Source of the DNA: Patiria pectinifera
Taxonomy: Eukaryota; Echinodermata; Asteroidea; Valvatida; Asterinidae
Assembly (NCBI GenBank): GCA_029964075.1
Contig: CM057135.1
Coordinates: 24,950,863-25,014,862 of the forward strand
Length of the DNA: 64,000 bases
Direction: 5' to 3'
In this document: positions 1 to 64,000 of the stretch, piece by piece
Position numbering within the stretch: the first letter of the stretch is position 1
Layout: every line of letters begins with the position of its first letter
The notes under the pieces: model-generated
Database searches by the model: none
What the model was told of the DNA's origin: nothing
What the model saw: the letters and a program-made list of their open reading frames with translations, nothing else
Made by a program: the position numbers and the translations under genes

Positions 1-827
1 CCGATACGCCACTTTACACGCTAATTCCCATAGTGTTATGACGTCACAAGGAGCGTCGACATGAAAACTTGGAATTTAGCGTTTCACGAACCGACGTATC
101 TCTATATCTGGCACACGGCTACTATTACGTGCGTTGTACGACATACGATAAACATGATAAAAATCTGTTTCACAAAGTGACGAATAACTTTGGAACTGAA
201 TTTCTCAAAAACTACTCAGATGCACCCGGATTGCATACAATAAAATTCAATCTATGATTTGATAGCAAAAACGAAATAGTTTGAATTCTTACACAGGGAG
301 TATATTGAATGAGCCTACAAAATAATGACCTACTTTAAATCGGTTTTTCTCCAAAAAAAAAAAAAAAATGCGATACATCGGTTCGTGGTGCAACCGACGT
401 TATGCATGTATAATTTGCATTTCATTCCAAGATGTGTTTTCGTGGGGCGATGGTGTTATATTGCATTCGCTGATCTCTATTACTGACTGGATACCGCCTC
501 GGGACGTGGGGGTGAAGTCACTGGGCGCCATTTTGATACTCCCTTTGGCCACGTAAAAATACATTCAAAGTCAGGAAATAAAATTATATATTTTACAAAT
601 ATTAACATGAGTAAAATAACACTGTGGGCAAAATGAATAAATAAAAACGTGTTCGATGATCCAAATTTGCTTCCTAAACTATTGTAATGTGCTTTTCATA
701 TACGGATCCGTGTGTTGTGGGGTTTTGAGGGAGTTTCAAAATGGCCGCCGCGTGAGTGCGAGGGCGTCACGGTCTTGTGTACACGCATCGGTCAAAGCGC
801 TATCCAGTCAGTATAATAGAGATCAGT
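1..827. other. No gene recognised
   Basis: AT-rich DNA with a poly-A run at 350-367. Short open frames show no family resemblance. Confidence 0.5.
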
Positions 828-1160
828 GATTGCATTCTTCAAATTAGGTTTTTGCCCTTCACCGACGTCCAAACACTGCATAGGCCTACTCAGTGTGTTA
901 CCTCCCGAGTTAAAGTTGGAAAAAATCACTCGGGTTGGACTCGAATGCAGTGTTTGGACGTCGTAAAGGTAAAGATCCCATAGCCATTACTGGCCGTAGG
1001 GGCAGTGGGATGTTAGAGGTCCACTGTGTCTTGGGCGCGGCATATGAGTGGCGGAGCCCAGTCCTCTCCTCTCGCCGCCTTTGGACGTCGATGGAGGGCA
1101 AAAACCTAATTTGATTTGCATTACCCCGACGCAAAATTCCATCTTATAATGATTGCATTC
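828..1160. repeat. SINE-derived fragments
   Basis: It contains, in inverted copies, the 3' body of the tRNA-like SINE seen at 43.85 and 46.1 kb: CACTCGGG, the GACGTC(C) element with CAGTGTTTGGACGTCG, and CATTACCCCGACGCAAAA with ATCTTAT. The two arms at about 865-880 and 948-964 are complementary. Confidence 0.5.
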
Positions 1161-1860
1161 TTATATAATTAGGAATAGTATCGACACTGGTGGCGCTAGA
1201 CCGGAGAAGCAAAGGCTCCGTTTGTAGCAAGCGGAAGAAAAATCGTTAGGTGGATGACTTAAAGAGGCGTAGCCTATCGAGCCATCGGATAGCCAGTGGG
1301 CGGCTAATGTTGTGCTAGTGAAATAAAAGACGGCTCAAAACCGGCTGTGTACGGATTTTAGAGGGTTGAATGCAATAACAATCAAGAATGCTTATCCTGT
1401 TCCTGGAATTGACGAGACCTGTGACGCTAGAGGGCGCTCGGTGGTTGTCGACCCTTCGCATCTGGGTACTGGCAGGTAGTCCTGGGCGAGGATTCTTTTA
1501 AGCAGAAATCTACTTTCGGTGTACGCAATGGACATTACATTAAAGGTGGGCGCTGATCATGATACCAATGTTCATCTAATATGCAAACTTGAGAGCTAAT
1601 ACACGCTGAACCTTGCATCCAAACGGTGCATTCAAAGCTTTTCTACCGTTTGTTCTCCATTTTGTCTGTGCTATTTAACACATTTGAGCTGTTGGAAAGT
1701 TAGAAAATAACCTTAATATCTGCATATTTAATCTGCTGCATAATTTAATCGGCATTGTTCATAAATATCTTTTCGGTCAAAAAATCTAAACTTTTTGGTC
1801 CACAAGTCAAAATAAGTCAAAAATTATAAATTTGCAACAATATTTTCCAAAAAATTTACT
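1161..1860. other. No gene recognised
   Basis: Mixed single-copy-looking DNA; no exon-like signals that I can support. Confidence 0.45.
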
Positions 1861-1868
1861 TCATGTTT

Positions 1869-2225
1869 TTCGAAACACTCCTGTAGCTGTATTATGGTAG
1901 TGTCCATGTCGTAAACACGTCCTTAAATGGAGATTGGCACGTATTGCGCGATGGCGCGTATTGCGCGATGGCGGGCAGAACGCAGCTGTGCCGGTGTAGT
2001 GTGAATTTAGGACTATGAAATACTGACTCGTAGTGCGTATGCCTACTTGTGCATTGTAAACGTTCAACCAATAAAACGGTAACTAAAAGGCACTGGATTT
2101 CAAAGGAATCGTTTCATGTGACACTGGAAAAGAGTTTAAGACCAGCCAGCCGGTCTTTATCAACCGTTTAAAACCGGCCACGTGACAGGCTCTCGACTAA
2201 CAGAAAGATCAACTGTCTTTACGAA
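1869..2225. repeat. Dispersed repeat, copy 1
   Basis: Matches 60061-60330 over most of its length: AATGGAGATTGGCACG, GTGCCGGTGTAGTGTGA, CGTTCAACCAATAAAA, TTTATCAACCGTTTAAAACC, GGCTCTCGAC. Related words also occur near 5880-5930. Class unknown. Confidence 0.55.
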
Positions 2226-3050
2226 TGCAGGATTAAAAAGACCTTTGACGAGCTTTACAAATGTAACCTTTCCATACAGCTTTACAAGGCGTATATGGCC
2301 TATGGTCTAAGAGATTGCATTCGGGAAAAGAGAGAAAACACCTGTTGTATCTTGACTTGATATATTGTTAGGATTATTCCCTAAATTCGTGTCCAGTAGT
2401 CTACAACTATTTATTTCCTCAACAACGAAAGAAACACAACACACACAACTTTCTTTCCTTATATATCTGTTATATTTACAAACAATTTACACTTATTTAC
2501 AACTGTGGTAGGCCGGTATTTCTTCACTTGTTACATTAATTCACTTCTAGATCATATTATGTCATTCGTGTTTCCTTTTAAATACATGGATAAGTGAATT
2601 GAATGTAATTTGATGAAGCCTTTCCGTGCTGCACAATTCATATAGGTCAGACACATGGTGAATCAATTGTAATTTGGAGGGAGAAAAAAAATTATCATGA
2701 AAAAACATTGTGTTCGACACTACACGTCGTCTGAGCGCCAGCGGATTTAAAGAAAATAATAAATAAATAAATGGGGAATTAAGTTGTGCAGTTTGTGTTT
2801 TGTTTTTGTCATGGGTGGTGGTGTTCCTTCTGGGATAGAAAACACAATAGAACAATATACCCCACAAGGAAGTCTTTAGAAATCAAATGAAAGTGAAATA
2901 AACACAATGCTCCCAGTTGAGGGATGTAAATATTCACAAAAGTTGTTGTTATAAACTTGAAACAATATTCTGCACACCATAACTTTTGGTTATTAATACG
3001 CACGTGGGGAGCCTCGTTATTTGCGTCCACCAAGAAACTACTATACTGGG
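2226..3050. other. No gene recognised
   Basis: AT-rich; the open frames on the - strand have no recognisable domain. Confidence 0.45.
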
Positions 3051-3054
3051 AGTA

Positions 3055-3333
3055 CACTGTAAAAACTGACTGCACCTCATGCACCTGCGCACTAGCACAT
3101 TTTTGTCCCAAATTCTCGAACACTTGAGGCTCTTGACAGGAAACTGAAGCAGTTGAGGTTATATTTGCAACAACACAAAAGTGAAGCTCAGGTGCATGAG
3201 GCGTTAGGGAAGTTGTCGGTTATGTATCACATGGTGTACTTGAAGCACATGGGGTGACAGTCGGCTTAAGGTGTGTGTTTTACCCAACGTTGACACGGTT
3301 CACGTGCATGACGTGGAGTCACTTTTTACAGTG
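3055..3333. mobile_element. MITE, CACTGTAAAA terminal inverted repeats
   Basis: The left end ACACTGTAAAAACTGACT is the near reverse complement of the right end GAGTCACTTTTTACAGTGT. Same end type as the element at 10073-10397. Confidence 0.6.
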
Positions 3334-3601
3334 TGGGGAGTCTCAACTTAGCCTTGGCGAGGAAACTCCGCCCACGTGAAAGCAATCAATAGACAAATTG
3401 AACAAAAGTCACTACATTTAGGTTTCTACAAACCACACAAATCATACCTTTCAAACAGACGTTATAATTGTTATTGGGTAATATGATGTTCCTGCAGGTC
3501 ATGCCGCAGATAATGTTACACGACACACGTCAGAAGACTACGAATTAAGTGAGATATATCGCACCTGCAGCATCATTGTAATATTCTTCATGTCGAGTAT
3601 A

Positions 3602-4103
3602 CAGTGTGAGTAAAATAAAACCGAAACCAAAATGTCGGGACCATTGTTTGAGTGACATTCTGCATGTCGCACTTTCAAAGTCTAGGATATGAAAGACCAA
3701 TTCATAAGCTTTCTTTTGGAACAAGACTCATTCAAACCACTCGTCTACTTTTCAAGTTACAGAATTTTCAACACAATCACCGTTTTAAAGTTCTGTCCAC
3801 GGATCACACAGAAGGTGTGCGTTCTTTCAGCAAAACGAAAACAATTCACCCACATCCCTGTGTGATTTGTTTTCGTTTTGCTGAAAGAACACTTACCTTC
3901 TTGTGATCCGTGGACACAACTTTAAAATGGTGGTTGTGTTTAAAATTCCGTAACTTAAAAAGAACAGGAGTGATTTCAATGATTCGTATACTAAAAGAAA
4001 GCTTATGAATTGGGCTTGCCTAGATTTTGAAAGTGCGACATGCAGAACTTCACTAAAACAATAGCCCCGACATTCGGGTCTCGATTTTTTCTTATTCACC
4101 GTG
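3602..4103. mobile_element. MITE with long inverted arms, TA target site (Tc1/mariner-like)
   Basis: About 500 bp, almost wholly two complementary arms: CAGTGTGAGTAAAA... on the left, ...TTATTCACCGTG on the right, flanked by TA. The inner arms carry ATGTCGGGACCATTGT, TAAGCTTTCTTTT, CTGTCCACGGATCACA and TTCAGCAAAACGAAAACAA. A shorter relative is at 32087-32396. Confidence 0.72.
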
Positions 4104-4689
4104 TATTCGAAAAAGGCCTTTGTAAACTTCCTACTTGCATCTCTATTCAGGTGCCTTTAAAGCCGTGTGAGCTTTCTGGTTACCGTAACATCTTTTCCTT
4201 CTATTTTGTTTATTTTTTGTTTTCAGTTTTTAAGCAAACTCAAACTTCGCAAGATCATTCATTGCCTAATCACCGTCCTGTTCAATTCCAGTTGAAATGA
4301 AGGATATAGACCCTGGGAACGAGATGGTGAGGCAAGGTCATAAATTTATATGCAATTGCGTTATTGCCGGTTGCGTCCCGGATGAAAAAGTGACAAAACA
4401 TTGAGCTAATAGAAATTTGATTGGCCTTATCATGTCATCCTAGTCCTAAGGGATCGCCGCCCACGTAGATTAAAACAAATTGAATGGAAGCAAATTTATT
4501 GAGGCTTTTCCACAAATTATATTTTTCAACCAAATGGTAATTTCATTAGGTGTATAAGATAACATAATGTTCTTGGAGAGCACGCCACAGACCATGTTAT
4601 ATCACACTGTCCAAGAGTGATACAAGAGAACACACCTGAAGTATTGCAGCAGTTGACGCCGTTACGTCATTACGTCAGGTTCACGTTTT

Positions 4690-5200
4690 GGACTCCCTTT
4701 GTTTTTGGATCCAGCTCATTCGGACTTGATCTCGTTTGTACTTGAGCGCGCCTGGACTTGGGACTACTACTCGTCCGACCGGATGTTATTTGGAGATCGC
4801 CTTTTTGGGGCAACTGAGATTCTGAGGAGAACTTGGTCATCCCACTGCGCACTTTATTTTTCGGACTTGAGCTCGTTTGCGTTTGTACTTGAGCGCGCCT
4901 GGACTTCAGCTAGTCTTAACTCGAGGATATTTGGATTAACTCGTCCGGACCGGATGTTATTTGGAGATCGCCTTTTTGGAACAACGGAGATTCTGAGGAG
5001 GGCTTGGTCATCCCACTGCGCACTTTATTTGCGGACTCGAGCTCGTTTGTACTTGAGTGTGCCTGGACTTCAGCTATTAACTCGAGATTATTCGGACTAC
5101 AACTCGTCCGGCCTGAAGGTCATTGGAGTTGGCCTTTTGGAGACATCTGAGATTCTGAAGAAGGCTTGGTCATCCCATGCGCACTCTATTTGCTAAGGTA
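4690..5200 (+). repeat. Three-copy tandem repeat (about 165-185 bp unit), in-frame open
   Basis: Each copy carries ACTTGAGCGCGCCTGGACTT, CCGGATGTTATTTGGAGATC, GAGATTCTGAGGAG and CTTGGTCATCCCA. A 165-residue frame (4699-5196) runs through all three and so repeats WSSHCALYF-like blocks. No known domain. The frame is probably a by-product, possibly the tail of a retroelement. Confidence 0.55.
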
Positions 5201-5228
5201 GGCATACGTTTTTACACATTATATTTTC

Positions 5229-5278
5229 ATAAGGGAATAACGGTGTGAGGAGCCGGTCTTCACTGCGTGATAATGACC
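5229..5278 (+). repeat. Shared 50-bp repeat, copy 1
   Basis: ATAAGGGAATAAC(G)GTGTGAGGAGC... ...GTGATAATGACC; found again with two mismatches at 63911-63960. Confidence 0.6.
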
Positions 5279-5289
5279 ATTAATAAATA

Positions 5290-6945
5290 CCTTTTTAACG
5301 AAATAAACAGTTAAAATGCTCCAATTTGTGACTTTCTTTCGGCGATATTTCCAGACTTTTTTGTGTTCATGTTCATGGGCCATATTTTAGCTTAACAGCT
5401 ATAACGACGTAAACTCAACAGAAACTGCTGCCGTAGCGAAACAAATTACAACAATGTTTTCATATCTTTACCTGATGGAGGAAGCTGAAATCTCGTTTAC
5501 ACATTCCTTGTGTCCGGAATTACAAAGATACTTGGTTTAGGAAAGGTAAATATGTCGGTGGGTGAAGTGTTCAAAGAAAATAAATCGTAAATCTACGCTT
5601 TCGTCGTAAACATCCTCAGTATCTACTGCACTGCTGTACGATGTCGTTTCAAAACTTCCTTGCGCGCACGCACGCACGCATCCCTAGCAACTGTGTTGCG
5701 TACGCGCGCGTCAGTCTCACGCGATGGGGGTTGAGCGCATGTGCAGTGCTCTATTGTTACAAGCTACCGCAGGACTGTTACTATATTGTGACCAATCATT
5801 GGCTTGCATGGGGCTGAACGGGGCTTGATCAATGCTGGTTCAGGGGCCATTTATTCGCTTGATCTTTGAAGCCGGTCCATTATCACCGTTAATGCCCGGC
5901 CACGTGATCGAGTCTCGACCAATCAGAAACCATCAACTCTCCAAGGTATTTATTAATAGCTAATCATAGTTGTATTCGGCCTTGTTTGGAATAATATGAT
6001 TAGACAAATACCTGTAGAGATATAGATAGCAGTTTTATATCCGATGATGGCGGATGATAATTTGCATATTACTTCTAAAATATTTACATTATCATTGTAT
6101 ACATGGTTTCAATAAAATAGGTGATCTAGACAAATGGGTCTTGACACCTCGATGGACATGTATAAGTTTGGACAAAATTCTAAAGAGATATACATGACTT
6201 GTAAAGAAAAGTTGTGTTTTTTTACGTAATGGCGGTAGCTTATCTACATATTAATTGATTTTTTAAATGCTCAAGGGTGACCCACCTGAATATTGATCTA
6301 CAAGGTTCAAATGACAAGAAAATGCAGCCTTTACGTGCCGGCTGTGATTTCACTTAGAAAACAGTGGGTTTTTTCTTTTTTGATGTAAGACCAAGATGTA
6401 AGAATTAGAATCAGAAAGATTGAAACGCAACGGAATTAATTTGTTGAAATACGAACGTGCATTTTTAAAGATCGACCGTGTAATTTAATAAACGGAATGT
6501 TTTTTCTTAAATGGAATGCATTTGTTCAAAATCGAACGTTGGCCTATTTTCTTAAAACATCGAATGCATTTTACACCAATGTTTTCTAAAAATCGAGCGT
6601 GTATCTTTACAACCCGAATGCATTTTCAAAAACAAAGCGGTATTTTGAACAAAACAAATTGAACGTATGCCTTTATGAATCGAATACCTTAAAACAATGT
6701 CCACATTAAAAACATCCGCCGGTTTCGAATTCATACATGCATTCGACATTTCAAATTGCATTCCAACCGTCCAACGCATTTGGGTTTCGACAAATTTTCG
6801 ACGCTGAAAAACAGGAGTTCTTTTTGACCGTCTTCGGCCCGGTTTCAGTCGAGTTTCCGAAGTACACACGAATTCTTTTTCGGAGGGTGTTCGGCAAATC
6901 TCTGGTTTCGATCCAACTCGGACTAAAAGTCGGACGCAGACCAAC
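5290..6945. other. No gene; weak short tandem words
   Basis: Non-coding. 5650-5720 is a GCAC/CGCG alternating stretch. 6430-6810 has many loosely repeated AATCGAACGTG / CGAATGCATTTT words, an old degenerate tandem repeat. Confidence 0.4.
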
Positions 6946-6954
6946 TCGTACCCA

Positions 6955-7526
6955 ACCATGAGCAACTCGGATCCAACGATGACCAACTCTGATCCAACCA
7001 TGACCAACTCGGATCCAACCATGACCAACTCGGATCCAACCATGACCAAATCGGACCCAACCATGACCAACTCGGATCCAACAATGACCAAATCGGACCC
7101 AACCATGACCAACTCGGATCCAACCATGAGCAACTTGGATCCAAGCATGACCAATTCGGACCCAACCATGACCAACTCGGACCCAACCATGACCAACTCG
7201 GACCCAACCATGACCAACTCGGATCCAACCATGACCAATTCGGATCCAACCATGACCAACTCGGATCCAACAATGACCAAATCGGACCCAACCATGACCA
7301 AATCGGACCCAACCATGACCAACTCGGATCCAACAATGACCAAATCGGACCCAACCATGACCAAATCGGACCCAACCATGACCAACTCGGATCCAAGCAT
7401 GAGCAACTTGGATCCAAGCATGACCAATTCGGACCGAACCATGACCAACTCGGACCCAACCATGACCAACTCGGACCCAACCATGACCAACTCGGACCCA
7501 ACCATGACCAACTCGGACCCAACCAA
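6955..7526. repeat. 21-bp minisatellite, about 27 copies
   Basis: The unit is ATGACCAACTCGGACCCAACC with single-base variants (GGATCC/GGACCC, AACTCGG/AAATCGG). Because 21 is a multiple of three, long frames stay open on both strands (for example a 7-residue SDPTMTN repeat). It ends 109 bp before the LGR start codon. Confidence 0.95.
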
Positions 7527-7634
7527 CTTGGGGGGGGGTAGGGGGTATTGACCCCCCTCACCAATTACTTTGTGAGTGCCATTTTTTTACGATTGCCCTT
7601 TTTTCCACAAGGCTAAAGACTCAGCTTCAACACG

Positions 7635-7752
7635 ATGGCTTGGGGTTGTTCATCGTTGACCCTGCTGGCTACCATCGCTTTAATGCTGTGTGCCATCACT
7701 TCTGCACAGTCCTCATCAAATTCATCAAGTGCCAGGGAATCTTCCATTCACG
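7635..7752 (+). CDS. LGR exon 1: signal peptide
   Basis: The ATG at 7635 opens a hydrophobic leader followed by a Ser-rich stretch (SSSNSSS). The exon ends in CACG before a GTAATG donor, phase 1. It lies about 105 bp downstream of a 21-bp minisatellite. It is the first in-frame ATG with a leader, so I chose it as the start. Confidence 0.65.
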
Positions 7753-10700
7753 GTAATGATAAAATCTTGCTTGTCTCCGAAACTCGAACCGCTTATAATA
7801 GATTTACCAGAAGTTCACGTTTCGTTTGCTACAAAGTCGACGATATGTATAGGATCTATCGTTTAATCTCTTAACTATACGCTTTACCATCCATCTAAAT
7901 CCAAGTCATCATATTACTGTGGATTCGTATCACATCCCAATTAAAACGATGATAGCAGGCATTATCACATGTCTGCTCCCGTCTGATGAACGTGTCATTT
8001 CAGCAGAAACAGAAGGGACACGAATACGACGTTTGTTGATAAATTGCTGTTATTACGCACAAACAGATCCGCCGTACTACTAGTATAATGGTTGAATGTC
8101 CCTATAAATCATCGTTTCTGATACATGCGGGAAGCTGTCTACACTCTCAAAACATTGGGTAAAATTTGCTTATTTAAATTAAGTTGGTTACAGTTTTGAC
8201 TAATATTATGTAAATTTTGCCAATTTGACGAATGTTGAGTACATTTTACCCAAAGTTGGCTAAAATTTGTTCATTTTTAACCAACTTTGTAACCAACAGT
8301 TCGGCTGTTCCATTGGTAACGAACGGTTGGTTAAAATAGTTAAACTTACCAAATGTTGGTTAATTTTTGTTAAATGTAATCAACGTTGGGCAAATGAGTA
8401 ATTTATCAAACCGGTGGTTACAGCAGGTCAACAGCCTAACAATAATTTGTTTTGGTTAAAACGTTGATTAAAATTTTTAAAAATGAACCAATTTTACCCA
8501 TCGTTGGGTAAAATGTTCCTAACATTGGTCAAATTTGTCAACCAACTTTGTCAACCAACCAAATGTTAACCAATGTTTTGAGAGTCTACGAGAGCCGCAA
8601 ATGCTTATATTATTTGTGAAGTCAATATTCCAAAACTTAACGTGGGTCTGATGTCTCATTAAATTTCAATATTTTTTTGTAACGTCAGTTAAAAACAAGC
8701 TCCTTTTCTATGGGTGAAACTCGAAAAAAGCTCCGACAGAACATCAGATTGATAACATGTTTATATCCTCGGGCTTAGCTTGGGTACAATAAAAATGTGT
8801 GCATGAGGTCACATTGATCACCTATAAGGCCCTGTCCATGCCTCCACTCATATGAAGAACATTTCAGTCATCCAACCGATATCTCTGAGCAAATTCTATT
8901 TTGTGCGACGAGATGGAAACCAATTTTGATTCTTCAATCCAAACAACGATATGACATTGTGTTGATTCTCTTTCATTTGTGTGCCTGAACAGAGCGCTCC
9001 CCGCTTGAGTGCGGGCGCAGACACGAGTGTATTAAGTGTTCTCGCAGTTGGAATCTTGAAACCATCAAAAGCATCGACAACACAACAACCTGTCTGTAAG
9101 AATCAGGCTTAGTTTGTTTGACTAAAGAAACGTTTTGAACAAAGTTTTTCTTGTTATAGTGAACTTATATTTCTTTGATTCTGTCATTGGTTCTTCTCGT
9201 TAATAATAATAAACAATGAGAGGAATTGAATTTGGAACATTAATTTCCTCTTAAGGACATTAGTAAAAAGTATGACACCATAACGGAAGACAATAAGATT
9301 TCGAACTAAGTACAAACAACGTGCACAATTTGACGGATTGTGATGTGAAGTTATAAATGAAGCTTGAAAATCATCGTCTTAAACGTTTAAGATTAAATAC
9401 CAACTATATCCAAAGCTCATGTACGGTAAACGCAATTAAATTTGAGAATGCGTCGTAACACAAATTTTGTGTTGGGGTATATGGAATGTAATATATAATG
9501 TACGCATAAGTGTTACAACTTGCACTTGTACGTGTGCATGCGAAATGTATGCATTATCTAATTCAAATACTATAGTAGTTCTGTCCAGTTCTAAAATGCA
9601 ATTTCTCCATCCCATGATTGTCTACAGAGTACTTAGAGAAGGCAATATCTCACATCTGGAGCCAGGCGTTTTCGAAAGATTTTCTTGCCTTAAAAAGCTG
9701 TGAGTGTTTATTATCGTACCTAAATACGTTTGCGTTTGTTGCTATTAATATGAGACCCGCCCTATGAGTAGACTGGTTCCCGGTCCTTGCGTTATCGATC
9801 CTGATAGGAATGGAACCAGTCTACACTGCAGAAAATGAAATCGGATATTACTGATGGGCGGACTTTTAAAAACTCAACGTGTTTTAGTCCCTACTTTTTC
9901 TGAAATTCGTATACTCTGGCCGTTTTCAAAACGTGCACCATAATTCCAGTCTGGAGATTACAATATTGATATTCAAACGATCATTACAAATGTGTCTTCC
10001 ACTGCACAAAATGGGTTGTACGCGAAATAATATTTTTTGTAATCTCTTCATGGACCACTCATTATTATCGTACACTGTAAAAAAAAAATGGCCCGTAATT
10101 TTACGGTAAAAGCACTGTCAAACGGGTTGCCAACAAAAAACCCCGTAACATTACGGTCAGTTACGGGTTTTCCTAAAATGAGGGTGTCCGTAATTTCAAA
10201 ACGAATTTCCCGTAAATCTGACGGTAATTTGCCCTAAAGTAATGGAATAAAAAAAGTAGGGTGGCGTCGGGGCTGGGTGCAAATTCACGTAGCACATTTT
10301 TTCTTTTCTTGGGACGGTTCGAGCAATAACGGTTATAAACCGTACAAATAACGGGAAATGGAGAGTGTTTTTACGGGTATTTTTTTTTTTTACAGTGTAC
10401 AGGCAGTTGAACTGAATAGATATTAATACAATTTGAATGGAAAATACTCTAATAGTACTTTAAAGACAAATCTGAATGTTAAACGTCTTGTTGTGTTTTC
10501 CAGCTTTATTATATATTCTCCATTTGTTTCGACAGTGTGATGATTAATGTTCCGCTCACGTCGATTTCAGCTGGAACATTTAGCGGACTCTCCAATCTCC
10601 GAAAACTGTAAGTTTGATATGTTCGTATCTTGACGGTGTTATAGACAAATACAAGCATATTTCATAACCTACTTTAGGATGAAATAAATATTGAAATTGC

Positions 10701-13700
10701 TCAATCCGTTCAAAGAATATCACCATTAAAACGCAATGACCCTAAAACCTGTCTCGTCATAAAAAAAAATTTAGTGTGTGTTTGACTGTTTGGAACAACA
10801 AAGAAAATGACACAGAATACTTGTTTCAATAACTGTCAACAACTGTAGTACACTATATCCTTATTAACAACCCTGGTTAGGCAAACAACATGATTTATAA
10901 AATCCACCTTTTTTTTTATAGACGGGCCTTCAAAAGGACTTTGTGGAATATTTTTAACTTTCAAAGTTAGGTTTCGTCGCAGACGATGTGTGAAGATAAT
11001 TGTGACGACGATTCGTGAAATCGCAATTTAGGACGAGACAGGTTTCAGGGTCATTGTGTTTAGATGGTGATATTCTTTCAACTATTGAGCAATTTCAGTA
11101 ATTGTTTTCATCTAAATAGCTTATGAAATTTGCTTTCCAGTCATTATTATCTGTTGTGCTATATACATATCTTTTTAAATAAGAAATGCACTTTTGGGGG
11201 ATTGGGTTCCGCTTATTTTTACTCACCCTTTTCTCCATTTAGGAACCAATCTCTTTTTCGCCACAACTATTTAAATAATCCTGTTAAAAGGGGACTTTTG
11301 GATGGTACTAAAATAGTTTTGTAATCTGATAATACAGGTGAGGTATCGGACATTTGTGATTTTAAGTAATATTCATTCGCTGGTTTGCAAAAGATTTTCA
11401 GAATGATTTATTTTTCAAATTGGTCACTGTTTTAGTTTTCTTTCACCGTTCCTGCATCTTTTTTATTTGCCCTCCTTTTCCCTTGAAATTCCTTTAATCT
11501 CTGTTTGTTGTTCTAAACTTGCAACGTGACTCGAGTCTGTTCCTTTATTATGTTATCTTTAACGACCTATACCAAAAACACGTCTAAACACGAGAGAAAA
11601 TTTTAATTGCGTATGACCAAAAAAGGAATCTGATGTTATTTCAATCGGGAAGTTATATATGATATTAATTTATGTAAGGGGCATAAAACTCGGGGGATGG
11701 GGGTATATATTCCCCCCCCCCCCCCCACTGTTTGGGCAGTGGTGATGGTTTATTGAATCATCCCCTCCCCGAACTTTTTCGTGGTAAGATACAAAATGCG
11801 AATTTCAAGGTATTTTTCGAACATCCCAACAACAAAAATGCGTTCACTGAAAAGTAGAGAAACAAAAGTACAAAAGCTTTGAAAATGCGCCTTTTTGATG
11901 TTAGTGTGAGTATACATATATGGATATACATCAGTATACTGGACAGCGCCCCTTAGTGTATGTGTCAAGCAGACCTTCACCAGATATTTTTTCGAGTAAG
12001 AAAATGTTCAAATGAAAATGAAGCAAGCAGTCAGGTCCAAACAGTACAGGCGGTAAAACGAATAGACAGAACATCGTTATAACGGCAGATTATATTTTCA
12101 TGACATAATTTGGCATCGTATTTCAGCTTTACTATATTCTCCATTTGCTCCCAAAGTGAATTGCAAAATCTTCCACTCGTGTCGATCCAAGCTGGTTTTC
12201 TCGATGGACTCTCCAGTCTCAAAACCCTGTAAGTTTGATATTGCTCTTGATGTCACCAAAGATACTAAAAGCTCGATTTGCATTTCAAGCTATTTGAATG
12301 GGAATCAATCTCATACTAAACAAATATCAATTTCATGCTAATAAAAACTATTTGGACATGTAAAATGTTTTTACGGCTCCTTTCTTTCTATAAATTTCAG
12401 AATTTGAGTTGTTGATAAACTATTTTACTGACAAATCTTGTGTTGCACAAGAACCTCGGGTATTGTAAAGATATTATCAACCAATAAAGGCCGCGCTGTG
12501 CTAAAAAAAAACCGGCCCAAATTAGTATAATTGAAAATGCGATTTCACGCCCATTTTATTATCAGTAAGCCTTAATTTAAAAAATCTTCACATGTTCGCA
12601 AAGCACTAAGTATATACTGGGCTGATATCCCGCATGTATTGGTAACTTGGCAATTTTCCATAAATAAGCATTTTTACCATAGATTGCTATCATACAAAAA
12701 AACAACATTGATCGCAGTTCCAGCAAACTGGTAAAAGAGCTGCAAATGAAAACCTGCAACCTCAGTTGAGTACGCGAGCCCAGTATGGGACAGATATTCC
12801 CATGCTAAGAAGCTAGATCCAGCCCTCAATGCTTCCTGCCGACTGATCAAAGGCTGTCTCAGGCCGACAAACACCAACAGCCTCTACACCCTGGCAGGCA
12901 TAGCCCCGCCAGACATCAGAAGATCAGCAGCCAGCATGAAGGAGCGTCAGCGACAGACAAATGACAAACGACATCCTATGTTTGGCCAGACACCAGCACA
13001 GAGTCGCCTGAAGTCAAGGAATAGCTTTCTGAAATGTGTAGTTCCTCTTGAGGATGACACAACAAGGGAGGCACGAGTCACCATGTGGGCAGACAGAAAT
13101 AACAGTTTGCCACCCTCGGCAACTATGGGACTGATGGCTAGAGAGCAACTAACACCTGGTGCAGACGCAAGCTGGGCAAAGTGGAAATGCCTCAACAGAC
13201 TGAGAACTGGAAGTGGCAGAGCCAAGGTGACACTCAACAAGTGGGGATATAGTTCCTCCAAGTACACCAGGTGTGATTGTGGCGTAGAGCCACAAACCAT
13301 GGAGCACCTTTAGAGATGCCCTCTTCTACAACACCCTTGCACAGCTGCCGATCTTGCATTGTACAATGAAGATGCAGAGAAATGTGTTCGGCGTTGACTG
13401 AACCGAATTCAACTTTGTGAAGTGGACTCGATAAGAAGAAGAACCCGATATGCTAAGTGTATGTGTTCAAAGTCGCGTGAATGGGGTGGAATGGGTAAGG
13501 ATGTGCTGGGGTGGAACGGAAATTTGAGCAGCTCCATTCCCACTAAAGTATCCCATTTTATAGCACTGCGTCTCAACATTATCCTCTCCTAATCAAATCC
13601 CAGTGTCTGGCTTTTCGTGCCGACCATGTTCCTACTGAATGACAGAGGATGTCAGCGAGTTTCTAGCGCTATATCTATGGTCGCTCCGGGTAGGTGGAGC

Positions 13701-16700
13701 TCCTTAGACTTGGTTGCCTGTCCACCTATAGGAGAAGGTTAACTCTGATCACAAACCCGGGTCGGTAGAACTCGTAAGCCTTGGTTGGCACTCAATACTT
13801 CCAGGATCCGGACCAACTGATGGACGGCGGGGAGCAGCTGCTAAAATCTTGAAGTACAAACCTCCTCTCAGGCTTGCGACCTTCAACATCCGGACGCTCA
13901 GCTCATCCCTGGATGTAGGTGGTGGACGAAGGGGGATGTTGCACTGAAAACTGAAGAGCTCGCTTGAAACGTGAAGAAGTGGGGGTCGAGGTATGTGGCT
14001 TGCATGCAGCAGCACAGTATCGTCCCCAAGGAAGGGAGAAAGCAGGAGATCAACACCATTAAGACCGAGCTGGGACTGGCACTTTACACTGCATCTGCAT
14101 GGCGCAACTCGAGCAATGCAGCAACAGGAGGAGTGGGTTTTGTACTTGGAACGACGGCGCAGAAGCTCCTGACAGCTGTAGAGCGAGTGTGTCAGAGAGG
14201 ATCATCAAGGCACCGTTCCAGCACTGACTGTCATCGTGGCGTACGCGCCAACAGAGGTTGACAACGTTACGAACAGGGTCAACTTCTACTGCAAATTGAG
14301 GCAGGCACTCGAGTCAGTCGCTCATCACGACTTCCTGGCTGTTCTTGGCGACTTCAATGCCATGCTAGGCCCTGAAGATAAGGGTTCACAACCAGCCCAG
14401 AGACCAATGATAACGGTAGCCGACTTCTCTAAGTCATGAAGGAGCACCGGTTTCTAGCAGCAAACACTGTGTTCCAGGCAAGATGTGGACATGGAGGCCA
14501 CCGCAATATACGACCCACCCGCTGGACTACGTACTTGGGTGTAGGAAGTGGAGGACGAGTGTTGACAACTCTGAAGCCTACAGTTCCTTTGAGTCTCAGA
14601 TCACAGTGTGGTGACAGCAACGGTGCGACTCAGCTTGAGAGCACCAAGGAAGCCAGTAGATGGGAATCCCAAGCACGAGTGATGCTAGCCGTAAACAAGG
14701 AGCTACAGGCTCGCCACGGTACGCTGTTGAAGTCGAGAATTGGTACTGGGCACCCCAAAGTGACGAGGACAAGCTCTCGGAGCTCTACAAGCACTGTGTC
14801 TGCAAATTACAAGGCTGTGGAAGCTTGTCGAACGCAAGTAGAGAGGAAGAGAAATAAGGAGAGAAGCAAGGACTCAAGAGTTGACGCGGCAAGGCAGAGG
14901 ATGCCTGAGGCATATTGCGCCTTCAACAGAGATCGAGATTCGGAGCTGAAGCGAGAGGAGTACAAGTTGAAAAGCAGGAGCTATATAGTGTCTGCGCTAC
15001 TATCGAATCGGAGGAACTGGAGCAGAAGATAGCAGAGGTCGAGAATGATCATGCGGCCCAGCGGCACTAAATGGAAGCTGATCAACGACATATCTGGCCG
15101 GCGTAGCTCCCAAACTGCAAAACTGGCACGCACACTTTAAGAAGCTGCTAGGGAATCCGCCCGAAGTAGTAGATAAGGACACACCAGTAGTCCAGGTACT
15201 TAGCAACCTGCCCATATCTGACGGTCCCCTCACCTTGGAGGAATACCAGAAGGCCGAGTCGTACATCAAGACTGGGAAAAGCAGTAGTGGGGACGGGGTA
15301 ACACCCGAGCTACTCAAGTATGTCCCACTAGACAGCACAGTACTTACTCCCATAAACAAAGCCTACGAGTCAGGGGAACTACCTGAGGAGTGGGTTACTC
15401 TAAACATTGTGCCGTTACCCAAGAGGGCGACCTCTCGAAGCCTGAAAAGTACCGGGGGATAAGGCTGTCCTCACTTGTCGTGAAGACATACAACCGTGTG
15501 ATCTTGCATCGCATACGCCCTGTGCCAGATCCACTCCTTCGCAGAACGGCATCCGCCCGAAGCGATCCACTTTTGGGGAGATCCTTGACCTGCGGCGAAT
15601 ACTGGAAGGAGTCAAGCAGAAGAACTTGCCGTGTGTCCTTACCTTCATTCATTTTCAAAAAGCCTTTCGACACTGTGCATCGAGACAAGCTCTTCGAGAT
15701 CCTTCGCGCGCACGGTGCCCCAGAGAATCTTTGCAGGCTACAGCAAGACGTTCGACGGACCTCTTCGAGATCCAGGCCGGAGTCCTGCATGGGGACACAC
15801 TGGTGCCCATCTTTTTCGTGCTCGTTTTAGACTATGCGCTGAGACGGGCAGTCGAGGGAAAGAAGGAGGAGCTGGGCTTTCCGCTCGCCAGGCGTAGGAG
15901 TCGGAGAGTGCCAGCAGTGGTGATCACTGACCTGTGCTTTGCTGATGACATCAGTCTCTTCTCCGAAAAGGCGGACCAAGCACAAGCATCGATTGCAGCT
16001 GTGGAGCTTCAGTGCTGCCGAATAGGGCTACAGCTCAACTCGAAGTATGGACCAAGGTGATGACATATGCATGTCACTCAGAGGACAGTGTCATCCAGTC
16101 CCGAGATGGCGCTGCCCTAGAAGTAGTAGAGGAGTTCTATTACCTCGGCGCCCTCATAGGATCGACTGAAAGCGAGATGAGACCGAGGAGAGCTTTAGCG
16201 TGGAAGGCCATTCATAGTGTGAATCGAGTATGGAGAGCTAGTCTCACCGACGACATCAAAAGACGTCTGTTCGTGGCTACAGTTGCGTCTGTACTTCTGT
16301 GTGGAGCTGAGACGTGGACGATGACAGTCAAGCACGAATGCTTCACGCAAAAACTACGGATGGCACTCAACGGCAGTAGGAAGACCGTGCGCCCAACATT
16401 CAGCTCTACGACACCCTGCCCAGAGGTCGGGGAGCGAAGGGTAAGGCTGGCAGGCCACTTTGTGCGTCACCCACAGCTAGCTGCGAGCCCGCTAGTACTG
16501 TGGGAACCTGTCGATGGAGCTAAGAGCAGGGGAAGCTTAGGAGGAACTTTCTTTCGCAATTCGTCGACCAGTTGAAGAGGGACGCAGCACAACATCACAG
16601 TTGAGCTGAGGACGCTGATGCTTGACTGTGATGCGTGGAATGCGACCATCAGAGTCTCCCGAGAAGGCGTTGAAGACGACCTCTCGCGTGATGTTGATGA

Positions 16701-19700
16701 CGTGATTGTGCCATGTAATTTCTGAAGGGTTATAGTGTTTTGAGTTTTAAAAAATTAGTTTTTGACCCAAGTGAACCCGTGATGACCTTTGACCCCAGTT
16801 TGGTCATGTGACATATTGGGGCTGCGCTACTGATGCTTTTGGCAAAGTTTGGTTGAAATCGGTGAAAATATATAGGAGCAATACACAATGTCAGCGTTTG
16901 TAACTTACTAAGTTCATTATACAGGGTGTTTCAAAAAAAGAAAACCGAGCTTATTTTGTTGATTCCTCGGGTATGACCGATTATTTAGGAAAACGGTAAC
17001 AACCATCTGTTACATAACCATGTTTTCTTTTTTGACACTACGAACTCCATTTTACCGTCACGGATGATTGAGCACCAAGTGATGTAACTGACATGCTAAA
17101 AATAGCCTTGTACCACATGCACCATAAGACCAATTGACAGTTATCAGAGAGAGAGACGTTATCAGGAAAGCGTTCACGGCAATGAGAACCAGGGCAAAGA
17201 TTTTCGTTGAAAGGAATGGGAGCATGTTGAAGGACAGTGGGGTTTACGGGGACAGTGATAAACCTTGATATGTTTTAGCAATTGAATAAATGACTTTGAT
17301 AATGTACGTCCTGGATTTTGTTATTTACAACATGTTGCAAACTGCCAATTGGTATTATGGTGCATGTGGAACAAGGCCATTTTTGGCATGTCAGTTACAT
17401 CACTTGGTGCTCAGTCATCCGTGACGGTGAAATGGAGTTCGTAGTGTCAAAAAAGAAGACATGGTTATGTAACAGATGGTTGTTACCATTTTCCTGAATA
17501 ATTAGTCATACCCGAGGAATCAACAAAATGAGCTCGGTTTCCTTTTTTTTGGAAACAGCCTGTATAACTAACTATAGCTTACTATAACTATATTTTGTTT
17601 TATTTGATGAGCCCGAGGCTAAACGGATCGATGGTTAAACGGATAAAATGAATGAGAGAATTAACTTCAAAGAAAACAGTAGTCCGGTTGCTTAGAAGGA
17701 GTGCGTTCGATAACTTCCCCCGGCTTCCTCGCGCCTGGCTCCTCGCGTAATGACAGACGTGCGCAGTGGAGCTAAATAAACGAACGGCTTCGGGTAAAGT
17801 TTTGAAGAAGAGCTGCAAACATGGGCGTAGCCAGGATTTTTTTTCTAGAGGGGGGCAAAACATATTTACCAACAAATTCTTGTTTTTCTCAACATATTCT
17901 CGATTTATCACTTTTAGAGGGGGGCCGGGAAATTTTGCCTGGCCCCAACCCATTAAATTTACACAAATATGACTTCTCGCCTCTTTTCTTTTCTTTTTTC
18001 CTTTTTTTTCTTATTTTATTTTTGCTTTTCAAGTGGGTTCCCCCTCCCCCTGCCCCCCCCCCTTCGCGACTCCCATGGCTGGAAAGTTGAATTTTGACAT
18101 GACACGGGTTGTATCCGAATCAGTTAACTGTCTAGAGCACGTCCACGCCCAGTAAAAATACGCGGGGACGCGCTGACAATAATGCGTAGCTGTAGCTCCG
18201 TGCATAGAGCTACATAGGGTTTGTAGCTCTGAGGCGCCCGCCGGACGTTGCATGGCCTTATGGAATACTTACCCAAGTAACCGGCTCGGCGAGTCGGTTA
18301 CTTGGGCCAGGCTGGAGTAAGCGCGAGAAGTCACGTGAGAGGTCAATCGAACGCTGTCGCGCTTGCACGAGTAAGCGCGGGGGAAGTAATCGAACGCACT
18401 GATTATGGGTGTCGAGTATGAAGGTCTAGCTTGGTAACGTGTCAAGACTATAATACTATTTGACGTCTGATCTTTTTCAGTCACCTGAATAATATATCAG
18501 GCACGTTGACTAAGCTTGGTAGGGTCGCCTCTGATGGGTTACCAGCTTTGCAAGAAGTGTAAGTCATTGAGTTGCTCTTCAATTAAATATTGATTGCCAT
18601 AGTTTTTCAGATAGTGTTACCTGGGAAGGTGATTTTTTTGGTCCCCAATTCTTACCATTTCATGAGAGCATCAAATGTTACCTGCAGTCATGTCAAGAAA
18701 ATGTCTTTATGCACTGAATAATAATGTTCAATAAACGTTCCTTTAATTTTTAGAGTCGTTGATGACTACCGTCTTTGTTGTGCCCTTTCCAAGTTGCATC
18801 ACTTTTCTATCGAGCAAGATTGTTCAACTACGGAGCTTAAACCAGATTTGAATCTATGCGACAGCCTTATGCCAAATAACATACTACGAGCGGTGTTGTG
18901 GGTATTGGGAATGAGCGCCCTCATTGGTAATTTGTCTGTCCTGATTTGGAGGCGAAAGCAAAAAGGGGGCGGAGTGCGTAAAAAGATGCACTCGCTTATG
19001 GTTGGAAATCTGGCCATGGCAGACTTCATGATGGGTGTGTACATGTTAATCATAGCTGGTGCAGATCTTTCATTTGGCGATGACTACTTTCTCGTGGCCC
19101 CTGAGTGGCGCTCAAGCATAATGTGTAAACTTGCTGGAGTCTTGTCCGTATTGTCCAGCGAGGCTTCGGTGTTTTTCGTGACACTCATCAGCGTGGACTG
19201 CTTCCTGTGCATTGTGTTTCCGTTGAAAAACTTCTCTCTTGGGAGAAACTCAACAACAATCATCATTGTTGTCTTATGGTTTCTGGCACTTTGTCTGGGT
19301 ATCGTGCCGACACTTGCATTTGGGTCTGACTCCGATATATATGGACTTTCGGATGTTTGCATTGGCCTTCCTCTTACCACTAAGGCATCTGGTGTGACCA
19401 CTAATGCATCTCATGTGACCACTGAGGCATCTCATGTGACCACTTCATATCATGGTAACAAAAGTGGTCAACGGAACCGGAACTGGACAATTCCCCGCCC
19501 CAAAGGGGAGAAGCCATCTTGGATCCTGTCAATCGTTCTTTTTCTTGGTGTCAATCTGGTTTCCTTTCTTCTTGTCCTGTGTTGCTACGTCGCCATCTTC
19601 ATCAGTGTCAAGCGGAGGGCCAGTACTGTCCGAACGAAGGCCCGAAGGGAGCGTGAAGTCAAAATGGCGGCCAAGATGGCGTTGATCGTGATGACGGATT

Positions 19701-19888
19701 TCTGCTGTTGGATGCCTATAATCATCATGGGGATTCTGTCTCAGACAGGAACAGTCACTCTATCCACCGAGGTGTATGCATGGGTTGTGGTTCTGGTTCT
19801 TCCAATCAACTCGTCCCTCAATCCTTTCCTATACACTTTCTTAGCAGTTTGTTGCGCGACTAAACCAAAAGTAAAACATCGAAAGTGA
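7635..19888 (+). CDS. Leucine-rich-repeat GPCR, relaxin-receptor (RXFP/LGR type C)-like, 7 exons
   Basis: Predicted cell-surface receptor of the LGR class: an LRR ectodomain joined to a rhodopsin-type seven-helix domain. Coding exons are 7635-7752, 8993-9095, 9628-9699, 10536-10607, 12157-12228, 18481-18558 and 18754-19888; they sum to 1650 nt (549 residues plus stop) with intron phases 1,2,2,2,2,2. Residues 1 to about 24 form a signal peptide (start MAWGCSSLTLLATIAL), 40-74 a Cys-rich LRR cap, 75-171 four LRRs (three from 72-nt exons, as is usual in LGR genes), then a hinge with CC followed by an LxNxxLR-type entry to TM1. Visible GPCR marks: GN in TM1, NLAMAD in TM2, TM3 Cys, FCCWMP in TM6, NPFLY in TM7. 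The DRY motif is DCF. The C-tail is short, about 15 residues. No LDLa module is seen, and the ectodomain is short compared with vertebrate RXFPs, so exons may be missing from this model. Ligand unknown. The 7TM call is firm; the subclass is less so. Confidence 0.85.
8143..8585. mobile_element. MITE in LGR intron 1
   Basis: Ends ACTCTCAAAACATTGG and CCAATGTTTTGAGAGT are perfect inverted repeats, flanked by CTAC on both sides. The inside is rich in TTGGTTAA/TTAACCAA words. Confidence 0.72.
8993..9095 (+). CDS. LGR exon 2: Cys-rich LRR N-cap
   Basis: The acceptor is GAACAG and the donor GTAAGA; the exon enters in phase 1 and leaves in phase 2. It encodes a four-cysteine stretch around LECGRRHECIKC, ending TTTCL, which suits an LRRNT cap. 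The alternative acceptor 2 bp downstream would hit a stop at once. Confidence 0.65.
9628..9699 (+). CDS. LGR exon 3: LRR
   Basis: Exactly 72 nt between a CTACAG acceptor and a GTGAGT donor, phase 2 on both sides. It encodes one 24-residue LRR with the pattern NISHLEPGVFERFSCLKKL. Confidence 0.85.
9766..9824. repeat. Short hairpin fragment with AGACTGGTTCC ends
   Basis: TAGACTGGTTCC at 9768 and GGAACCAGTCTA at 9812 are inverted; the ends resemble those of the palindrome-bearing family at 26, 33, 35 and 37 kb. Confidence 0.45.
10073..10397. mobile_element. MITE, CACTGTAAAAAA ends, TA target site
   Basis: Flanked by TA on both sides. Inner words such as CCGTAATTTTACGG recur in both orientations. 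In LGR intron 3. Confidence 0.68.
10536..10607 (+). CDS. LGR exon 4: LRR
   Basis: Exactly 72 nt between TTTCGACAG and GTAAGT, phase 2 on both sides. It encodes an LRR with the pattern LTSISAGTFSGLSNLRKL. Confidence 0.88.
10660..11229. mobile_element. Truncated copy of the 59.1-kb mariner-like MITE
   Basis: Shares CTCAATCCGTTCAAAGAATATCAC-type sequence, TGACTGTTTGGAACAACAAAG and the right end GGTTCCGCTTATTTTTACTCACCC with 59104-59783. The left terminus is missing. In LGR intron 4. Confidence 0.65.
11230..12156. other. LGR intron 4 remainder
   Basis: No exon found. Poly-C at 11711-11726. Confidence 0.4.
12157..12228 (+). CDS. LGR exon 5: LRR
   Basis: 72 nt between CCCAAAG and GTAAGT, phase 2 on both sides. 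It encodes an LRR with the pattern LVSIQAGFLDGLSSLKTL. The flanking intron sequence resembles that of exon 4 (a shared TTTACTATATTCTCCATTTG-like run upstream and GTAAGTTTGATAT downstream), so exons 4 and 5 are probably a fairly recent tandem duplication. Confidence 0.88.
12735..13450 (+). pseudogene. LINE 3' fragment (reverse transcriptase C-terminus)
   Basis: A frame from about 12750 reads SVEYASPVWDRYSHAKKLD, then SCRLIKGCLRPTNTNSLYTL, then a 125-residue open stretch to a CxCGVEPQTMEHL zinc-knuckle-like end, with a stop inside and CPLL beyond. This pattern is standard for the C-terminus of non-LTR retrotransposon polymerases. The upstream RT core is absent, so it is 5'-truncated. Confidence 0.65.
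13680..16735 (+). pseudogene. Decayed non-LTR retrotransposon (endonuclease plus reverse transcriptase)
   Basis: Several shifted frames together show an APE-type endonuclease (TFNIRTLS near 13880, IVPKEGRKQE near 14020, VAYAPTEV near 14237, LGDFNAMLG near 14345) and a reverse transcriptase (ELPEEWVTLNIVPLPK near 15378, KYRGIRLSSLVVKTYNR near 15450, GVLHGDTL near 15779, LDYALRRAVEG near 15828, FADDISLFS near 15941, YYLGALIG near 16140, LLCGAETWT near 16300). FADD is the catalytic box. Multiple frameshifts and stops make it inactive. RTE-like clades show this order, but I cannot fix the clade. It lies in LGR intron 5, same strand as the host gene. Confidence 0.78.
16922..17562. mobile_element. 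Foldback MITE, TA target site (mariner-like ends)
   Basis: Ends CAGGGTGTTTCAAAAAAAG and the complementary GGAAACAGCCTG, flanked by TA. The arms are at least 220 bp long and share CATCACTTGGTGCTCA, TCCGTGACGGT and CATAACCATG words. Confidence 0.78.
17822..18082. mobile_element. G-rich-ended MITE fragment
   Basis: Begins GGGCGTAGCCAGGATTTTTTT with G7 and ends in CCCCCCCCC ... CATGGCTGG. The end pattern matches the element at 52441 and pieces at 19.9 and 22.3 kb. Confidence 0.45.
18272..18309. repeat. Perfect-stem hairpin in LGR intron 5
   Basis: CCCAAGTAACCG and CGGTTACTTGGG are exact complements separated by about 11 bases; 170 bp upstream of exon 6. Confidence 0.6.
18481..18558 (+). CDS. 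LGR exon 6: last LRR
   Basis: 78 nt (26 codons) between TCTTTTTCAG and GTAAGT, phase 2 on both sides. It encodes LHLNNISG... ...VASDGLPALQEV, an LRR with two extra residues. Confidence 0.85.
18754..19888 (+). CDS. LGR exon 7: hinge and complete 7TM domain
   Basis: The acceptor is TTTTTAG. One exon holds the hinge (VVVDDYRLCC) and all seven helices. TM1 is near residues 213-236, TM3 ends in DCF (codons 19196-19204), and NPFLY is in TM7. After the extracellular-loop-2 cysteine (VCIGLP) there is a Thr-rich insert of three 7-residue repeats (19379-19441). The stop TGA is at 19886-19888. Confidence 0.93.
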
Positions 19889-19893
19889 ATAAA
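19888..19893 (+). terminator. Possible polyadenylation signals for the LGR gene
   Basis: An AATAAA overlaps the stop codon, giving almost no 3' UTR if used. A second AATAAA lies at 20556-20561 and may be the more realistic signal. Confidence 0.3.
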
Positions 19894-19899
19894 ATCATA

Positions 19900-21295
19900 G
19901 CAAAGTTCAATAACGCAGGGCTGGATCTGCGGGTTGGAGGGGGCAAAACAAATCTCATGGACACAAACATAGCACATGCCTGCTACGCCCCCCCCCCCTC
20001 CCTGGCAGCTAACCCCTCCCCCTTGAGCCAAAGCTCGAAGCCTTGGTAAAATAGGCCAGGCACATCTTTTACTCCACAGACTAAATTTATTTCATAAGTG
20101 TTCATGAAATTGGGGAGTCGCGTTTCACGAAATTTTAAATGTGTGAAAGCAGCTATAGGGTGCTGGAACATGTACATTTCTTTCATCGACTAAAGATATG
20201 GCAAACTGCTCATTCTGATACTGTGAATGGTTATTAAACACGATGAGTATCAAAATGATTATTCCGATTGTTTTGGCCAAAACCTTACAACTGTCATCAT
20301 GACGGGTGTTTATCGGATGTTTTTGCAATCTTCGTATTATTTTATGCACGCGGGATCGTGTTTGTTCATTTAACGGTTCCCACTACGTCAATTTGTGATG
20401 AAAAAAAATCGCGTGGGGGGGGGGGGACGAGCAAAGGTGTCTTCGGGAAACATTCAATGAGGGCGCTCTGAAAAATAGGTGTAGGGCCTACCCATAAAAT
20501 CAACACCGCCGTTGTGTATCTCTCGATTATGTAAGTTCAGAACGTTTCAAATTTAAATAAACCATCACTATTTTCGAATGGCAGAGGTTTACTAAAAGAT
20601 TCATAAGATGATTTTTTTCACTGAAGCATGCATTTTGTGAATATCCTTTATACTCTTAATTAATATATGATAACAATGTTACCTATCACAATTACAAAAG
20701 GTCATGGTGTGCGCTAACACTTGAGGGCGTTGTGATATCACTTGAGGCAAACACTTTTAAGCACTATAAATCCAAAATGTAGCCCATAAAAAAATGTTGT
20801 GCACAAAGATAGCTCATTGACTTGCTGTCGGATACTAAATCAATGAAGACATTGATACGAAGAACAGAGGATTGACACAACAGTTAATCGAAGCATCAGA
20901 CAAATTGAAATGCTTATTCAAGGGTAATACTATATATACACATTTTACTATGTCTTGTTTGTATTAATATTCGCATGTGGCAAAAAAGAAAAGAATTATT
21001 ATTCGCATATGCCGACAAATAAACCGTCATAATTTTACATTTTTGTGAGAATATTTTTCATCCTAAACTTGGTATTCAGATTGACATTGCGAGAAGCCTG
21101 TGATTATTGGATTTGAAATAAGGACAGGACCGGATGTTTATGTTGTGTTAAATGTAACTTCATGTCGATTAGTTAATGTATAAAAGTTGTCCTATTGTGT
21201 AAGCCTTTTGCTGTATAAAATGCTATGGTTATTACTGAAGTTGATACTATAATTTCGTAATGTACCGTGGCTTAAAAGTACTGAAATCAGATATT
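19900..21295. other. No gene; short repeat debris
   Basis: GGCTGGATCTGCGGG... with C- and G-rich runs at 19915-20020 and 20410 resemble the G-rich-ended MITE. No exon seen otherwise. Confidence 0.4.
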
Positions 21296-21299
21296 ATTA

Positions 21300-21870
21300 T
21301 AGGGCCATGAAGTCAATTTTTCTTAGGAACATATTTTGTGCAACTTTCTACTCATCTTAATATGTATGGAAAATATTTGCTATCTCTTTTTGTGTTATTT
21401 TATTGAAAAGTGCACTTCTTTAAATATTTAAACAAATTCCATATTTTTCCGGACATCTGAGGGCGCCGTTGCTGTGATGTCATAGACACTGTTCAGTTTA
21501 GGGGTTTTCTGTTCAAATTGTGAACCCGGAAATTTGCTGAAAATATTTGTGAGAAAAGTTTGATCATTGGCCTACTGCCATGTATTGACACAACAAGAAT
21601 CGCCAAAGAAAGGAACAATTACGACAGCTAAATATCAAAAATTCTTGCAAACTTTTGGTGCTGAAATAGCTGTAACATTGAGGTTTCTGCCTGAAATGAC
21701 ATCACACATTTGCTCATGAATATGGACATTTGCATTTGCATAAAAACCCAAAAGGCACCAAAATGCTCTTGTAAAATTGCAAAACAAAAATTCAAATTAG
21801 AGTGAAATAGGACACACGGGTGCATTCCAAGGATTACATTAAAAAAATACATTGTATGAGCCCTTTAACT
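21300..21870 (+). repeat. Dispersed element, + copy
   Basis: About 570 bp, matched in reverse orientation at 38515-39110: GGGCCATGAAGTC, GGGCGCCGTTGCTGTGATGTCAT, CTGAAATGACATCA, TTTGCTCATGAATATGGA, and a GAGCCCTTTAA end. Non-autonomous. Confidence 0.6.
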
Positions 21871-22314
21871 GCACAGTATTCTATACATTTATTGAATGAG
21901 AAATTGTGATGAGTGTTAAAATCAATTCATTTTGAGCAGTTACTTGAAAAGGAAAGCACTGCAGGTGATTGGTTAAAGAAAAGTTAAAACTTGGTAGAAA
22001 ATTTAATTCTGTTTCGGAATGTGCCAGCTTAAGCAACACCAAAAAAAAATAAAAAAAAATAAAAAAGTGGCTTCTTATTAAAGGAACACGTTTCTTTGCT
22101 AGGTTTGGTGGATGTCAAAAAATGTGGCTCTCAAAATAAAAGCTGTATATAAAATGTAAAAAATTAATTGTGTAGGAATCATGAATTACCTTCGCATGTC
22201 TATCATTCTCATCTCAGCTCGTTTGGATTAAGGAAGTGAGGACTATATCTGTGCAACGCAAATACAATGGACGCTTTTACGCCTAATATCAAGGTCTGGT
22301 TTTTTTCTGAAATC

Positions 22315-22400
22315 CAGCGGCGTAGCTACGAAGGGGGTTGGGATGTTGGGCGCACGCCCCCCCCCCCATAAAAAGTTCGCCCCACCCCTCATATTTGAGA
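22315..22400. repeat. G/C-rich MITE remnant
   Basis: GGCGTAGCTACGAAGGGGG followed by poly-C; same class as 17822-18082. Confidence 0.35.
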
Positions 22401-22669
22401 GGAAATAGAAAAAATGATGGGCGAAAGGGCGGGGCATCTCAGTTATTTGTTCATTACTCATAAATTCCACTCTGCTTCAATAAATAATTTAATATTTGTC
22501 ATTAAACATTCCCTAATGTTTAAAGCCAGATTGAAAATGAATGACAGTGAAATAAGGCTGCATTGTGCCTGCATAAATAGTCTGGTACCATCCCATTCAA
22601 CAGTTAACAATTAATGAAATACATTCAGGGAACTCGACAAAAATGGCCAACTCGTGCAGAAGGCCCATA

Positions 22670-23005
22670 GAATCCTTTTATACAAAATCCAAGCGTGGAC
22701 ATTCCTTTACGTTCGTGTAGTTAAGAAAACCCGGTGAAAAAAACCCTCATTTTTCTCAAACTGTGAAAACTCTTTCAACCCAATTTTTTTCTATGATTCC
22801 CTTTGGTGTTACTCTGCATTCTGCCACTGATAAACCTAACCCCAAAATGCCTCTGGAAAACCTGTTTTCCAGAAATTGGGAAACACTGTGTGGACTTGCC
22901 CAAGTCCACACAACGTCGCCTCTACCTGGTTTATGTGGACCTCTTTTGTTCGGAAGTCCACACAGTGAATGTAATGCCTACCCACACACAAAAGGGGCAT
23001 GGATG
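22670..23005 (+). repeat. Dispersed repeat, copy 1
   Basis: Matches 33490-33795: ACATTCCTTT, CCCCAAAATGCCTCT, GGGAAAC, and an imperfect inverted pair of GTCCACA(C) flanking ATGTGGACCTCTTTTGTTC. Poly-G follows at 23097-23112. Confidence 0.55.
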
Positions 23006-23790
23006 TTGACCGTTGTCTCAGCTTGATGAATGGGAGATTTCCATTGTCTGTAGCGTTGAATTATATGTTGCTGCCGTGGCATCGAATTTTGTAGGGCGGG
23101 GGGGGGGGGGGGCCGGGGGGAGTCCCTCTGAAATAAATCTGGTACACAATAGAATAAACTGCAAAGAGTGCACGTTTTGCAAAAGTCGAATACTTTCGAG
23201 AGAGCATACTGATATTTTATTTAATAACTGACAGTGGTAAAACTGTAATATCAGTAACAATACACGGTATTGAAGCCGACTAATGCTACGGCTAATTGGC
23301 ATACTGGTGTAATATAAGTGCTTCAAAACAATGTGAAGCGTAAGTCGAACCAAATTACATCCCACGACACTATGCATTAACTGTGAAACTCAAAAAGAAA
23401 ACACAAACAAAAACAGCCCGCCCAAGAAAACGAGTCCCAATGTTAATATATAGGACACCAAGTGCGCCCTCAGTTTCTGTACGCCGAAAACTTTTGCAAC
23501 TGATTTGCATGTTTTCATTAAACACTTTGATTTGCATAATGCTATCTTTGTGCTTCCTGCGCGAGCGGGGCCAGTGTCACGTCTCACTTCTCCGGCGTGC
23601 TAGCTTCTCCGAGATGAAAATTTCGCTTCAACAGGCATGCGCAAAATTGCCATTAGTCTACATTTTCGCCAACTTCATTTGTGACCTTCACATTATATCA
23701 CTGTGTCATATTTTATTGTACTACGTGGGCTTAGGCCTACTAATAAATTGAAGTTCAATGATCATAGTCGTCATTATAGTTGTTGTTTTA

Positions 23791-24150
23791 ATTCGGGCGA
23801 TTCACAATGCAGTGCACCGCCAAGATTTCACCACAGAGAGTTCATTTTTCCCAGTGCATTGTGGGAGATAGTCGACAAATTCGCAGCGCAGGACATTTGA
23901 AATTGTTCGTTTTTCCCGTCAGTAGTTTCATAAGCGTATGGTTCGAGTATATGTTTGCCATTTTCTTTTCTTGTTATCAATATGGTGTTTTTGTAAGGTG
24001 GCAGACCGCTATGCCCAATTCTATAACAAATAAGCTGAAATTGTCTACCGACACTCCTCCAAATGGGCGAGTTTTGTCGACAGTGAACTTGAAAAGTTGA
24101 CTCGCCATGGCAAACGCTTGGTTGCGCACTGCATTGTGAATCGCCCGAAT
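23791..24150. mobile_element. MITE, ATTCGGGCGATTCACAATGC ends, TA target site
   Basis: 360 bp. The left end is the reverse complement of GCATTGTGAATCGCCCGAAT at the right end, with TA on both sides. Confidence 0.8.
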
Positions 24151-24480
24151 TAGAGGACCGTTCCTCCTTCCTTCCCCTTTAATTGACGTGGGTATGGTCC
24201 GCTACATTAATCTTTAAACGTATTTACATTTCTATGAGGAATTGATTACATTGTGCACAATCAGCGGTAAATTCTTGGGTATTAATCACTACTACATGAA
24301 ATACAAATGAGAAATCAGAAATGTAAACAAGCCGAGTATAAAAATTGTTCCATGATTTAAAAGGCGAAAGCTGGGCCAACCACCATGGGCTCCTTGCCCA
24401 TGATAATATCAAGCTTCTCTTATGGTACATGTATCTTCTCATCATTTTACTTAAAATCTGTATCAACGTCTGAAGAATTT

Positions 24481-25087
24481 AGCAAAAGTGTCTGACCCAC
24501 ACTCATTGATTGGAGGGGTCATGATTTTGAATCTGATCGTCTTATGATGACGTCATTTATATAAACCCAGGGGAATTTAGTTACCTACATTTTCATACCC
24601 CGTTTGCTACCAAAGACTGTAAATCGTCCAAGACTGACAACGGTTTTTAAACAATGATGCAGTTTGAAAAGTTGCAAATTTAAAGATTACCCGAGGAGAA
24701 ATTGCTACAGGCAAACACACAAGCCCGTAATTTACCCCTATTGACTGCACAGTGCCCGAACCAAGCGCGGGGAATTCAATTTCACGTGCTAACATGCCTA
24801 CAAGCACGGTGCGATCGATATTCCCCGCCGTTCGTTTTGGGTAGTCTCACACTGTCACGCAGCAATTTCCACTTGACTAGCGTACTCTATAAATTTGTAA
24901 CTTTTCAAACTGCATCATTTTTCATAAACCGTTGTCATTCTTGGACGATTTACAGTCTTTGGTAGCAAATATGGGGCATCAAAATGTAGCTAACAACATT
25001 CCCCAAAAGTTTATATAAATGACATTATCATAAGACGATCACATTCAAAATTGTGACCCCTCCAATGAGTGTGGACTTTTTTTGGCG
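24481..25087. mobile_element. Foldback element with about 240-bp arms
   Basis: Left arm words CACACTCATTGATTGGAGGGGTCA, GATCGTCTTATGAT, GACTGTAAATCGTCC and GCAGTTTGAAAAGTT recur as complements on the right, ending CCTCCAATGAGTGTGGAC. Directly downstream of the gene A stop codon. Confidence 0.7.
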
Positions 25088-25269
25088 GTGTTTATAAACG
25101 TTCCTCACTTTGCATTCATTTATATGTTATTCCTCCAGTTGTCGTGAGGCGAGAACCCCAAAGATTGTACGGTTTTTTTTTTTGGCATCTTGCCTAACTC
25201 CCTTAGTTTGCGATACTCTGCCTGAAGTGAAAATCTCCAGGATGGGTAGTTTTTGTGTGTTTTTTTTTT

Positions 25270-25566
25270 TTACATCTTGCCAGTGCAAACCAACTCTCCC
25301 AGGGTCAGCCAGGATGTCTGCTTCCTCCCGCCGGTGTCACCCAGGTGCACCGACTGCACGGGCAGGTACTCCTTGTCGGTCAGCAGACCCTCGTCCGCTG
25401 TCTCGGCCTTGCTGCCTTGATCGCAATTGCAGGTGCCGGCGCAGGCCCGGCTCGTGGTGGAGGCCGGCGCGCCGCCCCAGCTCCTCATGGTTTGGCCGTC
25501 GCGGGACACCCACCAGCCGTAGTCGCTGCCCTTCTTGACAAACAGTGCGGCAGCCTTGCAACGGAG
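25270..25566 (-). CDS. Gene A exon 4: C-terminal fibrinogen-like segment
   Basis: The acceptor is CCCGCGTAG, phase 0; 98 codons then TAA at 25272-25270. It encodes DYGWWVSRDG, SWGGAP, a three-cysteine cluster ending CNCD, GLLTDKEYLPV and LTLGELVCTGKM. Gene B needs two exons for the same stretch. Confidence 0.88.
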   Translation of the reverse strand, partial: LRCKAAALFVKKGSDYGWWVSRDGQTMRSWGGAPASTTSRACAGTCNCDQGSKAETADEGLLTDKEYLPVQSVHLGDTGGRKQTSWLTLGELVCTGKM

Positions 25567-28500
25567 CTACGCGGGGAAAATATGCAGAACCACATTTTGT
25601 ATTAATATGAGCAAATTGGAAAGGAATGGAGTATTTTTGAGAAGGCGTGGACGTTATAGTTACAATGATCGTGAAAACACGCAATGCACGTTGGAAATAA
25701 CAACACCAAGTACACGATATGAATGTATTACTATAGCCAATTGCGGTCATCGAATCAGGATACAGGAAGAAAGTTTCCTATCCAGGGCTTACTATCAGAA
25801 AAGAGGTTGGAAATAAAGTAAGCAATGGGGACGAGGTTGCTATCTCACTGACTTACTCGCTGTCACTTTAAATTGGCTCAGTCTCAAATTGGGCCAAAAA
25901 AAAATGACAGAGATGACTGATTAGAGTCCTTACAGGCAAAAATTATACAACATTTGCAAAGCATCCAAAAACAAAAATACCAAGTTTGAGTATATAATAG
26001 GTACCAGGTGTGCTGTCATTTTCAAGAAAAGTATCAATGTGTGTATCAATTTCCAACGATGGTCGGCTTTTTTTGTCAATACTGCCCTCAATTTTCCAAA
26101 TTTAGTCAGTCCACATTTTGTTTGCAATCGGTTACACATGCGTGAGCCTGCTTGTCTGGTTCCCTGACCTGACAATCTGTAAACTTCCCGTTGCGTCTGG
26201 AGTAGGGTCAGGGAACCAGACTATAAGAACAGCATTGGTTCCTTGGTTTTCCCAGCATTTATGAACATATAACTGTACAAATGCCAGTGTATTAACATTT
26301 GTTATAACATACTTGACCCCACATCCAGTTCTGGAAACTACAGTAAAAGCAAATGTTGCATATTCCTTTTAAATTCAAATAAGTCTTGGACAAGCTTTAC
26401 TAGGTTTACAAGGTCTTGTTGTTGTTTTTTAGGCAAGAAAAAAAGTACAATACCTTGATGAACTGCTCACAAGCGCCGGAGACTTCAGTCAGTGCAGCCA
26501 GCTGACTGGTGTCTGCGTTGTTGTACGTGGGTGTCATCACGAAACTTCCAGGATCCTTGTTGCCGTTGTTCTTAACTTCTTGCTCTCTGTCGTGGTGGAC
26601 CATTGTCGTAGCTGTCCATCAGCCCCAACACAAACACAAAAAGAGAAACCGGCACCCACAATCAGAATCAGTAAAGCCCCAGTCACACATTCACGGTTGG
26701 AGCTACGACTATCCACGGTTTACCAAGAATCAATCGATCACGATTAACCGTCGAGGTTCGTGGAGAAATCGACTTTCTAAGAATGCGCTACGGTTTCAGG
26801 ACGAATAGCCACGACTGTCTTATGGTTTCTATACGAATACACCAAGGTTTGTCAAGAATATAGACGGATTTTTGAAGAATGTCGGCGGTATTACTAAGAA
26901 TTATGACGTTAGCGTTACGGTTGGCTGCGATTGGTTCTCCTACGAATATAGCATACATAATATTCTTAGTACAACCTTAGCAAAATCAGTGCATATCCGG
27001 GCATATCCGTAGGAGATTCGTAGCGAATTTGTAGAGATTTCTACCACGAATGAGCTATGAATCTCCAAGAATATGTACGAATAGCCACGAAAAACACTAC
27101 GAATTAGTACGGTTGTCCTACCGATGTCCCACGGTCGCACTACGGATTGAGTGTCATGACGATTAACCACGGAAGTTTGGAACAGCTTAAAACTTCCGTA
27201 GCCCCTCCACGAATACCCAAGGAAGATGACGGATAACCACGGAGGTACTGGGGATTAATACGGTACTCGCACGGTTTATCACGAATTTCAAACCGCAGAG
27301 ATCCGTAGCTCCCAACCGTGAGGTGTGACTGGGGCTTTAGGATGACAAAGTCAAAGTCTAGTTCCCTGTCCCCCCATTGTCCTTCGGACTTGAAATATGG
27401 GGACAGGTAGCTGGCGGTGAATCTTGCATACACCAGGAGGCATCCCTCCTGATGTATGCAAATAATATGCATGACGTGTACAGTCTGAATTCCGCCTTCT
27501 GTATTGAAAGTCACAACTGTAATGTTTGCCCGCAAGCAGCCTATTGCAAAATGGCAATAGGCCGCACCACAAATGTGCAATTTCCGAGGTGATGACATTC
27601 GATTTTTGCTGAATTCAAAAGTATCTCCGGCAAATATCAATAAAGAGAGTGAAACTACTGTTCAGTATTTAAAACCTTTGCAGCTGAAATGCTTCAAGGT
27701 TGCCTTTATGGAGACACTGATGATTTTGCGTACTTTTTGTGGTAAGACAAGAGTGATTTTTGTTGGGATAATCGTGTGTTCAATTACCGTCATTGCACAG
27801 AGCTAAACAGCGATTTGAAGAAAAAAAATCATGATGCGCGCGCGCAGAGGTGATCCAATCAATTGCTTTAAATGGGAGCTAGCTGGGTTCCCATATGTTT
27901 AAGGGGGGCCATTCTAATAATATTCCAACAAAGTCAAAGCACAAAGCCTTTTTTTGTCAACTACAATGTGAATAATTCAATATATAAGACACAACCCGCC
28001 AATCACATTATGGTTCACTGCTGTTGCATTGTGTTGGTTTATCCCAGCGGGATGCAGATATTTGAAAGCTTGGAGACCATGATATTGTAATAATGCCCAA
28101 GACAGGCTCTGGAAGTACGTTTTTTTCTCCTAACGGAGAACTCTGGTTCTCTCTGGTGTATCCGCATAAACCTCTCCCTATTTATACTCTTCACTTTGAA
28201 ATGCCAAAAACTGTCACAAAAAAATGTGTCATTCTAACCAGCGCTTCCTACACCAAGAAGTAGAGTCCATTACAAGTCCCCACAAGTCTTTAGAAGTATA
28301 TCACAATCCTTAACAAGTAAACCAGTCTCAAGTCAAGAAAACAAGCTATTTAAATGACCTGTGGCAAAGTATTCCTTTGTCATTGTTCGTCCGTTTGTTT
28401 AAAGACTTGTGCCTTAGCTGTGACCACACTTTGTGAGAGAACTTGTGATGGACTGGACTACAACACGGGTTGCGATACTTACCTACTCCGCCGTCAAAAC

Positions 28501-30768
28501 TGCACATAACCTCGAACGGTCTGCCCAGGCCCTTGGGGTCGATCATGTACATGCCGTTGGTCGTCTCGCCCCGGTCGTACAGGTCCTGGCAGGTCTCGGG
28601 GGTGGTGACTACCGGCGGCCGTGGCTGTGTGGTCGGGGCTCGGGTCGTTGTCGTTGGCTCGGGCTCCGGCTGAGGCTCCGGCTGAGGCTCCGGCTGAGGC
28701 TCCGGCTGAGGTTCGGGCTGAGGTTCCGGACGAGGTTCCGGCTGAGGCTCCAGCTGAACTGGTGGGTTTGGCTCTGTAGTTGTCGGAAAACGATGTTCAG
28801 AATTATGTCATCAGTTGAACATCAAACAGCTGCACCCGAAAGTCTCATTTAAGATTGTTTTATGCTCAGAGTGACTGGGTCGGACGGACGGTCGGTCGGA
28901 TCGGTAGGCCGGTCGCGAACTCTTTTTTTTCGTAGGTGGGATGCTCCAAAGTCATGCATAATTCAGTTTTCCTTTGAATCGTTGCAAGACATAAGGTTCT
29001 CGTTCTCTTTTTCCCTTAAAATAAAATTATCTCACCGATAAATTCAGAGAAGAAAAACGGTCGATGAAAATGAGCAGCGACGACTGGGTTTCGAACCAGG
29101 GATCTTTGTATCCATAGCTCATCACGCTTTAAAGGTAACTGGTTGACTAAATACCAACAATGCTCTTCATATCATTGTTCTGTTTCATGAATAAACATAC
29201 TGGTTCGACGAAAACTATTGAATTATTCATGGTTTGGAGCATCCCGCCTACGGAAAGGAAATTCGCAGGCTGGTCGGTCGGGTAAAGCAAACAGTGAAGA
29301 ATTACGAATGTTTCCCGAGGCAATATTTTAAAAGAAACCCTCTGTTTGGAATGATTACGGGATGAAATGTATCCAATTTCGAGCGAAACATGGAGATAAG
29401 TAGCTGTAAAAGGAGTGGCTCAAGAAAAGAAAAGAAAGACATTCATTAGATGCCGACAACCAAATTTTAGAAGACAGTGATTTTGTTAAAATTAGAGCAG
29501 CCTAGCCTCACACGTTGCAGACCGGTGAATACGCCCCGAATTATCACTCGGTATAATGACCATCCAAGTCAGGACGTTACTGAGATGATTTATTGTGGAA
29601 ACACTGAAACTTCCACACGATATAGGGCCTAACACATATTTCATCGATAACTTTTCACTGAAATAGAAAATTCAATCATGATAATTTATCAGGGAAAGGC
29701 ACACTTCAACGATCAAGTTATCTCTGAAACACTGAATTCGACGATGATAATGAAATACGGAATTCAGTGAAACAGTAATAAGGATTCTCCGAAGACACAT
29801 TTCAACGACTTCAAAGACACATGGAGTTCAATAATGATAATTATGTCTTCGAAAAGCGAAACGGTGGTTTAAAGGTTCTGGCTGGTGCAACCCCAATCGT
29901 CCGAGGGTGCAGTGCACACATTCAAATGAGATCTCTGCCATTGTACGCGAGCTCATTAGCAACAACAGTGCCCCCACAACTTCTTTTGGAAAGGAGCCTC
30001 CGTTTGGCTTTAAAAATGGTGGAATTGTATAAATGTAACCAAGGATCAACTCACTGGGTTTTGAGCTTCCATCTGAGGGCAGGCTTGATAACATTAAGGT
30101 TAAAAAAAATGGGTCCTATTTGCCTGAGAAAGTGGAAGGATGCCACTTGTAGAATGGCTACATGCATCCTTGGGAACTATCACTTTTCGGGAGGTGATTT
30201 TGATTTGGTGTAAATATTTTAAAATGTAATTGGCTAGTCTATCCAAATTTTTGAAAAGATATAAAAAGATGAAGGACAAGACAATGATTTTTTTTTTTGA
30301 GAAACCCCAGTGATGTCGGCTTGCATGTTATTTGGCCCTGAACTGTGTACATCTTACACTGTTTTCAATGGGACTTGAATTAGTTCAGTGCACCCCATTC
30401 CATTCATTCAGCTCAATACAGTGAAAGCATATACATGTCTAGGAGTGAAAGTCCTTGTCTTCATTTTTATAGCGCCCCCACTCGCTGAAATTACTGGATG
30501 ACCTTTTGGAGGCGAATGAGGGCGCTCAGCCCAACTCACCGGGCATATTTTCAATCATGCCCTCCAGCTCGGCCACGCGCGCCTCCAGCGCCTCGATCCG
30601 CTGTTCGAACATCTCTCCCTGGGCTTCGATGGCCTCCTCGATGACACCAAAGGTCTGCCGGACCAGGTCCGATTGGGCGTTGGCCAGGCGGTCGGCGTCC
30701 GTGTCCAGGTCGCCCAGCGTCGTGCCGGCAAGCACCAGCAAGCACGTACACAGAATCAGGAGTGACAT
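25270..30768 (-). CDS. Gene A: secreted coiled-coil / Pro-Glu-Gln linker / CNTNAP-type fibrinogen-like protein
   Basis: Predicted secreted protein of about 324 residues. Exons, in transcription order, are 30768-30540, 28773-28483, 26611-26454 and 25566-25270 (975 nt including stop; phases 1,1,0). The start is the ATG at 30768, because it opens a clear leader (MSLLILCTCLLVLAGTTLG); the frame is open further upstream, but that stretch looks like 5' UTR. Residues 20-76 form an acidic amphipathic coiled coil with repeated EAxxAxxxE. Exon 2 adds a PQPE tandem linker, a Thr-rich stretch and the domain entry (TCQDLYDRGETTNGMYMIDP). Exons 3-4 complete a fibrinogen-like fold as in contactin-associated proteins: CEQFIK, WWVSRDG, WGGAP, CNCD, GLLTDKEYLPV, GDTGG, and a final LGELVCTG. 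No transmembrane segment or lectin Ca site is recognised. Function unknown; oligomerising secreted recognition or matrix roles are guesses. It is the divergent paralog of gene B. Confidence 0.85.
25925..26235. repeat. Palindrome-family repeat, copy in gene A intron 3
   Basis: Contains GGTACCAGGTGTGCTGTCATTTTCAAG, TTTCCAACGATGGTCGGC (only half of the palindrome left), CAATCGGTTACACA and a GTCTGGTTCCCTGACC end. Confidence 0.6.
26454..26611 (-). CDS. Gene A exon 3: central fibrinogen-like segment
   Basis: The acceptor is TGGACAG and the donor GTATTG, phase 1 to phase 0. It encodes TTMVHHDRE... ...LAALTEVSGACEQFIK and aligns residue by residue with gene B exon 3, including the CEQ(F/Y)IK end at the same intron. 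Confidence 0.85.
26672..27339. mobile_element. MITE, TAAAGCCCCAGTCACAC ends
   Basis: 668 bp with inverted ends carrying TCACGGTTGG(G)AGCTAC. The inside is full of ACCACGAAT / CCACGGTTTACC words in both orientations. Gene A intron 2. Confidence 0.78.
27140..27640 (-). other. Unrecognised open frame in gene A intron 2
   Basis: A 166-codon open frame, part of which is the MITE above. The stretch 27340-27600 reads without stops (KLHICGAAYCHFAIGCLRAN...) and has no family I recognise. It could be an old element gene, an exon of another transcript, or chance. Confidence 0.15.
27640..28480. other. Gene A intron 2 remainder
   Basis: Nothing recognised. ACAAGT words at 28270-28330 resemble the sub-repeat of the 61-kb array. 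Confidence 0.35.
28483..28773 (-). CDS. Gene A exon 2: PQPE repeats, mucin-like linker, domain start
   Basis: The acceptor is CAACTACAG and the donor GTAAGT, phase 1 to phase 1. It encodes about seven Pro-Gln-Pro-Glu type tetrapeptides from a 12-bp repeat, then TTTTRAPTTQ, then the first Cys of the fibrinogen-like domain and EVMCSFDGG. Confidence 0.85.
28923..29260. mobile_element. MITE/SINE with CGTAGGTGGGATGCTCCAAA ends and a tRNA-like core
   Basis: The ends are inverted (GGAGCATCCCGCCTACGG on the right). The core at 29085-29140 has a - strand B-box-like word, CTGGTTCGAAACCCAG. Flanked by GGTC-rich simple sequence. Gene A intron 1. Confidence 0.5.
29261..30480. other. Gene A intron 1 remainder
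   Basis: Repeated CTGAAAC / TTCAACGATNATAA words at 29600-29830. A 130-codon open frame at 29821-30213 has no recognisable domain. Confidence 0.35.
30540..30768 (-). CDS. Gene A exon 1: signal peptide and coiled coil
   Basis: It runs from the ATG to a GTGAGT donor after AATATGCCCG, phase 1. The leader is followed by a heptad-like stretch (LEARVAELEGMIENMPG). Its sequence is much richer in G and C than its surroundings. Confidence 0.82.
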
Positions 30769-31149
30769 TTTGTTGTTGTGTAGTGTTGTCGATTTTCTAC
30801 GGGATGACGAAAAATAAAGGAGTGAAAATCTAAGCAATACTATAAACGTTGGTGTGCACTGTACTTGTAGCACTCTCACTCTGAGCATTTAACGAGCGCA
30901 ACTGATTATCACCAATTGTCACTAGTTGTCACTACGAGCCAAATTGTCGCCGAGTATCACGGTCACTGAATGTCACCTATTGTCATGTGTCACTGATTGT
31001 CACTTACGGATCTTTTGTGTGTTTTCATGAAATACGCGCCTCAGTGATTTTTTTTGACTTTCAAAAGCCGGCCTTTCTACATTATGCCCCGACCCTGGTG
31101 TCAAGTTGGTGCAGTGATGTTTTCTTCAGCATCTAATTTTTCCTGTTCC

Positions 31150-31597
31150 TAGCCTTTAGTCAAGTCCCACGCGCCTATACCCGAACCATCCGGACACGCA
31201 ATGCACCCCGGATGCTGGCACGTAAAAAGACTAGCACGAGCGGCAAAGCCGCGAGGGCCTTTACTATCTCGTGGAACTAATCACTTATTCATTTATTCAC
31301 GTAATATAAATCAAGCGATATAAACCAATCATCTAACGGTGGTTTGCGGTTACGAGGAAGAGCCAGGGCGCGCGTGCTGTCTGGCGCCAGACGACAGCAG
31401 ATTTACGTTAATAATTCTGCATTTTCATTGGTCAATTCACAACGGGTAATGCATTATGCATGTCTACCAAATCGGTAGACAAATGTAAAGAAAAACATAA
31501 GCGTTCTCCACGAGATGGTAAAGGCCCTCGCGGCTTCGCCGCTCGTTCTAGTCTAGTCACGTGTCCGGGTAAGCGCGTGGGATTTGACTAAAGGCTA
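31150..31597. mobile_element. Inverted-repeat element upstream of gene A
   Basis: TAGCCTTTAGTCAAGTCCCA at the left and GGGATTTGACTAAAGGCTA at the right. The inner arms share CACGAGCGGC...GCCGCGAGGGCCTTTAC with its complement at about 31520-31548. Confidence 0.75.
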
Positions 31598-31599
31598 CT

Positions 31600-32085
31600 T
31601 GCTGTTTCCCGGTTGAAGTCCCACCAGGCAGTTATCGGTTAAAAAAATCAGCTCATCTAGGCTTTTAAAAATTTACTTTTAGAAACGATGATGTGTTCTC
31701 CCCGCAGAGCAACAGAGAGGAGCGAAGCAGTTTAAGTCTTCGTATCCCACGATTTGTTAGCTCAGCAAAAAAAAATGGCAGTATTAACACCGATAGGGCT
31801 ACAACGGTTACCATTCTACGGAAATCCACCAACTTCTAACACGAAGGCAAATCTTCACCGGTGTACCTGCGGGAAAGGTCACTCCGTTAAAAATGGTGGG
31901 CTGCCGGTGATCAAGAGGTAAACATAAAGTTGAGCCCCCCCACCCCCAACCCCACCCCACCCCACCCCCGCGAGGGCCAGCTTATTTCACCCACTCAAAA
32001 TACACATTTGAGGCGTGGGAGAATCAATGAGGAGAATCGTTTGGAAGGAATTGGGTGAAATGCATTGAAGAGACAACTGTACAGG
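31600..32085. other. No gene recognised
   Basis: Includes a C/A-rich run at 31936-31970. Confidence 0.4.
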
Positions 32086-32086
32086 G

Positions 32087-32396
32087 AGAGTAAAAAAACA
32101 CACACAAGGAAACCCAAATGTCGGGACCATTGTTTAAGTGAAGTTCTGCATGTAGCACTTTCAAATTAAAGGATATAATACCCAATTCTTAAGCTTTCTT
32201 TTAGTACCAGAATCATTCAAATCACTCATGTACTTTTCAAGTTACGGAATTTTAAACACAACCAACGTTTTAAGGTTCTGTCCACGGATCACAAAAAACG
32301 TTCAGTGTTCTTTCAGCAAAACTAAAACAAATCACATAGGGATGTGTGTGAATTGTGTTCGTTTTGCTGAAAGAATGCACACCTTTTTTATTCTCA
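32087..32396. mobile_element. Partial relative of the 3.6-kb MITE
   Basis: Shares ATGTCGGGACCATTGTTTAAGTG-type sequence, TAAGCTTTCTTTTAG, CTGTCCACGGATCACA and the inverted TTCAGCAAAAC...TTTTGCTGAA pair. The right outer arm is missing. Confidence 0.65.
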
Positions 32397-32869
32397 ACTG
32401 AAATGTTGACACAGGGTTTCGAAGAAAATTTCGAAGAAAAGTTTTTTTTTCACCAATGACTTACTATTGAAGAATGTTTTTTCCCCCCACACATTGACCG
32501 CGTTATCCCATCCCACCAACTACACGGTAACAATTTGTGCAGCCATGGTCAACGACAAGTCTAAGTATATCGCAAGTTAAATCACAAGTCACTCACGAGT
32601 ACGGTGACAAGTAAACGATGGTGAACAACGATAAAGCGAATGCCTTTGTCACAAGTTGTTTGAATAGCTTGTGACTTGACACTGCATGACTTGTGATTGA
32701 CTTGTAATGAGTCTTGAGAACATGACCACAACGTATACCCTGCTATGCGGCACTCGAAAAAAACAAACACAAATCGCCAAAAACCATATCGCACAATTAA
32801 AGGGAAGATACAAATTTGCAAACATCGCAAACGAAATGATCTCATTATCACAAAATACCTTATTAGATT

Positions 32870-33300
32870 GTTAGGGAATGACAGTCAAAAGCATCCTGTA
32901 AAATCGTGGCTCCTGGTGTGCTGACATTTCAAAAATAAAAAAGTATTTTTCCAACGCTGGTCGGCCGACCAGTGGTGGAGAAAACTGGCTTTTTTTTCGA
33001 AACTGCTTGCAAACTTTTTGCTGCAAAAACTGCAAAAACTCTTTTGATTACATTACACACCTGTGAAGGGGTACAAGCCTTTGAAAAAAATTTGTCGACC
33101 GACCAGCGTTGGAGAAAACTGGCTTATTTTCAAAAACTGCTCCGAATTTTTCATATTAAGTTATTCCTCATTTTCTTTGCAATTGATTGCATACCTGTGA
33201 AGGGGTACAAGCCTGCTAGACTGATTCTCTGACCGTACAATTTCCAAAAGTCTATACATTCTCCGTTTCATCTTAAGTGGGGTCAGCGAACCAGACTACA
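32870..33300. repeat. Palindrome-family repeat, copy 2
   Basis: TTCCAACGCTGGTCGGCCGACCAGTGGTGGA is present in imperfect form at 32949-32980, followed by a second related block with CGACCGACCAGCGTTGGAGA and GGTACAAGCC; ends in GAACCAGACTACAAG. Confidence 0.6.
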
Positions 33301-33489
33301 AGAACATGAATGGTTTTCTTGTGTTTTTTTTTCGAGCATCTACAACACCAAAACGTGAAACAAGTCATTTAACAATTTTTGCTACTACATACTAATCCTC
33401 CAAATCCATTAAATTGAAGCAAATACAAACGTTGTACATTCCCTTTAATGTTCCTTCGCCTGTCAATTCACCCAATCGCGCTCACACAC

Positions 33490-33795
33490 AGCCTTACATA
33501 CTGTGCACATTCCTTTGTATTCGTGTATTTAAGAAAACCAGAGGAAAAACATCACTTTACTCCCATGTGAACACCCTTTCAACTCGATTTTTATATCATG
33601 ATTTCCTTGAGTGTTCCTCTTCATTTTGCCCCGGATAAACCTAGCCCCAAAATGCCTCTTAACCTGTTTCCCAGAGAGGGGGAAACCTAGCGTGGACGTG
33701 TGCAAGTCCACAAAGCGTTCACCGCTTCCTGCGTCATGTGGACCTCTTTTGTTCCGACAGGTCCACAAAGAGTATGTAAGGTTAGAGCACACAAT
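33490..33795 (+). repeat. Dispersed repeat, copy 2
   Basis: Partner of 22670-23005 (CCCCAAAATGCCTCT, GGGAAACC, ATGTGGACCTCTTTTGTTC). Confidence 0.55.
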
Positions 33796-33799
33796 TCTG

Positions 33800-34790
33800 C
33801 ACAAATGTAAAAGAAAATCAAAGTCATGAACTACCTTATTTTGTCCCCGTCAAATCCAGCCACGGACGTGTCAACCAAACTGCACAGTTTTCGCACTCTG
33901 TCGTCTTAAAGTACAACCCAAAGTTGCTTTATTGTGTGTCCTGCATAAAAATACAGCCGTGTTTATCCATCGCTGTTCTCATTCCCAACGCGCGCGGTGA
34001 CGTGTCAAAACCTCCCGACCAATCAGCGCCCGGAACTGAAGTTCAAGGGCCGCCCAACCTTTGTCTGTCTTCCTGCGCGCGCATCGTTCAATGTGCCCGG
34101 TCCAAACATGTGTCATATGTTAAAGACATTGACCGTAAATCAAGATATAGTTGATGTGGGTTTTTGACTGTTAACAATAACACTAGGGGAAAAAAGTAAA
34201 GTCAAGGATTTCTTGAAAAACGAGGGATCCTTGACCGAGACTGTTTACGTACGATAAAATGCAGATTTTTTTTTCTTTAAAGGTATAAAAGATCATTTGC
34301 TTTTTTGTGTACATGTTTTTCGTTATATATTAACCCTAACCATACCACCTTACTTGTTGAAGTTTCAGGTCGGTGGATCATCATTTTGAGAAAAACAGGG
34401 AAAACGTAGGCACAATTTGGTCTCGTCACTATATTCCTTTTGTAATGCACGTAAAAAAAACCTTTCTGAAACCACCTTCAATGATTGTTATCTTCTGAAC
34501 GACACCATTTCTGAAGGAATTCTACGGTATTTTGCCTGTCCTGTCTACACTTTGACCAAGGATTTTCTCGTTATGTCGGTTCCTTTAAAGTTCCTTTAAA
34601 GGGGTAATAAACTTCACCAAACTAAAAGTTACTGAACCCTTTTTCTTTAAAGGGAAAGTACATCATTGGCTTTTGCTGTAATTTTCAGAAATGAACCATT
34701 TGAGGGTTTAGTATAATAGATCAAATACTGTTACACTGACATGTTTGAAGGTTTGTGTTCGAAAATGCTGGAAAAACCAAGAAAAACAAA
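33800..34790. other. No gene recognised
   Basis: Mostly AT-rich; no supported feature. Confidence 0.4.
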
Positions 34791-34794
34791 AATG

Positions 34795-35075
34795 TTCAAG
34801 TAGTCTGGTTCCTTGACTCCACTAAAGCTAAAATGGATCAATTTATAGATGCCTGAAAGTTGTAAGGTAAGGGAACCAGTCTAGCTGACATGCACCCGTT
34901 CATGAACATGTAACCAATAGCACACAAAAAAATTGAACTGAAACAAGGGTAAAGTTGGAGCAGAAGTTGAAAAATAGTTGGGTTTTCCAACGGTGGTCGG
35001 CCGACCACCGTTGGAAATGTATACAAAAATATCATTTTCTTGAAAATGACTTCACACCAGGTGCCATAATTTTAT
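34795..35075. repeat. Palindrome-family repeat, copy 3 (inverted orientation)
   Basis: Holds a perfect 34-bp palindrome at 34984-35017; each half reads TTTCCAACGGTGGTCGG. Flanked by GTCTGGTTCCTTGACTCC and TTTCTTGAAAATGAC...ACACCAGGTGCC, the family hallmarks in reverse. Confidence 0.75.
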
Positions 35076-35079
35076 AAGA

Positions 35080-36760
35080 TTCTTCAGACTGCTGTTTACC
35101 AACATCCTAGTAAGATATTTCGTAAAACTTGGTAGTTTTATTTTTCGATGTTTGCAAATGTTGTATATTCCCCTAAAAGATTGAAAAAGAACACACCAAA
35201 CGTGTTCATCAACCAGATAGTTCCCTTAAAACAATATCCATCTTGATTTTGGCGAGTGCCCTGTATATCCTCATCCAGAATAAATCTTTTAAACAATAAC
35301 AAACAATCAAGGATGTGGCATGGATTTGTTTATTTTATCGGTTAAATTGTATGTGTTTTGGGGTGGTTTTTTGGGGGTTTTTGGGTAATGTGGCACAATC
35401 GTGTTTTTTTTTATATTTTGTTAACCTCTTGCGAAACCAAGATCTTATTAGACATGTGGCTTGTCTAAGATAGGAATGTTTCAAGGGTGAAGGAATGAAC
35501 AAACCCGATTTTCATAATTGTTAAATAAGACGGACGATACGGCAGGTACAAACACTTGAAATAGTCTTACGTACAAGCTTAACAACCTACGTAGTAACGT
35601 CCAAAGAGAGTCTTGTTTTGCAAGTCAGCCTCGCTCTGGACGTATGATGGAAGGGGCGTTTCAAATTAATCACAAAGGAGGCACTCTCTCATATGGTACT
35701 CATCCACGAATATTCTAATGAGGGGGTGGAGCACATCTTCGACGGATAGCCGATGTATGGTAAGGAATGTGCGATCTAGCTCTTTACGTTTTCTCAATAA
35801 TGGCGTGATCATTAAACGTCCACTTGAGGTTGCATGACATGATATGACGCCTCGTGCGAGCAGGTGGATTTGGTGACGTCACTTCCGGAACGGCCTGAAC
35901 AATCAGAAGACGCGATTTTGCAAACAAACAAACCGTGAACTTGGTAACGCGCACGTCATTCCCGGACAGAGCAGGGAAAACAGTCAGGAAACCAGACGCT
36001 ATATCAAAATGTCAAATCAGTCTGGGCCAAATTTTCATTAAAAAATAGAAATCTTCCACTTCCTAGTTATTACTTCCCGGCATTTCCCCACGGCTTTAAA
36101 CTATCAAGACCATTTTTCTTTTTCTTTCAGATACTAGTTTGTACACGTGAACATGCCCGCGCGATTGGTATCAAAGCCCTTGACCGACACCGGGTGTGAA
36201 CAAATACGTGCGGACCGGCAGGTCCCGTGGGCCGCGAATTCCCGGTAAAGACAGCTTCGTGCGCGTGATTCACGATACAAGGTTACTGACGATTAGTCCA
36301 TTTTCACAATTATTTTTGTGTCAAACTGGAAAAGTACAGCAATGAAGTTTCCAGACGTTTTCCGGGGAGGCCACGGTAGCAATGGGAGACGCATCCCGTG
36401 TTTACGACGCATGGTCCTTGGGAAAAACGTTGTAAATATCCCACGCATATCTCGCTGCACGATTCCTTGCACGGGGACTTTGACCCCAAACAAATGTCAC
36501 TTTGTTTTTATTTTATTTTTAAGCTATGGCAGGAGGAGTGATTACGAACGTTTTTTTAATCAAGCCTACCAATACCCGTTCCCTTTACGGACTTGTGAAA
36601 TAGTAATTAAAGACAGATAAAAATGGGGAAGATTGCCCCTTCGAGAAAAATGAGTTCCAGCCCCCCCTCCCCCTTAAAGTTAATTTTCAAAGTTATTTTG
36701 TAAACATCAAAAAACAAAACTACCAAATTATTATGAAATACCTTAATAGAATAGTATGAG
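35080..36760. other. No gene recognised
   Basis: 35860-36500 is more GC-rich, with TGACGTCA at 35875 and several CpGs, but I see no exon. Confidence 0.35.
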
Positions 36761-36764
36761 TGAA

Positions 36765-37010
36765 TTAATAGTCTCTAGTATCCTGTGAAAACATGGCATC
36801 TGGTGTGCTGTCATTTTCGAGGAAAGTGAATTTTTGTATCAATTTCCTACGATGGTCAGCTGACCATCGTTGGAATAAAACTGATTTTTTTTTCTCCAAA
36901 AACTGCACCCAATAAAAATATTTAGTCCATATTTCGTTTGCACGATCGGTTACACAGTCACCCGTGAACGGGTGCAAACCAGCTAGTCTGGTTCCTTTCA
37001 CCATTTCTGC
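36765..37010. repeat. Palindrome-family repeat, copy 4
   Basis: TTTCCTACGATGGTCAGCTGACCATCGTTGGAA at 36845-36877 is a near-perfect palindrome. It shares TGGTGTGCTGTCATTTTCGAGG, CGATCGGTTACACA and TAGTCTGGTTCC with the other copies. Confidence 0.65.
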
Positions 37011-38510
37011 GAGTATTTCTTTTTGGCGTACTGACAATATGGCGGCCGGGGCGGAGGTTTGCGCACTCTGAGTGCTTTCTAGTTATCCAATGGTTCTTTT
37101 GCGGAAATGATTTCCATTGTTTCAATAATCCTGTATCCTCCATTATTTCATGCGATCGTACTTTACGTTCTACTTGTTACAAAACTCCTCATCTGGGAAA
37201 AACATTTCTGATTGTTATTGATCTACCGCGTATGACCTATGCACGATAAACGTGATACAGTATTCTTTTTTATTATGGTCTTTTATTTTTCTCGAGACGC
37301 ACGTGATTTATTACCGGTAGCACCTGATCTAGCCGGCGACCTTTGCACGCGTGCGACCCGGTCTCGGGAGGCCCCGTGTATCTCAACAGGTGTCTCGTAT
37401 AGGATCATTGAACATCTGGCGAAAAGAAAATTTCAGCTCTCGGAAAATATATCACCGAAAGGGCAGTGGATGTCAGGTGCATGTCTAAAAGTCAAACGAA
37501 GGCTCACAACACTTTAAGAGCTGTGTTTCTAGATTTGTTCGGCATCGACCTTTAACATTTGAACACTTAAATATGTTTTAGGCCTTACCACAGGAGGCAT
37601 GCGTAGCAAGGCTGCTTGCAGACCATCGATATAGCCAGAGCGCCCAGAATTCTGTTCAGTGGAATTCATCTGGTCTACACATTAGACCGGCTTTAGCTCA
37701 TTCAATGGTGTTATGCGGTTACCCTATACGATAGCACTGCCCAGCGCTCTTGATCAGTCTTATTTGAAACATGGAGGAAAACTCCATGGTTGAAAGCGAC
37801 AGTTGGTTAGTCATTCGGTCGGTCAGTCAGTCAGTTAGTCACGGTCGGGGAATCAGTTGGGGAGTCAGTCAGGGAGTCAGTCGGGGAGTCAGTAAGATAG
37901 GATAGGTTCAACAAAGAACAATAAGTTGTCCCTCTGGGACTATCACAAGTTTCGTCATTGCGGATTGGCGGGAAATTTCCTAAAACAAAACATACTACCC
38001 AGATCAAGACAGACAGACACCATGACAGATGTCAGACAGATAGACAGACAGAGTTGGATCTTTTAATATATGATGAGAAGATTTTCTAAAATGTATTCTG
38101 TGGTTTTGCGGTGGGCATGGTTTAGGAAATCCCTGAGCAAGTCTTGGTGAATATTGTCTCTAACAATGGGGCTGTCATTTGCTGGTAGACTTCCTGATCT
38201 AAATTGTCAGGCGATTTCTTCTGGATGGTTGTACAAGGAAATGAAGAAGGAGTTTTAATCGCTTTTGTTGTGACTCACACTGCGGGGCATTGAACGAAAT
38301 AATTTTGAGCGGTCTTCCTTCTGTAGCGTATGTTAAAGTGATATGAGACTTCTAAGCACGTACAGGTTATAATATGTCGTTCTCAACGTGTAGCCCATAC
38401 AGCATCCACTGAGCTAACACGTTTAGCAGGTTAGTTGTTACACTCCCTATTAATTTGAACAATTTTGTTGCTTCAAACGAAAAAAAAATGCAGACAGAGC
38501 AAATAATCAT
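37010..38510. other. No gene; simple repeats
   Basis: A GTCA/GGGGAGTCAGTC minisatellite at 37805-37895 and a GACA microsatellite at 38005-38052. Confidence 0.5.
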
Positions 38511-38514
38511 ATCC

Positions 38515-39110
38515 TTTGAAGGCCCCTGCATTGTAATCGATTTAATGCAATCCTTAAAAATACACTTTGTGTCTCATTTAACCTTATTTTAAATGTTCGT
38601 TTTGCCATTTTCAATTATATTTTTGGCCTTTTTTTTTTTAGTTTTTATGCTTATGCAAATTTCCATATTCATGAGCAAATGTATGATGTCATTTCAGGCA
38701 GAAACTTCAATGTTAAAGGTATTTCAGCAGCAAAAGTTGCCAGAATTGTGGACATTTTGCTGTTGTAAATTGTCTCTTCTTTGGTGATTCGTTGTTGTAT
38801 TAGTGCATGACAGTAAGCCAGTGAGCACATTTTCTCACAAAATAATGTTTTCAACGAACAAATTTTTGGGTTCACAATTTGAACGGAAAACCGGTAAACT
38901 GAACAATGTCTTCCTGAAATGACATCACAGCAACGGCGCCCTCAGTTGTCCGTAAAAACACGGCAAATGTTTAAATGTTTAAAGAAGTGCATTTTTTTAA
39001 TGAAATTAACGAAAACAGAATGCCAAATACTTTCCATACATTTAAGAGGAGTAGAAAGTGGCACAAAATGTGTTCCTAAAAAAAATGTCACCTCATGGAC
39101 CCTTTAAAGT
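38515..39110 (-). repeat. Dispersed element, - copy
   Basis: Reverse-orientation partner of 21300-21870; contains TTTCCATATTCATGAGCAAA, ATGATGTCATTTCAGGCAGAAAC and ACGGCGCCCTCAG. Confidence 0.6.
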
Positions 39111-39593
39111 AAACGAGGAGAGATTTTTAAAAGGCGGTGGCTTCAGATTGCTGGACCGTGTCCAAGATAGAACGTGTCCAAGTGTTTTTCTTCTCGGTCT
39201 AAATAATTTCCTAGAGACAAGTTTGTGAGGCGAAGGAAAAGGAAATTACAGTTTTAAATAAACAGTGATCTACAAGATATTGCATTGTGTAATGTTCATT
39301 TCTTAAATCGGTCAATGACACGATTGTTCCTTAGCCAACAATGCAGACATCTCTTCTGTTCATCTATTGCTTATAACGAGGAACTTAAAAACAAAAACAA
39401 AACAACAAACAATCCCGGATTTAAAAACGACAAAAAAAGTTCGGGAAATTGCTGTTGGCTCCGTTACAACTTGGCACGGGTCACTTCTGATAGCTCCGAT
39501 CAATGAACTTGAAAGGGGAAAAACTGGAATCTACTAGAAGCTTCAGAGAGGGGAAAACAAAAGTGCCAAGTTTTACTGAAAGTGGAGTGCTCA

Positions 39594-39925
39594 GTTAAGG
39601 GCACTGGATTCGTGGTATGTGGGTAAAGCTGCGGGTTGTGGGTTCGAGTCCAGCCTGGGTCATGGTGCGTGTGCCCTTGGGCAAGGCACTTTGTCACTCA
39701 TTGCTTCTCCCCACCCAGGAGTAAATGGGTAACTGTGAGGGCAGAGATGGTTATTGTGATTGAATTAGCTTCCTTGCGCCCAATAACAGGCAGCATCGAG
39801 CTGTATGCTCCCAAGGGAACTGAGATGGTATTTGGAATGTTTAATTGGCCCAATGATCAGGGGTAATAATAATGTAAAGCGCTTTGATCTTAGTTAAAAG
39901 CGCTATACAAGACCCTGATATTTAT
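39594..39925 (+). mobile_element. tRNA-derived SINE
   Basis: B box GGGTTCGAGTCC at 39640, then GGGCAAGGCACTTTGTCACTC, a CCCAGGAGTAAATGGGTA block, and a tail with AATAATAATGTAAAGCGC and AAGCGCTATACAA. This layout is usual for marine-animal SINEs. Confidence 0.65.
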
Positions 39926-39990
39926 TGAACAAAAAGATGTTTCTCCCAACCGTGCGAAATCTTCCCTCAAACATACGCCAGTTGATTGAT

Positions 39991-40352
39991 GGTAGGAGAT
40001 AACACAGTTTTGACTGATATTGTGTGCAGTTCAACATGTTGAATAATTACACAGAAAGTTGAAGTTAATATCTTTGGTTTTTTTTTTTTAGTGTTACAGA
40101 TAATTAAACCTTGACAGCCACCGGTTCCTGAGAGTGAGAGTGGGATTTTTTTCGAACGATCGAATTTTTGGATTTTCCCCCCATTTTCAATGTTTAATTT
40201 TCAGGTATCGGTGACTGACAAGGTTTAATAATCTGTAACCATGGAGGAAGGAACAAAAAAAGGAAAGATTATAACTTCAAGCTTTCTGTGTAATCATTCA
40301 ACAGTTTAACTGCACACAATATCAGTCAAAACTGTACAGCTCATCTTCTACC
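39991..40352. mobile_element. Foldback element
   Basis: Arms of about 150 bp: GGTAGGAGATAACACAGTTTTGACTG / CAGTCAAAACTGTACAGCTCATCTTCTACC, and TTCAACATGTTGAATAATTACACAGAAAG with its complement at 40282-40313. Confidence 0.7.
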
Positions 40353-40359
40353 TTAGGCC

Positions 40360-40930
40360 GTGAGTTTATCAATCATCCCTCGAATTATGTGATTTGTGTT
40401 TGGCAGATTTTTTTCTTTTTGTGGAGGGATCTTTTCTCTTGTAAAAATAGATGCACATTTTTTTTTCTGTGTTTCATTTTTTCCCCATAATAATTTGGAA
40501 CATGCGTCTTTTTATTCGTCGGAGGAATTACCGTTGACGTGCCGACTGCTGCGTTCGCGAGCGACCCCGGGGTCAACCTGTCTCTATCGCACGTAATAAC
40601 CCCGTTGACAAGAAACATCGTAATTAGCGATGCGGTCCGTTCAGCCGGGCCACATTTCGGCTTGACATCACCGAGCCAACCTTCGACCTTATCCCTACTT
40701 TCCACGGAGACACAAACACACACACAACAGGAAGAAATACCGTGCGTAGTTTTCTGTAAAGAAAATAACCAACCGCCTGTTTTGTCGATTAGAAATTTAT
40801 TTGAGGGGGTGCAACATCCGAGGCCGAGAAAGTTCCGCGATGACGTAAGCTATGGTCAGATCCAGCCGGGAGGCTCTTCTCTTTTTCACGGCGGATGACA
40901 CCGGCTGGCGCGCGCTGCTGCGAAACTTCC
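40360..40930. other. GC-richer stretch upstream of the TATA candidate
   Basis: Open frames on both strands but no recognisable domain; possible promoter-proximal DNA for gene B. Confidence 0.3.
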
Positions 40931-40938
40931 GTCCGGGG

Positions 40939-41320
40939 TATAAAGTCATGGGACAACAACAGTGCGTGGGAATCCGGGGGAACACCGCTGCACTATTAAT
41001 GCCACCCGCGCACTAGCGAGGAGAAAGTGCTTGGAGCTAGTCTAGGCTTTTACTATCCCCTGTGCCCTTGCATTGTAATCTGCCTCAGCCAGCAATTTTT
41101 CACTGAGCACTGCATCGTATGCGCGTAATAAGCAACACTGGCGCGTAATAAGCAACACCGTTGTTCAAAAGTCTTACGTCAGGAGGCGATTTGAGTCGAG
41201 CGTTCCCGAGCTGAAACGACAGTTGATAACGATTGTTGGCCTTAGCTTACTCGGTGTAATCGACAGGAGGACGATTTGAACGATTGGGAAAGTGGTAATA
41301 TCGGCAGCCCTCCAGATAAG
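40939..41320 (+). promoter_or_regulatory. Candidate TATA box and non-coding first exon of gene B
   Basis: A GGGGTATAAAG sequence at 40935-40945 sits in GC-rich DNA. An AAG|GTAATT donor at 41320/41321 could join to the TTTGTTGCAG acceptor at 42949, just before the gene B ATG. This explains why an acceptor stands at that point. It is a guess; no initiator element was identified. Confidence 0.3.
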
Positions 41321-42062
41321 GTAATTATGCAATCATTTCTGCTGTCGTAATATGGAGGAATGTTTGAACAAAAGCTGAAAATGTCTTAAATTGCTTGAAT
41401 TGTTTTGTCAAATGCTCTAACATCGATACAACCGGAGAAACTGTGTTTCAACTATAACAACATCACCACGCTTAACAAACTTCTAAAAAGCTTCCAGTTT
41501 CTGACATCATCTCAACGCACACTATAACACTGTGCTGTAATTATTTATCAATGTACTCACCAAGTAGGCCTACGAATCTTTTGGTTCCCGCGTGACACGC
41601 AGTTTTATCCTTGGGTGAAACTCGGTGGTGAGGCAAGGACCGTGTTTTTGGTTATAACTGAGCACCAGCCGCGCTCTGCCTGGTTCTGTGCGCCTTGCCG
41701 TGGTAGGGTGCCACCTGTCAATGTGTCAGACCCCGTCATACATCAAACTCCCTAGGGACCGCCTCCTATAGGCCTAGACTGGCCTTCCTAGTCCTTCGCA
41801 AGTGAACTTCCCCACTGAACTTAACACCGCCTTCGTTCGCTGATACTGTCGTGCTCAACTTTATTTGTGAACCAAAGTGGACATTTGTGACAAGCCTGAA
41901 CAGAAAGACAAATAGCCATACTGAAATCCCTCCACTTATAGTTTCAAGTGTCAAAATTGTTTTAATGATGATGGATAAATTTATTCTGACTGATTAAAAA
42001 AAAAAGTTATGGACGCAGGTGAGGGGACTGATACAACTCTATTGTTAGGTACGAGTTCGTTT

Positions 42063-42376
42063 ATGCTGTCTAGAATATTCTTTCTCTACATTGTAGTTGT
42101 ATACTTGTTAGAAATGACAGTTCACTAATATCTTTGTGGTTAAAATTGTCGTCGATACTCAACGGGTGCTCTAGACCTATTGTTTCTCCAATTTTTGTTA
42201 GGCGTGACTCGTGAGTGAAGTATACATGTAATAGTCGACTGAATTTTTGTGGTTACAAATACTACGAGTTATGTCAAAACGCAGCAGGTTTCTGATACCG
42301 ACTCACTAACAACATAACTTTGGCAGTTACCCCAATTATAAACTGCCACATGTTCACATTTTTGCCCTATAATTGG
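42063..42376 (+). repeat. Direct repeat, left copy (upstream of gene B exon 1)
   Basis: Runs CTAGAATATTCTTTCTCTAC, GACTCGTGAGTGAAGTATAC, ACTACGAGTTATGTCAAAAC to TTTTTGCCCTATAATTGG and matches 43417-43733 with small indels. Confidence 0.75.
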
Positions 42377-42956
42377 CCTTATGTAAGGAGTGGGCGCTTT
42401 AGTTTGTACATGGCGGACCAATTTTGTTAGACGTCCTGTCGATTTGAACGGATTTGAGGCTTAGAGATGGTGTAAGCTTCGCTTGAACGCGAATTCAAAT
42501 GATTTGACGTCATAAAGCATTCGCAGTAAAAATCGCTGATGGTTGAAGTGTGTTCAATTTTCTTGTGAAATCGCAGCTCCGAAAATTTGACCTGACGTCA
42601 CAAATCTGCATACATTTTAAACTGGCGCATATAATTACTTCAGATCTCTTTTTGAGGTGTCTCGATTGTCGCACTATTTTAGTGGTTTCATTTCTACATG
42701 CCGTAATTCAAGATCACTCCGACCCATGCTCATGCACACCGAGTAAACCTATATTATTAGGGACAAGACGATTTCGAGTGAAATTCATTCAAACGATTGA
42801 ATTGATTCTTCAGTCTGAAGTGAATCTTTTTTTATCAACCTAAAATAAAAGCGAACTTCACTCGAAACCGTCTGATTTTTACAAGTTAAATTTTGGGAAA
42901 TAAACGGACACAGGGAGAGAGATCTCAATTTTCCACGTATTTGTTGCAGGCCAAAA

Positions 42957-43251
42957 ATGCAGCACTCACTACCAACCGGCCTGGTACTTTTTGTCGGTCT
43001 GCTCGCCACTTTCACCGGCCAGTCCAGCGGCCAGCCGGCCCTGGGCGAGATCTACCGGCTGAATGGCCTGCAGTCCGACCTCCAGATGGACACCTTCCGG
43101 CACGTGGGCAAGCTGATGAACGACCAGTACCGCAGACTGGACAGGCGACTGAAGGCAATCGGTTCCCGGATCAGGAGGGCCGAGCGGGACCTTGGGGTGG
43201 ACAGCCCGCCAGACGAGCCCTTGGGAGGGCCAGCCTTCCCCAATATACCAG
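42957..43251 (+). CDS. Gene B exon 1 (coding): signal peptide and helical region
   Basis: It runs from ATG to the GTAAGC donor after ATACCAG, phase 1, the same phase as gene A exon 1. It encodes the leader, EIYRLNGLQSDLQMD and an Arg-rich amphipathic stretch. The exon probably begins at 42950, after a TTGCAG acceptor. Confidence 0.82.
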
Positions 43252-46200
43252 GTAAGCTGAACACATTGGCGTATAAACTAAGGTGCCATTTTCGGGGATG
43301 GGGTGGGAACAGAGAGAACTCATTGGGTGTGGTCATTTTCAGGAGGCACTTGGAGTTGTCATATTAAGAGGTAGGCGTTCACTTGGTTTTCTCATTTTCG
43401 GAGGGGGTTACTTGCTGTCGAGAATATTCTTTCTCTACATTGTAGTTACACTTGTGTGAATGAAATATAACAGTTCACTAATATTTTTGTGGTTAAGATT
43501 TTCGTCGATATTCAACGCGTGCTCTAGACATATCGTTTCTCCGATTTTTGTGACTCGTGAGTGAAGTATACGATACATGTAAAAGTCGACTGAAGTTTTG
43601 TGGTTACTACGAGTTATGTCAAAACGCCACAGGTTTCTGATACCGAGTTACCAACAACATAACTTGGGCAGTATATACCCCAACTATAAAAACGCCACAT
43701 GTTCACATTTTTGCCCTATAATTGGTGTTTAGACGTCGGTGAAGGGCGAAACTGATATTGATTTACATCACCCCGGACGCAAAGTCCATCTTATGAATAC
43801 TTTCATTGCGGTACACGCTGCTACAGATTCAAACCAGCCAACCGATCCCGCAAGCTCGATGGTCGAGTGGTAAGACGTCTGCACTAGATAGATAGCGTAA
43901 AGTCATGGTTTCGAGTCCCACTCGAGTGATTTTTCTAACATTCACTCGGGAGGTAACACACTGAGTATAGGCTACAGTGTTTATATCATGAAGGGCAAAA
44001 TCGCTTGGTTTTTGTCATTTTCGGGGGGAAGGGGTCACTTTGGGTTGTCATTTTCTGAAGAGGCATTCATTTGGATTGGTCATTTTGGGGGGGGGGGGCT
44101 TGGATATAGTCGATTTTCCGAAGAGCTATAGAGGGTATTCACAAGGGTTCGGTCTTATATTAGTAGGGGGACTTGGGTAGTCATTTTCTGAAGAGGGTGC
44201 ACTCGACAGGTTTTGAAAACAATATGAAGTTCAACTTTATTTTCTCCAGAATCCCGAGCGAGGGGATATGGGGGCTGGAGTTACTCACCATGCAGTGTTA
44301 CAACTCACATTTAAAGACGAATAATTAAGATTTACTCCAAACTGTACTCCACAATGTACAACTTATTCGTGTCGAATATTTTTGTGTGTAAATCTAGACA
44401 AAAAATGCATACATCCAAAAACATTTTGGGTTAAACACAAAGGGGCAAGCTAAACATTTTTCCCCCGATAATTCGATTGCTAAAAGGTAATCGTGGTCTC
44501 CGCAGTGAAAAAGTTTCAAATCACATATCAAACCAAATATTAAAATTGTCGGGAAAAGATCCTTTATTATAGGCTACATTCCCTATTGTCCGACAACTTT
44601 CTTGTCGAATAATAATTTTGAAAATGTTGACCCCTTACATTTCAAAATTTGAAGAAGATTTTGGGTAGAGAACAGCAATGCAAAGTTTCAAGTCACATTT
44701 CAAAACACACAGAAAAAAAATACGAAAAAAGATCCTAGATTCTCAATCTTCGACAAGTAAGGAAATCTAACGATTTCCTTTTACTTGTCGAAGAAAATTT
44801 TTGAAATTCCCCACCTAAAAGCTTTTACTTCGAAACTACTCTTTGGTCGAGAACCTAATCTGGGCAAATTCAACATTGTTGGAAGTGTTCCAAGCGTTCC
44901 TCCTTGTTGTTTGGACGATGAGTCAAATTCGTTCACCTGTCTCCGTAGCTCATCGCCTGGAGCCTGCTTGTTAGTCCTACTGACAACTGGATTACACGAA
45001 AAGCATCTAATGACTTTATGTACTCGATGATTGAGGCGGAAGTTGTGTAATGACCTCGCCCTATATAGCTCGGGGGACTCCCTGAGATCATCACTATAAT
45101 GAGTGCAGACATGATAATTTGCTTTTCATGCATTTTGTTCTTTCCAGTGATAAAACCACTCAAAGTCCAAAGAATACACTTTTCAAGAAAGCAGTGAAAA
45201 ACCACATGAACAACCATGCGATCGCGAAACAAGATTTCGTCCATAGCACTCTTTTTTTCCAACAAATCTGATCGTTGGAAATCACCTACATTTCTGGACA
45301 TCTTCTTAAATGACAGAAAGCCGGACAGAGTAATTCCACGGGATGTTTAGTACTGTATCAGTACGATCTGCAAGGAAGTTTCTTGATGATAATTTCCGTA
45401 GGTTACTTTTGGAATAAATACAAAATTTTGGCACCCAACGAATTTTTTATTGTTTTGTGTTATTTCAACAAAAACTTCCTCTTTTTCTGTTTTGGGCATT
45501 TTCAGCCTCTGAAAACGTTTCTTTTTTTTAATTTAGGGTTGCTTTTGCGCCTCTAACGCACAAACAGATCAACCGTACTTAAGGATTCTATAATCAATTT
45601 CTCATTTACTTTAATTTGATCGCAAAAAAAAATACAATTAAACAAAAGAAAAATGTATTAGGGAGAAAGTAGAAAAGGCATACTATATGCATCTTGCGCG
45701 TTTAAAAGTATCGGAAAAAAGAGGCTATATCTGTTTTGAGGTTCCCATATGTAGTCCTCTATTTGGGTGATGCACGTGGTTCGTCTTTGGAACATCCATT
45801 AAAAAAATCCTCATCAATCCTCAAAATCGTGGATATTCCTTGCATGCAGTGCTGCACGGCTGTATAGGTATTGTCCCGCCCCTTTTTCAGCCCTCTCAAC
45901 CAATCAAAAGCCAGCATTTGTTTTTTATTTTTGTTTTTTAGGGGTGCGAGAAGAAATGAGGAGGGACTGAGGAGGGATAGGCCTATGGCGGGTAGTGATT
46001 TAGCGGCTGTATTGCGTAGAGATCGTAAAAGCGTTTAAAATTAAATGTGTTCATGTAGTACATCGGATTTGAATCAGATTCGAACCAGCCAACCGCTCCC
46101 GCAAGCTCAGTGGTCGAGTGGTAAGACGTCTGCACTAGAAAGCAGGAGGTCGTGGGTTTGAGTCCCACCCGAGTGAGTTTTTCCAAATTTCACTCGGGAG

Positions 46201-49200
46201 GTAAACAGAGTACACAGTGCTTATACGTCGGTGAAGGATTATTGATATTTCTAGTTGGTTTAATTTCGTGAACTTTGGTCTGTTTTGCTATATGTTGAAA
46301 TGCACAAGTTGATTATATATTACATTGTGTACGCTACACTGAAATTATCGGGTTTTGTTGACTATATTTTTAGACATGCAGAATTTATAAACTGCAAAGA
46401 CACACATTGAAGAATAAACTGTTCAAACACATCTGGAGAATGGATCACTCATAACAAAACATATCAACTTTCTCTCAATTACTTTGAAATACAATGAACC
46501 GTACAAAACCGTCCACATGCACACTTCAATTTATCGCGCTAGTTAAAAACAAATCGATCTGGGTTTATGTCGGGGGTAACAATATATGTTTTAAGATGTA
46601 TTTAATGATTTGCTCTCCTCAATTTTCGGGGACGTCTGTAATTTTAGTTCAAATACAGTCAAGCTAATTTAACCGGTTAATGCTATCTATTAAAAAAAGA
46701 CTCATGTTTACCATAATATTGGCAATTACAGTTGGATCTGCATTTTGTGACTCAAATACGGGCAGTTGGTGTCAATTTCTCAGTAGGCCTACACGTGAAG
46801 ATCAAATGAATCGTTTTTTTTAATCCACTCAGTGTCCCAGAAAATGAAGCTCTCTATTTTAAGTGCCACCTGTAAGTTGGATCCTGTAGCTACGCCATTC
46901 AACACCTGTCCCATCAATTAACATCGAAGCTAGTATTATAGCCAAGATTATATCAACCGGAACTTCCTGCTCGCCTGTCGTATGCCGTCCGTGGCGATTA
47001 GCAACCTCAAAAATGATTTAGCCAAGCTCTCAAACCAACCGACAAGACTTGTGTTTTTGGTTGACAAATTTTACAAAAGGGAGGAATTCTTTTTTTGTTC
47101 CTCTCTAAAAGTGAAACTTGAAAATGAATTAACTGCTGAAATGAAAGGTTTGCGGAAACACCATGTGCGAATGATTTCTCAACTAAAAGAATGGTTCTGA
47201 AAAGAAGTAGAGGTATAAACTCGACGTTTCGGTCAGTATGCTCTGACCGTCTTCAGGAATTAACTGCTGCAAACTGGGTTGACCTGAAATATGTAGGTGA
47301 TTCCCAACGATCAGTCAGTTGACTTATCTTTTGAAAAAAAGAGGTATATTATAACGAAATCGTCTTTCGTTCCCAAATAGCGTGCATGATTTTTCACTGT
47401 TATCTGTTATCTGTTAGCTTCTGTACAAACGCCTGGTGTGGCTATCGCGTACAGCCTCATGGTGTATGTATGAGGATAACTGCCAGAAACACCGGGGCGA
47501 ACCCCTTCTCTTAGCGATAAGTGTTTGCTGGGTTCTTTTACGTGCATTGTTCAACACACGGGACCTACAGCTTTACGTCCCATCCGAAGGACGACGCAAT
47601 AATGGTTAAGTGCCTTGTTCAAGGGCACAAGTGTCCGGGCCCGGGCTTGAACCCCCTCCACTGTTGCCTCTGAAACACCAGAGCATGAGTCCGGTGTTCC
47701 GAACCGCTAGGCCATCTCACCCCACTGTTTTGTCATCAAGTGTAATATCCACCGAGCTGAAACTTCAACATGTTAAATTTTGAACAGTCTTCTTTGGATT
47801 TTGAGTGGTGTTATTTTTGGAAACGAACAAAATCTTTAACAGCAAATGATATGCCTTTGAGAGTCATGACTTCAAGACGGCATCTTATCTATTCATATTG
47901 GGAAGAGATCACTTTTTGGTCCTAATTGCTTAACTCCCATTAAAATTGCCATCCTCTTTTAAAGATGAAGGCCCTAACAACATCGGGAACCGGCCGGGGA
48001 ACATACCCGACAAGCCCGTGCCCTCTCCGCCCCCTGTCGGCCAGATCGCGCGAACCTGCGACGAGATCTACCGGATGGGCTACCGGAACGACAACGAGTA
48101 CGTGATCGACCCCGACGGCCAGGGACTACGCACCGTGCCGGAGTTCAACGTGCGCTGCGAGCTGTCCAGGGGTGAAGGTGAGTATGTTCTGCCTGAACCT
48201 GGGGTGAACGTTAGCTGAACCGGAACCGTGCCTTCCGAACCGGCACTATGTCCGAGGAGCCATATACCGAGCCAGTCAGATCAGCTCTGGTCTCATCAAA
48301 TCGGTTCTGCTCTCATCAAACCGGTTCTGTTCCAATCAAACCGCTTCTGTTCCAATCAAACCGGTTCAGTTCACATTAAACCGGTTCTGTTCCAATCAAA
48401 CTGGTTCTGTCCCAATCAAACCATCATTGTCTCATCCAAACGGGCATTGTCTTGACCCAACCTTTCTGTGCCGACTAAACCGGCCAAAATAATAGGCATC
48501 TACCTTTCCAAACCGGCATTGGCCCGGTTGAACCGACACTGTCTCAGCCAAACAGGGACAGTGCCAACAAAAGCAGTACCGTACAGCCCAAACCAGCATT
48601 GTCTCGACCAAACCGAGACAATGGCAGCCAAACTGACTTGTGCCTTCCAAATCGTTGCTGTGCCGGCCAAACCGGTCTCGGTCAGGTCAAACCGGCATTG
48701 TCTCGGTCAAACGGGCAACGTGCCTTCCAAACTAGTACCGTGCCAGCCAAACCGGAATGTTGCCGGCCGAACGGCCTTAGCACGTTCAAACCGGCATGGG
48801 CCAGGCCAAACGTGCACCGTGCCGGAATAACCAGCATTTTCCGGGCCAAACCGGCATTGCTCCTTCGTAGCCTAACTGCCACTGACCAGCAACGGCCTCG
48901 GCAAAACAAACAACATGCCGGCCACACATCCCAGCCAAACCGGTACTGTAGCAGCCAATACCAAATCTAAAAGCTGGACTTGAAAGATATTAGTTGTGAT
49001 TTATCCTCCCGATGTTCTTGCCACAGGCGTGACGATAGTCGGGCACAACTACGAAACCGAGCCGGTCTTTGTGTCGGGCTACGAGCAGCCCGGCTCGTTC
49101 CAGCTGCAGATCCGCTACACCAACGCCGACTTCGAGCAACTGGAAGCACTGACACAGGCCTCGGCTAGCTGTGAACAGTACATCAAGGTGAGCCAAAACA

Positions 49201-51386
49201 CCCATTACAAAGGGATGGAGATGACTTGGGGAGTCAGGTTGGCGTAGCGGTACTTTCCTCGCCTTCCACCGCTGTGACCCGGGTTCGAATCCCGCCTGGG
49301 CCAACATGTGGATTGGGTTTTCAGTCCCTACCTGATTCCGTGGGTTTTCCCCAGAATATTCTTCTGGGGTTTTCCTCCCACCTCTAAAACTGTAATTTCT
49401 TCTCATTGTCTCCTCTCTACAGGTTTCTTCAGGCTTGCGAGCTACAGTGCCTAGGTTTTTTTTTTTATGAATCTTGGTTTCATTACCAGAACTTAATAAT
49501 AATAATGCAAACTCGTAGTCATTTCTGTAGTTTAGTGTGTGTCGTTGGCAGAATATTCCGAATGTGGGTTTCTTAACCCAGCCAGGAGATATTGTCCTAG
49601 TGTTCTTGGGCAAGACATTTTACTGCAATCACGTCTTTTAAACCCGGGTAAAATCACCGGTACTTTGATCGCAGAGACGGTTCAGATTTCATCAGGAGTT
49701 TACTGAATGTTTTACTGAACTTGGAATAGAGGGCAAGTTGTTTACCTTCGCTTATGGCTCAAAGAACATGTTAATTGGCTGATACTGTATTTTTATTGAC
49801 AGTTATATTTGTTGTTTAATTTTTTTTAGATTGTGTGTATGGGAGCGGTCCTGTTCCGGGCCCAATTGCGGCGAGGCCACCGCGACTACGGCTGGTGGAT
49901 CGCCCGTGACGGCACCCGTATGATGAGCTGGGGCGGTGTGCCCTCCTCCCCGGACAGTGGGCAGTGTGCTTGTGATCTAGACGGTAAGACAGAAAGAGTT
50001 TTCAGCTGCTTAAGGCAAAAAAAAAAATCTCCGGTTTCTGGTATGGAGCTTGCCCAAAAAGTGGTGCAGCGACGCCTTTTTTTTTTTTTATCTGATTTTT
50101 TTGCTTCAAATGTCGGCTGATGACTGCAAATGGTGCCCGACTAAACTTAGTGCAAATATATGGGAGTCCAGAGAGGCCATATAAAGCTTATTCTCGACCA
50201 TAACCCAATCTAAAAACACGTTAAAATTGTGCAGCAGCAGGATTCCAGTCAAACCAGTGAGTTTGGCGGTTTTGAGACATCATCTTTCATTGAAAAAAAA
50301 CTTTTTCATTTTGCCGACGCGCATGGTTACGGCGACGCGCGCGCATACCAGAAACCGGAGACCTTTTTTTGGCCTAAGCGGATTTTTTTTCTTTTTCTGC
50401 TCAGTAGAAACCAGTCAAGAATCAGTAACCAGCTATCAAAGACGAATAACTTGTTTTAACTGGTAACCTATTTTTGTTTAGCAAGTATGTTGTAGGTTTC
50501 GCTAAGTGTTTTTGTTTATTTTCTGCTTTGCACATTTATTTGCTAAACAAATTGGTGAGTTGGTTTCCGGATGTTCAACGAAACATTGCAAGCCTCTTTC
50601 CTGTTTGAATTGTACGGTTAGTTGGATATTACACTATAATTCGAGAAAACAGTGCAAAACCATGCACAACCTTTTCATCACGAAACACGATTTGACTCGT
50701 TATTTCCAACGAACACTCGACTGACTGATCTTGGAAATAGCCTACATTTCTTGATTTCTTCTCAATGACAGCAAGCCAAACGGAATGATTTTACGGGGTG
50801 TGGAGTACCAGTACGATGTTTAATCAAAATAACCTTTTTGAAATAATTCGCCAGGGATGAAATTCATGCAAATGATGCCTTTAAGCATGTCTCACCGATT
50901 TCAGTTATCTATGTCCATAATTAGTCTGAGTATGCAACACATGCCTCATGAATTATTCAATTTTTTCCTTTCAAGGCAACCAATCACTGTGGCGATCCTT
51001 GGATAAGTATATACATGTATACCAAAATCACATTATAATACTGTATCAATCGCCAATGAAACACTACAATCTGTTTTGGGTGTTGGTTCACTCATCCCAT
51101 TGACGTTACTGGCTCCATACACCAGAGACAATCTCTACAAAACCTGGATTCCTATTTATCAAGAAAACAATGTTATCTCTGCCCGTTTACAGGATCTTGC
51201 GTCAACTCCCATTTCAAGTGCAACTGCGACTCCAACAACAAGTTCTGGTCCGAGGACTCGGGCTTCCTGACGGACAAGCGCTACCTGCCGGTCCGCATGG
51301 TCTACCTGGGCGACACGGGCGGCACCAAGGAGAAATCATGGCTCACCCTGGGCGAGCTCCGCTGCAAAGGGTTTAGCGGAGAATAA
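42957..51386 (+). CDS. Gene B: secreted coiled-coil / CNTNAP-type fibrinogen-like protein, paralog of gene A
   Basis: Predicted secreted protein of about 338 residues. Exons are 42957-43251, 47965-48177, 49027-49187, 49830-49983 and 51193-51386 (1017 nt including stop; phases 1,1,0,1). The ATG at 42957 follows AAA and starts a leader (MQHSLPTGLVLFVGLLATFT). Residues 30-80 are charged and helical, probably a coiled coil. A Pro/Gly linker follows, then TCDEIYRMGY with EYVIDPDG, then CEQYIK, YGWWIARDG, SWGGVP, a five-cysteine cluster CAC...C...CNCD, FLTDKRYLPV, GDTGG and LTLGELRCKG. These match the CNTNAP/neurexin IV fibrinogen-like domain in order and spacing. No membrane segment is seen. A TTTGTTGCAG acceptor seven bases before the ATG suggests a further non-coding 5' exon. 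Function unknown. It lies about 12 kb from gene A, transcribed away from it. Confidence 0.88.
43417..43733 (+). repeat. Direct repeat, right copy (start of gene B intron 1)
   Basis: Partner of 42063-42376, about 1.35 kb apart; the first coding exon of gene B lies between them. Confidence 0.75.
43734..43990 (+). mobile_element. tRNA-derived SINE, copy 1, with rearranged body
   Basis: CCCGCAAGCTCGATGGTCGAGTGGTAAGACGTCTGCACTAG-type A-box half at 43848, B-box-like GGTTTCGAGTCCC at 43909, then CACTCGGGAGGTAACACACTGAG. A stray body segment (GACGTCGGTGAAGGGC, CACCCCGGACGCAAA) lies just upstream at 43730-43790. Confidence 0.6.
43991..46080. other. Gene B intron 1, no exon recognised
   Basis: A G-rich block at 44020-44180 repeats TCATTTTCxGGGG. 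44470-44800 holds two diverged copies of a block with AAAAGATCCT and TTGTCGAA. 45120-45310 resembles 50600-50770 (CATGCA... CACGAAAC..GATTT, CCTACATTTCT, AATGACAGNAAGCC). Confidence 0.4.
46096..46245 (+). mobile_element. tRNA-derived SINE, copy 2
   Basis: CCCGCAAGCTCAGTGGTCGAG (A box), GCACTAGAAAGCAGG, GGGTTTGAGTCCC (B box), then TTTCACTCGGGAGGTAAAC and TACGTCGGTGAAGGA. Better preserved than copy 1. Confidence 0.68.
46250..47210. other. Gene B intron 1, no exon recognised
   Basis: A 72-codon open frame at 46982-47200 is rich in Lys/Leu and unrecognised; it stops just before the hammerhead-like motif. Confidence 0.35.
47210..47262 (-). ncRNA. Hammerhead-like / Penelope-type motif
   Basis: The - strand reads CCTGAAGAC, a stem GGTCAG with loop AGCATA and CTGACC, then GAAACGTCGAG. 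CTGANGA, a stem and GAAAC-GTC are the hammerhead core elements, and such motifs flank Penelope-like elements. There is one extra base after CTGAAGA, so activity is doubtful. Confidence 0.3.
47420..47726 (-). mobile_element. tRNA-derived SINE
   Basis: The - strand begins GGGGTGAGATGGCCTAGCGG (A box), continues GGACTCATGCTCTGGTGTTTC, and has the B box GGGGTTCAAGCCC, then CTTGTGCCCTTGAACAAGGC. Confidence 0.65.
47965..48177 (+). CDS. Gene B exon 2: linker and domain start
   Basis: The acceptor is CTTTTAAAG and the donor GTGAGT, phase 1 to phase 1. It encodes a Pro-rich linker (PDKPVPSPPPVG) and the first domain cysteine pair (TCDEIYR, FNVRCELS). There is no PQPE array, unlike gene A. Confidence 0.87.
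48200..48960. repeat. 20-bp minisatellite filling gene B intron 2
   Basis: Degenerate units of AAACCGGTTCTGTTCCAATC shading into AAACCGGCATTGTCTCGGTC run almost from the donor at 48178 to 60 bp before the acceptor at 49026. Several frames stay open through it, but none is a gene. Confidence 0.85.
49027..49187 (+). CDS. Gene B exon 3: central fibrinogen-like segment
   Basis: The acceptor is CTTGCCACAG and the donor GTGAGC, phase 1 to phase 0. It encodes GVTIVGHNYETEPV... ...LEALTQASASCEQYIK. Confidence 0.87.
49229..49480 (+). mobile_element. tRNA-derived SINE in gene B intron 3
   Basis: GTTGGCGTAGCGGTACTTTCC (A box), CCGGGTTCGAATCCCGC (B box), then GTGGATTGGGTTTTCAGTCC and GTGGGTTTTCCCC. The tRNA-like head is well kept. 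Confidence 0.7.
49830..49983 (+). CDS. Gene B exon 4
   Basis: The acceptor is ATTTTTTTTAG and the donor GTAAGA, phase 0 to phase 1. It encodes IVCMGAVLFRAQ, DYGWWIARDGTRMMSWGG and QCACDLDG, the first two cysteines of the cluster. Confidence 0.87.
50006..50381. mobile_element. MITE in gene B intron 4
   Basis: Inverted ends: CTGCTTAAGGCAAAA...TCTCCGGTTTCTGGTAT against ATACCAGAAACCGGAGACC...GGCCTAAGCGG. It starts 22 bp after the exon 4 donor. Confidence 0.65.
51193..51386 (+). CDS. Gene B exon 5: C-terminus
   Basis: The acceptor is CGTTTACAG, phase 1. It encodes SCVNSHFKCNCD, the LTDKRYLPVRMVYLGDTGG stretch, LTLGELRCKG, then FSGE and TAA at 51384-51386. Confidence 0.88.
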
Positions 51387-51691
51387 CAATTTACCGAGAT
51401 AAAAACAATATCTCTCAAAAACTGAGAAACCTTCTGGGCACTTCTCGGGCGCTCTTGCCAGCTTTTTTTTATTAGCACAGCTGAATTCTGTTCTCGGATT
51501 ATGGTATTCGAATATTTAGAATTGTTAGCGAGTTGTAAATTCTTGGATTCAAATACGTGTTTAGTATATGGGAACATTATACATGTAATTAGCGTGCCCA
51601 CAATAATTATGCATAAGTTATATGAATTAAGCCTTTAATCATTAATTGCGCTTGAATAACTCCATTTGGGTGTCATTTACTACAGTGTACT

Positions 51692-51885
51692 CACTATAAA
51701 AAAAGTTGGGCAAATGTGTCCCCCCCCCCAATGTTGGTCAACATATTAACTGCCAACACTCTGAGGCAAATTCTTTCCAATAGTTGGTCAAGTTTTACCG
51801 GAATTAACCAACAGTGAGGTAACTTCATAGCAATGTTGGAAAATAGCATCACCCAACAGTGTTTTTACCTTACTTTTTTAGAGTG
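51692..51885. mobile_element. Short MITE downstream of gene B
   Basis: CACTATAAAAAAAGTTGG at one end and CTTTTTTAGAGTG at the other, with inner TTGGTCAA/CCAACA words like the element at 8143-8585. Confidence 0.5.
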
Positions 51886-51889
51886 TATT

Positions 51890-52435
51890 TAAAAACCTCA
51901 TAATTATTATTATTGCAAACTTTTGGTTTTGAATCGAGTTTGACCAAGATTCGGGATTCCGAAGTATTCAGTTCGGACAGTTTGCATTAACGTTCGAAAT
52001 TTGAAAAAGTCTCGAGTAGTCTTGAATTTCACAATTTGTTGTTACTTTTTGTATTAGGTAATTTACATGTAAAAATAAGTAACAATGCATGGTATTTTTC
52101 ATTCAAAAATCAGCCATAATATTATTATCGATACATTTTTTTTGTTTGTTTATAATAAAACTATTCTGAATTCTGAATTATGTTAGATAAAAAAAAAACA
52201 CTCTACGTGTTGCCACAGTGTTTTGACAGTTTTTCTCCGTGACTATGTGTGGCTGTTGGTATGTCGTGCAAAATGTTAACTGGCTCCCGTGGCCCTAAAG
52301 AACTTTTTAGCAAGATACCTAAAATGTTTGTCAATCACACCATGATATTTTCCCATACCGTACCTTGATAAAAGGACACTTCTAGGGCGGGGGACCTGGG
52401 GAATAAGGATTTTTGGGGGTGCGTTGAATGATTAT
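51890..52435. other. No gene recognised
   Basis: AT-rich. Confidence 0.4.
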
Positions 52436-52440
52436 GCTTG

Positions 52441-52826
52441 CAGGGGCGGATCCAGGAATTTTCGCAGGGGGGGGGGTTTCATCGGCCAAAAAATCTGAAA
52501 TGTAGACAGGGTTTTTTTCTCCGGACACTTGGCCTCCGAAAATCAATGGGGTGGGGGGGCTCGTACCATACTTTCAATGGGGGCGCTGTTCAAATCCGAC
52601 GATTATTAACACTATATCACAGAATAGTGTACATAATACCCAACCAAGCTGGCTCTGTCCGTATTTTGTGCAAAGGCGGACATTATTACCAGTAAATAAT
52701 TTTGCGGGTCAGAGCGGGGGGAGGGGGGGTGCGCATTCTTTTTCATGAATTTCTATGGAAATTTTATTTGAAAGAGCTGGGGGGTTTGGATCTCCCCCCC
52801 CCCCCCCACCCCGGATCCGCGCCTGG
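52441..52826. mobile_element. MITE with CAGGGGCGGATCCAGG ends
   Basis: The right end CCCGGATCCGCGCCTGG is the near complement. G-runs inside the left arm and a C15 run in the right arm. Confidence 0.6.
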
Positions 52827-52829
52827 CTT

Positions 52830-54830
52830 GGTTTATGAATATACATGTAAATCGCAAACTTAATGAGATGCATGAAACATAACGGCAGTCAGATTGCATG
52901 CGGGGTTTTCTGGAGCTCAACTTCGATTAAGGTAGAGGCGAGCCGATTTGTTGATAGTTTTCCCACATGAGAGTACCGACGTAGAGGATGAAGACGCTGC
53001 CTCCAATCCACAGAAATATCATGAGATATTGACAGTATCATTGAATAAGACATCCCTAGTAGACGGGAGCGAACCTAGTATCTCCCTAGCCGGTGACGGT
53101 GGACCGTCCTGCCGTCCAACCATCCCAAATCGACTGCCCAGCCCGATCCCGATAATATGTTGTAATGAAATATCAAGATACGACAAAAGCCAAACATAAT
53201 AGTGAGAGTTGGTTTAAAGAGATTTGATGAACAATCTTCAAGACCAAAAAAAAAAAAAACACACACACACACACACCAAGCAGTAAGTGGTCCACAGCAC
53301 ACTGCTGAAATACAGATATTTTATAAGGCCCTACGATTCTTGTACAATTTAATTTGCAATATTATCAATACTTTCAAGCTAGTGATTGGACAAAGTTTGT
53401 TGGAAGCATTTCCTTCATTAATTATAATACTGCTCGGCATATTAGAAAAAGCTGCAATATTTCTCATGAAAAGCTCCTTCTAAAGTTTGTACATATCCAA
53501 TTTAACATCCTCCATGCACTAATAAGAATAAATAATATGCCAGTGAGACTCTGCTCCAACGAAACCCTGACATAGTTGCAGAAGTTGGCTTCTCACAAAG
53601 GGCATGTGAAGACATTTGGGGTGGAACGGACCATTTTGAGGTTTTTGAAATTTCCGAATCAGGAACTAGCCTATAGGCTAAAGTTTCAACCTCCAAAAAT
53701 ATAAATATAATCCATCAAGCAGAAGTGTGTTTTGGGGTAGATTTAGTGAAAATAGAAACGTGTAAAGAAATGTATGCAAAAACAAAAAACATTTCAATAT
53801 GGGTGTTTATCCCATAATTGGGCTGTCAGGCTTTTGTCACTTAAAGCTTCTCCCAGGGATGATAGGGTCACGGTATCTACGAAGATCATACATCATTTCG
53901 AAGCTGAAAACCTCAGGAATTTGAAAATGCCTAAACCTGAGCAAATATTGCCAACTTAGTCAGGGTTTTGTGGGAGCACTGTCACAACTTCATTCAATTC
54001 AAATGATAAGTTACATATGCTACCAATTAAAGGTGGTTATTTCATTTTCGGACATTGGCTGACCACAATGCATGCACCATTAATGATCATGTGACCCAAC
54101 GGGCACTGATACGTCTACCATACCACATTGCAAATTTTAGAATTACAAACACTTATATTACCAAAAAAAAACGTGGAACCATTGCAACATACAATATTGG
54201 CAATTGATATCATGGAGTTCATTTGGCTATATATATCATAATACTATTTTAATACAGATATTTTAAACTACCAAGTAATTTTTTTTTTTACAAAAACTCA
54301 CAAAATCGTTTCTTGTTACCTTGTAATTTAGCCAACTTGAAAGCACTCCACCCAATTCACTAGGAACATTGGTTTCATTGCTCAGGTCTTGGTGGCTCAA
54401 AACAACAGACTGCATCTGCAATTTGTGCTTTCGGAGTTCGGACACCATTAAAAAAATCAATGATGGGCTAGTTATGCGCCTATCAATTATTTCCCCCCCC
54501 CCCCCCCCCCCCCCCGGCTGCCCCACCCAAGATGTGGGGATTGTCACTTTTGAAGTGACAAAATCCCCACCTCTCGGGCAAAATTTAAGGGCAAAATTTA
54601 AGTGACAATATCCGACCACGCCCCGACATACATACGTGGGGCGCACTAGGCGCATTATTAATAAGTGCCTTTTAAATGCCCGAGGTAGATTGTCATCTAT
54701 TGAGTACACAGATTAAGATCACAAGTACATTGTCATCTATTGAGTAAACAGATTAGGCCAAAAACAAGTGGCCTCTATGGATAGTTGGCCACTATGGAAC
54801 AGTATACAAATATTGACTGCTTCCAGTGGT
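52830..54830. other. No gene; simple repeats
   Basis: CA microsatellite at 53257-53276, a C-run at 54493-54515 with a GTGGGGATTGTCACTT hairpin beyond it (54535-54575), and a 40-bp direct repeat GTACATTGTCATCTATTGAG at 54688-54760. Confidence 0.5.
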
Positions 54831-54840
54831 GTAGTAAAAC

Positions 54841-55373
54841 TTCGCTCGTACCCCCCGCCCTGCAAACAGGACGCTGGGATACTCTGATGAATTCGCGCTC
54901 TGATTGGTTGGATTTTGCGTGGACAGTGACCTGTGCGTCATCAAGGCAAGGTTTGCAACGGCCGTTAAGACTGATTCATTACTCATTTATTCCAGTTTAG
55001 AGATGTTTTGTTCTCGTTGAAAAGCGTAATAATGTAGGAAATTCTGTAAAACTTATCTGTGTTGCAAATTTATAATTCCCGTCACTCGCTCAGGCTCCGT
55101 TTCGAATCAAGAACGTTCGGATTGCATTATGCGACGCTCAAAATTTTGTCCACATGGTCCGCAATGAAACAGAAATCACATCCGGTATGGAATGTGCGCA
55201 ATTCTATGGTAAGTTTTCGGATAGCATTTGCGCACATTGTCTAACTGCGGTCTTGAACAGCTGCAGCCAGATGCTTTATACAAAGGTCATATAGGCCACT
55301 TCCTTCACAAGATTCTGTGAAGCTCATCAGAGTATCCCAGCGTCCTGTTTACAGGGCGGGGGGTACGAGCGAA
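54841..55373. mobile_element. Mutator-like (MULE) MITE with 9-bp target duplication
   Basis: 533 bp. The left end TTCGCTCGTACCCCCCGCCC is the exact complement of the right end; the arms run about 60 bp (CAGGACGCTGGGATACTCTG). TAGTAAAAC at 54832-54840 and 55374-55382 is a perfect 9-bp direct repeat, as expected for the Mutator superfamily. Confidence 0.88.
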
Positions 55374-55382
55374 TAGTAAAAC

Positions 55383-56330
55383 TAGCCTCCCGAGGTGATC
55401 ATGAAGCACCGATGAGCACTGCGGACAAGTTGCCACAACGAAAAGTGGCCAGTGCGCTGCATCATTCTCTAATAAGGTGCTTAATTTTGTTGCACATACA
55501 TGTAGAAACCTCGTGTGTAATCTTTGTCTTGACACCAAAACAAAAACAAATTCAAGATGGCTGCAGAATGCACAGGTTCTGTTGTGCATGTATGCTTACA
55601 TTTACAAATTAAACAAACGACACTAATTCAACACAAGGCATCATGATTAAATTAAACCAGACATGGCACACGATCATTTATCACATACATAATTTGTATA
55701 GACCTGATTTTCAACATACAGATTACTGCATGCCCGAGCCACACACACAAGCAGGCTTGTCAACAAAAATACAGTTACAATGCATTACTCAGTGTACTTG
55801 TCATTTATTTAAAGGTGGATCAGACCATTTTGCAGCTATCCAAAAAGTAACCGACCAAATTATTGTGGGGAAAAATCTTACTTGATTTAATACAGTAATG
55901 ACAAATAAACACCATGTGAAATGTTTCCTTCTGGCGCGCTGTCATTTTCAAGACAACAGCAAAAGAAGGTCACTTCCAAAGATGTGTCAAGTGACACATT
56001 TTTGGATTTTTTTGTGAATCCGCCCCTATGCATTGTAATGTGAAGCTGGTTTGCAACTGGGCGATATCCATGAATGGGCGACAACCGGCAGAATGAGAAT
56101 CGCGTCCTGAATGCTGAGTTTGGGATTGTGTCACAAGACAGATGTGGACAAGTTGTGAAAAGTTCATCCACTATAGGCCCATGGTATTTGTTGCAGGATT
56201 CCGAAACAATTTTCCCACAAATCCTCCCGCAGTGAAATAATAACAGTATGTTAACTATGTACATTTAACTTCATTGCCGGAGAAACTCAGGCCAGTTGTT
56301 CAGAATACTGCAATCAATTAATAAATAAAT
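55383..56330. other. No gene recognised
   Basis: 55900-56000 has a CTGGCGCGCTGTCATTTTCAAG fragment resembling the palindrome family. Confidence 0.35.
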
Positions 56331-56645
56331 TGTGGAGGACTAATCGTCCTCGGTACTCGCGGCAGAAGCTGAATCGGGAATGACGCAGCTACAAGGTGGT
56401 CGAGCTGAAGGCATATACAGACACCTAAGGCCAGCCTAGCCGCCATACCATCCATGCCTGACCACGGAGCACAACCAGAGATCGAAAGTATTTACTTTTT
56501 GCGGAGGGAGGAAAACCGGAGAGCCCGGCAAAAAACCCTCGTGGCGCAAGAGAGAATCAACCAACAACTCTACTCACATATCACCTGCGCCGGGAAGGGA
56601 ATCGAACCCGGGCCGCGGGAGGCTAGTTTTACTTCACCACTCGAA
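56330..56645 (-). mobile_element. tRNA-derived SINE
   Basis: The - strand carries CCCGGGTTCGATTCCC (B box), GGCGCAGGTGATATGTGAG, TCTCCGGTTTTCCTCCCTCC and a CTTGTAGCTGCGTCATTCCC tail. The 5' A box is degraded. Confidence 0.6.
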
Positions 56646-56649
56646 GCAA

Positions 56650-57300
56650 TCAACATTTGTAAATACTGGAAAACTGAAGAAAAAAAGTTTAACTGAAACA
56701 TGATATCAACTTACTTGAACTGTACAAAACTGACTCTCTTTGGTATTCATGATACATCACGATGTTACACAAAAACACCGATTGATATTTTGCCAATCTT
56801 GTGTATCAAAACATTGTCCAATATTAGAGGTATTTTGAACTACTGAGAGAAAAAGGAGACGCGTTTCGCACAAAATCAATATATTGGATTAAACTAAGTG
56901 TGATTTCAATCTGATTTCCTCTAAATTGCTCAAGTTTGAAAATCTCTTCCGGTAAAAAAAAAAGGTGGGAGGTACTAAGTGTGTGTTGTCCAGAGAAACA
57001 CTATTTTTGTAATTTTCAAAATACTGAAAAGTTTTGGTGATCAGTTTACCAAGGAGGAAGAATTGCAATCCCTTCTTTGCAAAAGGGGAATTTTTTTTTA
57101 ATGGTTCTGAAAGAACTGCATTCTATTAGTGTAAAAAATGATGTGAAGACACATTTCAGTCCAAGGCTAGTATTGGCCCGAGGCTACCAAGTGGTAGGTG
57201 CATAGTGCGCCCTCTAATGACACAACAATTAGACCAGCGGGCCTACTTGCACTAACGTCTTGGCCATTTCGTTTCAGCGGTTTAACTTTTTCTTTCTTTT
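56650..57300. other. No gene recognised
   Basis: AT-rich. Confidence 0.4.
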
Positions 57301-57312
57301 CTCCCGAGGCTT

Positions 57313-57585
57313 CCCTAGGGAACCAATCAGCGATCGAGAAAAGGTTCAATGGCTCAGCCGACGGTTGTAAACATAGGCGTCGTGGGGTACGTGTTCAAGC
57401 ATCAGGGCTTTCCTAGGGAACCAATCACAATCGAGAAAAGGTTCAGTGGCTCGCCCAATGGTTGTAAACATACGCGTTACGCGGTACGTGATCAAGCATC
57501 ATCGCTTTCCTAGGGAACCAATCAGCGATCGAGAAAAAGTTCTATGGCTCGGCTGACAGTTGTAAACATACGCGCTACAAGTGCA
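57313..57585. repeat. Three-copy 97-98 bp tandem repeat
   Basis: Units start with CCTAGGGAACCAATC at 57314, 57412 and 57509 and contain CGAGAAAAGGTTC and GTTGTAAACATA. Confidence 0.8.
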
Positions 57586-57589
57586 GTTA

Positions 57590-58180
57590 TCATGCAAGCA
57601 TGAGCTATAAACAGGTTTGCTCGAATTTATACAGGTCTTAATTACATAAAATGGCCCCGCCCCCATTGCTACGAAATGACTATGACGTTAGTGCGAGAAA
57701 GTAACAAAATCAATTATTCGAGGGCGCTACACAACAATGCAACTATCGCTCTTGATCAGCGACGTCTTGGGCCAAGATTAGTCCAAGGCAAGACTCAAGT
57801 TTCTGCAAGCAAAATTTCACGGGCAAGACTCAAGTTTCGTCTAAAAGGGGGACCCCAAGGATGCAGACATGTTTCAGAGTGACAACAGGACACTTCCATA
57901 AAATCCAATTCTCTGCGTACGCCCGACCACATGACGCACAAGGTCGTTCAAGGTGGTGGAGTACCTTAGTTTGGTCTGTAACTGTTCTTTTTTACTCATC
58001 AACATTGTTAGTGATGTGTCACATTCACTTTTCAAACAGCAGCTTATTCAAGTCTCTGACATGTACATGTATTAATGTACGTCCGATTTTACGGAGGTGT
58101 CCTTAAGTAGGCAAGGGAATCAAAGCCAGATTTCTTCTAATCTTCTTTCAAATCTGAAAAATTAATGCGGCCTGACGTTG
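57590..58180. other. No gene recognised
   Basis: A short GGCAAGACTCAAGTTTC direct repeat at 57787-57839. Confidence 0.4.
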
Positions 58181-58184
58181 CGAA

Positions 58185-58625
58185 CTTAACAAGTTCTTCT
58201 TGCTTGGGAGAAGAAGTTGTTAAGTTCACAACGAAGAAGAAGTTGTTAAGTTTGCAACGAAGAAGAACTTCATAAGTTCGCAACGAAGAAGAACTTGTCA
58301 TGTTCGCAATGAAGAAGAACTTCGAGCATGAAAAATTAATGCAGCCTGACGTTGCAAACTTAACAAGTTCTTCTTGCTTGGAAGAAGAAGCTGTTAAGTT
58401 CGCAATGAAGAAGAACTTGTCTAGTTCGCAACAAAGAAGAAATTGTTAAGTTCGCAATGAAGAAGAACTTGTTAAGTTCGCAATGAAGAAGAACTTGTCA
58501 AGTTCGCAACAAAGAAGAACTTGTTAAGTTCGCAACCAAGAAGAACTTGTTAAGTTCGCAACAAAGAAGAAGTTGGAATTTTTGCGTCGGGGTGATATAA
58601 ATCAAATTGAAGAAGTTGTTAAGTT
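58185..58625. repeat. 26-bp minisatellite
   Basis: The unit AAGAAGAACTTGTTAAGTTCGCAATG shows an exact 26-bp period at 58434-58570. The left flank has the same unit inverted (AACTTAACAAGTTCTTCTT at 58187 and 58353), so the array is partly foldback. Confidence 0.85.
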
Positions 58626-58794
58626 CGACGTGTGAATGTCACGTCCTTACCCTAAAGAAAACAAATTAAGTATAAACTAGCACATCAATATAAAAAATGG
58701 TATAATACATACACAATTTTGTTTGGTCAAATGGGCGACTTTTATAAACAAGTCGGTTCTCCAACAGCGCGCGCATCTTGCCTGCTTTTGCAAT

Positions 58795-59090
58795 TATCTT
58801 TAAAGAGTGACCTTTGATCGTGGTGTGTGACTTTTGACATCATTATCATATGAGGGTTGCCATATTGCATCTATGACCCACGTTTGGTTCGAACTGAACT
58901 TTTCAAATGAGACCAATTTTACATATTCAGCCTTTTTGACAACTTGACCTCAGGTGGCCTTTGCATGTGACCTTCGACATCGTCATCATTTGAAGGTTGC
59001 CATGTTGCATCTGTGACCCAAGTTTGGTTCCAATTGGACTTCATTTTTTCAAATGAGACCAACTTTTATGAACTTTAACCAAAGTACCAC
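58795..59090. repeat. Two-copy tandem repeat of the TGACCTTTGAC type
   Basis: GTGACCTTTGA...CATCATTATCATATGA and GGTTGCCATATTGCATCTATGACCC in copy 1 match copy 2 about 155 bp further on. 16755-16870 has related words (GATGACCTTTGACCCCAG). Confidence 0.65.
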
Positions 59091-59103
59091 ATGTAAACTA
59101 ATA

Positions 59104-59783
59104 GGGCGAGTCAAAAAAAGCGGAACCCAAACCCCCAAAAATATATTTCATCTTTAAAAAAATATGTAGCACCAAAAATAATAATGACTGGAAAGCCAAT
59201 TTCATAAGCTACTTTTAGATGAAGAAATTACTGAAACTGCTCAATCCGTTCAAAGAATATCACTATTTAAATGCAATGACCCTAAAACTTGTGTCGTCCA
59301 AAAAAAGCAATTTATTGTGTGTTTTGACTGTTTGGAACAACAAAGAAAATGACACAGAATACTTGTTTCAACAACTGTCACCAACTGTGACACACAATAT
59401 CTGTACTAACAACCCTGGCTAGGCAAACAATATGATTAATAAAATCTACTTTAAAAAAGAAAAGAAAAAAAGACAGACCTTCAAAAGGGTTTTGTTGAAT
59501 AATTTAATAACGTTTAAACTGAGATTTTATCGCCGGTGATGTTTGAAGACAATTGTGACGACGATTCTTGATGTCGCATTTTTTGGACGAGACAGGTTAA
59601 AAGGTCATTGTGTTTAAATGGTGATATCGTTTGAACGGATTGAGCAATTTCAGTAATTTCTTCATCTAATAGTAGCTTATGAAATTGGCTTTCCATTCAT
59701 TATTACGTTTGGTGCTACAGATTTTTTGAAATATGAAATATAATTTTGGGGGTTTGGGTTTCGCTTTTTTTTTACTCACCCTG
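59104..59783. mobile_element. Mariner-like MITE with long arms, full copy
   Basis: Ends GGGCGAGTCAAAAAAAGCGG and CGCTTTTTTTTTACTCACCCTG, with TA after the right end. The arms are about 200 bp. A truncated relative is at 10660-11229. Confidence 0.75.
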
Positions 59784-60060
59784 TACAGATATAGTGATTC
59801 CATCTCGTCTCTTTCTTGAGCAAAGTCCAGGCGAGACAAAAAGGAAAGGGTATATAATAATCATCAGCCTCTTTTAACTATTCGATCTCAATTTCAGTAT
59901 AGTGTTAGAGTTCAACCCGAAATTTATAAAACAAAATACATAAATCTGCATAAATACCACACACATCAATAGAAGGGCATTTCCAGTCTTATGTAATGTC
60001 CATGACAAAACTTTTAGGAGCTCAGTGAATAAACCTGAAAATGTGTTTTTCAAATCTTAT

Positions 60061-60330
60061 ATGGAGATGGAGATTGGCACGCGTGTACTGTGTGATGTGG
60101 CGCAGAATGCAGCGGTGCCGGTGTAGTGTGACTGTAGGTCTGTATGAAATGCCGAGTCATTGGTAGTGCTGCGCATGCCTAAGTGAAGATTGTGATCGTT
60201 CAACCAATAAAAGGGTAATAGGGACCAGGTCCAAATGTCATGGTTAAAACCAGTCAGCCAGTGTTTTATCAACCGTTTAAAACCACCCAAGAGCGGGCTC
60301 TCAACCAATAGGAATTGGTAAACTGTCTTA
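60061..60330. repeat. Dispersed repeat, copy 2
   Basis: Partner of 1869-2225; sits just 3' of the sialyltransferase gene. Confidence 0.55.
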
Positions 60331-60382
60331 GGTGTTTATAAATTAGATATCCTGGTTAATTAGCTCCGGCACGGACATTACT

Positions 60383-60388
60383 TTTATT
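60383..60388 (-). terminator. Polyadenylation signal of the sialyltransferase gene
   Basis: AATAAA on the - strand, 43 nt after the stop codon. Confidence 0.5.
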
Positions 60389-60430
60389 ACATAAAGCTGG
60401 AATTGAACTGGAACAGCAAAAAGTCAGTCA

Positions 60431-60758
60431 TCAATGAACCAGTGGATAGAACAAACCCGAGAAGTGGAAGAAGAGCTTCCAGAAGGCCAGTTTGGCGAAG
60501 AGTCGGTTCTGCGCGGCCTGGTAACGCAGCATGAACGGCGTGAGCAAGCCCGAATGGTCCGGTCGCAGCTTGCGGGCCGGCCAGAGCGGGTAGTGGAAGC
60601 GGATGTTGTGGGCGTAGGCCCAGCGGCCAAAGACGGCCTTCTCCATGATGAAGAGGTGACCGCCGGTCAGCCGGGTCTCACTGGCGTGGTAGTAGCGACA
60701 CTCCGTCTTGAAGGTGGGGCCGTAGTAGTGGTAAGGGACTTCTTTGTCAGGATGCTCC
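60431..60758 (-). CDS. Sialyltransferase terminal exon with motifs III and VS
   Basis: The acceptor is TTTTTCTTCAAAAG. It encodes KEVPYHYYGPTF, ECRYYH, GGHLFIMEKAVFGRWA and a long C-terminal tail to TGA. GC-rich compared with the neighbouring intron. Confidence 0.9.
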
Positions 60759-63700
60759 CTTTTGAAGAAAAATAGTGAGAATCAGGTGATGGAACACAAG
60801 TAATCACAAGTCATCACAAGTAATCACAAGCAATCACAAGAAGTCACAAATAACCACAAAGAACCAATTAAAGTCACAGGCATATATCACAAGAACGTAA
60901 CACGCAATCACAAGTACATCACAAGTCATCTGGTCCCAAGTTCTTAGTAATCACAAGCCATCACAAGTAATCACAAGCAATCACAAGAAGTCACAAATAA
61001 CCACAAAGAACCAATAAAAGTCACAGGTATATATCACAAGTATGTAACACGCAATCACAAGTGTATCACAAGTCATCTGGTCCAAAGTTCTTAGTAATCA
61101 CAAGTCATCACAAGTAGTCACAAGCAATCACAAGAAGTCACAGACAACCACAAAAAAACAAAAAAAGTCACAGGTATATATCACAAGTACATGTAACACG
61201 CAATCACAAGTGTATCACAAGTCATCTGGTCCCAAGTTCTTAGTAATCACAAGTTATCACAAGTCATCACAAGTAATCACAAGTAATCACAAGCAATCAC
61301 AAGAAGTCACAGACAACCACAAAGAACCAATAAGAGTCACAGGTATATATCACAAGTATGTAACACACAAATACAAGTACATCACAAGTCATCTGGTCCC
61401 AAGTTCTTAGTAATCACAAGTCATCACAAGTAATCACTAGCAATCACAAGAAGTCACAGACAACCACAAAAAAACAAAAAAAGTCACAGGTATATATCAC
61501 AAGTACATGTAACACGCAATCACAAGTGTATCACAAGTCATCTGGTCCCAAGTTCTTAGTAATCACAAGTTATCACAAGTCATCACAAGTAATCACAAGT
61601 AATCACAAGCAATCACAAGAAGTCACAGACAACCACAAAGAACCAATAAGAGTCACAGGTATATATCACAAGTATGTAACACACAAATACAAGTACATCA
61701 CAAGTCATCTGGTCCCAAGTTCTTAGTAATCACAAGTCATCACAAGTAATCACTAGCAATCACAAAAAGTCACAGACAACCACAAAGAACAAGTACATCA
61801 CAAGTCATCTGGTCCCAAGTTCTTAGTAATCACAAGTCATCACAAGTAGTCACAAGCAATCACAAGAAGTCACAGACAACCACAAAAAACCAATAAAAGT
61901 CACAGGTATATATCACAAGTATGTAACACGCAATCACAAGTGTATCCCAAGTCATCTGGTCCCAAGTTTTAGTAATCACAAGTCATCACAAGTAATCACA
62001 AGCAATCACAAATAGTCACAGACAACCACAAAGAACCAATAAAAGTCACAGGTATATATTACAAGTATGTAACACGCAATCACAAGTCATTTGGTCCCAA
62101 GTTAAACTCACAAGTTATTTACATGGCCTTCGACTCTTGGTTAGTATTCATCCCTATTACTTGTGAATGGACTTATCGATTGACTAAATGATGTACTTAT
62201 CACTGGATTTGTCGTACACTTGTGATCAATCACAGATTCCGTGGCTATAACAAGTATTAAAAGCCATCATTTGGGTGGTATCACGCTTGCTCCCAAGTCA
62301 TTCACCATTCAAATGTGATACGATCAAGCTAATTGAGTCGTTTGTCGACCCTGGTCAATTTTTTTTTTATTACAGATTTGAAAAGAGCACAATCTCAGCA
62401 TTACTGCTGTGAAAACCGCATGCTTGTACCATCTTTAGTTAAAAAATTATGGAAGTCGGAACACCACGAGATGTGATGAAGTGATGTGATGAAGTGGCCC
62501 TAGTTTGGCCTGTATCTCCAAATGAAAATTCCCGACAAACGACTAATGTAGCTTGATCGCATCACTAATAATGTTACACAGAACAAGGTAACCACTGTCA
62601 TTATAGGCATTTGACCATAGTGTTCGGCAATCAGTGTAATGAAATTACGTAAGTCCGAGATTCAAAAACGGTGGTGGCCGGAAATTGGGCACAAACTCGG
62701 CCGAGTGTTCCCTAAGGGAAAATCACAAATTAACTTTCAAAAATTGTTTTCAAGTTGAAAATGAATTTGTTATTTTGGGGCGCATTTTGGAAGGGTTCAT
62801 TGTACACTCATCAGATTTCTCTGCTAACTTTGTAATGGGTAGGTAAATTTGAGATTTATGACCAGGAATGCTTCAAGCTTGATGAAATTTCACTCTCTGA
62901 GAAACTTCAGGTAAACCTTTTGTTCTTGCAAGGCGCTAGAGGCAAAGCGTCTCATGCGCCAGATATTAAGGGCCTGTCACATTATATGCGCTCTCATAGG
63001 AGACCTTACGGCGACCAATTTTTTTTCATAAATTTAAAAATCGCAGCGAGGACGCAATAAAATGACAACTTTCTGTTTCAAAGAAGCCCAAGCTACGCTC
63101 ATACTGTGCTCTTCCCGCACTTACGTCGATGCGTTCAACTCGCTCTCTATGCACCCCTGTCAAGCCCAATTACTCGATCTAGTCGCTGCCGCTGCACTGT
63201 CACTGCGCTCACACTACGCTCTGCTCGCTGCTGATACGTCCTAGTAGCTCACGTCGCGCTCTCTATTTGACCAAAATACGCTCATGTGACGTCACTTGCA
63301 CTGTATAAATACCACGACAAAACGGTCAATACAAAGTCCAGTTTAAAAAATTATTCTTCAAGTTCATCGCAGTCGAGTTACTTTCTCATGAAGACTACGT
63401 CGACTGCCTTGCGCCTAAGCTGCCTCAATGCCATTTCAATGTCGCACGATTCACGCTCACACAGCGCAAGTTGCGTCAGTACGGCGCCCTGGCCAGAGCG
63501 CAGAGGTGTTGCGATTGTTTTGAGCATGTTCAAAGACCTTTGCGCTCATCGAAGACCATTAAGACCCTCTGGCGCCCATCTGGCGACCTATGTAGTTGTC
63601 GCTGCGATCTAGTAGTTGTTGTTGCGCCCCAGATATTTTTCAAGGATGCAGTGAGAGCGCATATAAGATCGCAGACAGTGTGACAGGGCCTTTAGGGGCT

Positions 63701-63848
63701 GCACCATTCTGGACATCAACAATATTCGGGAAGGACTTACGTGCAGTAATCTCCCCAGATCATTCCGTAAACGTTGATCTGCTTGCAGGAATCCATGGCT
63801 AAGAGAAACGTGTACCACCCCGTGGACATCCACGTCTTGGCTCGAGAC
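60431..63848 (-). CDS. ST6GalNAc-type sialyltransferase (GT29), C-terminal two exons, partial
   Basis: Golgi type II enzyme expected to transfer sialic acid from CMP-Neu5Ac in alpha-2,6 linkage to GalNAc residues. Two exons are visible: 63848-63741 and 60758-60431. They join in phase to give a continuous frame (TGC AC|G GAG). The first encodes sialylmotif S (STGWYTFLLAMDSC, then INVYGM and DYC). The second encodes motif III (VPYHYY), TECRYYH and motif VS (H-x4-E in GGHLFIMEKAVF), followed by a family-typical RWA...I.FHYPLW. The tail after that, about 50 residues, is longer than I expect for ST6GALNAC3-6. The stop TGA ends at 60431, with AATAAA 43 nt downstream. The stem, transmembrane anchor and motif L lie to the right of the window. 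Donor substrate is family knowledge; the exact acceptor is unknown. Confidence 0.88.
60785..62110. repeat. Higher-order tandem array in the last sialyltransferase intron
   Basis: About nine units of 135-167 bp, each ending CATCTGGTCCCAAGTTCTTAG (near 60928, 61075, 61224, 61391, 61540, 61707, 61807, 61954, 62089), built from 10-11 bp AATCACAAGT sub-repeats. Unit pair 61227-61542 is repeated as 61543-61858 in part, with spacing of exactly 316 bp. The array begins 26 bp from the splice acceptor. Confidence 0.92.
62115..62965. other. Sialyltransferase intron remainder
   Basis: No exon recognised. Confidence 0.4.
62967..63694. mobile_element. MITE, TAAGGGCCTGTCACA ends
   Basis: The left AAGGGCCTGTCACATTATATGCGCTCTC pairs with the right GAGAGCGCATATAAGATCGC...TGTGACAGGGCCTTTA. 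About 728 bp, 46 bp from the splice donor. Confidence 0.75.
63741..63848 (-). CDS. Sialyltransferase exon with sialylmotif S
   Basis: 108 nt between a GATCTAAAG acceptor and a GTAAGT donor. It encodes TWMSTGWYTFLLAMDSCKQ and the following VYGM. The conserved Cys of motif S and the later DYC are present. Confidence 0.88.
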
Positions 63849-63910
63849 CTTTAGATCATCAAGAGGGTATACAAATAAAACATTCAGTTACTTCCAAGCC
63901 TGGTCTTTTG

Positions 63911-64000
63911 ATAAGGGAATAACAGTGTGAGGAGCTGGTCTTCACTGCGTGATAATGACCGGGTGTGGGAGTGACCGCTGTTAATGGACCGAGACGAAGT
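63911..64000 (+). repeat. Shared repeat, copy 2, running off the window
   Basis: Starts with the same ATAAGGGAATAAC(A)GTGTGAGGAGC word as 5229 and continues past 63960 with GGGTGTGGGAGTGACCGC. Confidence 0.6.

Follow-up and report, generated by a model that had tools for sequence, protein, structure and literature searches.

Within a 64,000-nucleotide stretch of Patiria pectinifera DNA (the window), two genes, g1 and g2, encode small proteins in which a fibrinogen-like domain follows a predicted helix. The question raised by this locus is what kind of domain this is, how the two genes are related to each other and to other genes of the same genome, and what their products might do.

Gene models and protein layout

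We reconstructed both genes from the raw sequence. g1 lies on the minus strand and has four exons, intron phases 1,1,0 and 324 residues, and g2 lies on the plus strand and has five exons, intron phases 1,1,0,1 and 338 residues; all introns are GT-AG and the spliced frames are open throughout. The models splice into exactly the open frames that the initial annotation had delineated, with the same positions and residue counts. It had also described the intron phases as matching, which is true of the three introns common to both genes because the phases are 1,1,0 and 1,1,0,1, the fourth intron of g2 (phase 1) being additional. The genes are divergent, with starts that point apart and approximately 12 kb between them. 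In g1 another ATG lies in frame 120 nt upstream of the start, and no stop separates the two. Both proteins have the same layout, in which a hydrophobic leader is followed by a proline-free heptad region, a proline-rich linker, and one domain that ends at the stop. The exons, in window coordinates, are as follows.

g1 exon 1: 30540..30768, minus strand, leader and heptad helix; phase 1 out
g1 exon 2: 28483..28773, minus strand, Pro-rich/Thr linker and first part of the domain; phase 1 out
g1 exon 3: 26454..26611, minus strand, middle of the domain; phase 0 out
g1 exon 4: 25270..25566, minus strand, end of the domain and stop; spans the equivalent of two g2 exons
g2 exon 1: 42957..43251, plus strand, leader and heptad helix; phase 1 out
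g2 exon 2: 47965..48177, plus strand, linker and first part of the domain; phase 1 out
g2 exon 3: 49027..49187, plus strand, middle of the domain; phase 0 out
g2 exon 4: 49830..49983, plus strand, YGWW/WGG part; phase 1 out
g2 exon 5: 51193..51386, plus strand, CNCD to LGELRCKG, then stop

The leaders were called from hydropathy alone. Heptad periodicity was compared with that of 2000 shuffles, the window maximum being re-taken for each shuffle, using windows of 28, 35 and 42 residues. The g2 score was reached by one of the 2000 shuffles at each of these lengths and the g1 score by 1, 41 and 126 respectively, such that the heptads of both proteins exceed chance and the g1 signal is weaker over the longer windows. 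Cysteine is absent between leader and domain in both proteins, and neither has a second hydrophobic segment in a hydropathy scan (the highest 17-residue hydropathy starting past residue 40 is 0.87 in g1 and 1.24 in g2). Gly-X-Y repeats, as read from the sequence, are absent from both. Genome-wide at E 0.001, the leader-coil exon of g2 matches nothing besides itself, and its g1 counterpart matches in two other places only, on C8 and C3 (123 of 188 candidates scored); these two fall on the coil and linker and were not counted as domain copies.

A genome-wide search for LamG (E 0.001 or better; 109 of 109 candidates scored) gave 54 matches, none of which is within 2.6 Mb of the window on its contig (C7), the nearest being 2.6 Mb away. 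With heptads ahead of the domain, no LamG match within that distance and no second hydrophobic segment, the earlier description of a domain standing alone behind a helix and linker holds.

Several other features were noted in the window. The first intron of g2 includes a tRNA-like element (46104-46176, plus strand) with an unreadable anticodon, and a stretch near 43850 resembles it; the element is possibly a tRNA-derived repeat. Tandem arrays are present at 6939-7525, 48295-48422 and 60795-62087, the middle one within a g2 intron. A 387-residue open frame at 18725-19888 (plus strand) matches rhodopsin-family GPCRs (7tm_1, 94.1 bits), and a reverse-transcriptase piece is located at 15446-16060 (plus strand; RVT_1, 41.5 bits). 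A scan for bacterial promoters and terminators was set aside as uninformative for an animal gene.

Relationships of the domain

The motifs quoted in support of a CNTNAP-type domain (CEQxIK, YGWW, WGG, CNCD, LTDKxYLPV, GDTGG and LGELxCxG) are all present in both proteins, and the genome provides a direct comparison in a CNTNAP-like gene on contig C15, where an EGF exon and a LamG exon exceed their Pfam cut-offs and four LamG matches (17.491 to 17.503 Mb) surround a copy of the domain at 17.49 Mb. This copy aligns with the window proteins over all but approximately the first 14 residues, at 40% identity with g1 and 37% with g2; within a small local set of sequences the E-values are 1.4e-37 and 9.6e-40 respectively. 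The paralog C14a is a slightly better match to g2. Judged by sequence, the domain of g1 and g2 is thus CNTNAP-type, as the initial annotation had proposed. The resemblance to CNTNAP/Caspr/neurexin IV is in the domain, whereas the window genes lack a nearby LamG or a transmembrane segment and have a heptad helix and linker in their place.

Relationships beyond this type are more distant and point in two directions. The Pfam search that had been suggested for the two proteins placed g1 near COLFI (23.4 bits, cut-off 26.2) and Fibrinogen_C (20.0 bits, cut-off 22) but below both cut-offs, with neither family matched by g2. COLFI is the sole Pfam family above cut-off in any scanned domain copy (C14a, 32.3 bits against 26.2), and neither the C15 copy nor C1a is matched by any family in Pfam. 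We built an alignment and profile from g1, g2 and eight of the 20 additional domain copies described below; four of these ten members match COLFI at E 0.1 or better and one matches Fibrinogen_C. In hhalign comparisons the alignment of the family profile to COLFI extends across 153 columns (probability 86.6), and the window pair alone gives 3.5, the COLFI rows coming from three loci and being incomplete. With classic FBG domains the alignment covers approximately 50 N-terminal columns (51 at a probability of 91.0 for the family profile; 52.1 for the window pair alone). By these comparisons the relation to COLFI spans a larger part of the domain than that to FBG, but it is distant and visible mainly through the paralogs.

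The COLFI link is no cleaner than the FBG link in the sequence comparisons. In blastp searches the E-value of g1 is 0.001 against FBG but 2.4 against COLFI, and a PDB search with the ten-member profile found FBG chains, aligned over about the same 50 N-terminal columns, and no collagen chains. The alignment of C14a to collagen I is broken into three short pieces (overall E 0.19). An NCBIfam search of g1 returned 17 families, none at its cut-off, and these were rejected; the best is a fibrinogen-like YCDxxxxGGGW domain at the domain start (residues 137-167, 21.1 bits against a cut-off of 30), and the remainder overlap the coil or linker.

Kinship of g1 and g2 and further copies in the genome

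The initial annotation had placed the domain, outside these two genes, in a large multi-domain membrane protein, which the genome does not support. There are 20 further copies on seven other contigs, 22 places counting g1 and g2, although two of the 20 are known as one exon each. Some follow a leader and a PAN-like region: on C20 a leader and a PAN domain above cut-off (40.6 bits) precede the CNTNAP-type domain, and on C1 a leader and a PAN-like match below cut-off (18.2 against 21.4) do so. Others are combined with F5/8C, as on C272, which has one F5/8C exon above cut-off, a second below, and three domain copies. The order and strand of the PAN-like, F5/8C and EGF/LamG exons suggest that they share transcripts with the domain copies. 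To join the paralog exons, a script ordered the alternative splices by their fit to a profile of g1 and g2, so that the junctions lean on that profile. Two pairs are near-identical, C20a/C20c and C1a/C1b, the latter approximately 300 kb apart at 28.67 Mb and 28.97 Mb of C1, and both pairs could be allelic.

Two other sets of lectin-related matches were observed. A C-type lectin frame on C20 (L073:2443-3036, plus strand; Lectin_C, 53.5 bits) is upstream of the gene with PAN and CNTNAP-type domains, and classic FBG matches in the genome number at least 152 (150 of 485 candidates scored), many of them clustered on C19, C21 and C4.

A tree of 20 domain copies was made from g1, g2 and 18 of the 20 further copies, with the single-exon pieces C12d and C559 dropped; it retains the C12b and C20 copies, which look partly mis-joined, and the partial copies C12c, C14b and C272a. 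In this tree g1 and g2 form a sister clade with support of 99/96, and the next grouping of the pair is without resolution. The two domains are 51% identical, and over 188 aligned codons they have 96 identical residues, with dN 0.47, dS 1.07 and dN/dS of approximately 0.44 (NG86, the same 188 codons). Both genes interrupt the domain midway with a phase-0 intron; the other copies, with junctions ranked by the g1/g2 profile, read across this point either without an intron or with a phase-1 intron a few positions further (C15, C272b, C272c). The domain contains 8 cysteines in g1 versus 10 in g2, where C271 and C277 are without a g1 counterpart in the alignment. On the support of the tree, g1 and g2 are sister paralogs.

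Among the copies with readable upstream exons (not C12 or C14), the coil layout is met in g1 and g2 only. It may be the combination of coil and domain, not the domain itself, that is unique to the pair. A stand-alone CNTNAP-type coil protein was also not found in the literature as judged from titles and abstract openings, and the combination of a helical stalk with a single CNTNAP-type domain looks unusual.

Candidate roles of the encoded proteins

The reading that we favour, by a modest degree, is that these divergent duplicates encode secreted extracellular proteins joined by their coils, whose CNTNAP-type domains bind a partner. In broad terms the most probable products are matrix, adhesion or recognition proteins that are secreted and oligomerise through the coil. 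The helix would join two or three chains, presumably without disulfides because there is no cysteine between leader and domain, and the linker would act as a flexible arm that spreads the chains. The domains at the free ends could then bind a partner (matrix, cell or microbe) with avidity. In favour of this reading are the open spliced frames, the heptads, the lack of a second hydrophobic segment, the sister relationship of the pair and its common phase-0 intron, the match to the C15 copy, the distance from any LamG match, and the COLFI scores of C14a, g1 and the family profile. Against it are the COLFI and FBG results given above for g2 and for the window pair alone, the fading of the g1 heptads in longer windows, and the lack of a poly(A) hexamer after either gene. 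In the collagen I C-propeptide, as described in PMC5353611, a base and petals come after a three-stranded coiled-coil stalk, and this stalk-then-domain order, here without collagen, makes a trimer a reasonable guess for g1 and g2.

The principal alternative is that the proteins are soluble immune recognition molecules resembling ficolins and FREPs, with a domain for binding microbial surfaces and a coil that adds avidity. The likeness drawn by the initial annotation stands for the layout, since an oligomerising N-terminus (predicted in g1 and g2) is followed by a C-terminal fibrinogen-related domain, and it is echoed in the FBG alignment of the family profile and in matches of g1 to fibrin(ogen), angiopoietin-like and ficolin-2 chains (E 0.001 to approximately 0.06) that extend over approximately 40-60 residues and stop before leaving the initial part of the domain. 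It carries over less well to the domain, where FBG similarity is limited to approximately the first 50 columns, Fibrinogen_C is below cut-off in g1 and unmatched in g2, and the calcium motif is missing. This motif, F[ST]TxDxDND, is present in 8/8 of the best-scoring classic FBG domains examined, and a looser form of it is absent from both window proteins and occurs in 1/20 other copies (C272c). The ficolin/FREP analogy thus suits the layout better than the domain, and an FBG-lectin role appears weakened by the absent motif; the many classic FBG matches in the genome are also the more obvious lectin candidates. We regard this alternative as improbable, at about one chance in several, and a matrix or adhesion role as somewhat more likely than microbial recognition.

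Rather less probable is a hetero-oligomer that contains both proteins as chains, the acidic g1 coil pairing with the more basic g2 coil. The genes are divergent neighbours and the 56-residue helical regions have net charges of -11 (g1) and +4 (g2), but the e-g' pair scores (g1-g1, 2; g2-g2, 1; hetero, 1 in one direction and 2 in the other) give mixing no advantage; this charge-pair count does not separate homo- from hetero-assembly and was rejected as proof of the latter.

A more elaborate version, which we consider doubtful, is a secreted free-standing oligomer on the plan of the collagen C-propeptide (a stalk and a COLFI/CNTNAP-type domain) without collagen, with g1 and g2 as chains of one assembly. 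The predicted order of stalk and domain and the 153-column alignment of the family profile with COLFI are in accord with this, whereas the absence of Gly-X-Y, the COLFI score of g1 below the Pfam cut-off, the lack of any match in g2, and the low probability for the pair alone set g1 and g2 apart from collagens. Finally, that g1 and g2 are pseudogenes or pieces detached from a larger CNTNAP-like gene is very improbable. In its favour, the genome has a CNTNAP-like gene that carries this domain, and the five poly(A) hexamers sought are all missing from the 600 nt after either stop codon. Against it, the frames are fully open with an A at -3 of both starts, dN/dS is approximately 0.44, each gene has its own leader exon, and no LamG match lies within 2.6 Mb on the contig.

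A comparison within the echinoderms is with the skeletal fibrinogen C-like proteins of PMC5460417, which like g1 and g2 (as predicted) are extracellular invertebrate proteins with fibrinogen-related domains. In the accessible text of that report they are tied to the fibrinogen Fred domain, whereas PMI_009988, a contactin-associated protein-like 5-like protein, is grouped separately under EGF domains, and no coil-plus-CNTNAP-type protein is described among them.

The CNTNAP-type domain emerges as an extracellular module that occurs in several layouts in one animal genome and is distantly linked by sequence to the collagen C-propeptide. Should the predicted oligomer exist, g1 and g2 would offer a small soluble model for the binding partner of this domain, which would bear on the CNTNAP proteins of nerve cells too.
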